Assembly (NCBI GenBank): GCA_017550525.1
Contig: JAFZOU010000016.1
Coordinates: 1-57,090 of the forward strand
Length of the DNA stretch: 57,090 bases
Direction: 5' to 3'
Source of the DNA: Bacteroidales bacterium
GTDB taxonomy: Bacteria; Bacteroidota; Bacteroidia; Bacteroidales; UBA932
Made by a program: the position numbers and the translations under genes. Below, piece by piece: positions 1 to 57,090 of this stretch (position 1 is its first letter; each line of letters starts with the position of its first letter). Below the pieces are notes generated by a model, which was given only the letters and a program-made list of their open reading frames with translations, did not search any database and had not been told where the DNA came from.

Positions 1-291
1 GAGGACTACTTCAAGGAGGACGGACTCCGTTATATCGTGAACCAGCCCCTCGTTCTCACCCAGACTGAAGGTCAGTTTGACATCAAGGTCACCATCGTCG
101 GTGGAGGTACCAAAGGTCAGGCAGAGGCCGTACGTCTCGGAATCGCCCGCGCACTTTGCGAGGTAGACAAAGAGGCTTACCGCGCCACCCTCAAGGCCGC
201 CGGATTCCTCACCCGTGACGCTCGCGAAGTTGAGCGTAAGAAGCCCGGTCAGCCTGGCGCACGTCGTCGCTTCCAGTTCAGCAAGCGTTAA
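1..291 (+). CDS. rpsI: 30S ribosomal protein S9, C-terminal part (5' end outside window)
   Basis: The reading frame is open from base 1 (E-D-Y-F-K...) and stops at 289–291, so only the last 96 residues of S9 are present. The end is typical of S9: [18 protein letters not shown], then a basic tail ending [11 protein letters not shown], which in this family reaches the ribosomal P-site tRNA. It acts in the small ribosomal subunit. rpsB and tsf follow on the same strand, and rplM is expected just upstream outside the window. The stop codon overlaps a copy of the over-represented word ATCGGCC (291–297). A frame at 215–463 over the end of this gene is an out-of-phase shadow. Confidence 0.97.
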
Positions 292-402
292 TCGGCCTGA
301 ACAATTTACGTCAGCACGGCTGCGGTATTCATCAAATCCTGAGATCCCGGTGAGGATGAGAATCTTCCTGAGGCTACAAAAAGGATTGCCGCACCGCGAA
401 AA

Positions 403-442
403 AATCCCGGAGACCAGTCAAGGACTGCTACTCACGGGGATT
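403..442 (+). promoter_or_regulatory. nested hairpin in the rpsI–rpsB spacer, possible rpsB leader structure
   Basis: The 187-nt spacer (292–478) has no convincing gene. It holds a nested stem: AATCCC (403–408) pairs with GGGATT (437–442), GGAG/CTC extend it, and an inner CAGTC (415–419) pairs with GACTG (423–427). There is no U-tract, so it does not look like a terminator. Ribosomal-protein leaders often bind their own product, so an S2-responsive leader is possible. That is inference; I recognise no named RNA family here. Confidence 0.35.
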
Positions 443-478
443 GATGAAAGAGTTATTATTTAGACAATCAGAAAAACC

Positions 479-1318
479 ATGTCAAGAACCAATTTTCAGG
501 AATTGCTCGATGCAGGCGCACACTTCGGCCACCTTGCCCGCAAGTGGAACCCTAAGATGGCTCCGTATATCTTCGACCAGAAGAACGGCATCCACATCAT
601 AGACCTGCACAAGAGCGTCGTCAAGATTGACGAGGCCACAGAGGTCCTTAAGGAAATGGCCCGCAGCGGCCGCAAGGTCCTCTTCGTTGCCACCAAAAAG
701 CAGGCAAAAGACGTCGTCGCCACCAAGGCTGCAGAGGTCAATATGCCTTCAGTGACGGAGCGTTGGCCCGGTGGAATGCTCACAAACTTCCCCACCATCC
801 GCAAGGCCGTCAAGAAAATGAACACCATCGACAAAATGAAGGAAGATGGCACCTTCGAGAAACTCGCAAAGCGTGAGCGCCTCCAGGTGGAACGTCAGCG
901 TGCAAAGCTGGAGAAGAACCTCGGTTCCATCCGCGACATGTCACGCCTTCCCAGCGCCCTCTTCGTGGTAGACGTCCAGAAGGAAGCAAATGCCGTTAAG
1001 GAAGCTGTCCGTCTGAACATCCCGGTAATCGCTATGGTTGACACATGTTGCGACCCCACCCCCATCGATTACGTGATTCCGGCCAACGACGATGCCACAA
1101 AGTCCATCGAACTCATTATGGACGTGATGTGCAAGGCTATCTCCGAAGGCCTTGAAGAGCGCAAGCTGGAGAAGGAGAAAGAGGCCGATGCAGCTCCCGT
1201 TGAGGAAGCCGCAGCAGAGGCCCCCGAGCGTAAGCTTCGTCCCCGTCGTGGCGCCAAGGCCGAAAAAGCCGAGGCTGCCCCCGCAGAGGAAGCCGCTCCT
1301 GCAGCAGAAGCAGAATAA
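479..1318 (+). CDS. rpsB: 30S ribosomal protein S2
   Basis: 279-residue S2, a component of the small ribosomal subunit. The N-terminus (FQELLDAGAHFGHLARKWNPKMAPYIF) and the central RWPGGMLTNFPTIRKAVKKM segment are diagnostic; SRLPSALFVVDVQKE and PVIAMVDTCCDPTPIDYVIPANDDA follow. After about residue 225 the protein runs into an Ala/Glu/Lys-rich tail of about 50 residues, a low-complexity extension beyond the bacterial S2 core. ATG at 479 is the natural start and directly precedes the S2 signature. tsf follows after 30 nt, so rpsB–tsf are probably co-transcribed and end at the hairpin at 2364–2393. Confidence 0.98.
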   Translation: MSRTNFQELLDAGAHFGHLARKWNPKMAPYIFDQKNGIHIIDLHKSVVKIDEATEVLKEMARSGRKVLFVATKKQAKDVVATKAAEVNMPSVTERWPGGMLTNFPTIRKAVKKMNTIDKMKEDGTFEKLAKRERLQVERQRAKLEKNLGSIRDMSRLPSALFVVDVQKEANAVKEAVRLNIPVIAMVDTCCDPTPIDYVIPANDDATKSIELIMDVMCKAISEGLEERKLEKEKEADAAPVEEAAAEAPERKLRPRRGAKAEKAEAAPAEEAAPAAEAE

Positions 1319-1348
1319 TTATTAACCGTTAAAAGCAAGTAAAAAGTT

Positions 1349-2341
1349 ATGGCTATTGCATTAGCAGACATCAAGAAGCTGCGTGATATGACCAGCGCCG
1401 GTATGATGGATTGCAAGAAGGCCCTTGAAGAAGCCGCCGGCGATTTCAAGCGTGCCGTTGAAATCCTTCGTGAAAAAGGAAAGTCCACCCTTGCAAAGCG
1501 TGGTGACAATGAAACCACTCAGGGTGCCGTTCTCAGCCGCATCAACGGCGGAAAGGCCATCCTCGTATGCCTGGGTTGTGAGACAGACTTCGTGGCCGCC
1601 ACCCCGGACTTCAAGAAGCTCGCAGGTGAGATTGCAGACGCAGCAATCACCGCTTTCCCTGCCTCCCTGGAGGATCTGAAGGCCGTGAAACTTGCAAGCG
1701 GTTATTCACTTGAGGAAGACATTACAAACCAGGCCGGTAAAACCGGCGAGAAGCACGTCCTGGCTTTCTACGGCGCCCTTGAGGCTCCGTTCGTGAGTGA
1801 GTACGTTCACTTCAATGGCAAGCTTGGCGCCATCGTGGCTTTCAACAAGGTGGTTCCCACTGAGATTGCCCGCGGTATCGCCATGCAGGTGGCTTCAATG
1901 AACCCCGTGGCCGTGGACGCAGAGTCCGTGCCCGCAGAGGTCATTGAGAGTGAGCGCACAGTTGCTATCCAGAAGACAAAGGACGAGCAAGTCCAGAAGG
2001 CAGTTGACGCCGCCCTCAAGAAGGCCGGTATCAACCCCGCCCACGTGGACAGCGAGGATCACATCGAATCCAACACCGCCAAGGGTTGGCTCACGCCCGA
2101 GCAGGCACAGCAGGCCCGTGAGATCATCGCCAAAGTCGGCGCAGAGAAAGCTGCGTCCCTCCCTGAGCAGATGATTATGGGTATTGTGAACGGCCGTATT
2201 CAGAAGTTCCTGAAGGAAAACACCCTTCTGGAGCAGGAATACCAGCTCTCTGATGACAAAGCCACAGTGGCTGCCGCTCTCAAGGCCGCAGACCCTGAGG
2301 CAAAGGTCCTTAGCTTCAAACGCTTCTCCCTTTCGGACTAA
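1349..2341 (+). CDS. tsf: translation elongation factor Ts
   Basis: 330-residue EF-Ts, the nucleotide-exchange factor that recycles EF-Tu·GDP in the cytoplasm. The N-terminal UBA-like segment (IKKLRDMTSAGMMDCKKAL) and the TDFVA motif (residues 79–83), which contacts EF-Tu, are intact. Later segments include the IAMQVASMNP stretch and the C-terminal EQEY region. It follows rpsB by 30 nt, the usual bacterial order, and is closed by a strong intrinsic terminator 23 nt after the stop. Neither rpsB–tsf spacer nor tsf itself shows the ATCGGCC word. Confidence 0.98.
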   Translation: MAIALADIKKLRDMTSAGMMDCKKALEEAAGDFKRAVEILREKGKSTLAKRGDNETTQGAVLSRINGGKAILVCLGCETDFVAATPDFKKLAGEIADAAITAFPASLEDLKAVKLASGYSLEEDITNQAGKTGEKHVLAFYGALEAPFVSEYVHFNGKLGAIVAFNKVVPTEIARGIAMQVASMNPVAVDAESVPAEVIESERTVAIQKTKDEQVQKAVDAALKKAGINPAHVDSEDHIESNTAKGWLTPEQAQQAREIIAKVGAEKAASLPEQMIMGIVNGRIQKFLKENTLLEQEYQLSDDKATVAAALKAADPEAKVLSFKRFSLSD

Positions 2342-2363
2342 AACCGAAACTCCTCAAAACAAA

Positions 2364-2393
2364 AACGGCACCCAAAAAGGTGTCGTTTTTTTT
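2364..2393 (+). terminator. intrinsic terminator after tsf
   Basis: AACGGCACC (2364–2372) pairs with GGTGTCGTT (2379–2387) with one G·U, around a 6-nt A-rich loop, followed by a run of T to 2393. It closes the ribosomal-protein/EF-Ts transcript. Confidence 0.9.
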
Positions 2394-2407
2394 GTATATT
2401 ATACAAA
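2391..2407. repeat. perfect 17-bp palindrome between tsf terminator and lipoprotein promoter
   Basis: TTTGTATA-T-TATACAAA reads the same on both strands. It starts in the T-tract of the tsf terminator and ends 17 nt before the −7 box at 2425–2432. It could be an operator for the lipoprotein gene or a by-product of AT-rich sequence; function unknown. Confidence 0.5.
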
Positions 2408-2424
2408 CGAAACGTTTTTTTGTT

Positions 2425-2432
2425 TACATTTG
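2425..2432 (+). promoter_or_regulatory. putative −7 box of the lipoprotein gene
   Basis: TACATTTG fits the Bacteroidota −7 consensus TAnnTTTG. It would give a leader of roughly 54 nt before the ATG at 2493. No good −33 TTTG at the usual distance is seen. Confidence 0.5.
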
Positions 2433-2492
2433 TATTTGACATACTAAAACATGGACACTTATAACCTCATTAATAACCAAAAAATTTAACAA

Positions 2493-5486
2493 ATGAAACG
2501 GTTTTTTAAATTTGCGCTTGTCGCATTAGCAACTGCAGCAGTAGCTGTAGCTTGCCAGAAGCCCGAGCAACAGCCGGAAAAGATTGCCCTCAAGGGTATT
2601 TCCCTTAACAAGGAGGCAGTTGAACTGGCAATTGGTGCGAAGGAAACACTTACCGTAAAGTATGACCCTGAAAACGCTACTGAAAAGCCCAAAGTGGAGT
2701 GGTCTACCTCTGCTCCCGCTGTGGCAACCGTCGCTGATGGCGAAGTAACAGCTGTGGCCGCAGGTGAAGCAACCATCACTGCAAAGGCCGGCTCCTTCAC
2801 CGCAACCTGTAAGGTTACAGTAAAGGGTGAAGAACAGCCCGAACCTGGCGATTTCACTAGCCCCAACTGGGCAAACATCGGTGCTATCACCAATGGCAAC
2901 CACACATTCAAGTTCACCAAGGATGACAAGAACGCCTACTTCTTCTCAGAGAGAACCAGCGAGGGTCGTTACAATGACATCTGGGGTGGTGAAGGTTATA
3001 TCTATTTCGCCCTTGACTTCGATAATGACCTTACAACAGGCGAAACACTGAACAATAATGGAAAGTATGAGTACATCGGCTACATTTTCTGCTTCGGTGA
3101 AAAACCCAAGGTGGAAATCGTAGCGGAAGGTGACTGCCTTCCCGCTACCTACACCGTTAAGAATGTTATTGCTAAGGGTACCGCAGACGACAACAGTGTT
3201 AAGGTTGAGTACTGCGTTCCTCTCGCAGACCTCCCTCAGCTTCCCGAGAACTTCACCATCTACACCTGGGGTAACAAGGATATGGCAAAGGTTATCTATA
3301 AGTATCCTTATGAGGCCCCTGCTGCTCCTGAGGTAGCTTCCTGGGCAGAGGCCGAGGCCGCTGGTGCCATCCATTTCTTCCAGTATCTTTCCGATGGTAA
3401 CTGGACTCCTTATCCCGGCTATGAAAGTGTAGAAGCTGCATCATTTGACAACCTCACAGTTGCCAATGGCGTTTATACAGTCACATTGGACAAGGTGTGC
3501 CCTGAGACTTGGAACGCACAGTTATTTATGCGCCCCAACCCGGAAATTGCCACCCTGCCTCTCAAGGCCAACAAGAGGTATCTTGTTTCCTTAACTATTG
3601 AATCAAGTGTAGAATACTCCCCCTTTGTAAAGTTCTGTCAGTATAAACCAGAACTTAATGATAATGGCGAGCCCAAGCACGAGGGCGCTACAATTTATGA
3701 ATGGGGAAGTGTTCACGTTAAAGCTAATACTCCTAAAACCCTTGCCTACGTATTTGAGGGGGTAGAATGCGACAACGTAAACTTCACCTTGGGACTTGGT
3801 GGTTACTCGGAGTCCACCACGGTTATTATCAAAGACGTCAAGGTTGAGGAGACAGACCATGAATTAGGTCTCATCGAGGATGATCCCGGTACAGTCGCAG
3901 AGCCTTGGGACTACACACCCAGCGAAGAATATCTGGCTGCTTCCAACCTCTGGAAATCCATCGATGATGCTGGCGCTTTAAGTTTCTTCTATCATTATCC
4001 TGCAGCAGGATACCCCGCTGCAAATGCTGACACATATGAGCTGCTTTCCAAGAATCAGTCCACGTATGTTCTCAATTGCCCCGTGGCAGCCGCAGAGGGA
4101 CTTTGGTCAAATCAGCTCTTCATGTATCCTAAGGAAGGCCACTTCATTGCCCTTGATCCCGCCAAGACTTACAAATTCAAGGTGACCCTTGGCAGTAACA
4201 AGGATTTCGCCGGTTTCTTCAAGATGACCACCTATAATCCTGATAATGTGAATAATCATGTAGAGGGTGCTTCATTATGGGAAACCAACTATGAGGACGG
4301 CTTCTTCTTTGACGGCGGAAAACCCGTTGTTGTAGAAACCGAGTTAACCGGCAAGGAAGCAAATAACATTGTCCTCATATTTGCATTTGGCAAGAACCCT
4401 TCAGAATGCGAAGTCTACATCAAGGATATCATCATTAGTGAAGTTGGTGGTGAAGAACCTCCCGTATCTGCTACAGTTGTAAAAGTAACCCCCGACCTTC
4501 TCCCTACCGCTTATGTGAAGGACGACGGCGGAAGTTATATTGAATCCAGAATTGCTTCAGGAGACGTCCAGTTCAACATCTTCACCGTAGCAAACTATGG
4601 TAACGGCATCCAGATCAGGAAGGAAGGTGGTTATGTATCCAATCATACCTCCTTCGGCAAGATTGAGAAGATCAAGGTGACTGTATTTGAAGGAAAGAGT
4701 TGGTATCCCTCAAATCTTGTGCTCTATGCTGGAACAGAAGAGAATCCTTCTGCAACTGTTATTGAAGCTTCTTCCGATGATGCTTCATCAACATTTGACC
4801 TCAGCGCCGGTGCTTATACTCACTTCACCCTTATGAACACAAGCACCTATGCTGTTTATCTTGACAATATCGAGGTTTCCTACACCGGTGATGCTGTCAC
4901 TCCTTCAGATCCCACACCAGCTGCAAACATCAAGCTCGATGGTGACTTATCAGATTGGGACGCTGTAGAAGGCGTAGAGGCTGGTTCCTTCAAGGATTTC
5001 AAGTTCGCATCTGATGCAGAGAACATCTACATGTACTTCAAGATCAAGCGTTCAAAGATTATTGCAGCTAAGACTGAGCCCTTCGTTTTCAACTGGAGGC
5101 GTTACATCGCATTCGGTATTGATGCAGACAACAATGCTGAGACCGGAACAGCCGTAACTTTCGCAGGTATGAATATTCCTGGTTGCGAAATTGGTGGCAA
5201 CTTCTATCCGTTCAGGGGAACAGCTTCTGAGGCAAGTGGTACTGACAACGTGGAGATTGTTAACGGTGTTGAGGAGCAGGGTGGTGTGACCACAGAGATT
5301 GGTTCCAATGTGCCGGACGGTGCCGAGAAGAAAGTTTCTGCTTTTGGTAAGGTTGACGATGAATTCGTTTATGTAGAAGCCGGCTTTGCAAGAGCAGATG
5401 TTGGCTCTCCTGCCGCAGGTACCATAAAGATTCAGCTTTCACTGGCTTGGGACCTCACAGACATTCTCGAGTACAGTCTTAAGTAG
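2493..5486 (+). CDS. multidomain surface lipoprotein (Big2-type Ig domain, duplicated CBM-like domains)
   Basis: 997 residues. An SPII signal ends in a lipobox with Cys21 (AVAVAC), so it should be lipid-anchored in the outer membrane. Residues about 33–112 are a bacterial Ig-like Big2 domain (KGISLNKEAVEL...VATVADGEVTAVAAGEATITA). Next comes a DOMON/CBM9-like beta domain (about 125–265). Two homologous domains (about 275–455 and 475–655) follow; both run from an AGA(I/L)-FF start through a QLFM(R/Y)P core to a V/Y-IIKD-V/I end, resembling CBM4/9-type sugar-binding folds. A further beta domain and a second DOMON-like domain (about 805–997) finish it. No catalytic motif is visible. It has its own promoter and terminator, so it is probably monocistronic. 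It may capture polysaccharide for the adjacent beta-galactosidase; that is inference. Confidence 0.8.
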   Translation: MKRFFKFALVALATAAVAVACQKPEQQPEKIALKGISLNKEAVELAIGAKETLTVKYDPENATEKPKVEWSTSAPAVATVADGEVTAVAAGEATITAKAGSFTATCKVTVKGEEQPEPGDFTSPNWANIGAITNGNHTFKFTKDDKNAYFFSERTSEGRYNDIWGGEGYIYFALDFDNDLTTGETLNNNGKYEYIGYIFCFGEKPKVEIVAEGDCLPATYTVKNVIAKGTADDNSVKVEYCVPLADLPQLPENFTIYTWGNKDMAKVIYKYPYEAPAAPEVASWAEAEAAGAIHFFQYLSDGNWTPYPGYESVEAASFDNLTVANGVYTVTLDKVCPETWNAQLFMRPNPEIATLPLKANKRYLVSLTIESSVEYSPFVKFCQYKPELNDNGEPKHEGATIYEWGSVHVKANTPKTLAYVFEGVECDNVNFTLGLGGYSESTTVIIKDVKVEETDHELGLIEDDPGTVAEPWDYTPSEEYLAASNLWKSIDDAGALSFFYHYPAAGYPAANADTYELLSKNQSTYVLNCPVAAAEGLWSNQLFMYPKEGHFIALDPAKTYKFKVTLGSNKDFAGFFKMTTYNPDNVNNHVEGASLWETNYEDGFFFDGGKPVVVETELTGKEANNIVLIFAFGKNPSECEVYIKDIIISEVGGEEPPVSATVVKVTPDLLPTAYVKDDGGSYIESRIASGDVQFNIFTVANYGNGIQIRKEGGYVSNHTSFGKIEKIKVTVFEGKSWYPSNLVLYAGTEENPSATVIEASSDDASSTFDLSAGAYTHFTLMNTSTYAVYLDNIEVSYTGDAVTPSDPTPAANIKLDGDLSDWDAVEGVEAGSFKDFKFASDAENIYMYFKIKRSKIIAAKTEPFVFNWRRYIAFGIDADNNAETGTAVTFAGMNIPGCEIGGNFYPFRGTASEASGTDNVEIVNGVEEQGGVTTEIGSNVPDGAEKKVSAFGKVDDEFVYVEAGFARADVGSPAAGTIKIQLSLAWDLTDILEYSLK

Positions 5487-5511
5487 TAATCTTTACATCA
5501 TAGATAAACTG

Positions 5512-5549
5512 ACCCCCGGAAGTTTAATTCTTCCGGGGGTTGTTTTTTT
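5512..5549. terminator. terminator between convergent lipoprotein gene and beta-galactosidase
   Basis: ACCCCCGGAAG (5512–5522) pairs perfectly with CTTCCGGGGGT (5530–5540) around TTTAATT, followed on the plus strand by TGTTTTTTT. It terminates the lipoprotein gene and may also serve the convergent gene, whose stop lies inside the T-tract at 5548–5550. Confidence 0.9.
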
Positions 5550-8508
5550 AGTATATGTTCTTGCTTGGTTTCCTTGAAGGAAGGAGCGTGAAGGAGTAAG
5601 AATAACTTTCATCGCTCCAAAGGGTGTAGGCTGGTTCCGGGCGGGCGCCCCAGCTGTCATAACCGCCTATTCCGCTCATGCGGTAGTCTATGCATACCTC
5701 CGTGAAATCATTGAACGGAACATCCGTAATGTGAGTCTGGCTCTTCTTAAGGCCGCCGTCAAGGTCCTCAATGGTCTGCCTAAGGGCATTGAATTCAAAC
5801 AGTCCCTGAACGGTGATTCCGCCTATGCTGAGCCAGTTCACATCAGTGTGGTGACCGCATTCCTGAGGCCTTACATAAGGATAGTATTCCTTTGATGCCG
5901 CGCTCTTGAATATACTCTTGAAGGTGCAGGAAGCCCTGTCCCAGTAGTTCTCCACCGGGCCGCGGCCAAAGTATGAGAAGGCGTCATCGGCCACTCGGAA
6001 CCTTACGCCAAGGCGGGGGATTTCAATGCCCTTGAGAGTAGGCTCCGCGGCGGTTTCTACCTCAATCTTTATGGTGCCGTCAGGGAATACGGTCCAAACC
6101 TCGGATGCCCTTACGCCCTGACCCTTCACGAGGATACGGACAGTGCCATCGGCCTCTTCTGCCTTTACAGCAATGGGCTTCCAGGCTTCCTTATATATAG
6201 AGGTGCGCTCCGGGGCGAGGTTGCCGTAGTCGTTGTCAATGGGCGCGCGCCAGTAGTTTGGCCTGATGCCGAATGACGGGTCCACAACGTCCTTTCCACC
6301 CACCTTCCAGCTCTTCACGCAGCCCCATTCCTTGTTGAAGACAAGTTCTACCTTCTGGCCGCGCACAACAATCTGGGTATCTCCGTCAGTGAAGCTCACA
6401 GAACGCTTTACCAGCACTTTTTCCTGGGCCGATGTATCCTTGATGAAGATCTCGTCGCAGGCGTCTTCCGTAGTGAAGAAAATGCGGTACTGGCCGGGCT
6501 TCTTCATTCGGGGAAGGCGAACCTTGAATTCCTGGTATTCCTGGGGGGCGACATTGAGCTTTACCTTGCCCTTTGCAAGGAAGATGCGCTTGCCGTCACG
6601 CTCTACCCACCATTTGAGTTTTACGCCATTCACAGTGGTGAAATAGTAGCGGTTAAATACCTGGAAGATGCCGTTTTCAAGGTCTTTGGCGGTTACGCTC
6701 AGGTTCTGGTGGATGTGCTTCACTTCATAGAAAGCGGGATGAGGGTCACGGTCAGGATTCACTATACCGTTGCAGCAGAAATTGGCATCGGACGGGGGAT
6801 TCCCTCCATAGTCTCCGCCGTAGGTCCAGCCGCATTTTTCGTCGTACAGGCCCTGGTCCACCCAGTCCCAGATGAAGCCGCCCTGAAGGTGGGTATGGCC
6901 GTAGAACTGCTCCCACATAAGGTCCATGGAGCCGTTGGAATTACCCATGGCGTGGGTATATTCGCAAAGCACAATGGGACGGGCGCTGTAGGTTTCACCC
7001 ATTTTCTTGAGCCAGCGAGTATCCGGGTACATAGGATTGATGAAGTCGGTATTATGCTCAAACTCCGCCCTCTCATATACTACAGGCCTGTTCTGGCCGT
7101 CTTTCTCAAGGGATTTCAGGAGCTTGTAGGTCTCATAGAAGTTTACGCCGTTACCCGCCTCGTTGCCAAGGGAGAGGATGGTGACGCAGGGGTAATTGGC
7201 CGTACGCCTGTACATGTTGAGGGTGCGGTCAATGTGCTTTGTGAGCCATTCCGGCTTGTTTCCAAGGGTTTGGCTGAGGTTATATCCCATACCATGGCTT
7301 TCAATGTTGCATTCGTCGTACACGTAGAAGCCAAGGGAGTCACAGAGCTCATAGAACTCGCGCGGCTGGGGATAGTGGCAGGTGCGGATGGCGTTTATGT
7401 TGGCCTTTCTCATGAGGAGAAGGTCCTCAAGTATGTTCTGCTTTGTGGTATAATGGCCGGTGTAGGGGTTGTGCTCATGGAGGTTTACGCCCTTGAACTT
7501 GACGGGCTGGCCGTTCACAAGGAAAGCGTGGACCAGGCGGCCGTCAGTATCGGGAACCTCCTTTATCTCAAGCCTGCGGAATCCCACGTGGAAGCGGGTG
7601 TACTCTCCGTTAACCCTGAGAAGGAGTGAGTACAGCTCCGGGGTTTCGGCGCTCCAGCGGCGTACGGAAGGGATAGTGTCCGTAACCGTTGCCATAGAGC
7701 CGCTGAACTCGAAGATTGCATCGGCCACGGCGGTCCCGTCCTTGTCAAGAAGCTCGTAGAACACCTCCACGGGCTCCTTGGAGTTCATCCTCAGTTTGAA
7801 GATACCGGTCTGAAGGTCCTCGTCAAGGGTGGAAATGACACTGAAATCAAAACCGGTATCGGCCTTCTCGCTTGAAAGATACACGTCTCTTTCAATGCCG
7901 CTTATGCGCCAGAAATCCTGATCTTCAAGATATGAGGCTGCGGTATAACGGTAGATCTTGAGCTTCAGCTCATTCTCACCGGGCTTCAGATACTGTGTAA
8001 TATTATAGCGGTGCAGGCTCTTGGAGTCCTCTCCGTAGCCCACCTCCTCTCCGTTCACATACACATATGTGCCGCTCTTGGTGCCGCAGAGGTTGAGGAA
8101 TACCTCACGGCCGGCCCAGCCTTCCGGAACGGTGAAAGTCCTGTGATAGACGCCTGCCGGGAAGGATTCCGGCAGCATTGGCGGCTGCGGATTCTCCGGA
8201 CAGAAGTCGTAGGGGATATTGGTGTAATAGGCATATCCGTAGCCCTGGATTTCCCAGTTTCCGGGAACCTTGATCCTGTCCCAACTGGCGGGCTCAAGAG
8301 TGAGGTCATTATAGTCCTCAAAGTACTTGAAGTCCCATATACCGTTGAGGTCTACGTAGTTCTCACTCTCACGGAAACCCTTCCTGAGGGCGTCCTCACG
8401 GTTTGCATAATAGATTACTTCAGTGCGTTTTGTCTCTGCATTTACGGAAGTTGCCTGCATGTCCTGCCAGAGGGGAAGGACCGCTGCGGCTAGTAGTATA
8501 AGATTCAT
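5548..8508 (-). CDS. glycoside hydrolase family 2 beta-galactosidase (LacZ type), exported
   Basis: 986 residues, full LacZ length. Domain order is signal-like N-terminus (MNLILLAAAVLP, about 24 residues), GH2 sugar-binding jelly roll, Ig-like domain, TIM barrel, and a C-terminal beta-galactosidase small-chain domain. Catalytic motifs are intact: SLGNEAGNG with acid/base Glu450, and PIVLCEYTHAMGNS with nucleophile Glu516; NIESHGMGY and GGFIWDWVDQGL also match. It should hydrolyse terminal beta-D-galactosides, probably in the periplasm. No SusC/D pair is adjacent, so this is not a classical polysaccharide utilisation locus. It has its own −7 box just after the MATE stop, so it can be expressed apart from rsgA–MATE. 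Exact substrate unknown. Confidence 0.93.
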   Translation of the reverse strand: MNLILLAAAVLPLWQDMQATSVNAETKRTEVIYYANREDALRKGFRESENYVDLNGIWDFKYFEDYNDLTLEPASWDRIKVPGNWEIQGYGYAYYTNIPYDFCPENPQPPMLPESFPAGVYHRTFTVPEGWAGREVFLNLCGTKSGTYVYVNGEEVGYGEDSKSLHRYNITQYLKPGENELKLKIYRYTAASYLEDQDFWRISGIERDVYLSSEKADTGFDFSVISTLDEDLQTGIFKLRMNSKEPVEVFYELLDKDGTAVADAIFEFSGSMATVTDTIPSVRRWSAETPELYSLLLRVNGEYTRFHVGFRRLEIKEVPDTDGRLVHAFLVNGQPVKFKGVNLHEHNPYTGHYTTKQNILEDLLLMRKANINAIRTCHYPQPREFYELCDSLGFYVYDECNIESHGMGYNLSQTLGNKPEWLTKHIDRTLNMYRRTANYPCVTILSLGNEAGNGVNFYETYKLLKSLEKDGQNRPVVYERAEFEHNTDFINPMYPDTRWLKKMGETYSARPIVLCEYTHAMGNSNGSMDLMWEQFYGHTHLQGGFIWDWVDQGLYDEKCGWTYGGDYGGNPPSDANFCCNGIVNPDRDPHPAFYEVKHIHQNLSVTAKDLENGIFQVFNRYYFTTVNGVKLKWWVERDGKRIFLAKGKVKLNVAPQEYQEFKVRLPRMKKPGQYRIFFTTEDACDEIFIKDTSAQEKVLVKRSVSFTDGDTQIVVRGQKVELVFNKEWGCVKSWKVGGKDVVDPSFGIRPNYWRAPIDNDYGNLAPERTSIYKEAWKPIAVKAEEADGTVRILVKGQGVRASEVWTVFPDGTIKIEVETAAEPTLKGIEIPRLGVRFRVADDAFSYFGRGPVENYWDRASCTFKSIFKSAASKEYYPYVRPQECGHHTDVNWLSIGGITVQGLFEFNALRQTIEDLDGGLKKSQTHITDVPFNDFTEVCIDYRMSGIGGYDSWGARPEPAYTLWSDESYSYSFTLLPSRKPSKNIY

Positions 8509-8533
8509 AGCGTTCTTAGTGTGGTTAATTACA

Positions 8534-8541
8534 CAAAGATA
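8534..8541 (-). promoter_or_regulatory. −7 box of the beta-galactosidase gene
   Basis: Read on the minus strand this is TATCTTTG, a perfect TAnnTTTG box, 26 nt before the ATG. It lies in the 37-nt gap downstream of the MATE gene. A TTG further upstream (about 23 nt) may be the −33 element. Confidence 0.7.
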
Positions 8542-8545
8542 GTCA

Positions 8546-10036
8546 TTATTTCTTTACCCTCCGCCAATAGATGGTAAGGTATATGGAACGGATGGCAAGG
8601 TGCACGAAATAAGCAGCCATGAGGATATGGATGGCCGTAGAACCGGATGGGGCCGATTCCCCCAGGGCCGTCACCAGCCAGTATCCGCCAAACCACATGG
8701 CAAAAAAGCCCACGGCGCAAAGAAGGGTGCTGTTTCTCATGGCCGATGTTGCCGTAGCCCCCGTGAAAACCCCGTCCCAAATGAAAGCCGGAACGCCGAT
8801 AAGCGGCATCAGGAGCAGCCATGGAATGAATTCCCTCCCGGCTTCTACCACAGTGATGTCAGAAGTCAGAAGGTGGAAAGCCGGCACTCCGCCAAGTCCG
8901 TACAGTAGCATGAAAGCTCCGGCAAGGCCCCATCCCCAGATGAAGCAGCCTTTTACGGCGTTGTTCACTCCTTGGCGGTCATGGGCTCCGATAAATTTTC
9001 CCGTAAGCGCTTCTCCGGCATAAGCAAAGCCGTCCGTGAAATAACTGAACACCAGCAGCAGTTTCATGAGGATGGAACTAACCGCCAGCATAGTGTCTCC
9101 AAACCGGGCCGATATCACCGTGAACCCAATATACACAGCAATCATCCCCAGGGCCCTCAGCACAAGGTCCCGGTTCATACGGAAGAACGACGGCTGCTGG
9201 ACCTGGTCCACTGGGTGTGGCTCTGAGGGCGCTGTGGATTGTTGTGCCTGGACCTGGTCCACCGCAGGGCCGGCGGGGGACACAAAATTGGCCGATTTTG
9301 TGTCGCCGGCTGTCCCGGAGACCGGCTGGGGGCGCAAAAACGCGGTTTTTTGTGTCACCAGCTGCCCCAGGGCGTGCCGGGCGGCGAAGGCGGCGTACGT
9401 GAAGCCGCACCACTGAGCGATGAGCGTGCCGGCGGCAACCCCCGCAAAGCCCAAGGCGGGAAGGCCGCAAAGGCCAAAGCCCAGCCCAAAGGACAGCGCA
9501 ATATTTAGCCCGTTCACCAGCAAATCGGCAATCATGGGCTTCACGGTATCCTGAAGGCCGATAAACCATCCCTTGAAAGCGAACAAAGAAAGCGTTGCCG
9601 GGGCTGCCCAGATGCGGATTTTAAAGTACTGGGATGCCAGCTCACGCACTTCCGGAGAGCAGTCTACAACAAGGAATGCCAGCCACAGTACAACCCATTG
9701 AAGGGCAATGAGCGCCACGCCGGATAACAAGGCAATCCTCAGGGCTCGGAGCAGTATGCCCTGGACCTGGTCCACCCCTCCGGCGCCGGATATAAGCCTT
9801 CCGTAAGCCTGTGCCGTGAGCCCGCCCGTGCCGGCGCGTAAGAATGCAAAGTTCCAATCAAGGAGGTCGAACAGCATTGTGCCGATTGTGATGCCGCCGA
9901 TGAGCGCAGCCGCGCCGGGGCCGCCGCTGATGTGGCCGGCCACGGCGATATCGGCCATCCCAACTAGCGGGACGGTTATATTGGCAAGGATGCTGGGAAC
10001 TGCCAGGGAGAGGATTTCCTTATGGAGATTCTTCAC
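8546..10036 (-). CDS. MATE family multidrug/Na+ antiporter with an atypical repeat-derived loop
   Basis: 496 residues with about 12 hydrophobic segments and the MATE opening (ILSLAVPSILANITVPLVGMADIAVAGHI). It should export cationic or other small compounds using an ion gradient; the substrate is unknown. Residues about 224–284, between the two six-helix halves, are unusual: a hydrophilic stretch encoded by a tandem palindromic repeat (9271–9374) and by two copies of a DNA palindrome encoding VDQVQ. A third VDQVQ lies at residues 88–92. The start is GTG at 10036, inside a copy of a 27-nt dispersed repeat. It follows rsgA by 17 nt and is probably co-transcribed with it. Frame and both halves remain intact, so the gene looks functional. 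Confidence 0.9.
   Translation of the reverse strand: MKNLHKEILSLAVPSILANITVPLVGMADIAVAGHISGGPGAAALIGGITIGTMLFDLLDWNFAFLRAGTGGLTAQAYGRLISGAGGVDQVQGILLRALRIALLSGVALIALQWVVLWLAFLVVDCSPEVRELASQYFKIRIWAAPATLSLFAFKGWFIGLQDTVKPMIADLLVNGLNIALSFGLGFGLCGLPALGFAGVAAGTLIAQWCGFTYAAFAARHALGQLVTQKTAFLRPQPVSGTAGDTKSANFVSPAGPAVDQVQAQQSTAPSEPHPVDQVQQPSFFRMNRDLVLRALGMIAVYIGFTVISARFGDTMLAVSSILMKLLLVFSYFTDGFAYAGEALTGKFIGAHDRQGVNNAVKGCFIWGWGLAGAFMLLYGLGGVPAFHLLTSDITVVEAGREFIPWLLLMPLIGVPAFIWDGVFTGATATSAMRNSTLLCAVGFFAMWFGGYWLVTALGESAPSGSTAIHILMAAYFVHLAIRSIYLTIYWRRVKK
9198..9261. repeat. two copies of a GGACC-T-GGTCC palindrome in the MATE gene
   Basis: TGGACCTGGTCCAC occurs at 9198–9211 and 9248–9261, and again at 9762–9775 in the same gene; all three encode VDQVQ on the minus strand. 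A related GGACCAGGTCC lies near 32797 in the U32 gene. The 11-bp palindrome is far more frequent than chance in 57 kb. Confidence 0.7.
9271..9374. repeat. tandem 52-nt palindromic repeat pair inside the MATE coding sequence
   Basis: Two units begin at 9271 (GGCGGGGGACACAAAA) and 9323 (GGCTGGGGGCGCAAAA), exactly 52 nt apart. Unit 1 contains a perfect 10-bp stem, GACACAAAAT (9278–9287) with ATTTTGTGTC (9294–9303), around TGGCCG. Unit 2 is a looser version with G-rich and C-rich flanks. The same period and core recur at 28065–28200, 31231–31366 and 39850–39953. Here the repeat is translated as part of the MATE loop without breaking the frame. Confidence 0.8.
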
Positions 10037-10052
10037 TTCGTTCAGAATGACA
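10026..10052. repeat. 27-nt dispersed repeat, diverged copy at the MATE start
   Basis: Matches the repeats at 29916–29942 and 36492–36518 at 25 of 27 positions (AGATTCTTC-CTTCG-TCAGAATGACA). On the minus strand it contains the GTG start and first codons of the MATE gene and fills the gap to rsgA. Confidence 0.75.
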
Positions 10053-10053
10053 G

Positions 10054-10977
10054 CTAACGGAATTTCTTGTCCTCTTCAAGCATGCCAAGATAGGAGTTAT
10101 AGCGCTCCTGGGCGATGATGCCATTCTCTACGGCTTCTTTAACTGCACATCCAGGCTCATGGGTATGTGTACATGGAGTGAACCGGCAGCCCTCAGATAC
10201 GCGTAGCATTTCCGGGAAGTAGCGTGCAATCTCCTCCTTCTCAAGGTCCACAAGCCCAAAGCCCCTGAGTCCCGGGGAGTCAATCACGTAGCCCCCGGAT
10301 GCCAGGGGATACATCTCATAGAGGGATGTGGTATGTTTTCCCTGAAGATGTACGGCCGATATATCGCCAATCTTGGGGTCCAGTGAGGGGTCAAGTGCCT
10401 TGATAAGGGAAGACTTTCCAACTCCGGACTCTCCGGAGAAAAGGTTTACGTGCCCACGGCAGGCTTCCCGCAGGGAGTCAATACCCTCACCGTTCACAAC
10501 GGATGTCTCTATGACCGGATACCCGGCACTTTCATATATGTGGCGGAAGACTTCAATGGCTTCCGGGGCCTCTGTTCTGTACATGTCTGTCTTGGAGAGA
10601 ACTATGGTTGCCGGAATGCCATAAACCTCACAGGTTACAAGTACCCTGTCCAAAAACGGCAGTTTAACCTCCGGGAAGTACAGGGACACAACAAGATACG
10701 CCATATCCACGTTGGCTGCAATGATGTGCGCCTGGCGGGAAAGGTTTGTGCTGCGGCGGATGACGTAATTGTGGCGGGGGAGTACGGAAGTGATGACGGC
10801 CATGCCGTCCTGCCCTTCTTCATAAGACACTATATCTCCCACCGCAACAGGGTTGGTTGTCTTTCCCGCACCCAGTCTGAGTACGCCGCGGAGCACCGCC
10901 GGGAACACGTTCCAGGCGGGTAGTTCACTCAGAAGATAGTGGCTTCCGGCGTTCTTGACTACGGTTGCTGTTTTCAT
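10054..10977 (-). CDS. rsgA: ribosome small-subunit-dependent GTPase RsgA (YjeQ)
   Basis: 307-residue circularly permuted GTPase that helps mature the 30S subunit. An N-terminal OB fold is followed by G motifs in permuted order: SKTD (128–131, G4), Walker A GESGVGKSS (182–190, G1), then DSPGLRGFG (233–, G3). The C-terminal zinc site is present as Cys264, Cys269, His271/273 and Cys277 in GCRFTPCTHTHEPGC. Start ATG at 10977 is preceded by a TATCTTTG box. The MATE gene follows after 17 nt on the same strand. Divergent from malQ. Confidence 0.96.
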   Translation of the reverse strand: MKTATVVKNAGSHYLLSELPAWNVFPAVLRGVLRLGAGKTTNPVAVGDIVSYEEGQDGMAVITSVLPRHNYVIRRSTNLSRQAHIIAANVDMAYLVVSLYFPEVKLPFLDRVLVTCEVYGIPATIVLSKTDMYRTEAPEAIEVFRHIYESAGYPVIETSVVNGEGIDSLREACRGHVNLFSGESGVGKSSLIKALDPSLDPKIGDISAVHLQGKHTTSLYEMYPLASGGYVIDSPGLRGFGLVDLEKEEIARYFPEMLRVSEGCRFTPCTHTHEPGCAVKEAVENGIIAQERYNSYLGMLEEDKKFR

Positions 10978-11016
10978 TCGTCGGGAAAAAATCCCTGCTC
11001 GTTGATTAATCTTTCA

Positions 11017-11024
11017 CAAAGATA
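11017..11024 (-). promoter_or_regulatory. −7 box of rsgA
   Basis: TATCTTTG on the minus strand, 40 nt before the rsgA ATG. A TTTG lies 23 nt further upstream (11048–11051), slightly farther than the usual −33 spacing. Confidence 0.7.
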
Positions 11025-11033
11025 GTTTATTGT

Positions 11034-11064
11034 TTTGTAAGTCGGTACAAAATAGCTAAATTTA
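11034..11064 (+). promoter_or_regulatory. promoter of malQ
   Basis: TTTG (11034–11037), 19 nt, then TAAATTTA (11057–11064), one base off TAnnTTTG. Spacing is ideal for a Bacteroidota sigma-ABfr promoter. It overlaps the divergent rsgA promoter region, so the two may affect each other. Confidence 0.6.
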
Positions 11065-11084
11065 ATGGCTTAATAACACGCATT

Positions 11085-13508
11085 ATGACCATCAATATCC
11101 AGTTGCAATACCACACTTCCTGGGGAGAGACCATCCACCTCAGGATAGGCAAGCGCCGCGTTCCCATGCAGTACTCCTTCGGGGGGCTTTGGCAGATTGT
11201 CCTTACCGGCAGGGATCTGAAGGAAGGGGATGCATTCTCCTTTGAGACAGTCCGTGAAGGAAGGGTTGTAAATAAGGAATGGCGCGGCCATACGTACAAA
11301 TCTCCGTCGGCCGGGAAAAACATCATAGTACGTTCCCGCTGGCAGGACAAGCCGTCAAATTCCGCATTCTATTCATCGGCCTTCAGCGACGTAATTTTCA
11401 GAAGGCCTTCTGGCGCATCTTTCCGCAATCCGCAGCCGGAAGCAGGCCAGAGGGGAAACGTCAGTTTCCACGTTCCCGCCCCGGAGGTCCGCAGTGACGA
11501 GTCCCTCGCACTTGTGGGAACCGGAAACGGCCTTGGCAATTGGAAGAAGGTGCACCTTATGGAAGACGGTATCTTCCCCTGGTGGTTCCTCACAATGGAC
11601 GTGAAGGAGCCCATGGAATACAAGTTTGTGATTGTGGACACCAAAACCAAGGCTATCAAGCGTTGGGAAGACGGCCCCAATCACTTTTTCGCAGAGGTTC
11701 CGGCAAAGGATACCCAGCTTGTCATAGCAAATCTCACCCCCAATTTCCCCACGGAGCCGTGGAGGGGAGCGGGCGTTGCCGTTCCCGTGTTCTCGCTCCG
11801 TACCAAAGACAGCTTTGGCGTAGGTGAGTTCAATGACCTCAAACGCCTCGTAGACTGGGCTGTAGCAACCCACCAGAACGTAATCCAGCTTCTGCCTGTA
11901 AACGATACTACCATGACTCACACCTGGAAGGATTCCTATCCCTACAACGCCGTGAGCTCATTTGCCCTTCACCCGCAGTTTATCCATCTGCCGGAGGCCG
12001 GTATCCGTAAAAATGCCGCCTACAAGGCAAAGCAGGAAGAATTTGAAAAACTTCCCCAGATAGACTATGAAGCCGTCAATCAGGCCAAGCTTGATATGCT
12101 CCGTAAGCACTACGCTGTCCAGAAAGACACTCAGACTTCGGAGTATGCGGCCTTTGTAGAGGAAAACAAAGAGTGGCTTATTCCCTATGCCGTTTTCAGC
12201 GTCCTGAGGGACATCCACGGCACCCCTGACTTCTCTCAGTGGGGCAAATATTCCGCCTACAGCGCCAAGAAGGCCGATTCCTTCACGGAGGAGCACCCTC
12301 AGGAGGTTGGCTTCTACTGCTATCTCCAGTTCCTGCTGGACCGTCAGCTCAGGGACGCCGTGAAATACGCCCATCTCCATGGCGTAGCCATCAAGGGAGA
12401 CCTTCCAATCGGCGTTTCTCGCGTCAGTGCCGATGCCTGGCAGCATCCCCACCTCTTCCACCTGGACAGCCAGGCAGGAGCACCGCCGGATGCCTTCAGC
12501 GCAGACGGCCAGAACTGGGGCTTCCCCACATACAACTGGGAAGAGATGGCAAAGGACGGTTATGCATGGTGGAAGGCCCGCATGGGCAAGATGGCCCAGT
12601 ACTTCGACGCCTTCCGCATAGACCATATCCTTGGATTCTTCCGTATCTGGGAAATCCCTTCTCAGTACACCAGCGGCCTTATGGGTCATTTCTCTCCGGC
12701 CCTGCCTTATTCCGGAGACGACCTCCGCGCCCAGGGCTTCGACCCTTCCGCAGGTGAGGGCACAGACCGTCTCTTTGTGGAGGATCCCCGCCAGAAGGAT
12801 TACTGGCATCCCCGTATATCGGCCCAGTACACCCAGGCCTATGCCTGGCTGCCGGAGTGGCTCAAGCATCGCTACAATGAGCTTTACAATGACTTCTTCT
12901 GGCATCGCCACAACGACTTCTGGCGTGACAGCGCAATGCGTAAACTTCCTGCCCTTCTCCGTTCTACGGGCATGCTTGCCTGCGGAGAAGACCTTGGCAT
13001 GATCCCCGCCTGCGTTCCTTCCGTGATGGATGAACTCAATATCCTGAGCCTGGAAATCCAGCGTATGCCAAAGGATCCCAAGGATGCCTTTGCAAATCCC
13101 GCCTGGTATCCTTATTGGTGCGTCTGCGCCACCGGCACCCACGACACATCCCCGCTCAGGGCCTGGTGGGAAGAGGACCGCGAGGCCACCCAGAAGTTCT
13201 ACAACCAGATGCTCGGCTGCGAGGGAGACGCCCCTTACTTCTGCGAGCCCTGGGTAGCAGACCTTGTGGTTTCCCAGCACATGAAATCTCCCGCCATGCT
13301 TGCCATCCTGCCGCTGCAGGACTGGCTGGCTACGGACGGAGAGGTGCGTTATCAGGGCAATCCCGCCGATGAACGCATCAACATCCCTGCCATCCCCCGC
13401 CACTACTGGCGTTACCGTATGCACGTGGGCCTGGAAGAGCTTATCGGCAACGAAAAGCTCAATACCCATATCATTAACCTCATAGATGCCGCAGGACGCG
13501 GAAGATAA
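11085..13508 (+). CDS. malQ: 4-alpha-glucanotransferase (GH77) with N-terminal CBM20 starch-binding domains
   Basis: 807 residues. It transfers alpha-1,4-glucan segments between maltooligosaccharides in cytoplasmic starch or glycogen metabolism. Two N-terminal CBM20-like domains (about 1–110 and 120–225; LVGTGNGLGNWKKV is typical) precede the GH77 barrel. Catalytic residues are visible: nucleophile Asp513 in DAFRIDH, acid/base Glu635 in CGEDLG and Asp687 in THDTS. CBM20 plus an interrupted GH77 resembles the long, plant DPE2-like form rather than short E. coli-type MalQ. No signal peptide. Its stop overlaps the next start (TAATG). Confidence 0.95.
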   Translation: MTINIQLQYHTSWGETIHLRIGKRRVPMQYSFGGLWQIVLTGRDLKEGDAFSFETVREGRVVNKEWRGHTYKSPSAGKNIIVRSRWQDKPSNSAFYSSAFSDVIFRRPSGASFRNPQPEAGQRGNVSFHVPAPEVRSDESLALVGTGNGLGNWKKVHLMEDGIFPWWFLTMDVKEPMEYKFVIVDTKTKAIKRWEDGPNHFFAEVPAKDTQLVIANLTPNFPTEPWRGAGVAVPVFSLRTKDSFGVGEFNDLKRLVDWAVATHQNVIQLLPVNDTTMTHTWKDSYPYNAVSSFALHPQFIHLPEAGIRKNAAYKAKQEEFEKLPQIDYEAVNQAKLDMLRKHYAVQKDTQTSEYAAFVEENKEWLIPYAVFSVLRDIHGTPDFSQWGKYSAYSAKKADSFTEEHPQEVGFYCYLQFLLDRQLRDAVKYAHLHGVAIKGDLPIGVSRVSADAWQHPHLFHLDSQAGAPPDAFSADGQNWGFPTYNWEEMAKDGYAWWKARMGKMAQYFDAFRIDHILGFFRIWEIPSQYTSGLMGHFSPALPYSGDDLRAQGFDPSAGEGTDRLFVEDPRQKDYWHPRISAQYTQAYAWLPEWLKHRYNELYNDFFWHRHNDFWRDSAMRKLPALLRSTGMLACGEDLGMIPACVPSVMDELNILSLEIQRMPKDPKDAFANPAWYPYWCVCATGTHDTSPLRAWWEEDREATQKFYNQMLGCEGDAPYFCEPWVADLVVSQHMKSPAMLAILPLQDWLATDGEVRYQGNPADERINIPAIPRHYWRYRMHVGLEELIGNEKLNTHIINLIDAAGRGR

Positions 13509-13852
13509 TGGCGGGAGGAGACTGGAAAGAGCGTCTTGGAGTTGTGTACTCCACAAATCCGGACTTCAAGTATGAGACTGCTCAATCCCCGGAGGAAGAA
13601 ACCCTTCCCCCGGGGAAGCAGCGTCTCATAGTGGGTATAGACAGGCGCAACCGCGGCGGCAAGCAGGTTACCCTCATAACCGGCTTTGTAGGAAAGGCCG
13701 ATGACCTCAAGGAGCTTGGCCGCACCCTCAAGACCAGGATCGGAGTCGGCGGCAGCGCCAAGGACGGTGAAATAACCATTCAGGGAGACTTCCGTGACAA
13801 GGTTGTGGAAATCCTGAAAGGCCTTGGGTACAATGCAAAGAGAGGCAATTAG
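13508..13852 (+). CDS. SUI1/eIF1-family translation factor (YciH type)
   Basis: 114 residues. The C-terminal two-thirds matches the SUI1 fold: IDRRNRGGKQVTLITGF, then a helix, DGEITIQGDFRDKVVEILKGLGY. Bacterial YciH homologues are thought to influence start-site fidelity on the 30S subunit; the role in this organism is unproven. It starts at the ATG overlapping the malQ stop and ends immediately before the next gene (TAGATG), so it is in a tight operon. Confidence 0.88.
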   Translation: MAGGDWKERLGVVYSTNPDFKYETAQSPEEETLPPGKQRLIVGIDRRNRGGKQVTLITGFVGKADDLKELGRTLKTRIGVGGSAKDGEITIQGDFRDKVVEILKGLGYNAKRGN

Positions 13853-14479
13853 ATGATAGTTAATATCATAATGGTGGTATTTGTGGCATTGGCGCTGGCG
13901 CTTCTGCCCACTTTTTTCCACTTCGCCCCGTATCTGGCCGATGCCGTTTTCCGCGCCCGCGGATCGGAAGCCCTCGAGTTCAGTGTAAGGGTGACAAGGG
14001 ACAGGAACATGTTCGCATACGTCCTTCTCATACCTGCCGTCCTCATAATGTCCCGCTACCGGCTGTATGACCCTTCTTTCATGCAGCAGATCAGCGCCAT
14101 GGCCGAGGGTTGGTACCTTCTGGCCTGTGTGGCCGTACTGGCGGCATATCTACTTGTGAGGCTTATCATATATCTTATCCTTAAGCCCCGCCGCCATTAT
14201 GAATATTTCCGCCTGGCGCACAGGGCAATATACACGTTCTTCATCCTGTTCATGCTCCTGGCGCTCCCGGGTATCGGCCTTATGACCATCCTTGATGCCA
14301 ACGATGTGATAATCAGGAGCGTACTTTATGTCCTGATGGCTGTGGTGTATTTCATCTTTTTGGTACGGAAAGCGCAATTATTGTCATTATCTTGCAATGG
14401 TTTGAGAACTTTTTTGTACCTTTGCGCGCTTGAATTTATTCCCACTGCTGCGCTGATTGTTTCAGCAGTGGTTTTGTAG
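13853..14479 (+). CDS. DUF4271 membrane protein
   Basis: 208 residues with about five to six hydrophobic helices (IIMVVFVALALALLPTFF; YVLLIPAVLIM; WYLLACVAVLAAYLLV; FILFMLLALPGIGLM; C-terminal helices). This fits DUF4271, an inner-membrane family of unknown function that in Bacteroidales usually precedes the hemD-like gene, as here. The ATG directly abuts the upstream stop. An internal −7 box near its 3' end (14417–14424) can drive hemD separately. No enzymatic motif seen. Confidence 0.75.
   Translation: MIVNIIMVVFVALALALLPTFFHFAPYLADAVFRARGSEALEFSVRVTRDRNMFAYVLLIPAVLIMSRYRLYDPSFMQQISAMAEGWYLLACVAVLAAYLLVRLIIYLILKPRRHYEYFRLAHRAIYTFFILFMLLALPGIGLMTILDANDVIIRSVLYVLMAVVYFIFLVRKAQLLSLSCNGLRTFLYLCALEFIPTAALIVSAVVL
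14417..14424 (+). promoter_or_regulatory. −7 box upstream of hemD, inside the DUF4271 gene
   Basis: TACCTTTG, a perfect TAnnTTTG, 71 nt before the hemD ATG. A TTG lies about 22 nt upstream. The local sequence is AT-rich compared with the rest of the gene. Confidence 0.55.
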
Positions 14480-14494
14480 CGCTAGAAAGACAGA

Positions 14495-15235
14495 ATGAGC
14501 ATCAGTAAGATTTTGGTTTCCCAGAACGCCCCGCGCGTTCTCACGCAGTATCAGGCCGTTTCCCAAAAATTCGGAGTAGAGTTTACTTTTTGCCCCTTTT
14601 TCCAAATAGAGCCCCTCACTTCACGTGAATTCCGCGCCCAGCGCATCAACATTCTGGATTACACGGCAATAATCTTCTCCTCAAGGCATGCAATTGATGC
14701 ATTTTTTGCCCTTGCAGAGGAACTCCGCAACAAGATCCCTGAGACAATGAAATACTTCTGCACCACGGAAGCCGTGGCCATGTACCTGCAGAAGCACATC
14801 GTATACCGCAAACGCAAGATTTTCTTCGGTAACGGCACTCCGGAAAGCGTTGTGGACCTTATCGGCCCCAAGCACAAAGGGGAGAAATTCCTTGTTACAA
14901 CAAGTGACAATTCCTCCCAGGAGACCCTCACTTCCCTCCTTGAAAAGAAGGGCCTGGATTACACCAAGGGCGTTTTTGTAAAGTCCGTGAGCCAGGATTT
15001 ATCGGCCGTTGACATCAAGTCCTTCGATATGATTGTCTTCTATAATGTGGCCGATGTAAAATCTCTCCAGGAGAACTTCCCGGATTTTCAGCAGGGGGAT
15101 ATCAAGATGGTGTCCTTCGGAAAGTCCATCGTGAAGGCCATGGAAGATGCCGGCCTCAGGATTGATGTAAAGGCTCCCACCCCGGAGGCCCCTTCCGTAG
15201 CACGTGCAATAGAGTTATATCTGGAAAGCCTGTAA
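14495..15235 (+). CDS. hemD: uroporphyrinogen-III synthase family protein
   Basis: 246 residues with the two-lobed HemD pattern: SKILVSQNAPR start, YTAIIFSSRHAIDAFF, CTTEAVAMYL, FLVTTSDNSSQETLTSLL, DMIVFYNVADVKSL and a final VARAIELYL helix. The enzyme cyclises hydroxymethylbilane in tetrapyrrole synthesis. HemD is poorly conserved in sequence, and Bacteroidales may lack parts of the pathway, so the exact activity is less sure than the fold. Its stop overlaps the rnpA start (TAATG). Confidence 0.82.
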   Translation: MSISKILVSQNAPRVLTQYQAVSQKFGVEFTFCPFFQIEPLTSREFRAQRINILDYTAIIFSSRHAIDAFFALAEELRNKIPETMKYFCTTEAVAMYLQKHIVYRKRKIFFGNGTPESVVDLIGPKHKGEKFLVTTSDNSSQETLTSLLEKKGLDYTKGVFVKSVSQDLSAVDIKSFDMIVFYNVADVKSLQENFPDFQQGDIKMVSFGKSIVKAMEDAGLRIDVKAPTPEAPSVARAIELYLESL

Positions 15236-15579
15236 TGCCTGAAACCCTTCCTAAAAGCGAGCGCCTGAGAGGCCAGACGGCTGTCTCTGCTCTCTTTGAA
15301 CACGGAAAGGGTCTTTCTTCCGGTTGTCTCCGTTGTAAATACATCGCCAGCCCTGCGCACGCAGATGCCTCCAGGATTGTAGTGTCGGTCCCAAAGCGGC
15401 TGTTCAAGCGGGCGGTGAAGCGTAATCTGCTGAAGCGCCGGATCAGGGAGGCGTATCGGCGCCAGAAGGAGCTATTATCGGCCCCCTGCGACATCCTTTT
15501 TGTCTACTCCGCCCCGGAGGTCCTTCCGTATGAGGTGATTTATGCCGATATGACCGCCATCCTCCAGAAGATATGTTAA
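15235..15579 (+). CDS. rnpA: ribonuclease P protein component
   Basis: 114 residues, normal RnpA length. The family signature [18 protein letters not shown] (RNR motif) sits at about residues 58–75, after LPKSERLRG...LFEHGKG and [11 protein letters not shown]. It binds the RNase P RNA and helps it cleave tRNA 5' leaders, such as those of the tRNA cluster at the end of this window. It overlaps the upstream stop and the downstream yidD start (7 nt), a usual arrangement. Confidence 0.97.
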
Positions 15580-15809
15580 AGGAAACGGTCAAAAAGATAC
15601 TTATTTTCCCGGCGGTGGTGCTTATAAAGTTCTACCAGCTGTGCATCAGCCCTTTTACGCCGCCCACTTGCCGGTTCACCCCCACCTGCTCCCAGTATGC
15701 CCTGGAGGCTTTCCGGAAGCATGGCCCCTTCAAGGGGCTGTACCTTACGGTGAGGCGCCTTCTGAGGTGCCACCCCTGGGGCGGAAGCGGTTATGATCCA
15801 GTGCCTTAG
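15573..15809 (+). CDS. yidD: membrane protein insertion efficiency factor YidD
   Basis: 78 residues. YidD hallmarks are all present: [29 protein letters not shown], then [18 protein letters not shown]. It is a small amphipathic inner-membrane-associated protein linked to YidC-dependent insertion. It overlaps the end of rnpA by 7 nt and is followed by ubiE/menG after 2 nt. Confidence 0.97.
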
Positions 15810-15811
15810 TT

Positions 15812-16510
15812 ATGCCGAAGAAAGAACACATAGAGAAGATGTTCAATGACATCGCGCCGTCCTATGACAGGCTTAATCACCTCATGTCCATGGGTATTGA
15901 CAATATCTGGCGGAAGAAGGCCCTGAAGGAGATTGTGGACGGCACCCAGCAGCAGATACTGGACGTGGCGTGCGGCACAGGTGACAGCACCATTGCCATA
16001 GCAAAGGCCATGGAGCCCGGAGGCAGGGTTACCGGCATAGATATTTCGGCCGGAATGATGGAGCCGCTCATGCGTAAAGCCGCCCACGAAGGCGTCCATG
16101 ACCGCATTAAGCTTTTAAAGGCCGATGCCCTCCAGATGCCTTTTGAGGCCGATACTTTTCATCGCGTAACCTGCGCGTTCGGCATAAGGAACTTTGAAGA
16201 CAAGAAAAAGGGTCTGGCGGAATTCCTCCGCGTCCTGAAGCCCGGAGGCCGTGCCGTCATCCTGGAACTGGGAATCCCTGACAAGCCTTTTATCAAAACC
16301 CTCTACGACATTTATTTCAGGCACATCCTGCCTCTTATTGGAGGTATCATTTCCGGAAACCGCACTGCTTACCATTATTTGCCTGAATCCGTTTACGCCT
16401 TTCCCCGGCCGGAGACATTCTGCGCCATGATGGAAAGGGCTGGTTTTCATAATGTTAGGCATCGCAATTTCACTTTTGGCCTGTGCCGGCTTTTCATAGG
16501 TGAGAAATAA
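15812..16510 (+). CDS. ubiE/menG: demethylmenaquinone/ubiquinone C-methyltransferase
   Basis: 232 residues. An SAM-dependent methyltransferase of the UbiE/MenG family: FNDIAPSYDRLNHLMSMG start, SAM motif I LDVACGTGDSTIA, VTGIDIS, then the family segment RVTCAFGIRNFEDKKKGLAEFLRVLKPGG. In Bacteroidales it should methylate demethylmenaquinone to menaquinone. It lies 2 nt after yidD, and the next gene's −7 box overlaps its downstream edge, so it ends the hemD–rnpA–yidD–menG run. Confidence 0.95.
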   Translation: MPKKEHIEKMFNDIAPSYDRLNHLMSMGIDNIWRKKALKEIVDGTQQQILDVACGTGDSTIAIAKAMEPGGRVTGIDISAGMMEPLMRKAAHEGVHDRIKLLKADALQMPFEADTFHRVTCAFGIRNFEDKKKGLAEFLRVLKPGGRAVILELGIPDKPFIKTLYDIYFRHILPLIGGIISGNRTAYHYLPESVYAFPRPETFCAMMERAGFHNVRHRNFTFGLCRLFIGEK

Positions 16511-16514
16511 TTGC

Positions 16515-16522
16515 TATCTTTG
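16515..16522 (+). promoter_or_regulatory. −7 box of the acyltransferase/acyl-ligase gene, nearly leaderless
   Basis: TATCTTTG, with its last base 7 nt before the ATG at 16529. Transcription from it would begin at or next to the start codon. It rules out an in-frame upstream start at 16511. Confidence 0.75.
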
Positions 16523-16528
16523 TACGAT

Positions 16529-19189
16529 ATGACTAAAACCGCTATAACCGTACTTCCCGTAAGCGGGAAGAAAATGCTTAAGGAATTCATAGATTTTCCC
16601 ATTAAGCTGTACAAGGGATCGGACAAATGGGTCCCTGCATTTGAAGACGACGAATATAAGTCCCTGGGTAAGGATAATCCTTCCCTGGAATTCTGTGAGC
16701 GTGAACTTTATCTGGCCTATAAGGACGGAGAGGTCGCCGGTAGGGTAGCCGCCATCATCAATCACAACGCCAACAAAAAGTGGAATGAGAACTCAGTCCG
16801 CTTTGGCTGGATTGACTTCATTGAGGATTTTGATGTCTGCAAGGCCCTCATTGACGCCGTTACCCAGTGGGGTAAGGAGCGTGGGGCAACCAAGATCAAG
16901 GGTCCCCTGGGCTTCACGGACATGGACCGTGAAGGCCTCCTTGTGGAAGGCTTTGAAAATGAGAGCCCGTTCACCGTCATCTACAACTATCCCTACTATC
17001 CGGAATATCTGGAACGCCTTGGCTTTACCAAGGACGTGGACTGGACCCAGAGGGTGATGGACATCCCTTCGGAGCTTCCTCCCATGTTTGCTTTTGCCGA
17101 TAAAATCTCTGAGCGTTTCGGCATCCGCATCTACACCGCCAGCACTCTTCGTAAGATGGCTAAGCGCGGCCGTGAGATGTTCCACGTACTCAACGAGGCT
17201 TTTGCAGGTCTGTACGAGTACACCAAACTCACCCAGAAGCAGATAGACGGCTATGTGAACCAGTATGTCCCGGTTCTCAACAAGGACCTCGTGGCCTTTG
17301 TGGTCAATGAAAAAGATGAACTTGTTGGCTTCACCGTAACCATGCCTCATATATCGGCCGCAGTACGTAAGGCAAAGGGCCGTATCCTGCCTTTCGGCTG
17401 GATCCACCTCCTTCCCGCCCTTTCTCCCAAGCGCAATGATACTACTGAGGCCCTTCTCATCGGCATACTTCCTGAGTATCAGGCCAAGGGCGCGGCTCTC
17501 CTTATGTTCAAATACCTTATGGAGAACTATATCCGCCTTGGCATCAAGCACATGCTCATGAATCCCCAGCTGGAGGAAAACCATAAGGTCCAGTCCCTCT
17601 GGGACAACTTTGACACCCGCCTCTATCAGAGAAGGCGCTCATACGTAAAAGACATCGCAGAAGATACAAAACCTTTAACCAAACAAATAATGACAAACAC
17701 AGAGTACTTCCACAACATGCTCCCCAAGGAGGAGTTTGAAGCATTACCTTACTTCCCCACAATGGGTCAGTTTGTGGACTGGTTCCCCAAGCAGTATGCA
17801 GATAAACCTGCTCTCAGCGATCAGACAAACACCATCACCTACGAAGAACTTGGAAAGCGCATCGCACGCCGCAGGGCCTTCATCAACAGCCTTGGTCTTC
17901 CCAAGGGTGCACATATCGCAGTCTGGGACCGTAACAGCCAGAATGCAGTAGAGCTGTACCTTGCCATCACATCGGCCGGATACGTAGCAATGAACTTCCC
18001 CGCCCAGCTTCCCGCTCCCGCAGCGGTTGGCTGCTGCATGAAGTTTGACATTGCCGCCATCTTCGTGCGCGATGAGTTCATGCCCCTCACTGAGGGCATC
18101 CAGGGCACCAAGGTGCTTCCCGCCGCTTCCATCGCAGACACAGAGGCTCCCGCAGTCCTTGACATAGATCCCGAAAGCCCCGCCGCCATCTTCTTCACAG
18201 GTGGCACCACCGGCTCTCCCAAGGGTGCAGTCCTCAGCCACAGGGCCCTTATGAGAGGTAACTACAACACCATCTTCAAGCCCGGCCATATCATCGGCGT
18301 ACACCGCTATATAGCCCTCCTGCCGTTCAGCCACGTATTCGGCGCCATCGCCGGCATGGCAGGCTGCTTCTATTCCGGTAACCTCCTCTTTACCGCAGAG
18401 GACATGAAGGCAACCATCGGCAAGCTGCCCATGATCAAGCCCACCCTCCTGGTGATCGTTCCCGGTATCTGCGACATCCTTTCCGGACTTGTCAAGATGT
18501 ATGGCCCTCAGTTCCTTGGCGGTGAGCTCCGTATGATCATCTCCGGCGCTGCAAACGTACCTCCGCGCCTTGTGGATATCTTCACCAAGCTTGGTGTAGA
18601 GTTCTGCTTCGGCTATGGCCTTACAGAGACTGCAAACCTTACCAGTGCTAACGCAGACGCTGTCCGCAAGCCCACTTCCATCGGCCGCATCTATCCCGGT
18701 CAGGAGACAAAGCTTGTTGACGGTGAGCTCCTTGTGAAGGGTGACAACGTGTTCTCAGGTTACTACAAGGATCCTGTCCGTACCGCCGAGGCATTTACGG
18801 AGGACGGCTGGTTCCGCACCGGAGACCTCTGCCGCTTTGACGACGAAGGCTTCCTCTACATCACCGGCCGTATCAAGAACCTCATCATCCTCCCTAACGG
18901 TGAGAATGTGAGCCCGGAATCCCTTGAGGAGCCCTTCTACGCAGATCCTTGCGTGCGTGACGCCATGGTAAAGGAAGATGACCTCAACGGTGCAAAGGTA
19001 ATTGCAATTGAGATCCTCCCGTTCATGCCCGCATTTGACGGCAAGACCCCTGAAGAGATCCACGCATACATGCAGGCCCTTGTGGACAAGGTGAACGCAA
19101 CCCTTCCTACCACCCACAGGATCATCAAGATGACTGTGCGTACAGAGGACTTCAAGCGCACCGGCAGTATGAAAGTAGCACGTGTATAA
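16529..19189 (+). CDS. fusion of tandem GNAT-fold acyltransferase and AMP-forming acyl-CoA/acyl-ACP ligase
   Basis: 886 residues. Residues 1–about 385 form a GNAT-like protein with two lobes; the second has the acyl-CoA-binding pattern LIGILPEYQAKGAALLMF and ends NHKVQSLWDNFDTRLYQRRRSYVK. Residues about 388–886 are an adenylate-forming ligase: FFTGGTTGSPKGAVLSH (P-loop, from about 555), FGYGLTETANLTSA, then GWFRTGDLCRFDDEG, ITGRIKNLIILPNGENVSPESLEE and the late lysine in FKRTGSMKVARV. An ACP follows after 3 nt. GNAT acyltransferase, acyl-ACP synthetase and ACP are the partners described for bacterial ceramide synthesis in Caulobacter (bCerS, AasR, AcpR), so a role in sphingolipid N-acylation is my best inference; a phospholipid acyltransferase is an alternative. 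The junction has an AT-rich, start-like ATG at 17690. Confidence 0.82.
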   Translation: MTKTAITVLPVSGKKMLKEFIDFPIKLYKGSDKWVPAFEDDEYKSLGKDNPSLEFCERELYLAYKDGEVAGRVAAIINHNANKKWNENSVRFGWIDFIEDFDVCKALIDAVTQWGKERGATKIKGPLGFTDMDREGLLVEGFENESPFTVIYNYPYYPEYLERLGFTKDVDWTQRVMDIPSELPPMFAFADKISERFGIRIYTASTLRKMAKRGREMFHVLNEAFAGLYEYTKLTQKQIDGYVNQYVPVLNKDLVAFVVNEKDELVGFTVTMPHISAAVRKAKGRILPFGWIHLLPALSPKRNDTTEALLIGILPEYQAKGAALLMFKYLMENYIRLGIKHMLMNPQLEENHKVQSLWDNFDTRLYQRRRSYVKDIAEDTKPLTKQIMTNTEYFHNMLPKEEFEALPYFPTMGQFVDWFPKQYADKPALSDQTNTITYEELGKRIARRRAFINSLGLPKGAHIAVWDRNSQNAVELYLAITSAGYVAMNFPAQLPAPAAVGCCMKFDIAAIFVRDEFMPLTEGIQGTKVLPAASIADTEAPAVLDIDPESPAAIFFTGGTTGSPKGAVLSHRALMRGNYNTIFKPGHIIGVHRYIALLPFSHVFGAIAGMAGCFYSGNLLFTAEDMKATIGKLPMIKPTLLVIVPGICDILSGLVKMYGPQFLGGELRMIISGAANVPPRLVDIFTKLGVEFCFGYGLTETANLTSANADAVRKPTSIGRIYPGQETKLVDGELLVKGDNVFSGYYKDPVRTAEAFTEDGWFRTGDLCRFDDEGFLYITGRIKNLIILPNGENVSPESLEEPFYADPCVRDAMVKEDDLNGAKVIAIEILPFMPAFDGKTPEEIHAYMQALVDKVNATLPTTHRIIKMTVRTEDFKRTGSMKVARV

Positions 19190-19192
19190 GCT

Positions 19193-19438
19193 ATGACCAG
19201 ACAGGAAGTTTTTGACGGTCTTAAGGAAGTTATCTCCGTCATCAGGCCCAACACGGACCTCACAGATGTCACTTTTGACACTCCTCTTACCACCGGTCTT
19301 GGAATTGACTCACTTACCATGATGCTCCTTTCCCTTGCCGCAGAGGAAAAGTTCAAGATGCGCTTCCCTGACAACGCACCCCTTCCCAAAACTGTGGGTG
19401 AGGTGTGCGATGCCGTTCTCTCGGCCCTTGGCGCTTAA
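19193..19438 (+). CDS. acyl carrier protein
   Basis: 81 residues. The phosphopantetheine site is GLGIDSLTMM with Ser40, followed by the typical helix LLSLAAEEKFKM. It lacks the usual strongly acidic housekeeping AcpP sequence and sits 3 nt after the acyl-ligase fusion, so it is likely a dedicated carrier charged by that ligase. A perfect terminator follows 25 nt after the stop, making a two-gene operon. Confidence 0.92.
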   Translation: MTRQEVFDGLKEVISVIRPNTDLTDVTFDTPLTTGLGIDSLTMMLLSLAAEEKFKMRFPDNAPLPKTVGEVCDAVLSALGA

Positions 19439-19463
19439 CCAGCTGTTATTCAGCTAATTATAG

Positions 19464-19499
19464 AAAGTCGGGTGCACCTGCAGGTGCACCCGACTTTTT
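19464..19499. terminator. perfect-hairpin terminator between acyl carrier protein and convergent DUF2723 gene
   Basis: AAAGTCGGGTGCACC (19464–19478) pairs perfectly with GGTGCACCCGACTTT (19483–19497), loop TGCA, then a short T-run. The A-run on the other side lets it work for the convergent gene as well. Confidence 0.93.
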
Positions 19500-19522
19500 G
19501 TAAATCGCTGAGAATGAGGCGT

Positions 19523-22500
19523 TTAATCGGCAGACTTCAAAAGGGCGTCGAAGGTGGAGGTGAGGGACTCTGAGAGGTCTGTGTCTCCGTACTGCTTGCA
19601 AACATCGGCAATGTAGAGGAGCACGCGGCCGGCCTGTTCAAACTCGTTCATTCCAAGGCTGCCCCACTGGATGTAGAAGTTGGCGGTTTCCATGAGGTCT
19701 TCGGTCATTTTCACGGCAAGCTCGTGGGCCTTGTCCTGGGCGCCAAGGTAGTAGTAGTTCTCAATGAGCTGGGCTACCATATAATCATTGCCAGCAAAGC
19801 CGATAGGGATGCTCTCAAGAGGGAAGTTTTCCTCCGGGAAGTTCTCCTGGCAGAGGTCCATTATCTCTATGGCCTTTTCATCCTCTCCCTCGTCTATGAG
19901 GGCGTTGGCAACGGTTAGGTACATCTGCCTCTGGCCAAGGACGCCAAGGAAGGTGTAGTGGTTCTGATAGTCCACAAACCAGTCCTTGCGCTTAAGGGCG
20001 TCCCACTTGTACTTGGTCTTGAAGTCATTGTACAACTGAAGGGCATCTACCTTTCCGGCGTCAGTGGAAGAAATCTTGTTCTTGATGGGAGTGAAGCGAT
20101 AGGAGAAGCCGTCATACATGAGGTAATCCTTGATTCCCACGTTGAGGTCTCCGCCCTGGTTCAGGACGTGCAGGGGCCTGTCCCAATTATAGCCGTCCAG
20201 AAGGTCCAGAAGGAATATTTCCGGTTTGGAAAGGTAGTTCTTGTCCTTGGACATGGTGAGGACAATGTGCTCCGGGATTTGATCGGCAAACTTCTCAGGG
20301 ACAATGCCGTATTTCAGGCAGTTCTCCTTATTGACTGGCATCACTATGTTGCGGGCGCAGATGAAATCATACTTGCCACCGCCCTCGAAGACTGCCTTCA
20401 TCTTGGGATCCTTGAACACCTCCATTACGTCGTGGAGGAACATGGGAGAACCGTCGTCGTACTGGATGGTCACAAACTCATTGGTGCCATAGAGGTACTG
20501 GCTCTGGGGCACGGTAAGAGGCAGCGGGGCGCTTTCATTGCAGGCCCACTTCATCTGGTCTATATACCAGTCCGTACCAAGCAGGGACGTATTCACAACG
20601 CGGACATCCGTACGCACGCCTTCCACCTCCTGGGCATACCAGAGCGGGAAGGTGTCGTTGTCTCCGTGGGTTACAAGATAGCCGTTGGGGCCAACTGAAT
20701 TGAGGTAGTTGGTGGCCATCTCAACAGCCGTGTAGCGGTGGGAGCGGTTGTGGTCGTCCCAGTTCTGAGCGGCCATAAGCACGGGAACGCCCATGCTGAG
20801 GACGGCAACGCCCGTTGCCACAAGCTTCTCACGGCCCTTGAGGGCATCGGCAATCCACCCATACAGCGCCAGAACGCCAAGGCCGATCCATATTGCAAAC
20901 ATATAGAACGAACCCGCATATGCGTAATCCCTTTCACGCACCTGGTACGGCGGCTGATTGAGGTATAGCACAATGGCAATACCCGTCATGAAGAACATGA
21001 GGAACACCAGCCAGCTGCCGCGCTTGTCCTTGTCAAACTGGAAGATAAGGCCCAGGATGCCAAGGAGCAGCGGAAGGAAGAAATAGTGGTTCTTGCCCTT
21101 GTTCTCACGCAGCGGCGCAGGAGCGTCTCTCTGGTCTCCCAGCCTCAGGGCATCCAGGAAGCCTATTCCGCTTTCCCAGTTGCCGTCAAATATGTTGCCG
21201 GGAACGGGGCTGTGGATGTCATTCTGACGCCCAACGAAATTCCACATGAAGTAGCGCCAGTACATCCAGTTGAGCTGGTAGTCAAAGAAGAATGCAAGGT
21301 TTGCCCCGAAGGTTGGCTTGCGGGTTTTGGAGCCGCGCACCCTTGTGCCTTTACCCTGGGTGTACATCTCATAGAACTCCGCGTAACGGGGATCTGCCGA
21401 TGACCACATCCTGGGAAAGAGCATCTTGCCTTCCGGCTTGTAGATGGCCTCCGTGGGGGCATCGGCCTTTATGTACTTGCCGTTCATGGGAGCCCAGTAC
21501 TTTGAATTGTCAAGGTCATAGGGAGCGTCCCAGTACTGACCGTAAAGGAGCGGCGTGGAGCCGTACTGCTCACGGCTGAGGTAGCGCACAAGCGTATAGG
21601 GGTTATCAGGCTGGTACTCGTTGGTGGGCGTTTTCACGCTGGAGCGGATAATCACTATTGAGAACAGGCTGAAGCCCATCACAAGGGTGGTTACGCAAAG
21701 AAGGACGGTGTTCCAAAACACTTTCTCTTTCTTAAGCGTTGCAAACAGTCCCCAGAAACAGAGAGCCAGAAGGGCCACCATGAAGAACAGAGCGCCGCTA
21801 TTGTAAGGCAGGCCGAATCCGTTCACGAACATGCGGTCCACCCCTGCTGCTATCTTAGGAAGATACGGGATAAAGAGGTATACCAGCAGGAATTCTATTA
21901 CCACACCTATGAGGAATATGCCGATAAGTTTTTTAAACGGCAGGTTCTTGTCCTCATTCATTCGGTAATAGTACATGAACACAAACGCCGGAATGGTAAG
22001 GAGGTTCAGAAGGTGAACGCCTATTGAAAGGCCCATGAGGAAAGCGATGAGCACTATCCAGCGGTTTGCATGGGGCTGGTCTGCGGTGTCATACCACCTG
22101 CACATGGCCCAGAAGACCAGGGCCGTGAAGAGTGAACTCATTGCATACACCTCTCCCTCAACCGCGCTGAACCAGAATGTGTCACTGAAGCAGTATGCCA
22201 TTGCGCCAACGGCACCGGAAGCAAGGATAGCTATGGCCTGGCCGATAGTATATCCTTCCGGGGCTCTGACCACAAGTCTCCTTGCAAAGAATACTATTGT
22301 AAGGTACAGGAAAAAGATGGTGAGACCGCTCAGGATGGCGTTCATGGCATTCACCGCCACGGCGGCGTGCGCGGCGTCAAAGGGAATTGTAAAGAAGCGG
22401 GCCAGAAGCTGGAACACGGGGTTTCCCGGAGGGTGTCCCACTTCCAGTTTGTATGACGACGCTATAAACTCCCCGCAGTCCCAGAAAGATGCAGTTGGTT

Positions 22501-22588
22501 CTATTGTGGCCAGATACGTGGCGCACGATGCCACCAGCACCGCCACTGCCACAATCCAGTTCCACTTATTGAATGTTTTCCTGTCCAT
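19523..22588 (-). CDS. DUF2723 (TMEM260-like) membrane protein, probable glycosyltransferase
   Basis: 1021 residues. The N-terminus carries the DUF2723 hallmark (YLATIEPTASFWDCGEFI then SYKLEVGHPPGNP), followed by about 11–13 hydrophobic helices to about residue 590. A soluble C-terminal half contains YLVTHGDNDTFPLWYAQEVEG and TPR-like helices near the end. The family resembles GT-C protein O-mannosyltransferases; human TMEM260 is reported as one. In Bacteroidales it is widespread, and the acceptor is unknown. It may glycosylate exported proteins, which would be relevant to the many lipoproteins here (inference). Own promoter and bidirectional terminator. Confidence 0.87.
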   Translation of the reverse strand: MDRKTFNKWNWIVAVAVLVASCATYLATIEPTASFWDCGEFIASSYKLEVGHPPGNPVFQLLARFFTIPFDAAHAAVAVNAMNAILSGLTIFFLYLTIVFFARRLVVRAPEGYTIGQAIAILASGAVGAMAYCFSDTFWFSAVEGEVYAMSSLFTALVFWAMCRWYDTADQPHANRWIVLIAFLMGLSIGVHLLNLLTIPAFVFMYYYRMNEDKNLPFKKLIGIFLIGVVIEFLLVYLFIPYLPKIAAGVDRMFVNGFGLPYNSGALFFMVALLALCFWGLFATLKKEKVFWNTVLLCVTTLVMGFSLFSIVIIRSSVKTPTNEYQPDNPYTLVRYLSREQYGSTPLLYGQYWDAPYDLDNSKYWAPMNGKYIKADAPTEAIYKPEGKMLFPRMWSSADPRYAEFYEMYTQGKGTRVRGSKTRKPTFGANLAFFFDYQLNWMYWRYFMWNFVGRQNDIHSPVPGNIFDGNWESGIGFLDALRLGDQRDAPAPLRENKGKNHYFFLPLLLGILGLIFQFDKDKRGSWLVFLMFFMTGIAIVLYLNQPPYQVRERDYAYAGSFYMFAIWIGLGVLALYGWIADALKGREKLVATGVAVLSMGVPVLMAAQNWDDHNRSHRYTAVEMATNYLNSVGPNGYLVTHGDNDTFPLWYAQEVEGVRTDVRVVNTSLLGTDWYIDQMKWACNESAPLPLTVPQSQYLYGTNEFVTIQYDDGSPMFLHDVMEVFKDPKMKAVFEGGGKYDFICARNIVMPVNKENCLKYGIVPEKFADQIPEHIVLTMSKDKNYLSKPEIFLLDLLDGYNWDRPLHVLNQGGDLNVGIKDYLMYDGFSYRFTPIKNKISSTDAGKVDALQLYNDFKTKYKWDALKRKDWFVDYQNHYTFLGVLGQRQMYLTVANALIDEGEDEKAIEIMDLCQENFPEENFPLESIPIGFAGNDYMVAQLIENYYYLGAQDKAHELAVKMTEDLMETANFYIQWGSLGMNEFEQAGRVLLYIADVCKQYGDTDLSESLTSTFDALLKSAD

Positions 22589-22606
22589 ATCTATAAATAA
22601 AGCCTA

Positions 22607-22614
22607 CAAAGATA
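22607..22614 (-). promoter_or_regulatory. −7 box of the DUF2723 gene
   Basis: TATCTTTG on the minus strand, 19 nt before the ATG. It is half of a palindrome, ACAAAGAT (22606–22613) / ATCTTTGT (22620–22627), so a near-match to the box also faces the other way. Confidence 0.65.
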
Positions 22615-22675
22615 ATAAAATCTTTGTAAACAGGGTAGCCGTGGGGTCAAGTTGTTGACTGTCAAGGTATTATAG

Positions 22676-22709
22676 AAAAACGTCTGCCTCAAATCAGGCA
22701 GACGTTTTT
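22676..22709. terminator. terminator downstream of the rRNA-methyltransferase-like gene
   Basis: AAAAACGTCTGCCT (22676–22689) pairs with AGGCAGACGTTTTT (22696–22709), loop CAAATC. The minus-strand gene ends at 22749, and its transcript meets this hairpin followed by a U-run. It also has a T-run on the plus strand. Confidence 0.9.
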
Positions 22710-22748
22710 GTGCAAGTGGCTGTAGTTCAGCCTTTTACCTCCACGGGC

Positions 22749-23696
22749 TTACCGCTTCAGTCGCACGTAAATGCTGAGCGGAAGTACCTTTCCGAAAGAG
22801 TCGTTGAAGGCAAGTTCTCCGGAAGTCATATCCTTGAAAGCACCGCGGAAGGCTTCTCTCACCACGGTCTCTCCAAGAGCCGCGCTGTAGCCGTTTGAAT
22901 AGAGGTTGAGCACCATAAAGGCGTCCCTTTCAGAGAGTATGGCCGATACATTCTGCAGAAGCCCGAAGAGGAGCTCATCCAGCTTCCACTTCTCTCCGTC
23001 AGGGCCGTGGCCGTAGGCAGGAGGGTCCAGGATAATTCCATCATATTTGTTGCCCCTCTTTGCCTCACGCTTTGCAAACTTCAGGGCATCTTCAACCACC
23101 CAGCGAATGCCGTCAAGGCCGCTTCTCTCCATGTTTTCACGGGCCCAGGTGACAACCTGACGGACTGAGTCCAGATGGGTTACATCGGCCCCGGCGCACT
23201 TGGCGGCAAGGGATGCGGCGCCGGTGTAGGCAAACAGGTTCAGGACCTTGGGGGCGGGAAGGCCGTTGGCCTTGTGGATGCGCGTAAGACGGGAGGTTTC
23301 CCTGTATATGAATTCCCAGTTGGGGGCCTGCTCCGGGAAAATGCCAACGTGCTTGAATGAGGTGAGACCAAGGCGGAGAGAAAGATGAAGATCTGACGCC
23401 GCGTGAGTCTGAGGGTCCGGCTCTCCGTTATAGACTATCCCCCATTGGTCGTCCATCCGCTTTGATTTCTCCCAGGTTCCGCTGTCTTCCTTCCCCGCCT
23501 TTCCAAAGCCGGCGCCGGGTTTGAAGACCACATGCGAGAGGCGCTTCCAATCGGCCTCAGGCATGGAAGGCGTCCAAAGAGCCTTTGGCTCCGGGCGGCG
23601 AAGAACATATTTACCGAAGCGCTCCAGTTTCTCCCCGTTTCCGGAGTCCAGGAGCTCATAGTCTTTCCAGTAAGATGCGGGGAATTCTACGGCCAT
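22749..23696 (-). CDS. class I SAM-dependent methyltransferase, RlmI/RlmL-type (probable 23S rRNA methyltransferase)
   Basis: 315 residues. SAM-binding motif I is NLFAYTGAASLAAKCAGA, followed by VTHLDSVRQVVTWARENMERSGL and the catalytic-type motif ILDPPAYGHGPDGEKW. This is the pattern of the RlmI/RlmK group that methylates 23S rRNA. It lacks the N-terminal PUA domain of E. coli RlmI, so the exact nucleotide target cannot be assigned. Start ATG at 23696 has a TATCTTTG box 20 nt upstream. Divergent from pgk. Confidence 0.85.
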   Translation of the reverse strand: MAVEFPASYWKDYELLDSGNGEKLERFGKYVLRRPEPKALWTPSMPEADWKRLSHVVFKPGAGFGKAGKEDSGTWEKSKRMDDQWGIVYNGEPDPQTHAASDLHLSLRLGLTSFKHVGIFPEQAPNWEFIYRETSRLTRIHKANGLPAPKVLNLFAYTGAASLAAKCAGADVTHLDSVRQVVTWARENMERSGLDGIRWVVEDALKFAKREAKRGNKYDGIILDPPAYGHGPDGEKWKLDELLFGLLQNVSAILSERDAFMVLNLYSNGYSAALGETVVREAFRGAFKDMTSGELAFNDSFGKVLPLSIYVRLKR

Positions 23697-23716
23697 AATT
23701 CATAACTTAATCTATG

Positions 23717-23724
23717 CAAAGATA
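23717..23724 (-). promoter_or_regulatory. −7 box of the methyltransferase gene
   Basis: TATCTTTG on the minus strand, 20 nt before the ATG. Confidence 0.65.
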
Positions 23725-23737
23725 CAGAAATTATTAC

Positions 23738-23745
23738 TAAATTTG
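23738..23745 (+). promoter_or_regulatory. −7 box of pgk
   Basis: TAAATTTG matches TAnnTTTG and gives a leader of about 28 nt. It is back to back with the methyltransferase promoter, 13 nt away. No clear −33 element. Confidence 0.55.
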
Positions 23746-23779
23746 TAGGTTAGACAATAAATGTAAACCAATATATACT

Positions 23780-25033
23780 ATGCAACAGTTTATTGACAAG
23801 TACAATTTTGCCGGAAAGCGTGCAATCGTCCGCGTAGATTTCAACGTTCCCCTCAATGACAAGTTTGAAATTACGGACGACACCCGTATCCGCAGGGCCA
23901 TGCCCACCCTCAAGAAGGTTCTCGCAGAAGGTGGTTCCCTCATCATCATGTCCCACCTTGGCCGTCCCAAGAAGGTAGATCCCAAGTTCAGCCTCAAGCA
24001 CATCGTGGGCCGCGTGTCTGAATGTCTGGGCGTTCCCGTTCAGTTTGCAGATGACTGCCAGAAGGCAAAGGCTCAGGCCGATGCCCTGAAGCCCGGTGAG
24101 GTCCTCCTCCTTGAAAACCTCCGTTACTACGCAGAGGAAGAAGGCAAACCCCGCGGCCTGGCAGAAGATGCTACCGACGATGAGAAGAAAGCCGCAAAGG
24201 CAGCCGTGAAGGCCTCCCAGAAGGAGTTTGTAAAGACTCTCGCAAGTTATGCCGACTGCTACATCAACGACGCCTTCGGCACCGCTCACCGCGCACACGG
24301 TTCAACCGCCCTCATCGCAGAGTACTTCCCCAATGACAAGATGTTCGGCTACCTCATGGAAGGTGAGATCAAAGCCATCGACAACGTTCTGAAGAACGCC
24401 CAGAGGCCCCTCACCGCCATCATCGGCGGCTCCAAGGTAAGCTCCAAGCTTGCAGTTCTGAAAAACCTCGTGGGCAAGGTTGACAACCTCATCATCGGCG
24501 GCGGTATGGGCTACACCTTCATCAAGGCACAGGGCGGTCATATCGGCCAGTCCCTCCATGAGGATGAACTCATTCCCGATGCCCTTGAGATAATGAAGGA
24601 AGCCAAGGAGCGCGGCGTAAACCTCTCCCTGAGCGTTGCAACCGTTTGTGGCCAGAGCTTTGACAATGATACTCCCCGCCAGATCTTCCCCATCGACCAG
24701 ATTCCCGACGAATGGGAAGGCATGGATGCCTCTCCCGCATCCCTTGAGATCTGGAGAGAGATCATTATGAAGTCCAAGACCATCCTCTGGAACGGTCCTG
24801 TGGGCGTTTTCGAGCTTCCTAACTTCGCAAAGGGAACCCTCCAGATTGCACAGGATCTGGCCGATGCTACCGCTCAGGGCGCTTACACCCTTGTGGGCGG
24901 CGGTGACTCCGTCGCTGCAGTTACCCAGATGGGCTTCGCCGACAAAGTGAGCTACGTCTCCACCGGCGGCGGCGCCATGCTGGAAGCTATCGAGGGTAAG
25001 ATCCTCCCCGGCATTGCTGCCATCCAGGACTAA
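23780..25033 (+). CDS. pgk: phosphoglycerate kinase
   Basis: 417 residues, full length. It converts 1,3-bisphosphoglycerate and ADP to 3-phosphoglycerate and ATP in glycolysis. Substrate-side motifs [32 protein letters not shown] and [16 protein letters not shown] are intact, as are [33 protein letters not shown] and the nucleotide loop [10 protein letters not shown]...STGGGAMLE. The insert [17 protein letters not shown] around residues 130–150 is the Bacteroidota-type longer loop. Own promoter and terminator. Confidence 0.98.
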
Positions 25034-25053
25034 TCATCCATTCTCTAAGAATT

Positions 25054-25085
25054 AAAGGCCGGTTTAGTAAAATCGGCCTTTTTTG
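25054..25085 (+). terminator. terminator of pgk
   Basis: AAAGGCCG (25054–25061) pairs with CGGCCTTT (25074–25081), then T-run. The 3' arm includes the over-represented word ATCGGCC (25072–25078). Confidence 0.88.
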
Positions 25086-25087
25086 TG

Positions 25088-25095
25088 TATCTTTG
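25088..25095 (+). promoter_or_regulatory. −7 box of the porin-like gene, nearly leaderless
   Basis: TATCTTTG begins 3 nt after the pgk terminator T-run. Its last base lies 9 nt before the ATG at 25104, which argues against an in-frame start at 25083. Confidence 0.7.
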
Positions 25096-25103
25096 TAAGC
25101 ACT

Positions 25104-26081
25104 ATGAAACGCTTTTTTGTAGCCACACTACTACTGATAGCCGCCATCCCTGCATTTTCGCAGGTGAAACAGCTTTATGGGGAGACCCGCCTTGGGTATG
25201 AGGCTGCCAGTAACGGCGGCCAGTATGCCGGTAATGTCAGGGCAGATTACCTCAGCCTTATTCTGGATGGTAATATCGGCCCCAATATATCTTTTTTCTG
25301 GCGTCAGCGCTTTACAAAGCCGCTTTACAACCCCAATATCCCCCTCAACGCCACGGACCATCTCTGGATAAGGTGGGACATCAATGATCACTGGGCCATC
25401 CAGGGCGGCAAAGTGCCCATTATGGTGGGCAGTTTTGAATTTGACGACGCCCCCATAGACCTCTATTACTGGGGCATGTTTGCAGACCGGATGCCGGACG
25501 TTTATGCAATTGGCGGCAATGTCATTTGCAAGATAACGCCAGCGCAGACCCTGCTCCTGCAGTTCACGCAGTCTCCTCTTGGCTTTGGCTACAATGACCT
25601 CTTCCACGCCGGTCTCATTTGGTATGGACGCATAGCCCCATGGTGGAACACCATCTGGAGCGTCAACTGGATGGATGATCCTACCCATAGCGGCTTTATG
25701 ATTGCAGGCCTTGGCAACCGGATGGAGTTTGGCCGCTTTGGCCTTGAACTGGATGCCCTCTACCGTACCGGCCTTGCAAAGGATTATTTATCGGCCGATT
25801 ATTCCGCCATCCTGAAACTGGAGTACAAGTTCCCGGTTGTTACTCTCTTTACCAAGGGCAGTTTTGACTACAACAAGGATTTTGCAGAGGATTTTGTCCC
25901 TGACCATTCCCGCTTTCTGACTGTTGGCGGCGGCGTGGAGGTGTTCCCGCTTAAAAACGACGACATCCGCCTGCATGCCGTCTACTGGACCAATTCAGAT
26001 GCGGCGTGCTCAAACTTCGGGCACCACTTTGCCTTTGGTATTACTTATCGGCTGCGGGTGATAAGAAATCTTCCTCAATAA
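25104..26081 (+). CDS. porin-like outer-membrane beta-barrel protein
   Basis: 325 residues with a clear SPI signal (MKRFFVATLLLIAAIPAFSQ). The mature part alternates hydrophobic and polar residues with many aromatic girdle residues (SLILDGNIGPNISFFWRQRF, WAIQGGKVPIMVGSFEFDDAPIDLYYWG, RFGLELDALYRTG, AVYWTNSDA), as in OprO/P-type porins. It should form an outer-membrane channel; solute unknown. The last strand (HHFAFGITYRL) is followed by a short tail RVIRNLPQ whose 41 nt overlap the 3' end of the convergent RNase R gene. Confidence 0.78.
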   Translation: MKRFFVATLLLIAAIPAFSQVKQLYGETRLGYEAASNGGQYAGNVRADYLSLILDGNIGPNISFFWRQRFTKPLYNPNIPLNATDHLWIRWDINDHWAIQGGKVPIMVGSFEFDDAPIDLYYWGMFADRMPDVYAIGGNVICKITPAQTLLLQFTQSPLGFGYNDLFHAGLIWYGRIAPWWNTIWSVNWMDDPTHSGFMIAGLGNRMEFGRFGLELDALYRTGLAKDYLSADYSAILKLEYKFPVVTLFTKGSFDYNKDFAEDFVPDHSRFLTVGGGVEVFPLKNDDIRLHAVYWTNSDAACSNFGHHFAFGITYRLRVIRNLPQ

Positions 26082-28044
26082 GCTCGTAATCCAGGATCTT
26101 CTGTTCCAGGGACGTACCCTTCACGCGTATGCGGAGAGGGTCTCCAAGGCGTATGGATTTGTGGGTACGCTTTCCAACGGCCCTGTAGTGGTCCTGGTCA
26201 AAGATGAAGAAGTCGCACTTGATGGTGCGGTAGGGGATCATTCCCTCAATCTTGGTGGGCTCAATCTCCACGTAAACGCCCCATTCAGTAACGCCGGACA
26301 CATGGCCGTCGAATTCCTGGCCAATCTTGTCCTGCATGAATTCCACAAGCTTGTACTTGATGCTTTCACGCTCTGCCTCCGCGGCAACAACTTCACGCTC
26401 CGACGCGTGCTTGCACTGCTGGGCGTAATACATTGAATCCGCATTGGGGCCCTTCCTGAGATACTGGGAGAGGAGCCGGTGCACCATCATGTCCGGATAA
26501 CGGCGGATAGGGGAGGTGAAGTGCGTATAGTATGGGAACGCAAGGCCATAGTGGCCGATATTGTCCACGCTGTAGCATGCCTTTGCCATGGAGCGGAGGG
26601 CCAGGATCTGGATGGCGCCAAGCTCCGGCTTGTCCTTGGCATCGGCCATAAGGCCATTGAGGGCGTGGGCTATATCCCTGCCGCCGTCAAGCGCGCCCAT
26701 CTTGTAGCCGAAGTGGCCGGCGAAGTCCCTCAGACCGGCAAGTTTCTCCATATTTGGTTCGTCGTGGACGCGGTACACAAACGTGCGCTTGGCCTTTCCC
26801 ACCCATTCCGCCACGGTGCGGTTTGCAAGGAGCATGAACTCCTCTATGAGCCAGTTTGCCTCGGCCGATAATTTCTGATGCACGCCGATGGGCCTTCCCT
26901 TGTCATCAATGTCCACCTTCATTTCCGGGCGTTCGAAGTTCACGGCGCCGTTCTTGAAGCGCCTGTCACGGAACTTGAGGGCCAGTTTGTTGAGGACAAG
27001 AATGGCCTCCTGGATATCCTCAGGCACGTCTTCAGGCTTGGCGCCCTCTATGATGGACTGGGCCTTCTCATAGTCAAAGCGGTAATCGGATATGATGTGC
27101 GTACGGCCAAACCACTGGTCCAGGACCTTTCCCTGGGGAGTGATTACAAACACCGTGGAGAAGGTGAGTTTCTCCTCTCCGGGGCGCAGGGAGCAAAGCT
27201 TATTGGAGAGTTTCTCCGGAAGCATGGGAACGGTACGGTCTACAAGATAGACGGAGGTTCCGCGCTCCTGGGCCTCCTTGTCCACGGGGGTGCCGGGCTG
27301 TACGTAATAGGTTACATCGGCAATATGGACACCAACCTCGTAATTGCCGTCTTCAAGTTTCTTGAAACTGAGGGCATCGTCAAAGTCCTTGGCGTCCGTG
27401 GGGTCTATGGTGAATGTGAGGGTTTTGCGGAAGTCCTTCCTGCCGCTGCGGTCCTTGTCAGTGATTTCATCGGGAATCTTATCGGCCGCATTCTCAACCT
27501 CGGGGCTGAATCTGTAAGGAAGGCCGAACTCCGCCAGGATAGCGTGCATCTCGGTCTCATTCTCTCCGGGAAGGCCAAGGACGTCCACAACATGGCCGTA
27601 AGGGCCGCCGCCTCTTTCCCAGCCGTCCACAACAGCTGCAACCTTCATTCCCCTCTCTGCGCCTTCCGGCACGGGAACGGATATGTCATAGGGCATGGTC
27701 TTGGAACTCATAAGCACCCAGGCCTGCTTGCCCACAACGTGGAGGATGCCAACAAAAGGCTTATTAGAACGCTCTATTATGTCAATAACTTCACCGCTGC
27801 GGCGCTTGTCACGGCCCTTGCCCTCCTGGGTTACGGCCACCCTCACGGTGTCTCCGTGAAGCGCCCCGCGGGTTTTGGAGGCCTTGACATAGATGTCATC
27901 CTCCTGTCCTTCAACCTTCACAAAGATAAAGCCCTCACGGGACATATGGGCAACTCCCACATACTCCGGAACTACCCTCTTCTTTGACCTTTTTTCCTGC
28001 CGGCTTGCCCGCTTCTGGCTGCCTCCACGCCTTTTTCTTGACAT
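26041..28044 (-). CDS. rnr: ribonuclease R
   Basis: 667 residues from ATG at 28044 (MSRKRRGGSQKR). This 3'-5' exoribonuclease degrades structured RNA. Order: basic N-terminus, cold-shock/OB domains (ending about residue 185), RNB domain with the Mg-binding motif TIDPTDAKDFDDALSF, HIADVTYYV, HYGLAFPYYTHFTSPIRRYPDM, and a C-terminal S1 domain (GHVSGVTEWGVYVEI). The frame is open upstream to 28170, but those 42 codons come from a dispersed repeat and lie upstream of the −7 box, so they are not part of the gene. The end overlaps the porin gene by 41 nt. Confidence 0.95.
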   Translation of the reverse strand: MSRKRRGGSQKRASRQEKRSKKRVVPEYVGVAHMSREGFIFVKVEGQEDDIYVKASKTRGALHGDTVRVAVTQEGKGRDKRRSGEVIDIIERSNKPFVGILHVVGKQAWVLMSSKTMPYDISVPVPEGAERGMKVAAVVDGWERGGGPYGHVVDVLGLPGENETEMHAILAEFGLPYRFSPEVENAADKIPDEITDKDRSGRKDFRKTLTFTIDPTDAKDFDDALSFKKLEDGNYEVGVHIADVTYYVQPGTPVDKEAQERGTSVYLVDRTVPMLPEKLSNKLCSLRPGEEKLTFSTVFVITPQGKVLDQWFGRTHIISDYRFDYEKAQSIIEGAKPEDVPEDIQEAILVLNKLALKFRDRRFKNGAVNFERPEMKVDIDDKGRPIGVHQKLSAEANWLIEEFMLLANRTVAEWVGKAKRTFVYRVHDEPNMEKLAGLRDFAGHFGYKMGALDGGRDIAHALNGLMADAKDKPELGAIQILALRSMAKACYSVDNIGHYGLAFPYYTHFTSPIRRYPDMMVHRLLSQYLRKGPNADSMYYAQQCKHASEREVVAAEAERESIKYKLVEFMQDKIGQEFDGHVSGVTEWGVYVEIEPTKIEGMIPYRTIKCDFFIFDQDHYRAVGKRTHKSIRLGDPLRIRVKGTSLEQKILDYELIEEDFLSPAADK

Positions 28045-28063
28045 AATAATAGGTTTATCTTTA

Positions 28064-28071
28064 CAAAGATA
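28064..28071 (-). promoter_or_regulatory. −7 box of rnr, at the edge of a 136-bp repeat
   Basis: TATCTTTG on the minus strand, 20 nt before the rnr ATG. All but its last base is part of the repeat copy 28065–28200. Confidence 0.7.
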
Positions 28072-28200
28072 CGCAATTTTTGGCAGCCGCGGCCCGTTCG
28101 GGGCAACGAGACGCACAAAAAAGGCCGATTTCGTGTGTTTCGTTGCCCATTTGGTCAATGAAATGCACAAAAACAGCCGTTTTCGTGTAAATCGTTGCCC
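28065..28200 (-). repeat. 136-bp dispersed repeat, copy 1 (tandem 52-nt palindrome plus −7 box)
   Basis: On the minus strand it begins GGGCAACGATTTACACG and ends AAATTGCGTATCTTT. It matches 31231–31366 almost base for base except for about 12 nt in the first unit and one further base. Two units start with GGGCAACGA 52 nt apart. The second is an imperfect hairpin with GGGCAACGA/TCGTTGCCC ends and a CACGAAAT-CGGCC-TTTTTTGTG core. The last bases supply the rnr −7 box. An open frame through it starts MCISLTKWATK. Confidence 0.92.
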
Positions 28201-28203
28201 ACA

Positions 28204-28218
28204 TCGGCATTACGCCGA
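28204..28218. repeat. short hairpin repeat after the S41 protease gene
   Basis: TCGGC-ATTAC-GCCGA can form a 5-bp stem 9 nt downstream of the protease stop (minus strand). The same 14 nt, TCGGCATTACGCCG, recur at 34022–34035 just after the tolC-like gene. No U-tract. Confidence 0.6.
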
Positions 28219-28226
28219 AGGGTGAT

Positions 28227-29825
28227 TTAGATTGATGGCTTCAGAAGGGCCTGGTGGAGCTGCTCATCGTAGCGGAGGCGCATCTTTATGCCGGCTTCCT
28301 GGAAGTAGTAGCGGACCACAATCTCTTCCTCTATGAAGGGGATTATCTCATCCTTCTTGAGCCGGAGGAACGTATCCTTATCCATCTCCAGAGACTTCTG
28401 GAGGGCATCAAGCTGGGGCGCCATGGTGGCGGCAAGACCGTCTTCCTCCAGGGTCTTTTTCATTTCATCGAACATTGCGCGGGCGCTGGAGCGGTAATCG
28501 AACTCCTTGTCACGGGCAAAGGCCACGAAGTCCTCATAATCCGTGAAGTGGAAATCATCCACTGCAGGAATTGACTCATGCTCACGGACGTACTTCATGG
28601 TGTACTGGTCCACAATGCCTCCCAGCACAAGAGAGAAGGTGAGGCGGGAATACTTACGGGGCTTCACCTCAAAGTCCGGGGTGATTCCGCCGCCGTCACG
28701 GACCGTGCGGCCGCCAACCGTCTTGAACTCATGTGTAAGGGAATCCGGGATATGGCCTACGGAGCCGTCCTCATTGCGATTGGAGTAATCAATAGCCTGG
28801 ACACATCGGCCGGAAGGAGTATAGTACTTGGACGTAGTAACCTTCAACTGACCGTCATACGGAAGCGGGCGGATACTCTGGACAAGGCCCTTCCCATAGG
28901 TACGTGTGCCGATAATTGTGGCCCTGTCATAATCCTGAAGGGCGCCGGATACAATTTCTGAGGCCGATGCACTGCCGGAATCCACCAGCACCACAATTGG
29001 AAGCTTGGTATCAAGAGGCTCTGTGGATGTCTTGTAGGACGTTTCTCCGCCGGTACGGCCCTTTGCCGTAACTACCACGGAACCCTTGGGAACAAAGAGG
29101 GAGACTATGTTCACAGCCTCTGACAGCATGCCGCCGCCGTTACCCCTGAGATCCAGCACAAGGCGCTTCATCCCCTGTTTTTTCAGTTTCAGGACAGCAT
29201 CTCGAATACCCTGGCCCACGCCTTCCGTGAACTTTGACATCATTACATAGCCATCCTCCTCATTCAGCATCCCCACATATTCAATGGAAGGAAGCACAAT
29301 GCGCTCACGGCGCACGGTTACGTCCACCATCTCTCCCCTCACTTTCTTCACATGGAAAACCACGTCCGTGCCGGGCTTCCCACGCATCTTTTCCGTGCAC
29401 TCACCGCTTTCAAGGCCATGAGTGGTTACTCCGTCTATGAGTTCAATCTCATCTCCGCAACGGAGGCCTGCGCGTGCCGCGGGAGAGCCTTCATAGGGCT
29501 CGTTGATTATTACGTTGCCGTTGATGTCCGGCTTATAAATGATGGCTCCTATGCCCCCGTAGGCACTGGTGAGCATCATCTGGAAGTTTTCCTGCTCTTC
29601 TTCAGGGACATACACGGTATATGGATCCAGCGCATCCAGCATGGCGTCCACGGCGGCACGCTCAATGCGTCCCACCTCCAGGGAATCTACGTAGGAGCGA
29701 CTGAGCTCCTTCAGGATGGCATTATGGACTTCTACCCATTTACCCAGAGTAAACTGACGTGACTGGGCATAAGCGGGGGCGCAAAGAAGCGCCGCTGCCG
29801 CTATGATAATAGCAATTCGTTTCAT
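28227..29825 (-). CDS. S41-family C-terminal processing protease (CtpA/Prc type)
   Basis: 532 residues from ATG at 29825, with an SPI signal (MKRIAIIIAAAALLCAPAYAQ), so it is periplasmic. A PDZ domain (about 85–165; YGGIGAIIYKPD, GSPAARAGLRCGDEI) precedes the S41 core: LVLDLRGNGGGMLSEAV, VVLVDSGSASASEIVSGAL with the serine nucleophile at about residue 285, and RTYGKGLVQ with the lysine at about 312. Such proteases cleave exported proteins near their C-termini. The start at 29825 fits the −7 box at 29835–29842; the in-frame codon at 29846 would be upstream of it. Confidence 0.93.
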   Translation of the reverse strand: MKRIAIIIAAAALLCAPAYAQSRQFTLGKWVEVHNAILKELSRSYVDSLEVGRIERAAVDAMLDALDPYTVYVPEEEQENFQMMLTSAYGGIGAIIYKPDINGNVIINEPYEGSPAARAGLRCGDEIELIDGVTTHGLESGECTEKMRGKPGTDVVFHVKKVRGEMVDVTVRRERIVLPSIEYVGMLNEEDGYVMMSKFTEGVGQGIRDAVLKLKKQGMKRLVLDLRGNGGGMLSEAVNIVSLFVPKGSVVVTAKGRTGGETSYKTSTEPLDTKLPIVVLVDSGSASASEIVSGALQDYDRATIIGTRTYGKGLVQSIRPLPYDGQLKVTTSKYYTPSGRCVQAIDYSNRNEDGSVGHIPDSLTHEFKTVGGRTVRDGGGITPDFEVKPRKYSRLTFSLVLGGIVDQYTMKYVREHESIPAVDDFHFTDYEDFVAFARDKEFDYRSSARAMFDEMKKTLEEDGLAATMAPQLDALQKSLEMDKDTFLRLKKDEIIPFIEEEIVVRYYFQEAGIKMRLRYDEQLHQALLKPSI

Positions 29826-29834
29826 ATCGTTACG

Positions 29835-29842
29835 CAAATATA
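29835..29842 (-). promoter_or_regulatory. −7 box of the S41 protease gene, nearly leaderless
   Basis: TATATTTG on the minus strand, its last base 10 nt before the ATG at 29825. Confidence 0.6.
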
Positions 29843-29855
29843 GCAAAAATAGTGC

Positions 29856-29863
29856 TATCTTTG
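29856..29863 (+). promoter_or_regulatory. −7 box of the rdgB–recO operon
   Basis: TATCTTTG, divergent from the protease promoter and 13 nt from it. The leader of about 90 nt contains the 64-nt palindromic repeat at 29879–29942. Confidence 0.65.
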
Positions 29864-29878
29864 CGGCCGAAAACTGAA

Positions 29879-29942
29879 AGATCCTTCGTCGCTATGCTCC
29901 TCAGGATGACAAGGATGTCATTCTGAGCGAAGCGAAGAATCT
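29879..29942. repeat. 64-nt palindromic repeat in the rdgB leader
   Basis: A left arm (29879–29911, AGATCCTTCG...CAGGATGACA) and a right arm (29916–29942, TGTCATTCTGAGCGAAGCGA...) are inverted copies of each other with a few mismatches. The right arm is identical to 36492–36518 (27 nt, opposite strand) and 25/27 to 10026–10052. Such CTTCGCTTCGCTCAGAATGACA-like repeats occur in many bacterial genomes. In RNA it would form a strong hairpin before rdgB. Confidence 0.85.
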
Positions 29943-29956
29943 AAAAAATATATACC

Positions 29957-30577
29957 ATGAAATTAGTTTTTGCAACAAACAATATACATAAAGTCCGTGA
30001 AGCTTCTGAAATACTGGGTAAAGGTTTTGAAATTGTAACCCCGGCCCAGCTTGGTATCACGGAAGACATACCTGAGACAGGGAATACCTTAAGGTCAAAC
30101 TCCCAGCAGAAAGCCGATTATATATTTGAGAAAACAGGGCTCAACTGCTTTGCCGATGACTCCGGCCTGGAGGTGGACATCCTCTGCGGAGCTCCCGGCG
30201 TTGAAACGGCCCGTTATGCCGGTCCCGAGAAAAATCCATCGGCCAATATAGCAAAACTCCTTGATGAGATGGCCCGACGTGAGATGGAGGCATCCTTTGC
30301 AAGGGAGTTTGGAATTGAAACAACCCGCGCAACCCGCAAGGCCCGTTTCCGCACCTGCGTCACCCTCATCATCGATGGCCAAAGGCATTTCTTTGACGGA
30401 TGCATGGAAGGGGAAATAGGCCGTGAACTATACGGGAACGGCGGTTTTGGCTATGATCCCATCTTTATTCCGGAGGGCCGTGACGTTACTGCCGCGCAGC
30501 TTTCGGAGGATGAGAAAAACGCCATCTCGCACCGCGGAAACGCCCTCAGGGCCATGTCTGAATATCTTAATGGATAA
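29957..30577 (+). CDS. rdgB: RdgB/HAM1 non-canonical purine NTP pyrophosphatase
   Basis: 206 residues. The opening KLVFATNNIHKVREASEIL and the central FADDSGLEVDILCGAPGVETARYAG are diagnostic, with GNGGFGYDPIFIPEG and SHRGNALRAM near the end. It hydrolyses dITP/ITP and XTP to monophosphates, keeping deaminated purines out of DNA and RNA. The final 8 nt overlap the recO start, so the two are translationally coupled. Confidence 0.97.
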   Translation: MKLVFATNNIHKVREASEILGKGFEIVTPAQLGITEDIPETGNTLRSNSQQKADYIFEKTGLNCFADDSGLEVDILCGAPGVETARYAGPEKNPSANIAKLLDEMARREMEASFAREFGIETTRATRKARFRTCVTLIIDGQRHFFDGCMEGEIGRELYGNGGFGYDPIFIPEGRDVTAAQLSEDEKNAISHRGNALRAMSEYLNG

Positions 30578-31217
30578 CCTGGAATTCATAGTCCTTGCAA
30601 CCACAAAGGTTAAGGAGGGGGCGCTTGTAGTGCACACCCTCTCAAGGGACTATGGCAGGCGCGGGTTCATCGTGCGTCCCGGCAAAAAAGCCGCAGCGGC
30701 GCTTTTCCTCCCGCTCAATATCCTGGAGGCCGATGTAGTTGAAAACCCAAGGAGTGACTTATGGTCCCTCAAAGGCATCCACGCACTTGATTCCCTTACC
30801 GGAATCCGTGGGAACATCCACAAGAACACCATGACGCTGTTCCTCTCAGAGGTCCTTTTCCGGACTCTCCGTGAAGGCGCCGCGGAGGACGGCCTCTATG
30901 AGTGGTGCGTAGGCAGCATCCTTGCCCTCAATGCCCTGGAGGCCGATTTTTCAAACTACCACGTCCGCTTCCTATTGGAATTTGCCGGAGCTCTTGGCTT
31001 CAGGCCCACGTTCCAGGACATAGCGCCGTTCGTTCAGGAGCACGCGATAGAAATGCGCCAGATGCTTCAGGGCAGTTTCTCTGAATCCATGCTGGTGCCC
31101 CTCACAGGCCCGGTTCGGAGTTCCCTCTGCGAGAGCATCCTCAAATACCTTGAGTATCACACAGACCAGCCCATCCGCATAAAATCCCTCTCAGTCCTTC
31201 GGGAACTCTACGCATAG
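30570..31217 (+). CDS. recO: DNA repair protein RecO
   Basis: 215 residues from the ATG at 30570, which overlaps the rdgB stop. The N-terminal OB-fold pattern (FIVLATTKVKEGALVVHTLS then YGRRGFIV) and the helical part (LFLSEVLFRTLREGAAEDGLYEW, then FLLEFAGALGFRP) fit RecO, which helps RecR load RecA in the RecFOR pathway. It is somewhat short and lacks the Cys4 zinc site of many RecO proteins, as is common in Bacteroidales. An in-frame extension to 30423 lies inside rdgB and is rejected. Confidence 0.9.
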   Translation: MDNLEFIVLATTKVKEGALVVHTLSRDYGRRGFIVRPGKKAAAALFLPLNILEADVVENPRSDLWSLKGIHALDSLTGIRGNIHKNTMTLFLSEVLFRTLREGAAEDGLYEWCVGSILALNALEADFSNYHVRFLLEFAGALGFRPTFQDIAPFVQEHAIEMRQMLQGSFSESMLVPLTGPVRSSLCESILKYLEYHTDQPIRIKSLSVLRELYA

Positions 31218-31230
31218 CAATCCCTTTGCT

Positions 31231-31366
31231 GGGCAACGATTTACACGTTTTCCTCCATTTTTGTGCATTTCATTGACCAAATGGGCAACGAAAAACACGA
31301 AATCGGCCTTTTTTGTGCGTCTCGTTGCCCCGAACGGGCCGCGGCTGCCAAAAATTGCGTATCTTT
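31231..31366 (+). repeat. 136-bp dispersed repeat, copy 2 (tandem 52-nt palindrome plus −7 box)
   Basis: Same element as 28065–28200 but in the opposite orientation, so the two copies form inverted repeats around the protease, rdgB and recO genes. Units start at 31231 and 31283 with GGGCAACGA (52-nt period). It ends in AAATTGCGTATCTTT, giving the −7 box of the next gene. An open frame from 31261 (MCISLTKWATK) runs through it into the polyprenyl synthase gene. Confidence 0.92.
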
Positions 31367-31367
31367 A
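31360..31367 (+). promoter_or_regulatory. −7 box of the polyprenyl synthase gene, within the repeat edge
   Basis: TATCTTTA, one base from consensus; the repeat provides all but its last base. It lies 17 nt before the ATG at 31384. Confidence 0.55.
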
Positions 31368-31383
31368 CGGAAAATTTGGCACA

Positions 31384-32358
31384 ATGATTCCGGAAAGCAC
31401 CATCTCTGAGGCCTTGAAGAGCCTTTTCAGCAATATTGAGTTCCAGAAAGAACCCGCCGGGCTCTATGATCCGCTGCGGTATATGATTGAGATTGGCGGA
31501 AAGCGCATCAGACCCCGTCTGTGTCTTACCACGTACGGTATCTTTGCCAGTGAACTTGGCCCTCACATCCTTGAACCCGCAGCCGGTCTGGAGGTTTTCC
31601 ACACATTCACTCTTATCCATGATGACATCATGGACCGCAGCCCTCTCCGCCGTGGTCATGATACCGTGTGGAAAAAGTGGAACGAAGACACGGCCATCCT
31701 CAGCGGGGACGTGATGTGCATTGACGCCTACAAGCGCATAGCCCAGGCGCCTGCCGCAGTGCTCCCGGAAGTCCTGAATCTTTTCTCAAAAACGGCTTCG
31801 GAGGTATGTGACGGCCAGCAGATGGACATGGATTTCGAGCGCCGTGATATTGTTCCTATGGAGGAATATATGACTATGATCGGCCTTAAGACCGGAGTCC
31901 TCATTGCCTGCGCCGCCCAGATGGGTGCCCTCATTGCCGGGGCCGACAAATGGAGCCAGGAGTGCCTCTACGAATACGGTTATTATCTTGGCTTGGCATT
32001 TCAGGTGGCCGATGACTACCTTGACGCCTACGGCGATGAAAAGGTCTTTGGAAAGCCCATCGGCGGGGATATCCTTAACTGCAAGAAAAGCTGGCTCACC
32101 ATCAGGGCTCAGGAAAAGGGTGCGGAGGGCATAATCGAAGCCCTGAACGCTCCGGCAGGTACCCCGGAGGAAAAGGCGGCCAAGATTGCCCGCGTGAAAG
32201 CCCTCTACGACAGCGTAGGTGTGGCCGATGACGCCCGCAAGGCCATCGGAGACCTCAGCACCCGCGCAATCTTCAAGGGCACCGATGCCCGTATGGGCGC
32301 CGATGGCCATGAAGCCCTCAAAGCCTTTGCCAACAGTCTCGTCGGCCGCACGGTATGA
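31384..32358 (+). CDS. trans-polyprenyl diphosphate synthase
   Basis: 324 residues from ATG at 31384. The first Asp-rich motif is LIHDDIMD (Asp80–Asp84) and the second is ADDYLD (Asp210–Asp214), both with catalytic aspartates intact; GGKRIRPRL at residue 39 binds isopentenyl diphosphate. It condenses isoprenoid units, likely to the chain used for menaquinone or to GGPP/FPP; chain length cannot be read safely. It links with dxs and menG in this window. The frame is open upstream to 31261 through the repeat, but that part lies before the promoter. Its stop overlaps the next start (ATGA). Confidence 0.93.
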   Translation: MIPESTISEALKSLFSNIEFQKEPAGLYDPLRYMIEIGGKRIRPRLCLTTYGIFASELGPHILEPAAGLEVFHTFTLIHDDIMDRSPLRRGHDTVWKKWNEDTAILSGDVMCIDAYKRIAQAPAAVLPEVLNLFSKTASEVCDGQQMDMDFERRDIVPMEEYMTMIGLKTGVLIACAAQMGALIAGADKWSQECLYEYGYYLGLAFQVADDYLDAYGDEKVFGKPIGGDILNCKKSWLTIRAQEKGAEGIIEALNAPAGTPEEKAAKIARVKALYDSVGVADDARKAIGDLSTRAIFKGTDARMGADGHEALKAFANSLVGRTV

Positions 32359-33638
32359 CCAGGAAGGAACTTGAAATAATGGCGCCTGCGGGCAACTTCG
32401 GTTGCCTTATTGCCGCAATCCAGGGCGGGGCGGATTCCGTGTACTTTGGAATCGGCCACCTTAATATGCGTTCACATTCGGCCAATAATTTCTCCAGGGA
32501 GGACCTCCCGGAAATTATGCGAATATGCCGTGAATATGGCGTGAAGGCATATATGACGCTGAATATCACCCTTTACGGGGAGGATCTTCAGCCGGCATAT
32601 GAGACGCTTGATGCCGCAAAGGCAGCGGGTGTGAATGCAATCATCGCTTCCGATATGGCGTGCATCCTCTATTGCCGGAAGATTGGCCTGGAGGTGCATA
32701 TTTCCACCCAGCTCAGCATATCCAACATTGAGGCGCTGCGTTTTTACGCCCAGTTTGCCGATGTAGTTGTGCTGGCACGTGAACTGAACCTGGACCAGGT
32801 CCGCGACATCCACGAGGCCATTGTCTCAGAGCATATCACCGGCCCGTCAGGGGAACTTGTGCGCATAGAGATGTTTGCCCATGGAGCATTCTGTATGGCT
32901 GTTTCCGGCAAGTGCTATATGTCCCTCAGTGCATACGGGGCCAGTGCCAACAGGGGCGCCTGCCTGCAGCCCTGCCGGAGGGGTTACCTCCTTACGGACT
33001 ATGAGACAGGCTTTGAGGTGAACGTGGACAACAAATACCTGATGTCACCCAAGGACCTCTGTACCATAGATTTCCTGGATAAGTTCGTGGAAGCCGGCGT
33101 AAAGGTGTTCAAGATTGAAGGCCGCGCCCGCAGCGCAGACTATGTGAAGACAACGGTGGAATGCTACCGTGAAGCCGCAAATGCAGTGGCCGATGGCACC
33201 TACACCCCGGAACTTGGCGCCTCATACAAGGACCGCCTTGCAACCGTATTTAACCGCGGTTTTTGGGACGGTTACTATCTTGGAGCCAAGATGGGTGAAT
33301 GGAGCTCAGTATATGGCTCCCAAGCCACCCGTAACAAGGTTTACATAGGAAAAGTGACCAACTGGTTTGGCCGCATTGGCGTAGCAGAAATCCAGGTGGA
33401 AACGCGTGACCTACCCAAGGACTGCGATATTTTTATCATAGGCAACACCACCGGCATCATAGAATTCAAGGCCAGTGACCTTCGCGTGGATTATGAGCCC
33501 GCGGATGTAGCTCCCCAGGGCTGCCGCTGCTCCGTTGCCGTTCCGCTGGACGATATGCCAGAGGACCACGTGGATCCTGATCCAGAGAACAGCCGCCTTC
33601 ACCCTCACCGCGGCGACAAAGTGTATATCTGGGTTTAG
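32355..33638 (+). CDS. U32 peptidase-family protein (TrhP/YegQ-like, likely tRNA hydroxylation)
   Basis: 427 residues. The opening LEIMAPAGNFGCLIAAIQGGADSVYFG and the U32 signature EMFAHGAFCMAVSGKCYMS (about residue 171) are clear, followed by a C-rich NRGACLQPCRRGY and IEGRARSADYVKTTVECYREA. The family is annotated as collagenase-like peptidases, but TrhP members with this N-terminus act in prephenate-dependent 5-hydroxyuridine formation in tRNA. ATGA overlap couples it to the polyprenyl synthase. The end overlaps the convergent small frame by 4 nt. Confidence 0.9.
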   Translation: MTRKELEIMAPAGNFGCLIAAIQGGADSVYFGIGHLNMRSHSANNFSREDLPEIMRICREYGVKAYMTLNITLYGEDLQPAYETLDAAKAAGVNAIIASDMACILYCRKIGLEVHISTQLSISNIEALRFYAQFADVVVLARELNLDQVRDIHEAIVSEHITGPSGELVRIEMFAHGAFCMAVSGKCYMSLSAYGASANRGACLQPCRRGYLLTDYETGFEVNVDNKYLMSPKDLCTIDFLDKFVEAGVKVFKIEGRARSADYVKTTVECYREAANAVADGTYTPELGASYKDRLATVFNRGFWDGYYLGAKMGEWSSVYGSQATRNKVYIGKVTNWFGRIGVAEIQVETRDLPKDCDIFIIGNTTGIIEFKASDLRVDYEPADVAPQGCRCSVAVPLDDMPEDHVDPDPENSRLHPHRGDKVYIWV

Positions 33639-33922
33639 TTTCCTTTACCTAGTATATAAGTCAGCCTGTCATCTGCCGCCAATTGCTCTGGCGTTGGGGC
33701 AGGAATAATCCCACTCAGAGCCTGTATTTGAGGACTAATCTTAAAGTCTTTTGGTAATTTTGGAATAGCTGGCATAACTGCTGTTGAAACAACATCCTCA
33801 AGGTATTCGTTAAGAGATATATTATACTGCCAGGCTTTGAACTTGGCGCGTTCAATTATATCCTTTCTGAGCCAGACAACCACTTGTTCTTTGAATTCAG
33901 TTTCTGGCGAGGTGGAAGCCAA
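33635..33922 (-). CDS. small ribbon-helix-helix-like protein, possible orphan antitoxin
   Basis: 95 residues from a TTG at 33922; no ATG lies upstream before a stop, so the start is uncertain and the gene may be truncated. VVVWLRKDIIERAKFKAWQYNISLNEYLEDVV (about residues 14–45) looks like a ribbon-helix-helix DNA-binding segment as in antitoxins; the rest is Pro-rich. No toxin partner is adjacent. The stretch is clearly AT-richer than its neighbours and has no ATCGGCC word, suggesting later arrival. It overlaps the U32 stop by 4 nt. Function unknown. Confidence 0.5.
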   Translation of the reverse strand: MASTSPETEFKEQVVVWLRKDIIERAKFKAWQYNISLNEYLEDVVSTAVMPAIPKLPKDFKISPQIQALSGIIPAPTPEQLAADDRLTYILGKGN

Positions 33923-33937
33923 GTGCTTTATTATTAA

Positions 33938-33990
33938 GCATTTACCGAATCATTTGGGAAAACGGGTAATCCCAAATGATTCGGTAATGC
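33938..33990. repeat. long hairpin (21–22 bp stem) between the small RHH gene and the tolC-like gene
   Basis: GCATTTACCGAATCATTTGG... (33938–33959) is the inverted copy of 33970–33990, with one bulged T and a 10-nt loop AAACGGGTAA. It lies 16 nt before the RHH start and 50 nt after the tolC stop. It may be an operator, the end of a small mobile element or an efflux-operon terminator; there is no T-tract. Confidence 0.85.
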
Positions 33991-34021
33991 GCTGTAAATC
34001 AGATGTTTAAGCTCCACCGCG

Positions 34022-34035
34022 TCGGCATTACGCCG
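34022..34035. repeat. short hairpin repeat after the tolC-like gene
   Basis: TCGGCATTACGCCG, identical to 28204–28217, lies 4 nt downstream of the tolC-like stop (minus strand). CGGC/GCCG can pair around ATTAC. Confidence 0.6.
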
Positions 34036-34039
34036 GGGG

Positions 34040-35362
34040 TTACAGCTCCAGGGACCCCGTGCGGTAGAAGTGGACCAGGGCGGTTTGGAAGAGGTATTCG
34101 CAGGAGGCCTGGACAAGGTCCGACTCTGCCTTCATCATACGGTTACGGGCGTCGGAGAACTCCGTGAGGGTGGCGGCCCCGGCCTCATAGCGGGCTTCCA
34201 TCAGGGTGAAGGCGTCCTTGGCGGCGGCGCTGGCTTCCAGCGATGCATCATATTTGGCCTGGGCCGCAACGGCGCCGTTCCAGGCCTGGTAAATCTCCTT
34301 GTACAGACCCTGCTGGGCGCGGCGCAGCTGCACCCGCTGGGCTTCCTGCTGGATTTTGGCCGATCTTACCTGATTCCTCACCTGGAACCTGTTGAAGATG
34401 GGGATGTTGAGGGACAGTCCCACATACTGAGAGAAGTTTGCTCCAAGCTGGTTCCAGAAACCGGCGGAAGGGAAGCTGGAGTAGTAGTTTGTCCCAAGAC
34501 CGGCGCTCAGTGAGAGTGAAGGGTAGTATCCGCTCTTTGCAATCTCAATGGAACGCTCAGTGCCCTTCAGGCGCAGTTCCTCGGCCTTGATGGAAGGACG
34601 GTCCATGACTGCATCGGCATAAATGTCATCCGGATGTCCGAGGGATACGTCTGAGGGCGGAGCGGGGGATGTTCTCACAATAGAGAAACCGTCCCAGGAG
34701 GGGAGTTCCAGAAGTTGGGCAAGGTCAAGGATTGCGGCGCGGACATTATTCTGCGCCTGAACCAGGGTAACCCTGCTCTGAGCAAGGGAAGCCTTCTGCT
34801 GGGAAAGTTGTGCCTTGGAGCTCTTCCCTACTCCCAGCATCCCGGAAAGGCGCTCCACCTGCAGGGAGTCAATGCTTACCTGCTGGGCGGCCACGTCCTC
34901 TATCTCCAAATTGTATATTATCTGGACATAGGCCTTTGCAACGGCAACGCGTATGTCCTCGTGGGCCTTCTCCAGATCCTCGGTGGCCGCATCAAGGTTA
35001 AGACGGGCAAGCTTTATGCGGTTTGGTGTTGCCAGGCCGTCGAACAGCGTCATGGAACTACCCACGGAGATGCCCGTGGTGCTGCTGTTGCCGTATTCGT
35101 ATGTGTTGTCTCCGCCAAGGCCTCGGCCAAAACTGAGATTCTCACTCACCTGGGCGTTGAGGTTTGGAAGCCATGACCTCTCGGCGGTATTCTTATCAAC
35201 GTCTTTTGACTGATGGGACAGTTCCTGCTGAATCACTGTCAGGTTATGCTCCAGGGCCCAGTCCATGCACTCCTGAAGGCTCCAGGGATGGGAGAGGTCC
35301 GGGAGGGAATCGGCCGGCTGCTGAACGGCGGCAATGGCAAACGCCAGTAAAAGTGCTTTCAT
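34040..35362 (-). CDS. TolC-family outer-membrane efflux channel
   Basis: 440 residues with an SPI-like start (MKALLLAFAIAAVQ). The TolC repeat structure is visible as two halves with long helices and beta segments: WSLQECMDWALEHNLTVIQQEL, LARLNLDAATEDLEKAHEDIRVAVAKAYVQIIYN, then SYYPSLSLSAGL-like and GAATLTEFSDARNRMMKAESDLVQASCEYL. It forms the outer-membrane exit of the tripartite pump encoded by this operon. It is the last gene, 3 nt after the adaptor. Confidence 0.93.
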   Translation of the reverse strand: MKALLLAFAIAAVQQPADSLPDLSHPWSLQECMDWALEHNLTVIQQELSHQSKDVDKNTAERSWLPNLNAQVSENLSFGRGLGGDNTYEYGNSSTTGISVGSSMTLFDGLATPNRIKLARLNLDAATEDLEKAHEDIRVAVAKAYVQIIYNLEIEDVAAQQVSIDSLQVERLSGMLGVGKSSKAQLSQQKASLAQSRVTLVQAQNNVRAAILDLAQLLELPSWDGFSIVRTSPAPPSDVSLGHPDDIYADAVMDRPSIKAEELRLKGTERSIEIAKSGYYPSLSLSAGLGTNYYSSFPSAGFWNQLGANFSQYVGLSLNIPIFNRFQVRNQVRSAKIQQEAQRVQLRRAQQGLYKEIYQAWNGAVAAQAKYDASLEASAAAKDAFTLMEARYEAGAATLTEFSDARNRMMKAESDLVQASCEYLFQTALVHFYRTGSLEL

Positions 35363-35365
35363 AGG

Positions 35366-36466
35366 CTACTGCTGATTCTTCTTAATGATAATCTGGGCTC
35401 CGCGAACCTTGTCTCCCTGCTTGATGCCGTCCTTCACCTCAATGTTGATGCCGTCTGAGAGGCCGGTCTCAACGTCACGGCGTACATATTCATCGGCCTC
35501 CTTGATCATCACATAAGTCTTTTCTCCTTCAAACTGGATGGCCGATTCAGGAAGCATCACCACTCCTTCGGCCTGGTCAAGCACTATCTCTGCGTTGGCG
35601 CTATAGCCGGAGCGGATGGTTACGTCGGAAGGGATTTTTACGGAAGCCTTGATCTCGAATTGGTTGGCGCCGTTGTTGACGGTGGCCTTGGGGGAGATGT
35701 ACTCCAGCATGGCGTCAAAGGAAAGGTCCTGCAGGGCGCCTACTGAAATCTTCACGGGCATGCCGGTGGAAAGGCGGCCCACCTCAGTCTCGTCAATGTT
35801 GCCGTCAAAGATAAGGTCGTCCATATCGGCCACGGTGGCAATGGTGGTTCCGTCGTTGAAGGTGTTTGACTGCGTCACGGAGTTACCAACCTTCACCGGG
35901 ACGTCCAGGATGAGGCCGGAGATAGTGGAACGCACAAGGGTTGAGCTCCCGCTTGCGTTGGCCGATGAAACGCCGTCCCTGATAATCTCCAGGGCTTCCT
36001 TGGCGCCGGCAAGCTCCTCCTTGGCCTGGTTGTAGGCCTGAAGCACTTTCTCGTATTCATCGGCACTTACAAGTTCCTTGTCATAAAGGGCTTTCTCACG
36101 GTTGTAATTGGTCTTGGCCTGGTTAAGGTTCACCTCTGCAAGGCGCACGCGGCTCTGGGCGCTACTGAGGGACCCCATATCCGGAATCACCTTCACCTTG
36201 GCAATGATCTCATCCTTTTTGACCATCTGGCCGGCCTCCTTGTAGAGCTCGGAGATGATGCCGCTTATCTGGGGCTTGATGTTGACCTCGTCGCGGGGCT
36301 GGATCTTGCCGGTGACAACGGTGGAACGGACAATGTCTCCAACCGTTGCCTCCTGCTCCTCATAGAGCGCCTCCTTGGGGCGCGAGCGCTGGAAAAGGTA
36401 CACAAATGTTCCTGCAAACACCACAACTGCAAGGAAAATCATTAAATACTTACCAAACTTTTTCAT
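35366..36466 (-). CDS. periplasmic adaptor of tripartite efflux (MacA/HlyD family)
   Basis: 366 residues. One N-terminal transmembrane helix (YLMIFLAVVVFAGTFVYLF) anchors it in the inner membrane. A lipoyl/barrel-sandwich half (VVTGKIQPRDEVNIKPQISGII), a coiled-coil hairpin (VRLAEVNLNQAKTNYNREKAL...EELAGAKEALEII), the second lipoyl half and beta-barrel domains (SVGALQDLSFDAMLEYISP; VMLPESAIQFEGEKTYVMI) follow in order. It joins the ABC permease to the TolC channel. 57 nt separate it from the upstream permease; that gap holds a dispersed repeat. Confidence 0.93.
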   Translation of the reverse strand: MKKFGKYLMIFLAVVVFAGTFVYLFQRSRPKEALYEEQEATVGDIVRSTVVTGKIQPRDEVNIKPQISGIISELYKEAGQMVKKDEIIAKVKVIPDMGSLSSAQSRVRLAEVNLNQAKTNYNREKALYDKELVSADEYEKVLQAYNQAKEELAGAKEALEIIRDGVSSANASGSSTLVRSTISGLILDVPVKVGNSVTQSNTFNDGTTIATVADMDDLIFDGNIDETEVGRLSTGMPVKISVGALQDLSFDAMLEYISPKATVNNGANQFEIKASVKIPSDVTIRSGYSANAEIVLDQAEGVVMLPESAIQFEGEKTYVMIKEADEYVRRDVETGLSDGINIEVKDGIKQGDKVRGAQIIIKKNQQ

Positions 36467-36491
36467 ATATAATAACTTTTTGTTCTTTATG

Positions 36492-36518
36492 AGATTCTTC
36501 GCTTCGCTCAGAATGACA
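36492..36518. repeat. 27-nt dispersed repeat in the permease–adaptor gap
   Basis: AGATTCTTCGCTTCGCTCAG... is identical to the right arm of the palindrome at 29916–29942 (opposite strand). It sits in the only sizeable gap of the efflux operon. Confidence 0.85.
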
Positions 36519-36523
36519 AGGGG

Positions 36524-37768
36524 TTATTCATCTCTCATTGCATCTACGGGCTTGATGGCCATGGCGCGGAGGGACGGCGCCAGGCCGGCAAGGGAACCAA
36601 GTACAGACAGTAGCAGGGCTGCAAGGAGGGCTATGCCGAAAGATACCTGGAAAGTGGCCTTCAGGATGCCGTCCTCAGTCATTCCAAGTTCAAGGCCTGC
36701 CAGAACCAGCACGCTGGCCACAATGCCCATCATTCCGGCAACCAGTGTGAGCACTATACTCTCCGCAATGATCTGCCACAGAATCTGGTTTGGCGTAGCG
36801 CCGATTGCGCGGCGTATGCCTATCTCCGTTGTGCGCTCCTTAACGGATACCATCATGATGTTGGAAACCCCGATTGCACCGGCAAGGAGCGTCCCAAGGC
36901 CGATTAACCACACCAGGAAGTTGATTCCCTTGAACAGGTTATCTATGATGCCAAAGAGCACCTGGGTGTTGATCATGTACATGGCCTGCTCGTCGTCCGG
37001 GTGGACGTAGTGGTTCCTGGCAAGGATGACGCGGATTCGGGGGATAAGATCGGCCATCTGGATGCCCTCCTTTGCCGTGAAGCACAGGAGCTGGATCTGG
37101 TTGCCGAAGTTATATGTGCGGGACATGGTGGACATGGGGATGGTGAGAGCTTCATCGGCCCTTCCGTTCACGTTCATGTTGCCCTCGTTGTAGTCTACGC
37201 CCACAACCTGGTAGTACACGCCGTCCATCACCACCTTTTTTCCGCAGGGGTCTCCGCCTTCCGGGAAGAGCGTCTTGTAGACTTTCTTGCCGATGACGCA
37301 CACCTTCTTGTCCTCCTGGATGTCCATCCAGTTTATATACCTGCCGTACACCAGTTTAGGCGTTTCAATATTGGAATAGTCAGGCCTCACGCCCTTCACG
37401 GAAGCCGTGAAGAGACGGTCTCCGTTGGAAACGCTCCTTCCCCACATGCTCACGAGGGGCGTTACGGTCTCAAGTTCCGGAACAAGATTCTTGAGGCGGT
37501 CTACGTCCGTGAGGTTGAGGCTCCAGTACCTGCCCTTCTGGAAGCCCTTGTACGGCTTTGTGGTCTCCGAGGGGAAAACTATGCACGTGTTGTGGGCAAA
37601 ACCCTCGAAGTTCTTTTCCAGAAGTTCCCTGAATCCGTTGCCGCCGCCGGAGAGGAGCATGAGCATAAACACGCCCCAGAATACCCCGAAGCCAGTGAGA
37701 AGGCTCCTTGAGCGGTTCCTGAGGAGGCTGTCCAGTATCTCCCTGAATGTGTCCCTGTCTATTCTCAT
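36524..37768 (-). CDS. MacB-type ABC transporter permease (second copy in operon)
   Basis: 414 residues. MacB/FtsX topology: an N-terminal helix (SLLTGFGVFWGVFMLMLLSGGGNGF), a large periplasmic MacB_PCD domain (about 45–265) and three C-terminal helices with the hallmark IGLGTLLAGAIGVSNIMMVSVKERTTEIGIRRAIGA. There is no ATPase domain; the ATPase is a separate protein. It overlaps the upstream permease by 4 nt (ATGA). Paralogous to the gene at 37765–39015, so the pump may be a heterodimer. Confidence 0.94.
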   Translation of the reverse strand: MRIDRDTFREILDSLLRNRSRSLLTGFGVFWGVFMLMLLSGGGNGFRELLEKNFEGFAHNTCIVFPSETTKPYKGFQKGRYWSLNLTDVDRLKNLVPELETVTPLVSMWGRSVSNGDRLFTASVKGVRPDYSNIETPKLVYGRYINWMDIQEDKKVCVIGKKVYKTLFPEGGDPCGKKVVMDGVYYQVVGVDYNEGNMNVNGRADEALTIPMSTMSRTYNFGNQIQLLCFTAKEGIQMADLIPRIRVILARNHYVHPDDEQAMYMINTQVLFGIIDNLFKGINFLVWLIGLGTLLAGAIGVSNIMMVSVKERTTEIGIRRAIGATPNQILWQIIAESIVLTLVAGMMGIVASVLVLAGLELGMTEDGILKATFQVSFGIALLAALLLSVLGSLAGLAPSLRAMAIKPVDAMRDE

Positions 37769-39015
37769 TCCGCTCTCAGTGCTTCTATGGGTTTAACTTT
37801 TGCGGCCTTCCAGGCGGGGATGAGCCCGGCAAGGGTTCCTGCCACAATGAGGAGCAGGGTGGCTTCCAGGGCAACGTCAAGGCCAACGGTGGGGTTATCC
37901 ATCATCTTGATGGTGTCAAAGCCAAGATTCATACTCCGCTGCCCCAGAGTCTTGTCCATTATCTCGCAGGCAAGCATCCCTATTCCCATTCCTACATATC
38001 CAAAGAAAGCGGTAATGCTCACGCTCTCCGCGATGATGAGGCTGAGTATCTTTCCGGGTTTTGCACCGATGGCCTTACGGATGCCGAACTCGTGCGTGCG
38101 CTCCTTAACGGATATTAGCATGATGTTGGAAACGCCCACAATTCCGCTTATGAGTGTGAGGATACCAAGTATCCACATTCCAATTGAAATGAGCCTCTGG
38201 CCCTGGCTTATCTCTGCGTTCTGGGTGTACCGGTTCCATATCCAGATGGCGTTGGGGTCGTCAGGATGGGCCTCATGATGGGCTTTCAGGCGGCTTGAGA
38301 TGGTGCTTTCAAGCTCCAGATTCTCATCAAGGTTACTCACCCCGTTGAAAGTTATGTAGATGTCGTCAATCTCTTCTCCGGGCTTGAAGATGCCCTTCAT
38401 CGTGGAGTAGGGGATATAGGCCGATGTCCTCCAGTCGCTTTCGTCGGAATGATATATGCCGATAACCCTGAAACTGATTCCCTGCATGCTCACCCATTTA
38501 CCCACGAGGTTCCGGTCAAGTTCCCTTTCATGCTTGGTGCTCAGGACAACGACTTTACGGCGCTGATCAACGTCCAGGGGGTTGATGAATCGGCCTTTGT
38601 CCATCTGGATCTTTTCAATTTCCAGGTACTGAGGCGTCACGCCCCGCATGGAAGTGCTTACGGTCTTTACGCCAAGGGCCATCTTATCCGATACTCCGCT
38701 GGTCACAGGGGCAACTTTATCCACCTTGCCTTGGAACTCCTTGCCTTTAATAATATCAAGGTCTCCCTTGTCAAGGTTAATCCATCGGCCTTCTTTGTAG
38801 CCGTTTGCCGGAAGGGAGGTTCGGCCGCCCATGATGTCCATGGAGTTGGTCACAAAGCGGTCCGAACTGCCCTGGAAGGCATTTATGATGCCGTTGCCGG
38901 CACCAAGGAGGCAGATGAGGAGGAAGATTCCCCAGCTTACGGCAAATCCGGTGAGGGCTGTACGCAGCTTGTTGTTGCGTACGGAATTCCATATTTCATT
39001 GAGAAGGTCCCTCAT
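37765..39015 (-). CDS. MacB-type ABC transporter permease (first copy in operon)
   Basis: 416 residues with the same layout as its neighbour: N-terminal helix (ALTGFAVSWGIFLLICLLGAGNGI), periplasmic domain and the C-terminal helices with LTLISGIVGVSNIMLISVKERTHEFGIRKAIGAKPG. The periplasmic domain differs enough that the two are old paralogues rather than a recent duplication. It starts 2 nt after the ATPase stop. Confidence 0.94.
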   Translation of the reverse strand: MRDLLNEIWNSVRNNKLRTALTGFAVSWGIFLLICLLGAGNGIINAFQGSSDRFVTNSMDIMGGRTSLPANGYKEGRWINLDKGDLDIIKGKEFQGKVDKVAPVTSGVSDKMALGVKTVSTSMRGVTPQYLEIEKIQMDKGRFINPLDVDQRRKVVVLSTKHERELDRNLVGKWVSMQGISFRVIGIYHSDESDWRTSAYIPYSTMKGIFKPGEEIDDIYITFNGVSNLDENLELESTISSRLKAHHEAHPDDPNAIWIWNRYTQNAEISQGQRLISIGMWILGILTLISGIVGVSNIMLISVKERTHEFGIRKAIGAKPGKILSLIIAESVSITAFFGYVGMGIGMLACEIMDKTLGQRSMNLGFDTIKMMDNPTVGLDVALEATLLLIVAGTLAGLIPAWKAAKVKPIEALRAE

Positions 39016-39017
39016 CG

Positions 39018-39734
39018 TTACTTCATCATTGTTCCGTCCCAGGCGCTGTGGCTTTCGTTTTCTTCAATCTGGCCGATAATTCCGTCCTTGATGTGGATTA
39101 TCTTATTGGTCTCGTTGGCAACGCCGCTCTCGTGGGTTACCACTATGATGGTGATGCCTTCCTCCTTGTTAAGCTGCTTGAGAAGCTGCATCACCTCCAC
39201 GCTGGTCTTGGAGTCCAGGGCACCGGTAGGTTCATCGGCCAGGATAATCTCAGGCTTTGTGATGAGGGCGCGGGCTATTGCGACGCGCTGCCTCTGGCCG
39301 CCGGACATCTCGTTGGGAAAATGCTTCGCCCATTGCGTGAGGCCCAGCTTTTCGAGGTACTCCATAGCCATCTCATGGCGCTTCTTCCTGGGTACTCCCT
39401 GATAGAAAAGCGGCAGTTCAACATTCTCCACGGCGGTTTTGAAGCCGATGAGATTGAAACTCTGGAAGATGAACCCAATCATGCGGTTGCGGTAATCCGC
39501 AGCCTGGCTCTCGCTGAGATCCTTGATGAGCTTTCCGGCAAGGTGGTACGTGCCGGTGTCATAGTTGTCAAGTATCCCAAGGATGTTGAGGAGGGTGGAT
39601 TTTCCGGAGCCTGATGCTCCCATTATGGAAACGAACTCACCGCGCTCTATGTCAAGGTTAATGCCCTTGAGCACGTGCAGCGGCTGTCCATTATTGTAAG
39701 TCTTGTTTATGTCCCTAAGCTCTATGAGCGCCAT
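39018..39734 (-). CDS. ABC transporter ATP-binding protein (MacB/LolD type)
   Basis: 238 residues. Walker A GASGSGKST (39–47), Q-loop IFQSFNL, signature MSGGQRQRVAIARAL, Walker B IILADEPTGALDS and switch His in VVTHE are all intact. It drives the two MacB-like permeases that follow. First gene of the operon ATPase–permease–permease–adaptor–TolC, with a −7 box 33 nt upstream. The substrate may be a drug, peptide or lipoprotein-like molecule; it cannot be told from sequence. Confidence 0.96.
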   Translation of the reverse strand: MALIELRDINKTYNNGQPLHVLKGINLDIERGEFVSIMGASGSGKSTLLNILGILDNYDTGTYHLAGKLIKDLSESQAADYRNRMIGFIFQSFNLIGFKTAVENVELPLFYQGVPRKKRHEMAMEYLEKLGLTQWAKHFPNEMSGGQRQRVAIARALITKPEIILADEPTGALDSKTSVEVMQLLKQLNKEEGITIIVVTHESGVANETNKIIHIKDGIIGQIEENESHSAWDGTMMK

Positions 39735-39766
39735 TGTTTATGCTGTATTAGTATGCTATTACACTG

Positions 39767-39774
39767 CAAAGATA
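39767..39774 (-). promoter_or_regulatory. −7 box of the efflux operon
   Basis: TATCTTTG on the minus strand, 33 nt before the ATPase ATG. No separate promoter was seen for the later genes. Confidence 0.65.
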
Positions 39775-39849
39775 AAGCGGTTTTTTCAAACCGCCAAACT
39801 TTTTTGCAAATATTTTGCCAATAATACACCAAAAAGCCTTATTGGGCCA

Positions 39850-39953
39850 TCTGGCGGAACAAAAACATGGAAAAATGTGTCCTCAGCCGGCCTTCAGACC
39901 GTCTGGGGGAACAAAAACGGCCATTTTTGTGGCCCCGGACGGCTTTCCTCTTT
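39850..39953. repeat. tandem 52-nt palindromic repeat pair between the MFS and efflux operons
   Basis: Units start at 39850 (TCTGGCGGAACAAAAAC) and 39902 (TCTGGGGGAACAAAAAC), 52 nt apart. The second forms a strong hairpin (39899–39942): CCGTC, GGGG and ACAAAAA pair with TTTTTGT, CCCC and GACGG around CGGCCA. Same core and period as the repeats at 9271, 28065 and 31231. It lies about 30 nt downstream of the MFS stop (minus strand), so it may also act as terminator there. Confidence 0.82.
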
Positions 39954-39971
39954 TCCGTTATGCGGTGGCTG

Positions 39972-41432
39972 CTAATTATTTGGAGCGTCCAGACGCAGTT
40001 CCGGGTGACGGAGAGAGGTGAAGTGGAATATGAAGGCCACGGCAAGAGCCGCAATACAAAGGCCGAAGAACATTATTTCCACGGCAACGGGGCCTCCTGC
40101 ATCGGCCGAATGCGCCCCCAGGATGTTGCCGGCGATCATCTTGAAACTGAGGAGCCCAAGGTTCTGCACCCAATAGATAAGCGCGAAGGTGGTCCCAAGC
40201 ACCTTGTCCGGAACTATCTTGGGTACGGACGGCCAGAGTGCTGCCGGGACAAGCGAATATCCAAAGCCCAGGAACACCATTGCCAGGTATCCCCAGAAGG
40301 GGACTCCGGCTGGAGCAAATGCCAGGATTGCGTGGGCAATGAGTGAAAGGATGGCTCCAAGTATCATCCAGCGGGTTCCCTTTCCGGCCTTGTCCACCAT
40401 CATGCCAAACAGCGGAGCAAAGATCACGGTAGAGAACGGCAGCATGGAGACCATCCATCCCGCTGCCTGCGCCGGAATGTCAAACCGCGGCACCAGGATT
40501 GCTCCCGCGAACTTCTTGAACGCTATGATGCTGCTGTAAAACAATACGCAGAGAAGTCCCAGCAGCCAGAAGTTCTTGTTCCCAAGCACTCCCAGCACAT
40601 CCTTGAACCGGAAAGTCTCATCGTCATGGCCTACCTGATCGGCCATCTCAGGCTTTTCCTCCGGGGCAGAGGCTTCGGACCGGTACGCTCCTTCGGAGCT
40701 ATCCCTCCCAGACAAGTCTGGGCCCCTCCCGTTCACGAAGCCACGGGCGGCTACGCCGTCCGAAGCCTCTGCCCTGGAGGAAGCCTCTGCCCGGGCATCC
40801 AAGGCCACAAAAATGGCCCAGAGGATAAGGCCCAGGGCCATGAGGCCCATGCCCACAAGGGCGGGGCGGGAGGTTTCGGCCAAAGAATATACATGGTCCG
40901 GGACCTGCTGGACAAGGCGGGGTGAGAGTACCAGGGCGAAGGCGGTTCCAAGGCGCGCAATGGCAAGCTGGAGGCCCATGGCAAGGGCCATCGGCCCTCC
41001 GCGGAACCACTTTGCTATTGAACGCGTGACGGCGGTTCCGGCAATCTCTGAGCCAAGCCCGAAGAGCATAGTGCCCACATAGGCCACCTTCAGGGCCGCA
41101 GGGCCGCCATGAAGCACAGCCCCCGTAACCATCCCGGCTCCAAGCACCATCATACCCACAAACAAGGATCCGCTCACGCGCACGCCCCATTTGTCAAGGA
41201 GTATTCCGCCAATCACAAGGCCGCCGAACACACACAGGACGCTATATCCGCTGGTGTACAGGCCATACCCTGCGGCATCCCACCCAAGAGCCGTCAGGGA
41301 CGGATTCTCAAAGAGGTAGGATATGCTTGAGAACATATCGTCAAAGTAGTACGACGCGAACATCGGCACTACAAGACAGGCCAGCGCAATCCATGCAGCC
41401 GGCCTGTAAAACTTCTTAGCGGAACCTGCCAT
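39972..41432 (-). CDS. MFS transporter carrying a palindromic insert in its central loop
   Basis: 486 residues, about 12 helices. MFS patterns include GGILLDKWGVRVSG after helix 2 and GMMVDKAGKGTRW in the second half. It is a paralogue of the gene just upstream. The central loop between helices 6 and 7 is longer than in the paralogue by about 30 residues (EASSRAEASDGVAARGFVNG...YRSEASAPEE) and is encoded by a DNA segment with 17-bp inverted ends (40664–40774). The frame stays open, so the transporter is probably functional. Substrate unknown. Its start overlaps the upstream stop by one base (TAATG). Confidence 0.88.
   Translation of the reverse strand: MAGSAKKFYRPAAWIALACLVVPMFASYYFDDMFSSISYLFENPSLTALGWDAAGYGLYTSGYSVLCVFGGLVIGGILLDKWGVRVSGSLFVGMMVLGAGMVTGAVLHGGPAALKVAYVGTMLFGLGSEIAGTAVTRSIAKWFRGGPMALAMGLQLAIARLGTAFALVLSPRLVQQVPDHVYSLAETSRPALVGMGLMALGLILWAIFVALDARAEASSRAEASDGVAARGFVNGRGPDLSGRDSSEGAYRSEASAPEEKPEMADQVGHDDETFRFKDVLGVLGNKNFWLLGLLCVLFYSSIIAFKKFAGAILVPRFDIPAQAAGWMVSMLPFSTVIFAPLFGMMVDKAGKGTRWMILGAILSLIAHAILAFAPAGVPFWGYLAMVFLGFGYSLVPAALWPSVPKIVPDKVLGTTFALIYWVQNLGLLSFKMIAGNILGAHSADAGGPVAVEIMFFGLCIAALAVAFIFHFTSLRHPELRLDAPNN
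40664..40774. repeat. 111-bp element with 17-bp perfect inverted ends inside an MFS gene
   Basis: GGGCAGAGGCTTCGGAC (40664–40680) is the exact inverse of 40758–40774. Inside is a further palindrome, CCCAGAC-AA-GTCTGGG (40708–40723). 111 bp is a multiple of 3, and the frame is kept. GAAGCCTCTGCCC is also repeated directly at 40780. It looks like a small palindromic insertion in the interdomain loop. Confidence 0.8.
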
Positions 41433-42880
41433 TATTTATCTGAGCATTCGTCCTTGGAAAGATCCTCTGCAAGGATTTCTGCTTCTACCAGTTCAGGGGT
41501 CTCCTTCTGGACATTGGGAAGCTCCAGGCCATAGCCCTTGCCGCCGTTTCCAACCTTGTCCTCAATCTTGAGGAGGAAGGTGAGGATGAATGCCATCACG
41601 CCGAAGCTTGAGAAGATGAGCATGGGGGCAAGGTAGCCGCCGGTTGCCTCAAGGACCTTGCCTATAAGCAGCGGAACAAGGCAGAGGCCGATATTCTGCA
41701 CCCAGAAGATAAGGCAGTATGCGCTTCCCAGAACCTTAGCGTCCACAATCTTTGTTACGGAAGGCCACAGGGCGGCAGGCACCATGGAGAAACTCACGCC
41801 AAGGATGGCGATAAGGGTAACTGCAAGCCACTTGCTGGGGAATGCGGGAAGAAGGAATGCAAAACTGAGGTGGCACACGATCATGATGACGGCGCCGCCC
41901 ATAAGCATTGTTGCGCCCTTTCCCTTGAAGTCCAGGAAGCCCGCCAGGATGGGGGTGAGGATCATGGCAAGGATGGGGAAGAAGCTGAACAGCTGCGCTG
42001 CCGATGCTGCATCAATCCCAAGAGTTGTCTCCAGGAAGTTGGGAGCGTAACGCTGGAACGGGAAGATGGCGCTGTAATAAAGCACGCACATGATAGCGAC
42101 AATCCAGAACATCTTGCTGGAAAGCACGGTTCCAAGGTCTGAAACCTTGAATTCGTCCTCGGGGTCTGCGCCGGGAACGCCCTTGCCGGAGGCAATGAGC
42201 TGGGCGTCGAACTTACGGTCAAGCACGCAGAAAACGCAGTAGAAGATAAGGCCGATTGCAACCAGCGCGGCGCAGAACGCCACGGGAGCCACAATTGAAT
42301 TGTCAAATTTGGCCGATATAAGCGGAACAATCCACATCACCCCGAACACGCCAAGGCGGGCGATAGCCATCTCCAGGCCCATAGCCAGGGCCTTTTCCTT
42401 GCCGTCGAACCACTTTGCAATGGCTTTGGAAACGGTGGTGCCGGCCATTTCGCAGCCGCAGCCGAAGATCATGAATCCAAGGCTAGCCATCTTGGCACTG
42501 CCGGGCATTGAAACCCACCAACTGTTGAGCCACTCGCAGAAAGCCGTGGTCTGGAACCAGTCCGATATACCCACAAACTTGATTGCGGCGCCAACAACCA
42601 TAAGGCTGGCGCTCAGGACACCCGTGAAGCGGATGCCCATCTTGTCCAGGATGATGCCCGCAAGGATGAGGAAACCGCATACGTTGAGGATGTATTCAGA
42701 TGCCGCATATGTTCCAAAAGTGCCGCTGGACCAGCCTCTTGCGCTTTCCACCAGGGACTTAAGCGGGGACATCACGTCCACGAACATATACGCAAAGAAC
42801 ATCATTGATGCAATCAGGACCAGCGCCGACCAGCGGGCCACAGGATTGTCGTTCAGGAATTTGTACACTTTTTCTGACAT
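41432..42880 (-). CDS. MFS transporter
   Basis: 482 residues with about 12 helices; LAGIILDKMGIRFTG after helix 2 and LAGFLDFKGKGATM in the second half are MFS loop motifs. The sequence GCGCEMAGTTVSKAIAKWF(D/R)G is shared with the next gene (GLGSEIAGTAVTRSIAKWF), so they are tandem paralogues. The central loop is short (DRKFDAQLIASGKGVPGADPEDEF) and lacks the insert seen in its partner. First gene of the pair; I found no convincing −7 box in the 196-nt divergent gap. Substrate unknown. Confidence 0.9.
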   Translation of the reverse strand: MSEKVYKFLNDNPVARWSALVLIASMMFFAYMFVDVMSPLKSLVESARGWSSGTFGTYAASEYILNVCGFLILAGIILDKMGIRFTGVLSASLMVVGAAIKFVGISDWFQTTAFCEWLNSWWVSMPGSAKMASLGFMIFGCGCEMAGTTVSKAIAKWFDGKEKALAMGLEMAIARLGVFGVMWIVPLISAKFDNSIVAPVAFCAALVAIGLIFYCVFCVLDRKFDAQLIASGKGVPGADPEDEFKVSDLGTVLSSKMFWIVAIMCVLYYSAIFPFQRYAPNFLETTLGIDAASAAQLFSFFPILAMILTPILAGFLDFKGKGATMLMGGAVIMIVCHLSFAFLLPAFPSKWLAVTLIAILGVSFSMVPAALWPSVTKIVDAKVLGSAYCLIFWVQNIGLCLVPLLIGKVLEATGGYLAPMLIFSSFGVMAFILTFLLKIEDKVGNGGKGYGLELPNVQKETPELVEAEILAEDLSKDECSDK

Positions 42881-43008
42881 ATCTTGTTTTGTTTATTTTC
42901 CGGACCGCTAAATTAACTATTTTTTTTCTTCTTTCGAGTCGAAAATCTAGACAAATTCTGGACAAAGTGGTCATATTCACCACAACTTGTTATTTATTAA
43001 TGCGTTAC

Positions 43009-43024
43009 TATTGTATTTACAATA
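43009..43024. promoter_or_regulatory. operator-like palindrome over the −33 region of the fimbrillin cluster promoter
   Basis: TATTGTA-TT-TACAATA is a perfect inverted repeat and contains the TTG used as −33 element. A looser palindrome, GTGGT-N7-ACCAC, lies further upstream at 42967–42983. A repressor or activator site is likely but unproven. Confidence 0.5.
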
Positions 43025-43041
43025 CATAGTAATTATATTTG
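43011..43041 (+). promoter_or_regulatory. promoter of the BACON/fimbrillin cluster
   Basis: TTG (43011–43013), 20 nt, then TATATTTG (43034–43041), a perfect TAnnTTTG box, 36 nt before the ATG at 43077. It appears to be the only promoter for the five-gene run to the terminator at 54751. Confidence 0.7.
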
Positions 43042-43076
43042 TGAGAACATAGCCAAATCCACAATCAATTAATAAT

Positions 43077-44900
43077 ATGTTAGTTACCCAATTTAAGCAA
43101 TTTCTGGGCGTCCTGGTGGCGTTTCTCGCTCTTGTGTCGTGCGAGGCCATCTCTGTTCAGGCAAACCTGAACGTGACGCCCAAGACGGTATCAGCCCCTC
43201 CGGAAGGAGGCTCCTACACCGTTGCTTTCACAGCCGGGGTAGCGTGGGAAACCTCCACTTCGGCAGACTGGATTCACATCTCTCCTGCAAGCGGTGAATC
43301 CGGAGACATCACCATTACCATCACGGTAGATCCCAACCCTACCACGGAGCCCCGCTCCGCCGGCGTCCAGGTCACTGCGCCTGAATATAAGGTTACGGAA
43401 ACCGTGGCGGTGAGTCAGGAGGGCAAACCCGCGCCCCCGGCAGCAACCCTGTCCCTGTCGGCAGAGAGTTCTACCCGCCCCTATTCCGCCGGATCGGCCA
43501 TCATTACCGTGAATTCCAACAGGGATTGGACAGCAGAAAGCAATGCCGACTGGCTTACTGTGGACCCTTCAAGCGGAGAAGCCGGCCAGACACAGGTTAC
43601 TATGACTGCCCTGGAAAACACAATGGACCAGCCGCGTTCTGCCGCCATTACCTTTAAGGCGGAGGATCTTGTAAAGACGTACACCCTTACTCAGGAGGCA
43701 CGTCCGGCAGCGTCAATAGACCTGTCAACGGGTTCACAGCTCTTTGCTGCGGAAGGCGGAGAATACACGATGATCGTAAACTCCAACCGCGCCTGGACTG
43801 TCACTAACGCTTCACAATGGGTGAGCATAGATCCTATGAGGGGAGAGGCCGGATCGGCCAGCATTAAAGTGAAGGCCGTGGCAAATACGGATTATGAGAG
43901 CCGCACCGCTACCGTTGAGTTTGTGGCCGATGATGCCAAGGCAACCCTGGTAATCACCCAGCTTGCCGCTCAGAAGGATCCTGATCCTTACGTTACGGTT
44001 TCATCACAGCAGCTCACCGTACCCGCTGCGGGCGGCACGCTCAGCATAATACTCAACTCAAACAGGGCCTGGTCAAGCTCTAAGGACGTAAACTGGGTGT
44101 CGGTAAGCCCCGTAGAAGGCATTACCGGAATCTCTGAAGTGGCAATTACTGTTGCCCAGAACAGTGATACTCAGGACCGCGTGGGCGTCATTGTATTTGC
44201 GGCAGGCACCGCAACGGCCAGCGTGTCAATACTCCAGAAGGGCGCCACGCCTACTGAGAATCCCGACGACCCTGAGCAGGATCCCTCGCTGGATCTGTCT
44301 ACCAGCTCGATAGTCCTTCCTGCGGAAGAATCACAGTCGTCATTCACCATTATGACAAACCGTGACTGGTCACTCTCTACCCAGTCGTCCTGGATCCATC
44401 CGGCTGTAAGCTCCGGAGAAGCCGGCACCGTGCAGGTTAGTTTCTCGGCCGATGCCAACCCGGATGAAATTGAGCGCACCGGCAAGATCTACGTAAATGC
44501 GGGAGGGCTCACTAAAGTCCTTAACATCACCCAGCAGGCCAAGGAGCCGGAACCGGAACCTCAGGTAGACCTTTCCGTCCTTTCCCTCTCCTTCACGGAA
44601 GAAGGTGGCACCAGCCAGGCGGCGGTCATTTCAGACACGCCCTGGACGGCAAGCTGCAGCGCCAACTGGGTAAGCTTCACCCCCCGAAGCGGTAACGCCG
44701 GAACCACAACTATCCAGGTAACCGTCCAGGCCAACAGCACCAACGCAGACCGCACTGCAGAAATCATCATCACCGCCGGAACAACTTCCGTACGTCTTAC
44801 GATCAACCAGAAAGCCAAGGACCAGCAGGGTATGGGCGGCATCACAGGTGAAGTCCTTCCTTGGGATGACGGCGGAGAAGCAGGCTTCCATCAAGAATAA
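43077..44900 (+). CDS. lipoprotein with six BACON domains
   Basis: 607 residues. An SPII signal ends ALVSC (Cys22), so it should be anchored to the outer membrane, probably surface-exposed. Six repeats of about 90 residues follow (from about 28, 123, 213, 305, 403 and 498). Each has the BACON pattern: a strand like NSNRDWTAESNADWLTVDP, SGEAG, a strand, an R-(S/T)A turn and a final (L/I)TQ. BACON domains are linked to carbohydrate or mucin binding in Bacteroidota. The last 20 residues (GGITGEVLPWDDGGEAGF) resemble fimbrillin C-termini. First gene of the cluster; the next starts 14 nt later. Confidence 0.88.
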   Translation: MLVTQFKQFLGVLVAFLALVSCEAISVQANLNVTPKTVSAPPEGGSYTVAFTAGVAWETSTSADWIHISPASGESGDITITITVDPNPTTEPRSAGVQVTAPEYKVTETVAVSQEGKPAPPAATLSLSAESSTRPYSAGSAIITVNSNRDWTAESNADWLTVDPSSGEAGQTQVTMTALENTMDQPRSAAITFKAEDLVKTYTLTQEARPAASIDLSTGSQLFAAEGGEYTMIVNSNRAWTVTNASQWVSIDPMRGEAGSASIKVKAVANTDYESRTATVEFVADDAKATLVITQLAAQKDPDPYVTVSSQQLTVPAAGGTLSIILNSNRAWSSSKDVNWVSVSPVEGITGISEVAITVAQNSDTQDRVGVIVFAAGTATASVSILQKGATPTENPDDPEQDPSLDLSTSSIVLPAEESQSSFTIMTNRDWSLSTQSSWIHPAVSSGEAGTVQVSFSADANPDEIERTGKIYVNAGGLTKVLNITQQAKEPEPEPQVDLSVLSLSFTEEGGTSQAAVISDTPWTASCSANWVSFTPRSGNAGTTTIQVTVQANSTNADRTAEIIITAGTTSVRLTINQKAKDQQGMGGITGEVLPWDDGGEAGFHQE

Positions 44901-44914
44901 TAAAAGTACCGCAT

Positions 44915-47320
44915 ATGAGAAAATCACTATTCATCCCGGCATTGATAGCCCTCCTCACGGGGGTTTCCTGCCAGGTGCTGGAAGATCCCTCCGGAAAGGA
45001 TGATTCTCTGCTCAAGGAGATTGTCATCACCGGTACGGTGGGAGATTTCACAAAGATTTCGGAGGCGGGCTTCGACAACGGTGACGTGGCAGGCCTTTCA
45101 ATCGGCCAGCCAGTAGGCGCGTCAAACGTGCCCATTACCTATGCCGGAGGCTCGTTCACTCCGTCCTACACCCTCTATTGGGCGCAGGGGCAGGCCAATG
45201 ACCAGAAGGCCGATTTCGCCGCCACCTTCCCATATCAGCAGGATGCAAACCTGCTGGAGGGCTTCAGCTTCACGGTCAAGACAGACCAGAGTGCAGACGG
45301 CGCTGTGGCGGCCTCGGACCTCCTTACCGCCCACACCCAGGCCTCCCCGGCCGACCAGACGGTAAAGCTCAGCTTCGGCCACGCTCTCTCAAGAATCCTC
45401 TTTGACATAGACGCAACCGATACAGGCGCCGGCATCCAGTCCGTGGTACTGGAGGGCGTCCAGACATCGGCCAATGTCAATATCCTCCGCGGTAGCGCAG
45501 TTGCTACGGGAGAGGCTTCCGTTGTTAAGGCAGGCCGTGACGGCAATTTCCTTGTGGCCGTCGTGGCACCCCAGACCGCAAGCCCGGCCGTGCTCATCAC
45601 TACGGACAAGGGCAAACAGCTCAGATATGTCCCGGATGAACCTCTCAGCCTGGTTCCCGGCAAGCAGATTGTTGCACGCATAGTCATTGAAAACGACGCC
45701 GTGGTATCATTTGTGGCCGAGATCACGCCCTGGACCACCAAGGAGGTTTATATGGGCGGCGGCGGTTCCGGAGAAACCGGAGAGCACAGCTGGCAGATTA
45801 TCTACGGCGGAGAAGACGGAGCAGAATATGTGGATATGGAACTCCAGGCCGATGGTACATACACCGCCAGGCTTGACGGCTGTCCTTATTTCTGCCTTAT
45901 CCGTGACGAAGAGTATTACTTTGGCTCTGTCATTAACACCAACCAGTTCCATTACGGTGTGACTGTTTATTATGACAGCATAGAGATTCCTCTCATCCTT
46001 ATTGACAAGACAGACCTGAACAATGACGTTGCACACGTTATCAGGGTACGTAACGGATCCACGGAAAGAAGTGCAATGGTTGTTCTGGACCCTGCCAAAT
46101 ACGTCATTACCCTTAAACCCATTCCCCATAGCTGGGAGCCCCTTGGAAAGGGTAAGTTCATAGACGGCTTCCTATACGACCGTTTTGTATCATATCCTGA
46201 AGAGGTGGAAGTAGATATTGATGCCGATGCCGCTTATCCCGGCACCTACCGCATCCGCAACCCTTACAAGAATTCAAGCTGGTTCCAGGATGGTTCGGAG
46301 CTTACTTATGAAGACGGCGGAGAACTGATTTTCAATATCTCCGATGATGAAGTCTGGTTCAGCGACACCTATACTGGTGTGAAGTTGAAGAGCGGCAGCC
46401 GTATTTTCGCGGCATCATTGGTTAATGACATTTGGTGGTGGGCAGGTATGGAGTATCCTTGTGGAGAGTATGATGCAGCCAAAGGTTTTATTTCTTTCCC
46501 GGATTTCGCTGCTATTCACTATGGTCGTATGGATAACCCGGACAACGGCATGTCAGGCGTCTTCTCCGCCAACCGTTTGGGAATGATGTCCATAACCCTT
46601 CCCGGCGGTACACGCCCCGTGAAGTATGACACCCTGGAAAACATCAATTCCTGGGTTGAAGAAAACCAGCTCCGGATAGAGTTCTATGCTGGATTTGAGG
46701 TTGCTTCCGTAGAATATGCCTCAGTGGCCGGAATAGTATCGGCCGCAGAGCTGCCTGCAGGTACGGAGTTTATGACTTTGCCCACCCTCCTTTCCGGACA
46801 GTACAACTCGTTTGGAGTGCCGGTAATCAACAACGGCACGTTCACCGTTGTCCTGAAGGCTGTGAGCAAGTATGGCACAAGCACTCTTTATACTATAATA
46901 AAGAATGAGGCCTACGATCGTTGGATTGGAGACTGGGACGGTTTTGAAATCCTTGAGAAAGAGCCGGGTGTTTTAGTGGCCAGGGATGGCTATATAAACG
47001 GTCAACCTTTAGATATGCCCCTTGAGTTTGACCAGTCTACCGGTAACCTTCTTTACAAATACGCCGTTCTGGATATAGATTATAAGGATTATTTTTTCTT
47101 TATCTCCGGCGTCACCGAAGACGGTTATTACTGCCAGGATCCTTCTGTAACAATTGCCACCTTCCAGTGGATGGGAGATGATACCGCACAGATTAATCCC
47201 GGAGTATACAACGGATCGCCTATTGTCAGGTTCGGTATTTATGCTATGCTTCCTGAGGAAGGAGTAGTAGACTCTCAGGAGGCCAGTCTCCCGATGAAAA
47301 TCAGCAAATACACAAGATAG
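44915..47320 (+). CDS. fimbrillin-family lipoprotein with long C-terminal repeat region
   Basis: 801 residues. Lipobox Cys19 (TGVSC). Residues about 33–285 fit a fimbrillin (Mfa-like) fold: FTKISEAGFDNGDVAGLSIG near the start, DLLTAHTQASPADQTVKLSFGHALSRILFDI in the middle and AEITPWTTKEVYMGGGG at the end. The remaining 500 residues contain a unit WEPLGKGKFIDGF...GTYRIRNPYKNSSWF that is also found in the next protein, plus beta-rich segments. No catalytic motif seen. Probably a pilus-tip or surface adhesin type protein. Next gene after 31 nt. Confidence 0.8.
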   Translation: MRKSLFIPALIALLTGVSCQVLEDPSGKDDSLLKEIVITGTVGDFTKISEAGFDNGDVAGLSIGQPVGASNVPITYAGGSFTPSYTLYWAQGQANDQKADFAATFPYQQDANLLEGFSFTVKTDQSADGAVAASDLLTAHTQASPADQTVKLSFGHALSRILFDIDATDTGAGIQSVVLEGVQTSANVNILRGSAVATGEASVVKAGRDGNFLVAVVAPQTASPAVLITTDKGKQLRYVPDEPLSLVPGKQIVARIVIENDAVVSFVAEITPWTTKEVYMGGGGSGETGEHSWQIIYGGEDGAEYVDMELQADGTYTARLDGCPYFCLIRDEEYYFGSVINTNQFHYGVTVYYDSIEIPLILIDKTDLNNDVAHVIRVRNGSTERSAMVVLDPAKYVITLKPIPHSWEPLGKGKFIDGFLYDRFVSYPEEVEVDIDADAAYPGTYRIRNPYKNSSWFQDGSELTYEDGGELIFNISDDEVWFSDTYTGVKLKSGSRIFAASLVNDIWWWAGMEYPCGEYDAAKGFISFPDFAAIHYGRMDNPDNGMSGVFSANRLGMMSITLPGGTRPVKYDTLENINSWVEENQLRIEFYAGFEVASVEYASVAGIVSAAELPAGTEFMTLPTLLSGQYNSFGVPVINNGTFTVVLKAVSKYGTSTLYTIIKNEAYDRWIGDWDGFEILEKEPGVLVARDGYINGQPLDMPLEFDQSTGNLLYKYAVLDIDYKDYFFFISGVTEDGYYCQDPSVTIATFQWMGDDTAQINPGVYNGSPIVRFGIYAMLPEEGVVDSQEASLPMKISKYTR

Positions 47321-47351
47321 ACCCACTCACAGAAGATAATAATTACACAAT

Positions 47352-50321
47352 ATGAAAGCATATAGCTACCTTTTAACCGTTCTTTCCGTCTGCGCAGTCG
47401 CAATTGGCTGCCAGAGTGAGGAAGGCACCAAAGACCAGGGGCCGGTGAAGGAAATCTCCTTCAAGGCCGGCCTTGGCAAGTATGAGGTCAAGGCTACGGA
47501 CACTGCCTTCGAGCAGGGCGATGTAGTGGGCCTTTTTGCAGCAGCTCCCGTTGAGGCGGAAAACATTGCCTTAACCTGGGACGGAGAAACCGTAAAGCCG
47601 GCTCAGCCCATTTACTGGGGGGCCGACCAGGCAGGAGACCAGGCATCGGCCTTCTATGCCTATTATCCTTATTCAGGGCAGGTGAACCAGACGGAGTTCC
47701 TGTTCTCTGTTCCGGCCGACCAGAGCACGGAGGCCGCCTATAAGGCCGCAGACCTTCTCACTGCATCGGCCCTTGGAACGCCGGACGTTGGAGAGGTTTA
47801 CCTGCGTTTTGCCCATCAGCTCACCAGGATCATCATGGAAATAGACGCTTCGGCCTATGAATCGGAGATTGTATCCGTAGAACTTGACGGCCTGTACCTC
47901 CAGACCGAGGTTGATCTTACCGTCCCTTGCGTGAATATCCCTGAGAATGCTCAGCGCGGGAAGGTCAAGGCCGCTCCTCTGGCGAAGGCCGACGGCACCA
48001 AAGCCTGGGGCGTGATTGTACCTCCGGACGAGGACGTTGAACTTCTCACCCTCAAGGTTACCCTTGCAAATGGAGAGGAACTTTCTATCTCCCAGGAGGG
48101 CATTTGCCTTGAAGAAGGCGTAAGCTACACGGTAAAGGTTCTGCTTGACGAGTCTTCTATGCCCGTGGGCTTTGAATTTGAGGTATTTGACTGGATTGAA
48201 GCCGGATACGTCTACTTTGGCAAGGGTTCTGATCCCGGCACTTGGGAGCACGTCTGGGCGGTTGAAACCTATGACAACAGGATTCAGATGGAGCAGGGCG
48301 AAGACGGCCTTTATTATGCCTCCCTCTCCGGCAACGGCAATTTTGAATTCCGCATTGTGCGTGAAGACACCGGCAGTCGTTGGGGCCAGGCTGTGTACTA
48401 TTATATGGAGGTGGGCAAGGAAGGAGTTGAAACAGTTATCGCCCCCAACGACAACTGGATGTATGCTTACAGTGAGACCGGTGGTATTCAGCTCATCCTT
48501 GATGCCGTACGCAAAGTCCTTTACCTGAAGCCTGCACAGCGTGAATGGGTATCTCTTGGTACGGGAAAGATGATAGAATCCGTTGTGTGTGAGATGTACG
48601 GTTACCCTCATACTGAAATAGATGTGGAGATTCAGAAAGACGCCAATACGGATACTTACCGTATTGTCAACCCTTACAAGAACTGGCCGTACAGACAGTA
48701 TCTTGACGGCAACGCGGAAGGAGAAATGATTCTCGCAAGCAAGGGTGACGGAAGATATTATATTCAGTACAGTGACATTGGTTTGAGCTCTGAGAAAGAA
48801 GGTGACATTGCCATTGTGGGCCTTGTTCCGGAGAATGGCTTCGATAATATCTCCAGCTACGGATACTACGAACAGAAGTACGGCTCCATCCAGTTCTATG
48901 ATTATGTAGGCATATCTTTCTCTAATTACGGCACATATAAGTCCAACACTGAAGGGATGTTGACCATTACCCTGCCCGGTTTTGAAAGGACACGGTATTA
49001 CTATGAGTTGAAGATAGAAATGTTGGAGCAGTTCGTGGATGAAGCAGGGCAGACCTGGGTATCGCTGAGCGTTTTCACCGGTATGGATGTCACAGGTCTC
49101 CGTTACGGAGTATACTTTGGAAAATTATCCCGCGAGCAAGTCTACGGCCAGGGAGGTGTCTATGAAGATGTGATGGCTAACGGTATAGAGGTGGAAAATG
49201 TCCCTGACGGATGGGTAAACATCAATCTGCCTGTTTCCCAGACCGGAACTTACACCATAGTCTTAGACGAAGATGTTATGGGTATACCTCACTATTCCGG
49301 CCTGTTTGACACGCACGGAATTGTGATAGAAGGGGATGAGGCTCCGGAACTCAGCGTTTCCGTTGAGGTCACCCCCAATCCATATTTCCCCGAGAGCGAC
49401 GCCTCCGTCAATTATTTCTTCTCCAACCCCGAAGAAATGTGGGTGATTGTTATGGAAAAGGCTTTTCTTGAGGCCGATGGAATCACGGATGACAGTATCT
49501 ACGATTATACCCTTTCCAACGGCAATCAACTGAGTAAGTACACCTACGACGAAGAAACCGGAGGAACCCTCACGGTGAAAGACCTTGTTCCGGACACCGA
49601 TTACGTGGCGGCTATAGCCGGGACGGACAGTTTCGGCCAGATGGGCTGGGATGTTGTAGAGTTCAGGACAGCCCCGGAACCCGCTTTTGAGGAGATGGGC
49701 TATGGCAGTTTCGCGGATTACTGGACCTGGGGAGAAGGTTCTGTCTCCGTAGATATATTGGGTGCCGGAGACGTCCCTTCACGTTACCGTCTTATGTATC
49801 CTTACGCCGCCCACTGGTCCGGTCTCAGTCCGGGAGATTATTTCTCGGATGACTGGTATTACACCGGAGAGGAAACGCCTTACATAGATTTCTTTATTGA
49901 CGGAGACGACATCCATTACAAGGATTTCTATAATGGGGAATGCTACGAAGGTTATGGTCCCATTATGTTCAGGTGCTTTGACAGTTACGGCAATTTCCTC
50001 CCCGGCAATACAAAGATCACGGAGGGTGTTTACAATTTGGCGCCCCACCTGCGTCTTGCCTGGTCTACGTCTTATTACAATTGCTCCAATTACTGGGCGC
50101 AGATATATATTGTAATGCCCGGATATGAGTATACACCTTCTTCCTCCGGAGCACCTGCAAAGATGTCGGTCCGCAGCGGTATGAGTTCCGGCCCTCTGGC
50201 CCCCGTTACGGCAATACGCCCCGTCACCGGAGAGCGTTCGCTCAAACGCCATATGCTTAAAGGCGGAAAATCGGCCCCCAGGGCTCAGGAAGCAAGTCGT
50301 TCACTGGAGATAATCAAGTAA
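47352..50321 (+). CDS. fimbrillin-family lipoprotein with NPY-type repeats, FN3-like domain and basic tail
   Basis: 989 residues. Lipobox Cys20 (VAIGC) followed by acidic QSEEGTKDQ, which suits surface export. Residues about 30–290 are fimbrillin-like (YEVKATDTAFEQGDVVGLF; AADLLTASALG...VYLRFAHQLTRIIMEI; FEVFDWIEAGYVYFG). Then come a W-SLGTGKMI...DTYRIVNPYKNW unit shared with the upstream gene, an FN3-like domain (about 675–775) and a second such unit (MGYGSFADYWTW...SRYRLMYPY). The last 45 residues are unusually basic (RSGMSSG...RSLKRHMLKGGK...SRSLEIIK). Next gene after 4 nt. Confidence 0.8.
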   Translation: MKAYSYLLTVLSVCAVAIGCQSEEGTKDQGPVKEISFKAGLGKYEVKATDTAFEQGDVVGLFAAAPVEAENIALTWDGETVKPAQPIYWGADQAGDQASAFYAYYPYSGQVNQTEFLFSVPADQSTEAAYKAADLLTASALGTPDVGEVYLRFAHQLTRIIMEIDASAYESEIVSVELDGLYLQTEVDLTVPCVNIPENAQRGKVKAAPLAKADGTKAWGVIVPPDEDVELLTLKVTLANGEELSISQEGICLEEGVSYTVKVLLDESSMPVGFEFEVFDWIEAGYVYFGKGSDPGTWEHVWAVETYDNRIQMEQGEDGLYYASLSGNGNFEFRIVREDTGSRWGQAVYYYMEVGKEGVETVIAPNDNWMYAYSETGGIQLILDAVRKVLYLKPAQREWVSLGTGKMIESVVCEMYGYPHTEIDVEIQKDANTDTYRIVNPYKNWPYRQYLDGNAEGEMILASKGDGRYYIQYSDIGLSSEKEGDIAIVGLVPENGFDNISSYGYYEQKYGSIQFYDYVGISFSNYGTYKSNTEGMLTITLPGFERTRYYYELKIEMLEQFVDEAGQTWVSLSVFTGMDVTGLRYGVYFGKLSREQVYGQGGVYEDVMANGIEVENVPDGWVNINLPVSQTGTYTIVLDEDVMGIPHYSGLFDTHGIVIEGDEAPELSVSVEVTPNPYFPESDASVNYFFSNPEEMWVIVMEKAFLEADGITDDSIYDYTLSNGNQLSKYTYDEETGGTLTVKDLVPDTDYVAAIAGTDSFGQMGWDVVEFRTAPEPAFEEMGYGSFADYWTWGEGSVSVDILGAGDVPSRYRLMYPYAAHWSGLSPGDYFSDDWYYTGEETPYIDFFIDGDDIHYKDFYNGECYEGYGPIMFRCFDSYGNFLPGNTKITEGVYNLAPHLRLAWSTSYYNCSNYWAQIYIVMPGYEYTPSSSGAPAKMSVRSGMSSGPLAPVTAIRPVTGERSLKRHMLKGGKSAPRAQEASRSLEIIK

Positions 50322-50325
50322 GTTT

Positions 50326-52755
50326 ATGAGATACAATATATTAATAGCCTTGGCAGCCGCTGCGGCGGTGCTTCTTCCCGGGTGTTCCCGCACCCAGGAA
50401 GAGGATATGGCCGCCGGGGGAAAGCAGGCCCTGCGCTTCACTGCGTCCGTGGGCGGCTATGCCACAAAGGCTACGGACCGCGCCTTTGAAATAGGCGACG
50501 CCGTATCTCTCTACACATACGGGCCGTCCTACCAATTCAATGTAAAGATGGAGTATGACGGACAAACCCTGGTTCCGGAAACCCCTGTATACTGGAGTGA
50601 TTCCCAGTATTTGGAGGAGACCACGGAATTCTGGGCATTCTATCCCTATATGGAGAACGAGGCCTATTGGGAAGGCCAGTACTTTGTAGTCCGCACCAAC
50701 CAGAGCACCCATCAGGGCTTTACGGCGTCTGACTTCATGACTGCCCATACCCTCAACGCTCCAGTAGACGGCACCGTGCACCTTCACTTTGTGCACCGCT
50801 TGTCAAAGCTCCTGGTTTATGTAGACAACCAGCTTGCCGATGTAGACATTGCCGAGGCCTACCTTGGTAACGTCACCCCTGAGGCAATGATAAACCGAAA
50901 CGGTGAAACTTACGGTGTGGTTGAGTCTGAGTATTCGGCCCTTTCTTCCATCAAAATGGGTCAGGTGCTGGATGCCGCCGGCCGCCCCGCCTGGGCTTGT
51001 ATCATACCTCCCCAGTGGGCGCAGCCTTCCATCACCCTTGTTGGAACGGACGGCAAGTACTACATTTATGCCCTCTCTTACGAGGTCAGATTCCAACCCG
51101 GCTGCCGTCACACTGCAAGGGTAGAACTTGATGCCGATACAGTATCGGCCGAATTCTCCAAGGACGTGGACGAGTGGGTGGACAACGATGATGCAAACCA
51201 CCAGTCCAATCCCCGCAAGGCCACGGTAGAGGAGGTCCTTAAGGCCGATGACGGCGAAGTCTTCATTGTCTCCGCCATCGTTAGGGACCTCAGCAGCATC
51301 CAGTACGGAAACTACTATCTGGTAGACGACATTAACTCTGAGGATGCCCTGTATATCTACGGCACCGTGAATGCCGAAGGGCTATTCCCCAAGGATTCCG
51401 GCGGATGGTATTCCGACGGATGGGGCTTTGTTCAAGGAGACCGCATTACCGTAAAGGGTATCAGGGCCACTTACAACGGTGTGGTTGAGTTCAAGAACGC
51501 AGAGCTTGTGTCCATAGATGCCCTTATGCCGATAGGTATGCTTACGTACCAAAACAAGATTGAGGCTGTCGGCGGCCAGGCTTTGTTCACTGTCCGTGGT
51601 GTAGGAGACTGGGATATCTTTGTCCCTCGCGAGTGCACATGGGCCACGGTGAACGAGCTTCAGTCCCTTGGGAATGACTGGTATTACCTGACCGTGGACG
51701 TAGAAAGGAATACGTCAACCGAGGAAAGGCAAACCATCCTCTACGTAGACCTTTACCCTGAAGATGAGGATCCTTACCGCACCGGAGACTATATCTACCA
51801 GGCTGCCTCCACAGGTCAGACTTACATAGTAGATGTTCTCAACGGTACCGACGGAGAGACCTTCACCGTCACTGGTGAAGTGTACGCCCTCGCCAACATC
51901 TCTTACGGCAACTTCTACATCCAGGACGACTCCGGTGAGCTGTATATCTATGGCACAAAGACTGCCGATGGCCAGTATCCCAAGGATGCCGGCGGATGGT
52001 ATACAGAGCAGTTCGGCCTTGTTGCCGGAGACGTTGTAACCGTTACCGGAGCAAAGACAACGTATAACGGTACTGTTGAACTGGTGGATGTCCAGATAGA
52101 AAGTGTGGAAAGGGCCGATTTCGGATTGGTGTTATTGTCAACCTCGGCAACTTATACCGGAGGAGCCGTAACCAATATGGTAAGATGTGTTGAAACTCCA
52201 GTATTCACTTCAGATCAGAACTGGGCTCAGGTCAGCTACCAGGCCAAGGATGCCAACTGGTATGAGTTTACCACAACTTTGTCTGAAAACGAGTCCCTGG
52301 ATTCCCGTACCGTCCGTATATACGTGAGCTATAGCAACCGCCGATACTACTTTGACATCACCCAGGATGGCGCCCCTGCTCCTATTGTGAATGACGGAAC
52401 TCTCGAGAATCCATACACCGTTACAGAGGCAAGGACCATTGCATCGGCCCTCTCCTGGACCAACAACAGCACATATGATCAGACGGATCCCGTGTATGTG
52501 AAGGGTGTTGTCGCCAAGATCACCAGGGCATTCAAGGCCAATGACACTGCCGTCATCTTTATTTCCGACGATGGCGTCGATCAGGATGTCCTCCAGCTTT
52601 ACAACGTCTGGTATGTGGGCAATGAGCCGTTTGCCGACGGAGATGTCCAGCCAGAAGTGGGAGATACAGTTGTGGTGTACGGTCCACTGATGAATTACAG
52701 GGGCAACACACCGGAAACGGTGAGTAAGCAGGCCTATCTTGTTTCAATCAATTAA
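50326..52755 (+). CDS. fimbrillin-family lipoprotein with alternating OB-fold and BACON-like domains
   Basis: 809 residues. Lipobox Cys20 (LLPGC). Residues about 35–285 are fimbrillin-like (YATKATDRAFEIGDAVSLY; SDFMTAHTLNAPVDGTVHLHFVHRLSKLLVYV). Then OB-like domains at about 300–395, 500–590 and 690–805; the first two match closely (YGN(Y/F)Y(L/I)-DD...LYIYGT...PKD(S/A)GGWY...GD-(I/V)TV-G-(R/K)TTYNG). BACON-like segments sit between them (GVGDWDIFVPRECTWATV; TSDQNWAQVSYQAKDANWYEF). OB domains of this sort are frequent in Bacteroidales surface proteins; the ligand is unknown. Confidence 0.82.
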   Translation: MRYNILIALAAAAAVLLPGCSRTQEEDMAAGGKQALRFTASVGGYATKATDRAFEIGDAVSLYTYGPSYQFNVKMEYDGQTLVPETPVYWSDSQYLEETTEFWAFYPYMENEAYWEGQYFVVRTNQSTHQGFTASDFMTAHTLNAPVDGTVHLHFVHRLSKLLVYVDNQLADVDIAEAYLGNVTPEAMINRNGETYGVVESEYSALSSIKMGQVLDAAGRPAWACIIPPQWAQPSITLVGTDGKYYIYALSYEVRFQPGCRHTARVELDADTVSAEFSKDVDEWVDNDDANHQSNPRKATVEEVLKADDGEVFIVSAIVRDLSSIQYGNYYLVDDINSEDALYIYGTVNAEGLFPKDSGGWYSDGWGFVQGDRITVKGIRATYNGVVEFKNAELVSIDALMPIGMLTYQNKIEAVGGQALFTVRGVGDWDIFVPRECTWATVNELQSLGNDWYYLTVDVERNTSTEERQTILYVDLYPEDEDPYRTGDYIYQAASTGQTYIVDVLNGTDGETFTVTGEVYALANISYGNFYIQDDSGELYIYGTKTADGQYPKDAGGWYTEQFGLVAGDVVTVTGAKTTYNGTVELVDVQIESVERADFGLVLLSTSATYTGGAVTNMVRCVETPVFTSDQNWAQVSYQAKDANWYEFTTTLSENESLDSRTVRIYVSYSNRRYYFDITQDGAPAPIVNDGTLENPYTVTEARTIASALSWTNNSTYDQTDPVYVKGVVAKITRAFKANDTAVIFISDDGVDQDVLQLYNVWYVGNEPFADGDVQPEVGDTVVVYGPLMNYRGNTPETVSKQAYLVSIN

Positions 52756-52767
52756 ACGGAATAAGCT

Positions 52768-54729
52768 ATGAGAAGAATATTTACATATATTGCAGCAGCG
52801 CTCCTCGCAGGAGCAGCATTCAGCGCCTGTTCCGTCAAAGAAACAGCCAATGACAGCCTCGGCAGCAGGGAAATAAAATTCACTGCTTCAGTGGGTCAGT
52901 TCCAGACAAAGGCCGATGAGGCCCAGGTTGAATCAATCGGCCTGTTTGTCTATGGTCCCTACTCCAGCCAGCTTAATAAGCGTCTGGACATCGTGGAAGG
53001 CGCTGTTATCCCGTCCGAGCCCATTCTCTGGGATGCGGAGCAGTACGTTGAACAGCCTTCCCGTTTCATCGCGTATTTCCCGTATGACCCCGAGCGTGAA
53101 GACCTTTGGGCAGATTATTTTGTCAAGCAGGATCAGAGCACTCTTGAGGCTTATAAGGCTTCGGACCTTCTGATTGCCGATACGGAGAGTGCTCCGGCCG
53201 ACGGTACCGTACACCTCAGCTTCGTACACAAGTTCACGCAGGTTACGCTTGTCATAGACAACCTTGTCAACGATGAGGAAATTGTGGAAGCGTACTTTAA
53301 TAACGTGTGGATTGGCGCCAGAGGATCGGAATTGGAGTACGGTAGTATGTCCGGAGACCTTGAGCAGGCTTCCGTGAAGATGCTCCCCGTGCTTCTTGAA
53401 AACGGCTCCCGCGCCTGGAGTATGATTATCCCCGGTCAGTCTATGTCTAACCCCAGCATTACAGTGGTTACCGCTTCCGGCACCCGCCTTTCCACCAGCT
53501 ACGACTACCAGTATTTCAGGGGCGGCGCCAGTTATGTGGGCACTGCGGACCTTGTCCCGGAACAGGAAATCGGCAACCTTGACTTCGGTGAGGAGATTGC
53601 CGATTGGAACGAAGGTTGGGATATGGAATTCCCCAACCAGGGCCAGGATCCCGGCTGGGCCGTTGTGAGCGGCACATGGAGCTTAATCGGCGACATGGAC
53701 GGCTGGGAGAAGGATCATAATTTGGAGGTTGGCGATGGCTTCATACGCTACATTACCATCGAGCTTCGCAAAGACCAGTGCTTCAAGTTCCGTCAGGGCG
53801 GCTCCTGGGACTACAACGACCTCGGCTTTGATGCCGATTGGGACGGCACAACGCACTATATGCAGGAAGGCCAGATGAATCTCCGCCTCAAGGGCCAGGA
53901 CATCTATGTCCCCACCAGCGGTCTGTGGTATCTCCAGGTTAATCTTGAAAAGCTAACTCTGTACGCCTATCTTATGGAGGAGTATCCGGACAACCCGGAT
54001 CCCGACCCCGATCCTCAGACAGATGTCTGGAGCCTGATTGGCTCAATGACCGATTGGGTCGGTGACATCGATATGACGGCCGGAGCCGACGGTGCCACTT
54101 ACGATTTAACCATTGAGCTTGCCAAAGGCGACGAATTCAAGTTCCGTAAGAATGCTGATTGGGACCAGGGCGACCTGGGCGCAAATGCCTCCAACAATAC
54201 GCTCACAGAGGGAACTATGCTACTGTTGGCCAAGGGTGCCAACATTGCGGTGGCCCAAAGCGGCAAATGGCATCTTGTCCTGGATCCTGGTACCCCCAGT
54301 CTGGAGGTAGAACTGGTTGAGGCTTATACAGACCCTGATGATCCGGATCCCGAGCAGCCCACACAGCCCGTTTGGAGCGTTATCGGCTCAATGAACGGCG
54401 AGGAATGGGGCGTAGACCACGTCTTTGAACTCGTCACAACAGACTTTGGCGATGTCTTGTATTACATTGAGATAGATCTTCAGGAAGGCGATGAGTTCAA
54501 GTTCCGCAAAGATTATAGCTGGACTGTCAACTTCGGCTATAACGGAGATGATAATCCCTATGTCTTCCCGGACAGCCTTATCATCTGGTCCGATGAGTCC
54601 ACATATGATGTTCCGGACATTTCGCTTGCCCTTAGCGGCAGTAACTTCTGTGCCCCCTCTTCCGGCACCTGGTCCATTGAGCTCTATCCCGATGAATACG
54701 CTTGTATAATGTACAGGCAGCAGGATTAG
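52768..54729 (+). CDS. fimbrillin-family lipoprotein with three SusE/SusF-like starch-binding repeats
   Basis: 653 residues. Lipobox Cys21 (AFSAC). Residues about 30–285 are fimbrillin-like (FQTKADEAQVESIGLFVYG; SDLLIADTESAPADGTVHLSFVHKFTQVTLVI). Three C-terminal repeats begin W-(S)-(L/V)IG-(S/D)M at about residues 304, 424 and 535. Each continues with a strand pair and the motif (E/K)-F-KFR-(K/Q), then a late strand with SG-W-L, as in SusE/SusF carbohydrate-binding domains. It probably binds alpha-glucan or a related glycan at the cell surface. Last gene of the cluster, followed by a terminator. Confidence 0.83.
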   Translation: MRRIFTYIAAALLAGAAFSACSVKETANDSLGSREIKFTASVGQFQTKADEAQVESIGLFVYGPYSSQLNKRLDIVEGAVIPSEPILWDAEQYVEQPSRFIAYFPYDPEREDLWADYFVKQDQSTLEAYKASDLLIADTESAPADGTVHLSFVHKFTQVTLVIDNLVNDEEIVEAYFNNVWIGARGSELEYGSMSGDLEQASVKMLPVLLENGSRAWSMIIPGQSMSNPSITVVTASGTRLSTSYDYQYFRGGASYVGTADLVPEQEIGNLDFGEEIADWNEGWDMEFPNQGQDPGWAVVSGTWSLIGDMDGWEKDHNLEVGDGFIRYITIELRKDQCFKFRQGGSWDYNDLGFDADWDGTTHYMQEGQMNLRLKGQDIYVPTSGLWYLQVNLEKLTLYAYLMEEYPDNPDPDPDPQTDVWSLIGSMTDWVGDIDMTAGADGATYDLTIELAKGDEFKFRKNADWDQGDLGANASNNTLTEGTMLLLAKGANIAVAQSGKWHLVLDPGTPSLEVELVEAYTDPDDPDPEQPTQPVWSVIGSMNGEEWGVDHVFELVTTDFGDVLYYIEIDLQEGDEFKFRKDYSWTVNFGYNGDDNPYVFPDSLIIWSDESTYDVPDISLALSGSNFCAPSSGTWSIELYPDEYACIMYRQQD

Positions 54730-54750
54730 CCCTTCGGCCCCTCTACCTAA

Positions 54751-54784
54751 AACCCGCGAAGCCCTCCGGCCCCGCGGGTTTTTT
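54751..54784 (+). terminator. terminator of the fimbrillin cluster
   Basis: AACCCGCG (54751–54758) pairs with CGCGGGTT (54773–54780), followed by a T-run to 54784. It closes the five-gene run. Confidence 0.88.
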
Positions 54785-54811
54785 GTTACGCATCATTTCA
54801 CAAAAAATGCG

Positions 54812-54819
54812 TATCTTTG
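54812..54819 (+). promoter_or_regulatory. −7 box of dxs, nearly leaderless
   Basis: TATCTTTG, with its last base 7 nt before the dxs ATG, the same spacing as at 16515–16522. Confidence 0.7.
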
Positions 54820-54825
54820 TAAGCT

Positions 54826-56703
54826 ATGTATAAGCTTTTGGAAAAGATTGATTCCCCGGAAGACCTCCGTAAACTGCCTAGGAAAAAGCTGGAGGAAGTA
54901 TGCAGGGAACTCAGGGATTATATGGTGGAGTGCTGCAGCGTCAACCCCGGTCACCTTGGCTCAAGCCTTGGCGCCGTGGAGCTGATAGTGGCTCTCCATT
55001 ATATATATAATACGCCCGAAGATAAAGTTGTCTTTGACGTGGGGCATCAGGCCTACGCCCATAAAATCCTCACCGGACGCAGGGAACTTTTCCGTAAAAA
55101 CCGTATGAGGGACGGCATCAGCGGTTTCCCCAAGATGGACGAAAGCCCCTACGACGCCTTTGGCGCAGGTCATTCCTCCACGTCAATATCGGCCGCGCTT
55201 GGATTTGCAGAAGCTGCAAGGCTCACGGGCGCAACATACAAATCCGTTGCCGTGATAGGTGACGGCGCCATGACGGGCGGCCTGGCGTGGGAAGGCCTCA
55301 ACAACGCCGGCTCCTCCAAGGCCGATATCCTTGTGATCCTCAACGACAACGACATCTCCATAGACCGTAACCTTGGCGGCCTGCACGACTACCTCCTAAG
55401 GGTTACCACATCCCAAACCTACAACAGGGTGAAGCGTGGAATATGGAACCGCCTTGGAGAAGGAAAACTCCGTGACTGGATCCAGAAGCGGGTTATAGAC
55501 ACCAAGGCAAACATTGTCCGCTCCAGCGGCGGGGCCCTCTTCGAAGCCCTCGGGTTCAGGTACTTCGGCCCCATCGACGGCAATGATATCGGCCAGATGG
55601 TCTCCGTCCTTTCCCGCATAAAGGACCTTCACGGCCCCCGTATCCTTCATCTTCATACCCGTAAGGGCGCGGGATACGCTCCCGCAGAGGAAGACCCTAC
55701 AACATGGCACGCTCCCGGAAAGTTTGACGCCGCCACGGGTACCCGCCTTAAGACCGTAAATGCCCCGGACCGCTATCAGGATGTATTCGGTAAGGTCCTT
55801 GTGGAACTTGCGGCAAAGGATTTCCGCGTGGTGGGCATCACTCCCGCCATGGCCTCCGGCTGCGGGATGAACCGCCTCCAGGATGCCTTCCCGGAAAGGT
55901 TCTTTGACGTGGGCATTGAGGAAGGCCATGCTGTCACATTCTCTGCCGGCCTTGCCGCTACGGGCCTAAGACCCTTCTGCAACATCTATTCATCGTTCTC
56001 CCAGAGGGCGTACGACAACATTATCCACGACGTAGCCCTCCAGAACCTTCCAGTCACCATGTGCCTGGACAGGGCTGGCCTGGTGGGGGAAGACGGCGCC
56101 ACCCATACCGGAGCGTTCGACCTTTCCGCATTCCGCTGCATTCCAAACGTGGTGATATCGGCCCCAAGGAATGAACTTGAGCTTAGGAATCTCATGTACA
56201 CAGCCCTGGAGTATCCAGGCGGGCCGTTTTTCATCCGCTACCCCCGCGGTTACGGAGAGGGCATGGACTGGGAAAAGGCCGATGCCTCCCCGCTTCCCGT
56301 AGGAAAGGGAGAGTGCCTTATGAAGGGGAAGGGCGTTGCCGTCCTTGCCCTTGGCCCCGTCGCTAACAGGGCCCTTGAGGCTGCACAGCGTCATAAGGCC
56401 GATTATTGGGTGGGGCCCTCCGTCTATGATCTCCGCTTCCTGAAGCCCCTTGATCTTGACATCCTGGAGGAAGTATCCTCTTGCAAGGCCATCCTTACCT
56501 TGGAGGACGGCAGCCTCAAGGGTGGTCTCTATGGCGCCGTAAGCGAGTTTTTTGCCGCCAGGCCGGATGCTCCTATAATTAAAGGTGTAGGCATCCCGGA
56601 CAAATTTGTGGTGCAGGACTCCCAGAAAGCTCAGCGTGAGGAGTGCAGTCTGGATACAGAATCCATCTTCGATCTTCTTAGGGAGATGATGAAAAATGTT
56701 TAA
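54826..56703 (+). CDS. dxs: 1-deoxy-D-xylulose-5-phosphate synthase
   Basis: 625 residues, full length. It condenses pyruvate and glyceraldehyde 3-phosphate with thiamine diphosphate, the first step of the MEP isoprenoid pathway. The TPP motif GDGAMTGGLAWEGLNNAG (Gly145 on) ends in NDNDISI (about 173–179). HLGSSLGAVELIVALHY, FDVGHQAYAHKILTGR and GFPKMDESPYDAFGAGHSSTSISAALG are typical, as are the transketolase central domain (FFDVGIEEGHAVTFSAGLA) and C-terminal domain. It supplies isoprenoids to the polyprenyl synthase and menG products encoded elsewhere in the window. Confidence 0.98.
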   Translation: MYKLLEKIDSPEDLRKLPRKKLEEVCRELRDYMVECCSVNPGHLGSSLGAVELIVALHYIYNTPEDKVVFDVGHQAYAHKILTGRRELFRKNRMRDGISGFPKMDESPYDAFGAGHSSTSISAALGFAEAARLTGATYKSVAVIGDGAMTGGLAWEGLNNAGSSKADILVILNDNDISIDRNLGGLHDYLLRVTTSQTYNRVKRGIWNRLGEGKLRDWIQKRVIDTKANIVRSSGGALFEALGFRYFGPIDGNDIGQMVSVLSRIKDLHGPRILHLHTRKGAGYAPAEEDPTTWHAPGKFDAATGTRLKTVNAPDRYQDVFGKVLVELAAKDFRVVGITPAMASGCGMNRLQDAFPERFFDVGIEEGHAVTFSAGLAATGLRPFCNIYSSFSQRAYDNIIHDVALQNLPVTMCLDRAGLVGEDGATHTGAFDLSAFRCIPNVVISAPRNELELRNLMYTALEYPGGPFFIRYPRGYGEGMDWEKADASPLPVGKGECLMKGKGVAVLALGPVANRALEAAQRHKADYWVGPSVYDLRFLKPLDLDILEEVSSCKAILTLEDGSLKGGLYGAVSEFFAARPDAPIIKGVGIPDKFVVQDSQKAQREECSLDTESIFDLLREMMKNV

Positions 56704-56708
56704 AAAAG

Positions 56709-56740
56709 TTTGGCGGATTCAAAAAAAGTAGCTACCTTTG
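56709..56740 (+). promoter_or_regulatory. promoter of the tRNA cluster
   Basis: TTTG (56709–56712), 20 nt, then TACCTTTG (56733–56740). Both elements fit the Bacteroidota consensus well. It starts 6 nt after the dxs stop and precedes tRNA-Thr by 32 nt. Confidence 0.8.
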
Positions 56741-56772
56741 CAGTCCTTTAAGAAGTTAGAGGGCTTATGAGC

Positions 56773-56846
56773 GCCGATATAGCTCAGTTGGCCAGAGCAC
56801 GTGATTTGTAATCTCGGGGTCGTGGGTTCGAATCCCTCTATCGGCT
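56773..56846 (+). tRNA. tRNA-Thr (anticodon UGU)
   Basis: 74 nt without CCA. Acceptor GCCGATA/TATCGGC is perfect; D arm GCTC/GAGC; anticodon loop TTTGTAA gives UGU, reading ACA; T loop TTCGAAT. Two stems each contain a U·U mismatch: anticodon stem CGTGA/TCTCG and T stem GTGGG/CCCTC. First of three tRNAs. Confidence 0.95.
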
Positions 56847-56882
56847 CAAAAAGGGGCTTTGACATATTGTAAAGCAACATTT

Positions 56883-56963
56883 GGGAGGTTCGCATAGTGG
56901 CAATTGCGGCGGACTGTAAATCCGCTCCCTCAGGGTTCGGTGGTTCGAGTCCACCACCTCCCA
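56883..56963 (+). tRNA. tRNA-Tyr (anticodon GUA)
   Basis: 81 nt, class II with a long variable arm. Acceptor GGGAGGT/ACCTCCC, anticodon stem GCGGA/TCCGC around CTGTAAA (anticodon GUA), T arm GGTGG-TTCGAGT-CCACC, discriminator A. All stems pair. Confidence 0.97.
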
Positions 56964-56981
56964 CAAATGCAAAAAAAGGTG

Positions 56982-57023
56982 GAGCTACTTCCGCCGATTT
57001 TTGCAAATCGGCGGAAGTAGCTC
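56982..57023. repeat. perfect 19-bp inverted repeat overlapping the 5' part of tRNA-Gly
   Basis: GAGCTACTTCCGCCGATTT (56982–57000) is the exact reverse complement of 57005–57023, loop TTGC. The right arm is 6 nt of leader plus tRNA-Gly nucleotides 1–13, so the pre-tRNA leader can pair with the tRNA's own acceptor strand and D-arm. Confidence 0.95.
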
Positions 57024-57083
57024 AGTTGGTAGAGCATCAGCCTTCCAAGCTGAGGGTCGCGAGTTCGAACCTCGTTTTCCGCT
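57011..57083 (+). tRNA. tRNA-Gly (anticodon UCC)
   Basis: 73 nt. Acceptor GCGGAAG/TTTCCGC (one G·U), D arm GCTC/GAGC, anticodon stem TCAGC/GCTGA around CTTCCAA (anticodon UCC, reads GGA/GGG), T arm CGAG-TTCGAAC-CTCG. Third of the cluster; its leader is complementary to its 5' end. Confidence 0.95.
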
Positions 57084-57090
57084 CTTAGAA

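Follow-up and report, generated by a model that had tools for sequence, protein, structure and literature searches.

The word in the window

The stretch analysed here (the window) comprises 57,090 nt of contig JAFZOU010000016.1 from assembly GCA_017550525.1, a Bacteroidales bacterium (UBA932), and the 7-letter word ATCGGCC (GGCCGAT on the opposite strand) recurs along it. An exact word count finds 54 copies on the + strand (first bases at 291, 5986, 6148, 7720, 7858, 9950, 11375, 12818, 14273, 14861, 15001, 15477, 17353, 17971, 18680, 21461, 23184, 23550, 24542, 25072, 25275, 25790, 26641, 27481, 28805, 30238, 31302, 31879, 32451, 35309, 35492, 35825, 37049, 37154, 38589, 38784, 39234, 40101, 40638, 40990, 43493, 43853, 45101, 45466, 46738, 47645, 47765, 50270, 51144, 52443, 52936, 55188, 55588 and 56157) and 49 on the − strand (lowest coordinates of GGCCGAT, as read on the + strand, at 1183, 6427, 8651, 8741, 9107, 9290, 9556, 10354, 12272, 13696, 13936, 15049, 16120, 16147, 20881, 22240, 22941, 24076, 24859, 25793, 26553, 26863, 28123, 28962, 30728, 30941, 32007, 32223, 33188, 34358, 35540, 35960, 36898, 38419, 39071, 41686, 42250, 42311, 43925, 44447, 45208, 45847, 49472, 51243, 52113, 52911, 55320, 56277 and 56397). 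The resulting 103 copies compare with a mean of 9.65 and a maximum of 17 in 100 dinucleotide shuffles, in agreement with an earlier note on this DNA that had claimed about 100 copies, near-equal orientation and a roughly tenfold excess. ATCGGCC ranks first among the 7-mers of the window, both by raw count and against an order-2 Markov model (expectation of 8.7).

Individual copies occupy varied positions, most of them as the earlier note had described. The first base of one is also the final base of the stop codon of rpsI (291–297, + strand; TAA at 289–291; gene matched by Pfam Ribosomal_S9), and another makes up the 3′ arm of the pgk terminator stem (AAAGGCCG ... CGGCCTTTTTT; 25072–25078, + strand). 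Two copies overlap head-to-head on both strands at 25790–25799, in the palindrome ATCGGCCGAT, a decamer with only 3 occurrences in 144 kb of genome G000. The copy placed by the note in a repeat core at 31301 does lie within an inverted repeat (GGGCAACGA ... TCGTTGCCC), but one base further on, at 31302–31308 (+ strand); it is covered by a TTG-started ORF from 31261 with a doubtful start, and is counted within that ORF below. Both regions said to be empty contain no copy: the gap at 1190–5985 (given as about 1.2–5.98 kb), which runs from the end of rpsB through tsf and the gene for a 997-aa Big_2-domain protein (GC content lower, at 0.47) into the final part of the following gene, and the interval 33195–34357 around the AT-rich islet near 33.7 kb, where the GC content drops to 0.385 at about 33.8 kb.

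The 2.38-Mb draft genome contains 3,596 copies (1,800 on one strand and 1,796 on the other; 1.51 per kb) compared with 227 for the reversed word. A genome-wide count near expectation, which would have undone the earlier claim, was thus not found, and the over-representation of ATCGGCC is confirmed as real and genome-wide.

Pressure on DNA and distribution in the clade

Synonymous permutation of the window genes gave a mean of 12.4 copies and a maximum of 21 (200 trials), compared with 100 observed coding copies, one of which is misplaced because rpsI was entered as 1–297 although its stop is at 291. The main reading frames are those named in the earlier note, and the word fills many of the peptide sites that permit it: 18 of 22 for Ile-Gly-x, 43 of 80 for xAla-Asp and 35 of 85 for xSer-Ala in the window, and 241 of 322, 455 of 873 and 275 of 859, respectively, in stretches of four word-rich genomes. 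The word is present at 269 of 1,072 Ser-Ala pairs from word-rich genomes and at 3 of 807 from word-poor stretches. Codon-pair preference, offered in the note as a possible refutation, therefore fails on the permutation and on the Ser-Ala contrast, as does any codon or peptide explanation. Observed/expected ratios for the dipeptides Ile-Gly and Ser-Ala are 1.06 and 1.04 in word-rich genomes versus 0.88 and 0.93 in word-poor genomes; pressure for the word may nudge protein composition, with a small effect.

Outside called ORFs there are 42 copies in 36.8 kb versus 4.6 expected, an excess that is supportive only, as these copies include those of a dispersed inverted repeat on contig C9 and some in coding-looking sequence. 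TTTT follows 5 of the 42, and an upstream arm is also present in 3, so inverted word pairs were rejected as terminators. Overall, the results support action of the word at the level of DNA rather than through codons.

At least 2,000 copies of ATCGGCC occur in 41 of 400 genomes of the genus (hand tally), and relatives favour other spellings, TTCGGCC (3,128 copies) or ATCGGCA (2,678), so that dialects vary around a TCGGC core between related species. One genome has 2,478 copies of ATCGGCC and 2,001 of ATCGGCA, if its two entries (G329 and G544) are the same, as their identical word counts and identical length of contig C191 are read. The hyperabundant word is a clade trait of uncultured rumen Bacteroidales. 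To our knowledge, the main known cases of such words are HIP1 in cyanobacteria and those of two naturally transformable bacterial families. The present case adds abundant uncultured rumen bacteria, with species-specific spellings and a measurable one-way spacing rule.

Copies are retained between close relatives at 168 of 213 aligned positions (0.79), compared with 0.49–0.67 for 10 control words, in alignments that span 1,000 bases or more at 84% identity or higher. High occupancy is reached through several different letter changes in the window and its aligned relatives. A first alignment of relatives, restricted to plus-strand matches with 3,000 or more aligned bases, retained 47 of 80 loci; in this alignment and in the conservation alignments above, several relatives map to the same window stretch. 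A further clade comparison covered 73 of 80 loci plus the window.

Orientation and short-range spacing

KOPS, the orienting sequences of FtsK, are strand-skewed along each replication arm. Here, orientation dispersion among 25 stretches with 893 words, calculated without a mapped origin and after removal of one duplicate stretch (L131 = L229), the single duplicate among the sets used, reveals no skew (chi-square of 12.4, P = 0.983, majority-strand fraction of 0.54), and neither KOPS-type skew nor the leading-strand polarization expected of Chi is seen. A run of ATCGGCA on the + strand of one contig (G548:C2) was rejected as strong polarity; two 20-kb stretches have counts of 9/9 and 16/15, which makes the apparent polarity a listing artefact. 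The missing skew leaves FtsK-type chromosome polarity without support. The earlier argument that equal orientation speaks against a polar role holds along contigs but not at short range, where spacing depends on orientation.

In 1.04 Mb with 1,591 coding words, same-orientation pairs less than 300 bp apart number 290 versus 356.1 expected (z = −4.3), whereas opposite-orientation pairs are at expectation (405 versus 396.3; 58 versus 58.8 below 50 bp). Same-orientation pairs at 300–1,000 bp number 861 versus 838.1 expected. The depletion persists under nulls in which local density is held fixed (z = −3.7 to −4.3), and the coefficient of variation (CV) of same-strand gaps is 0.967 versus 1.054 with permuted orientations (s.d. 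= 0.025), with none of 1,000 permutations as low. None of 8 control words is significantly depleted for the same orientation; these lean the other way, with a same-orientation excess and an opposite-orientation deficit (for CAAGGCC, 34 opposite-orientation pairs versus 51.8; P = 0.010).

The pattern was first spotted by inspection, and a pre-stated prediction was borne out in newly fetched sequence absent from earlier polarity tests (96 same-orientation pairs below 300 bp versus 117.0; P = 0.010), although the new stretches adjoin pieces of two contigs fetched earlier and one genome, G430, is near that of the window, so that some copies are possibly orthologous. The TTCGGCC dialect has the same sign (12 close same-orientation pairs versus 23.3; P = 0.022) and ATCGGCA has a non-significant trend (52 versus 63.4; P = 0.167); orthologous loci in the early spacing and dialect tests are not independent. 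Alternation of neighbours is absent in G266 alone (50 opposite, 52 same) and in G406 alone (78 and 76), and the copies taken together have no regular spacing (gap CV of 1.09 and 1.03; 1.00 and 0.92; 0.95–1.20 by genome; 1.10 pooled).

Mutual avoidance is thus shown to be limited to same-direction copies within about 300 bp of each other, opposite ones being unaffected, which is new here. It suggests one-way reading of the word by some machine. The polar spacing speaks against orientation-free uptake signals, and against mutation or codon bias as the sole cause. One-way spacing makes an old question testable; namely, whether such words reflect function, drive or mutation.

Candidate readers and known systems

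We tentatively favour, at a probability of roughly 0.35, the reading that the word is a Chi-type signal for an AddAB-type helicase-nuclease. Such an enzyme would process broken or incoming DNA ends and read a short, non-palindromic signal one way; one copy per direction would be needed, one for each end of a break or fragment, and a nearby second copy facing the same way would add little. Word-bearing fragments would escape degradation and undergo recombination, so that the word could drive its own spread, and weak persistent selection or molecular drive could bring it near saturation across the genome of the clade. In Caulobacter, a chi array had to face forward to lower degradation by AddAB, and the efficiency of chi is about 20%, according to sections of PMC5443536. 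The range of less than about 300 bp counts against Chi, because a signal of that efficiency would naively give a longer one.

Genome G000 encodes a 920-aa AddB-like PDDEXK_1 protein and a 989-aa RecB/AddA-like UvrD helicase, both under the NCBIfam equivalog cut-offs for AddB, AddA and RecB; a PDB sequence search reached no AddB. PDDEXK_1 matches occur in all 12 word-poor genomes and in 11 of the 12 word-rich ones, so that AddB-like genes do not set the word-rich genomes apart. Separation of the addA-like and addB-like genes was rejected as a requirement, as word-rich G329 keeps them side by side. A comparison of AddB residues, made after exclusion of seven duplicate genomes and a fragment, found that G543 (TTCGGCC dialect) differs from four ATCGGCC relatives at 98 columns; conservation is otherwise 80% or more at 9 of these columns, and none is interpretable. 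Among the titles listed from open-licence literature, none names a Chi signal for Bacteroidota. If AddAB is the reader, the word would provide one.

A possible, if unlikely, alternative is a previously undescribed, clade-specific directional DNA-binding or translocating factor, acting in the nucleoid, segregation, defence or self-marking. The DNA-level and polarity evidence with no known reader found, and the recurrence of the trait in many species with shifting spelling, are consistent with it. Against it, no candidate gene emerged among the five families compared between word-rich and word-poor genomes (PF00145, PF01555, PF00437, the ComEC family and PDDEXK_1; 12 word-rich genomes and, where counted, 12 word-poor).

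We also regard as unlikely an asymmetric methyltransferase or marking enzyme that would recognize the word on one strand, with mark-biased repair creating and keeping the sequence. Elhai reportedly proposed mark-biased repair for the palindromic HIP1 words of cyanobacteria; with a one-strand mark, redundancy would be orientation-specific. Spellings that differ between relatives fit a HIP-like word, as do the one-letter deviants in the group of the window (set H), which are commonest at the ends, as in HIP1 (observed/expected: TTCGGCC, 82/46.9; ATCGGCA, 168/25.5; ATCGGCG, 73/23.1); of the 15 inner neighbours, 14 do not exceed 1.10 times expectation and one reaches 1.23. In a second word-rich group (set H2), however, three inner neighbours at position 4 are also raised (1.57–2.50). 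A Vsr-like single-letter conversion is not supported, as no one position shows selective loss of inner neighbours. The modification-related bias suggested in the earlier note is not supported for the two methyltransferase families compared: m5C methyltransferases (PF00145) are found in 5 of 12 word-rich versus 6 of 12 word-poor genomes and N6/N4 methyltransferases (PF01555) in 2 of 12 versus 9 of 12, the wrong direction. Divergence is not lower near words (about 0.114 within 40 bp versus 0.093–0.096 at 150–1,200 bp; 0.067 to 0.137 within 20 bp of control words), which counts against HIP-like repair because word-guided fidelity might predict a decrease.

Preferential uptake or retention of word-bearing DNA during natural transformation, with spread by molecular drive and Neisseriaceae-like dialects, appears improbable. 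Density, scattered genic placement, occasional placement in terminators and clade dialects resemble DNA uptake sequences (DUS) as described in parts of PMC3630211, and a ComEC-family gene was matched in 12 of 12 word-rich genomes. The known pilus route, and with it the uptake-type sequence put forward in the earlier note, is weakened: the type IV pilus/secretion ATPase PF00437 passes the cut-off in none of the 12 word-rich genomes, 11 of which have only short sub-threshold matches near E = 1 × 10−4, and in 3 of 12 word-poor ones; the pilin-receptor route of DUS therefore appears motorless. ComEC in the genome of the window is short (320 aa, covering domain positions 1–169 of 270; another piece lies in a different frame), and the orientation-free redundancy of an uptake signal is not seen in opposite-orientation pairs below 50 bp. 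Functionless, neutral context-dependent mutation or codon-pair bias fits the near-random overall spacing but is highly improbable, as orientation-specific avoidance, excess conservation between relatives and high occupancy through several different letter changes would all be unexpected.

Compared with known systems, the word is short and non-palindromic like KOPS, and the genome has an FtsK gene, but strand skew along contigs is lacking. Like the DUS of Neisseriaceae, it has thousands of copies, about one per kb, and dialects that follow phylogeny (sections of PMC3630211), but it has 7 letters rather than 10 and orientation-specific redundancy, and type IV pilus-based uptake is not indicated, judged on the motor ATPase in 12 word-rich genomes. 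HIP1 and alternate HIPs (GCGATCGC and others) are likewise short and dense, at 300–2,700 per Mb in cyanobacteria, a range that includes ATCGGCC; their end positions are the most variable and other words replace them in some relatives (parts of PMC4390886). HIPs are palindromic and have cognate methyltransferases, whereas ATCGGCC is non-palindromic and orientation-dependent, and neither of the two methyltransferase families compared tracks it. With Chi (RecBCD/AddAB), it shares a short, non-palindromic, over-represented sequence, AddAB-like genes and a spacing that suggests polar reading; it differs in being far denser, at about 1.5 per kb, than the one per 5 kb of Chi in Escherichia coli and in its lack of strand polarity, a criterion for Chi in Proteobacteria, although the same paper lists non-polarized candidates (sections of PMC8022716). 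It is conceivable, although doubtful, that the word is neither Chi, uptake sequence nor HIP, but a direction-read dialect word that serves as a new processing or self-identity mark with its own reader. The dialects could serve as natural reader–signal pairs.

Abundance of the word and pressure on DNA

The word ATCGGCC/GGCCGAT occurs 103 times in the window (54 and 49 copies by strand), compared with 9.65 expected from dinucleotide shuffles. It ranks first among all 7-mers of the window, by raw count as well as relative to the 8.7 copies that an order-2 Markov model predicts. These counts confirm the roughly tenfold over-representation and near-equal orientations described in the earlier note, and make for the window the Markov comparison that it had proposed for the complete genome. 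The draft genome to which the window belongs (2,380,099 bases in 136 contigs) contains 1,800 and 1,796 copies on the two strands, and 227 copies of the reversed word, which served as a control. Flanking preferences in the window are weak (G precedes 7 of the 103 copies; A or T follows 72). Over both strands of the window CTAG occurs 16 times for 115.5 expected, a strong depletion; the counts of GATC and CATG are low. A 997-aa Big_2-domain protein encoded at 2493–5486, with a lower GC content (0.47) and zero word copies, was possibly acquired recently.

The 100 window copies that were counted as coding fall in several frames; read on the coding strand, 53 are ATCGGCC and 47 are GGCCGAT. Permutation of synonymous codons yielded a mean of 12.4 copies and a maximum of 21 in 200 trials, so codon bias is rejected as the cause and the proposal of a frame-independent pressure on the DNA itself is upheld. 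At sites where the peptide permits it, the word is used often: at 18 of 22 Ile-Gly-x, 43 of 80 xAla-Asp and 35 of 85 xSer-Ala sites. TCG is seldom used for serine (96 of 1,041), yet 42 of 108 Ser-Ala pairs are written TCG GCC. Codon-pair preference for Ser-Ala, named in the earlier note as an explanation that could overturn its own, does not account for the word, which fills 269 of 1,072 such pairs in stretches of four word-rich genomes (those with many copies) and 3 of 807 in word-poor stretches. Outside called ORFs, 42 copies lie in 36.8 kb (4.6 expected), a count that is supportive only, as it includes inverted-repeat copies on contig C9 of the window's genome and some other copies that look coding. 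We put the probability that this is a true signal at the level of DNA, and not an artefact, at roughly nine in ten.

The dispersed inverted repeat on C9, with the word at both ends, lies near 3296–3332 and 5737–5773 of locus L139 on that contig, with further copies on C9 near 57188–57224 and 104158–104231; it spans about 37 bp in three of the four places. The window copy at 31302 is likewise within an inverted repeat.

Dialects and conservation among relatives

The core of the word is TCGGC. Among genomes of the window's own group, 14 of the 15 inner one-letter neighbours occur at no more than 1.10 times expectation, that is, near or below it, and the end-position neighbours TTCGGCC, ATCGGCA and ATCGGCG exceed expectation. 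In another word-rich group, the three position-4 neighbours are in excess as well. High counts are rare among 149 genomes of the family. The comparison with related genomes suggested earlier, extended to 400 genomes of the genus, gave counts of 18 to 4,066, nearly equal in forward and reverse, with at least 2,000 copies in 41 genomes (tallied by hand). A search with pgk identified named relatives, which are metagenome-assembled genomes of Bacteroidales or Bacteroidia, mostly from ruminants, two of them labelled Prevotellaceae; we infer that Prevotella, broadly defined, is the genus concerned. In the pgk tree (74 rows), genomes rich in the word and genomes poor in it form groups, with reversals, and 10 changes of state are required if the boundary is set at one copy per kb.

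Some relatives favour other spellings. TTCGGCC leads in G543 (3,128, versus 1,702 for ATCGGCC); of its near relatives, G542 is intermediate (1,093 and 1,942), and G539, G540 and G541 have 591–799 and 2,518–3,900, respectively. ATCGGCA exceeds ATCGGCC in G548 (2,678 versus 1,702) and G549 (2,409 versus 1,447), and is raised in G544 (2,001) and G547 (2,267) with ATCGGCC still ahead (2,478 and 2,961). Other species of the genus have milder enriched words of their own, for example, in 80 kb each, CATATTC in G129 (loci L019–L022; 69 versus 18.4) and TCAGGGA in G022 (L007–L010; 54 versus 18.0).

Alignment with seven near relatives (L043–L049) shows 115 of 159 window copies unchanged, compared with about 72 expected from matched control positions (sum over rows). 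Most word-poor relatives retain window copies at about control level, and the TTCGGCC relative G543 (locus L051) keeps 5 of 16 (0.31 versus 0.33). A further set of alignments has 168 of its 213 copies conserved (0.79, versus 0.49–0.67 for ten control words); 45 copies are confined to the window's genome and 53 to the relative. No word-specific drop in divergence was seen beside copies in the aligned relatives.

Orientation and spacing of copies

The earlier note took balanced orientation as an argument against a simple strand-polar role. The balance itself stands: individual stretches hold the two orientations in balance (893 copies in 25 stretches; chi-square for dispersion among stretches, not relative to an origin, 12.4, P = 0.983), and no strand skew was observed. 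The argument drawn from it is only half right, as copies facing the same way avoid one another at short range. Adjacent copies favour opposite orientations in the window's genome (298 versus 222) and in four genomes pooled (603 versus 491), a preference absent from genomes G266 (50/52) and G406 (78/76) taken singly. Permuting the orientations makes the gaps between same-strand copies less even (coefficient of variation 1.054, s.d. 0.025, versus 0.967 observed).

Against a null in which words are placed solely on peptide-permitted sites, same-orientation pairs 7–300 bp apart numbered 194 in four genomes (255.5 expected), and opposite-orientation pairs 274 (268.2 expected); with local density fixed, the same-orientation deficit has z of −3.7 to −4.3. 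The deficit is found in the window's genome (82 versus 110.1, P = 0.007), the three others (112 versus 144.6, P = 0.010), other loci (99 versus 129.0, P = 0.012) and for TTCGGCC in G543 (12 versus 23.3, P = 0.022); for the ATCGGCA dialect it is not significant (52 versus 63.4, P = 0.167). The prediction was then set down before 382 kb new to polarity testing were counted, which gave 96 same-orientation pairs (117.0 expected, P = 0.010) and 131 opposite (119.1 expected). Over all 1.04 Mb, same-orientation pairs number 290 (356.1 expected, z = −4.3) and opposite pairs 405 (396.3 expected). At 300–1,000 bp, the same-orientation count matches expectation (861 versus 838.1), and the opposite-orientation count is above it (941 versus 863.8). 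The eight control words include none with a significant shortage of same-orientation pairs (lowest z −1.5); for one of them, CAAGGCC, the opposite-orientation pairs are depleted. Taken together, the evidence favours either a reader that works in one direction or a mark on one strand, in each case saturating over short distances.

Candidate readers and known systems

Matches to protein families were counted in 12 word-rich and 12 word-poor genomes. ComEC-type matches, the com genes proposed for checking, occur in 12 and 11 genomes, respectively, PDDEXK_1 (to which the AddB-like protein belongs) in 11 and 12, m5C methyltransferases in 5 and 6, and N6/N4 methyltransferases in 2 and 9 (1 and 8 over cut-off). 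A type IV pilus/secretion ATPase exceeded the cut-off in 0 and 3. Of the 23 genomes with a ComEC-type match, 16 have a domain match that spans a stop codon; in the window's genome (L172, 9041–10003) the protein is short (320 aa), with a partial domain that continues in another frame. Of the 10 word-rich genomes in which both an addA-like and an addB-like gene were matched, 9 have them 19–20 kb apart or on separate contigs, and in 10 of 10 word-poor genomes they are adjacent; this separation is a clade marker at most, because the exception, G329, is word-rich. AddB-like ORFs are shorter in 11 word-rich genomes (920–961 aa) than in 9 word-poor ones (939–1,054 aa).

Among specific roles, we tentatively place first a Chi-type signal for the AddAB-like enzyme, a candidate helicase–nuclease pair encoded in the genome. 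A reader of a kind not yet described is a less probable alternative. No open-licence paper, by title or abstract start among the matches listed, describes ATCGGCC or hyperabundant words in Bacteroidota. The next named candidate, a one-strand mark resembling HIP, is rather unlikely; HIP1 words show one-letter deviants biased to the ends of the word, as here, and a similar density (PMC4390886). An uptake sequence is improbable, and absence of any function highly so: orientation-free uptake, codon bias and plain mutation are all disfavoured because none predicts avoidance between same-direction copies. Among known directional readers, a Chi-type role would fit equal use of the two orientations, provided that a break or fragment has to be served at each of its ends. 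The word nevertheless differs from E. coli Chi, which has the strand skew that it lacks, and its redundancy range is shorter than expected for a Chi-type role.
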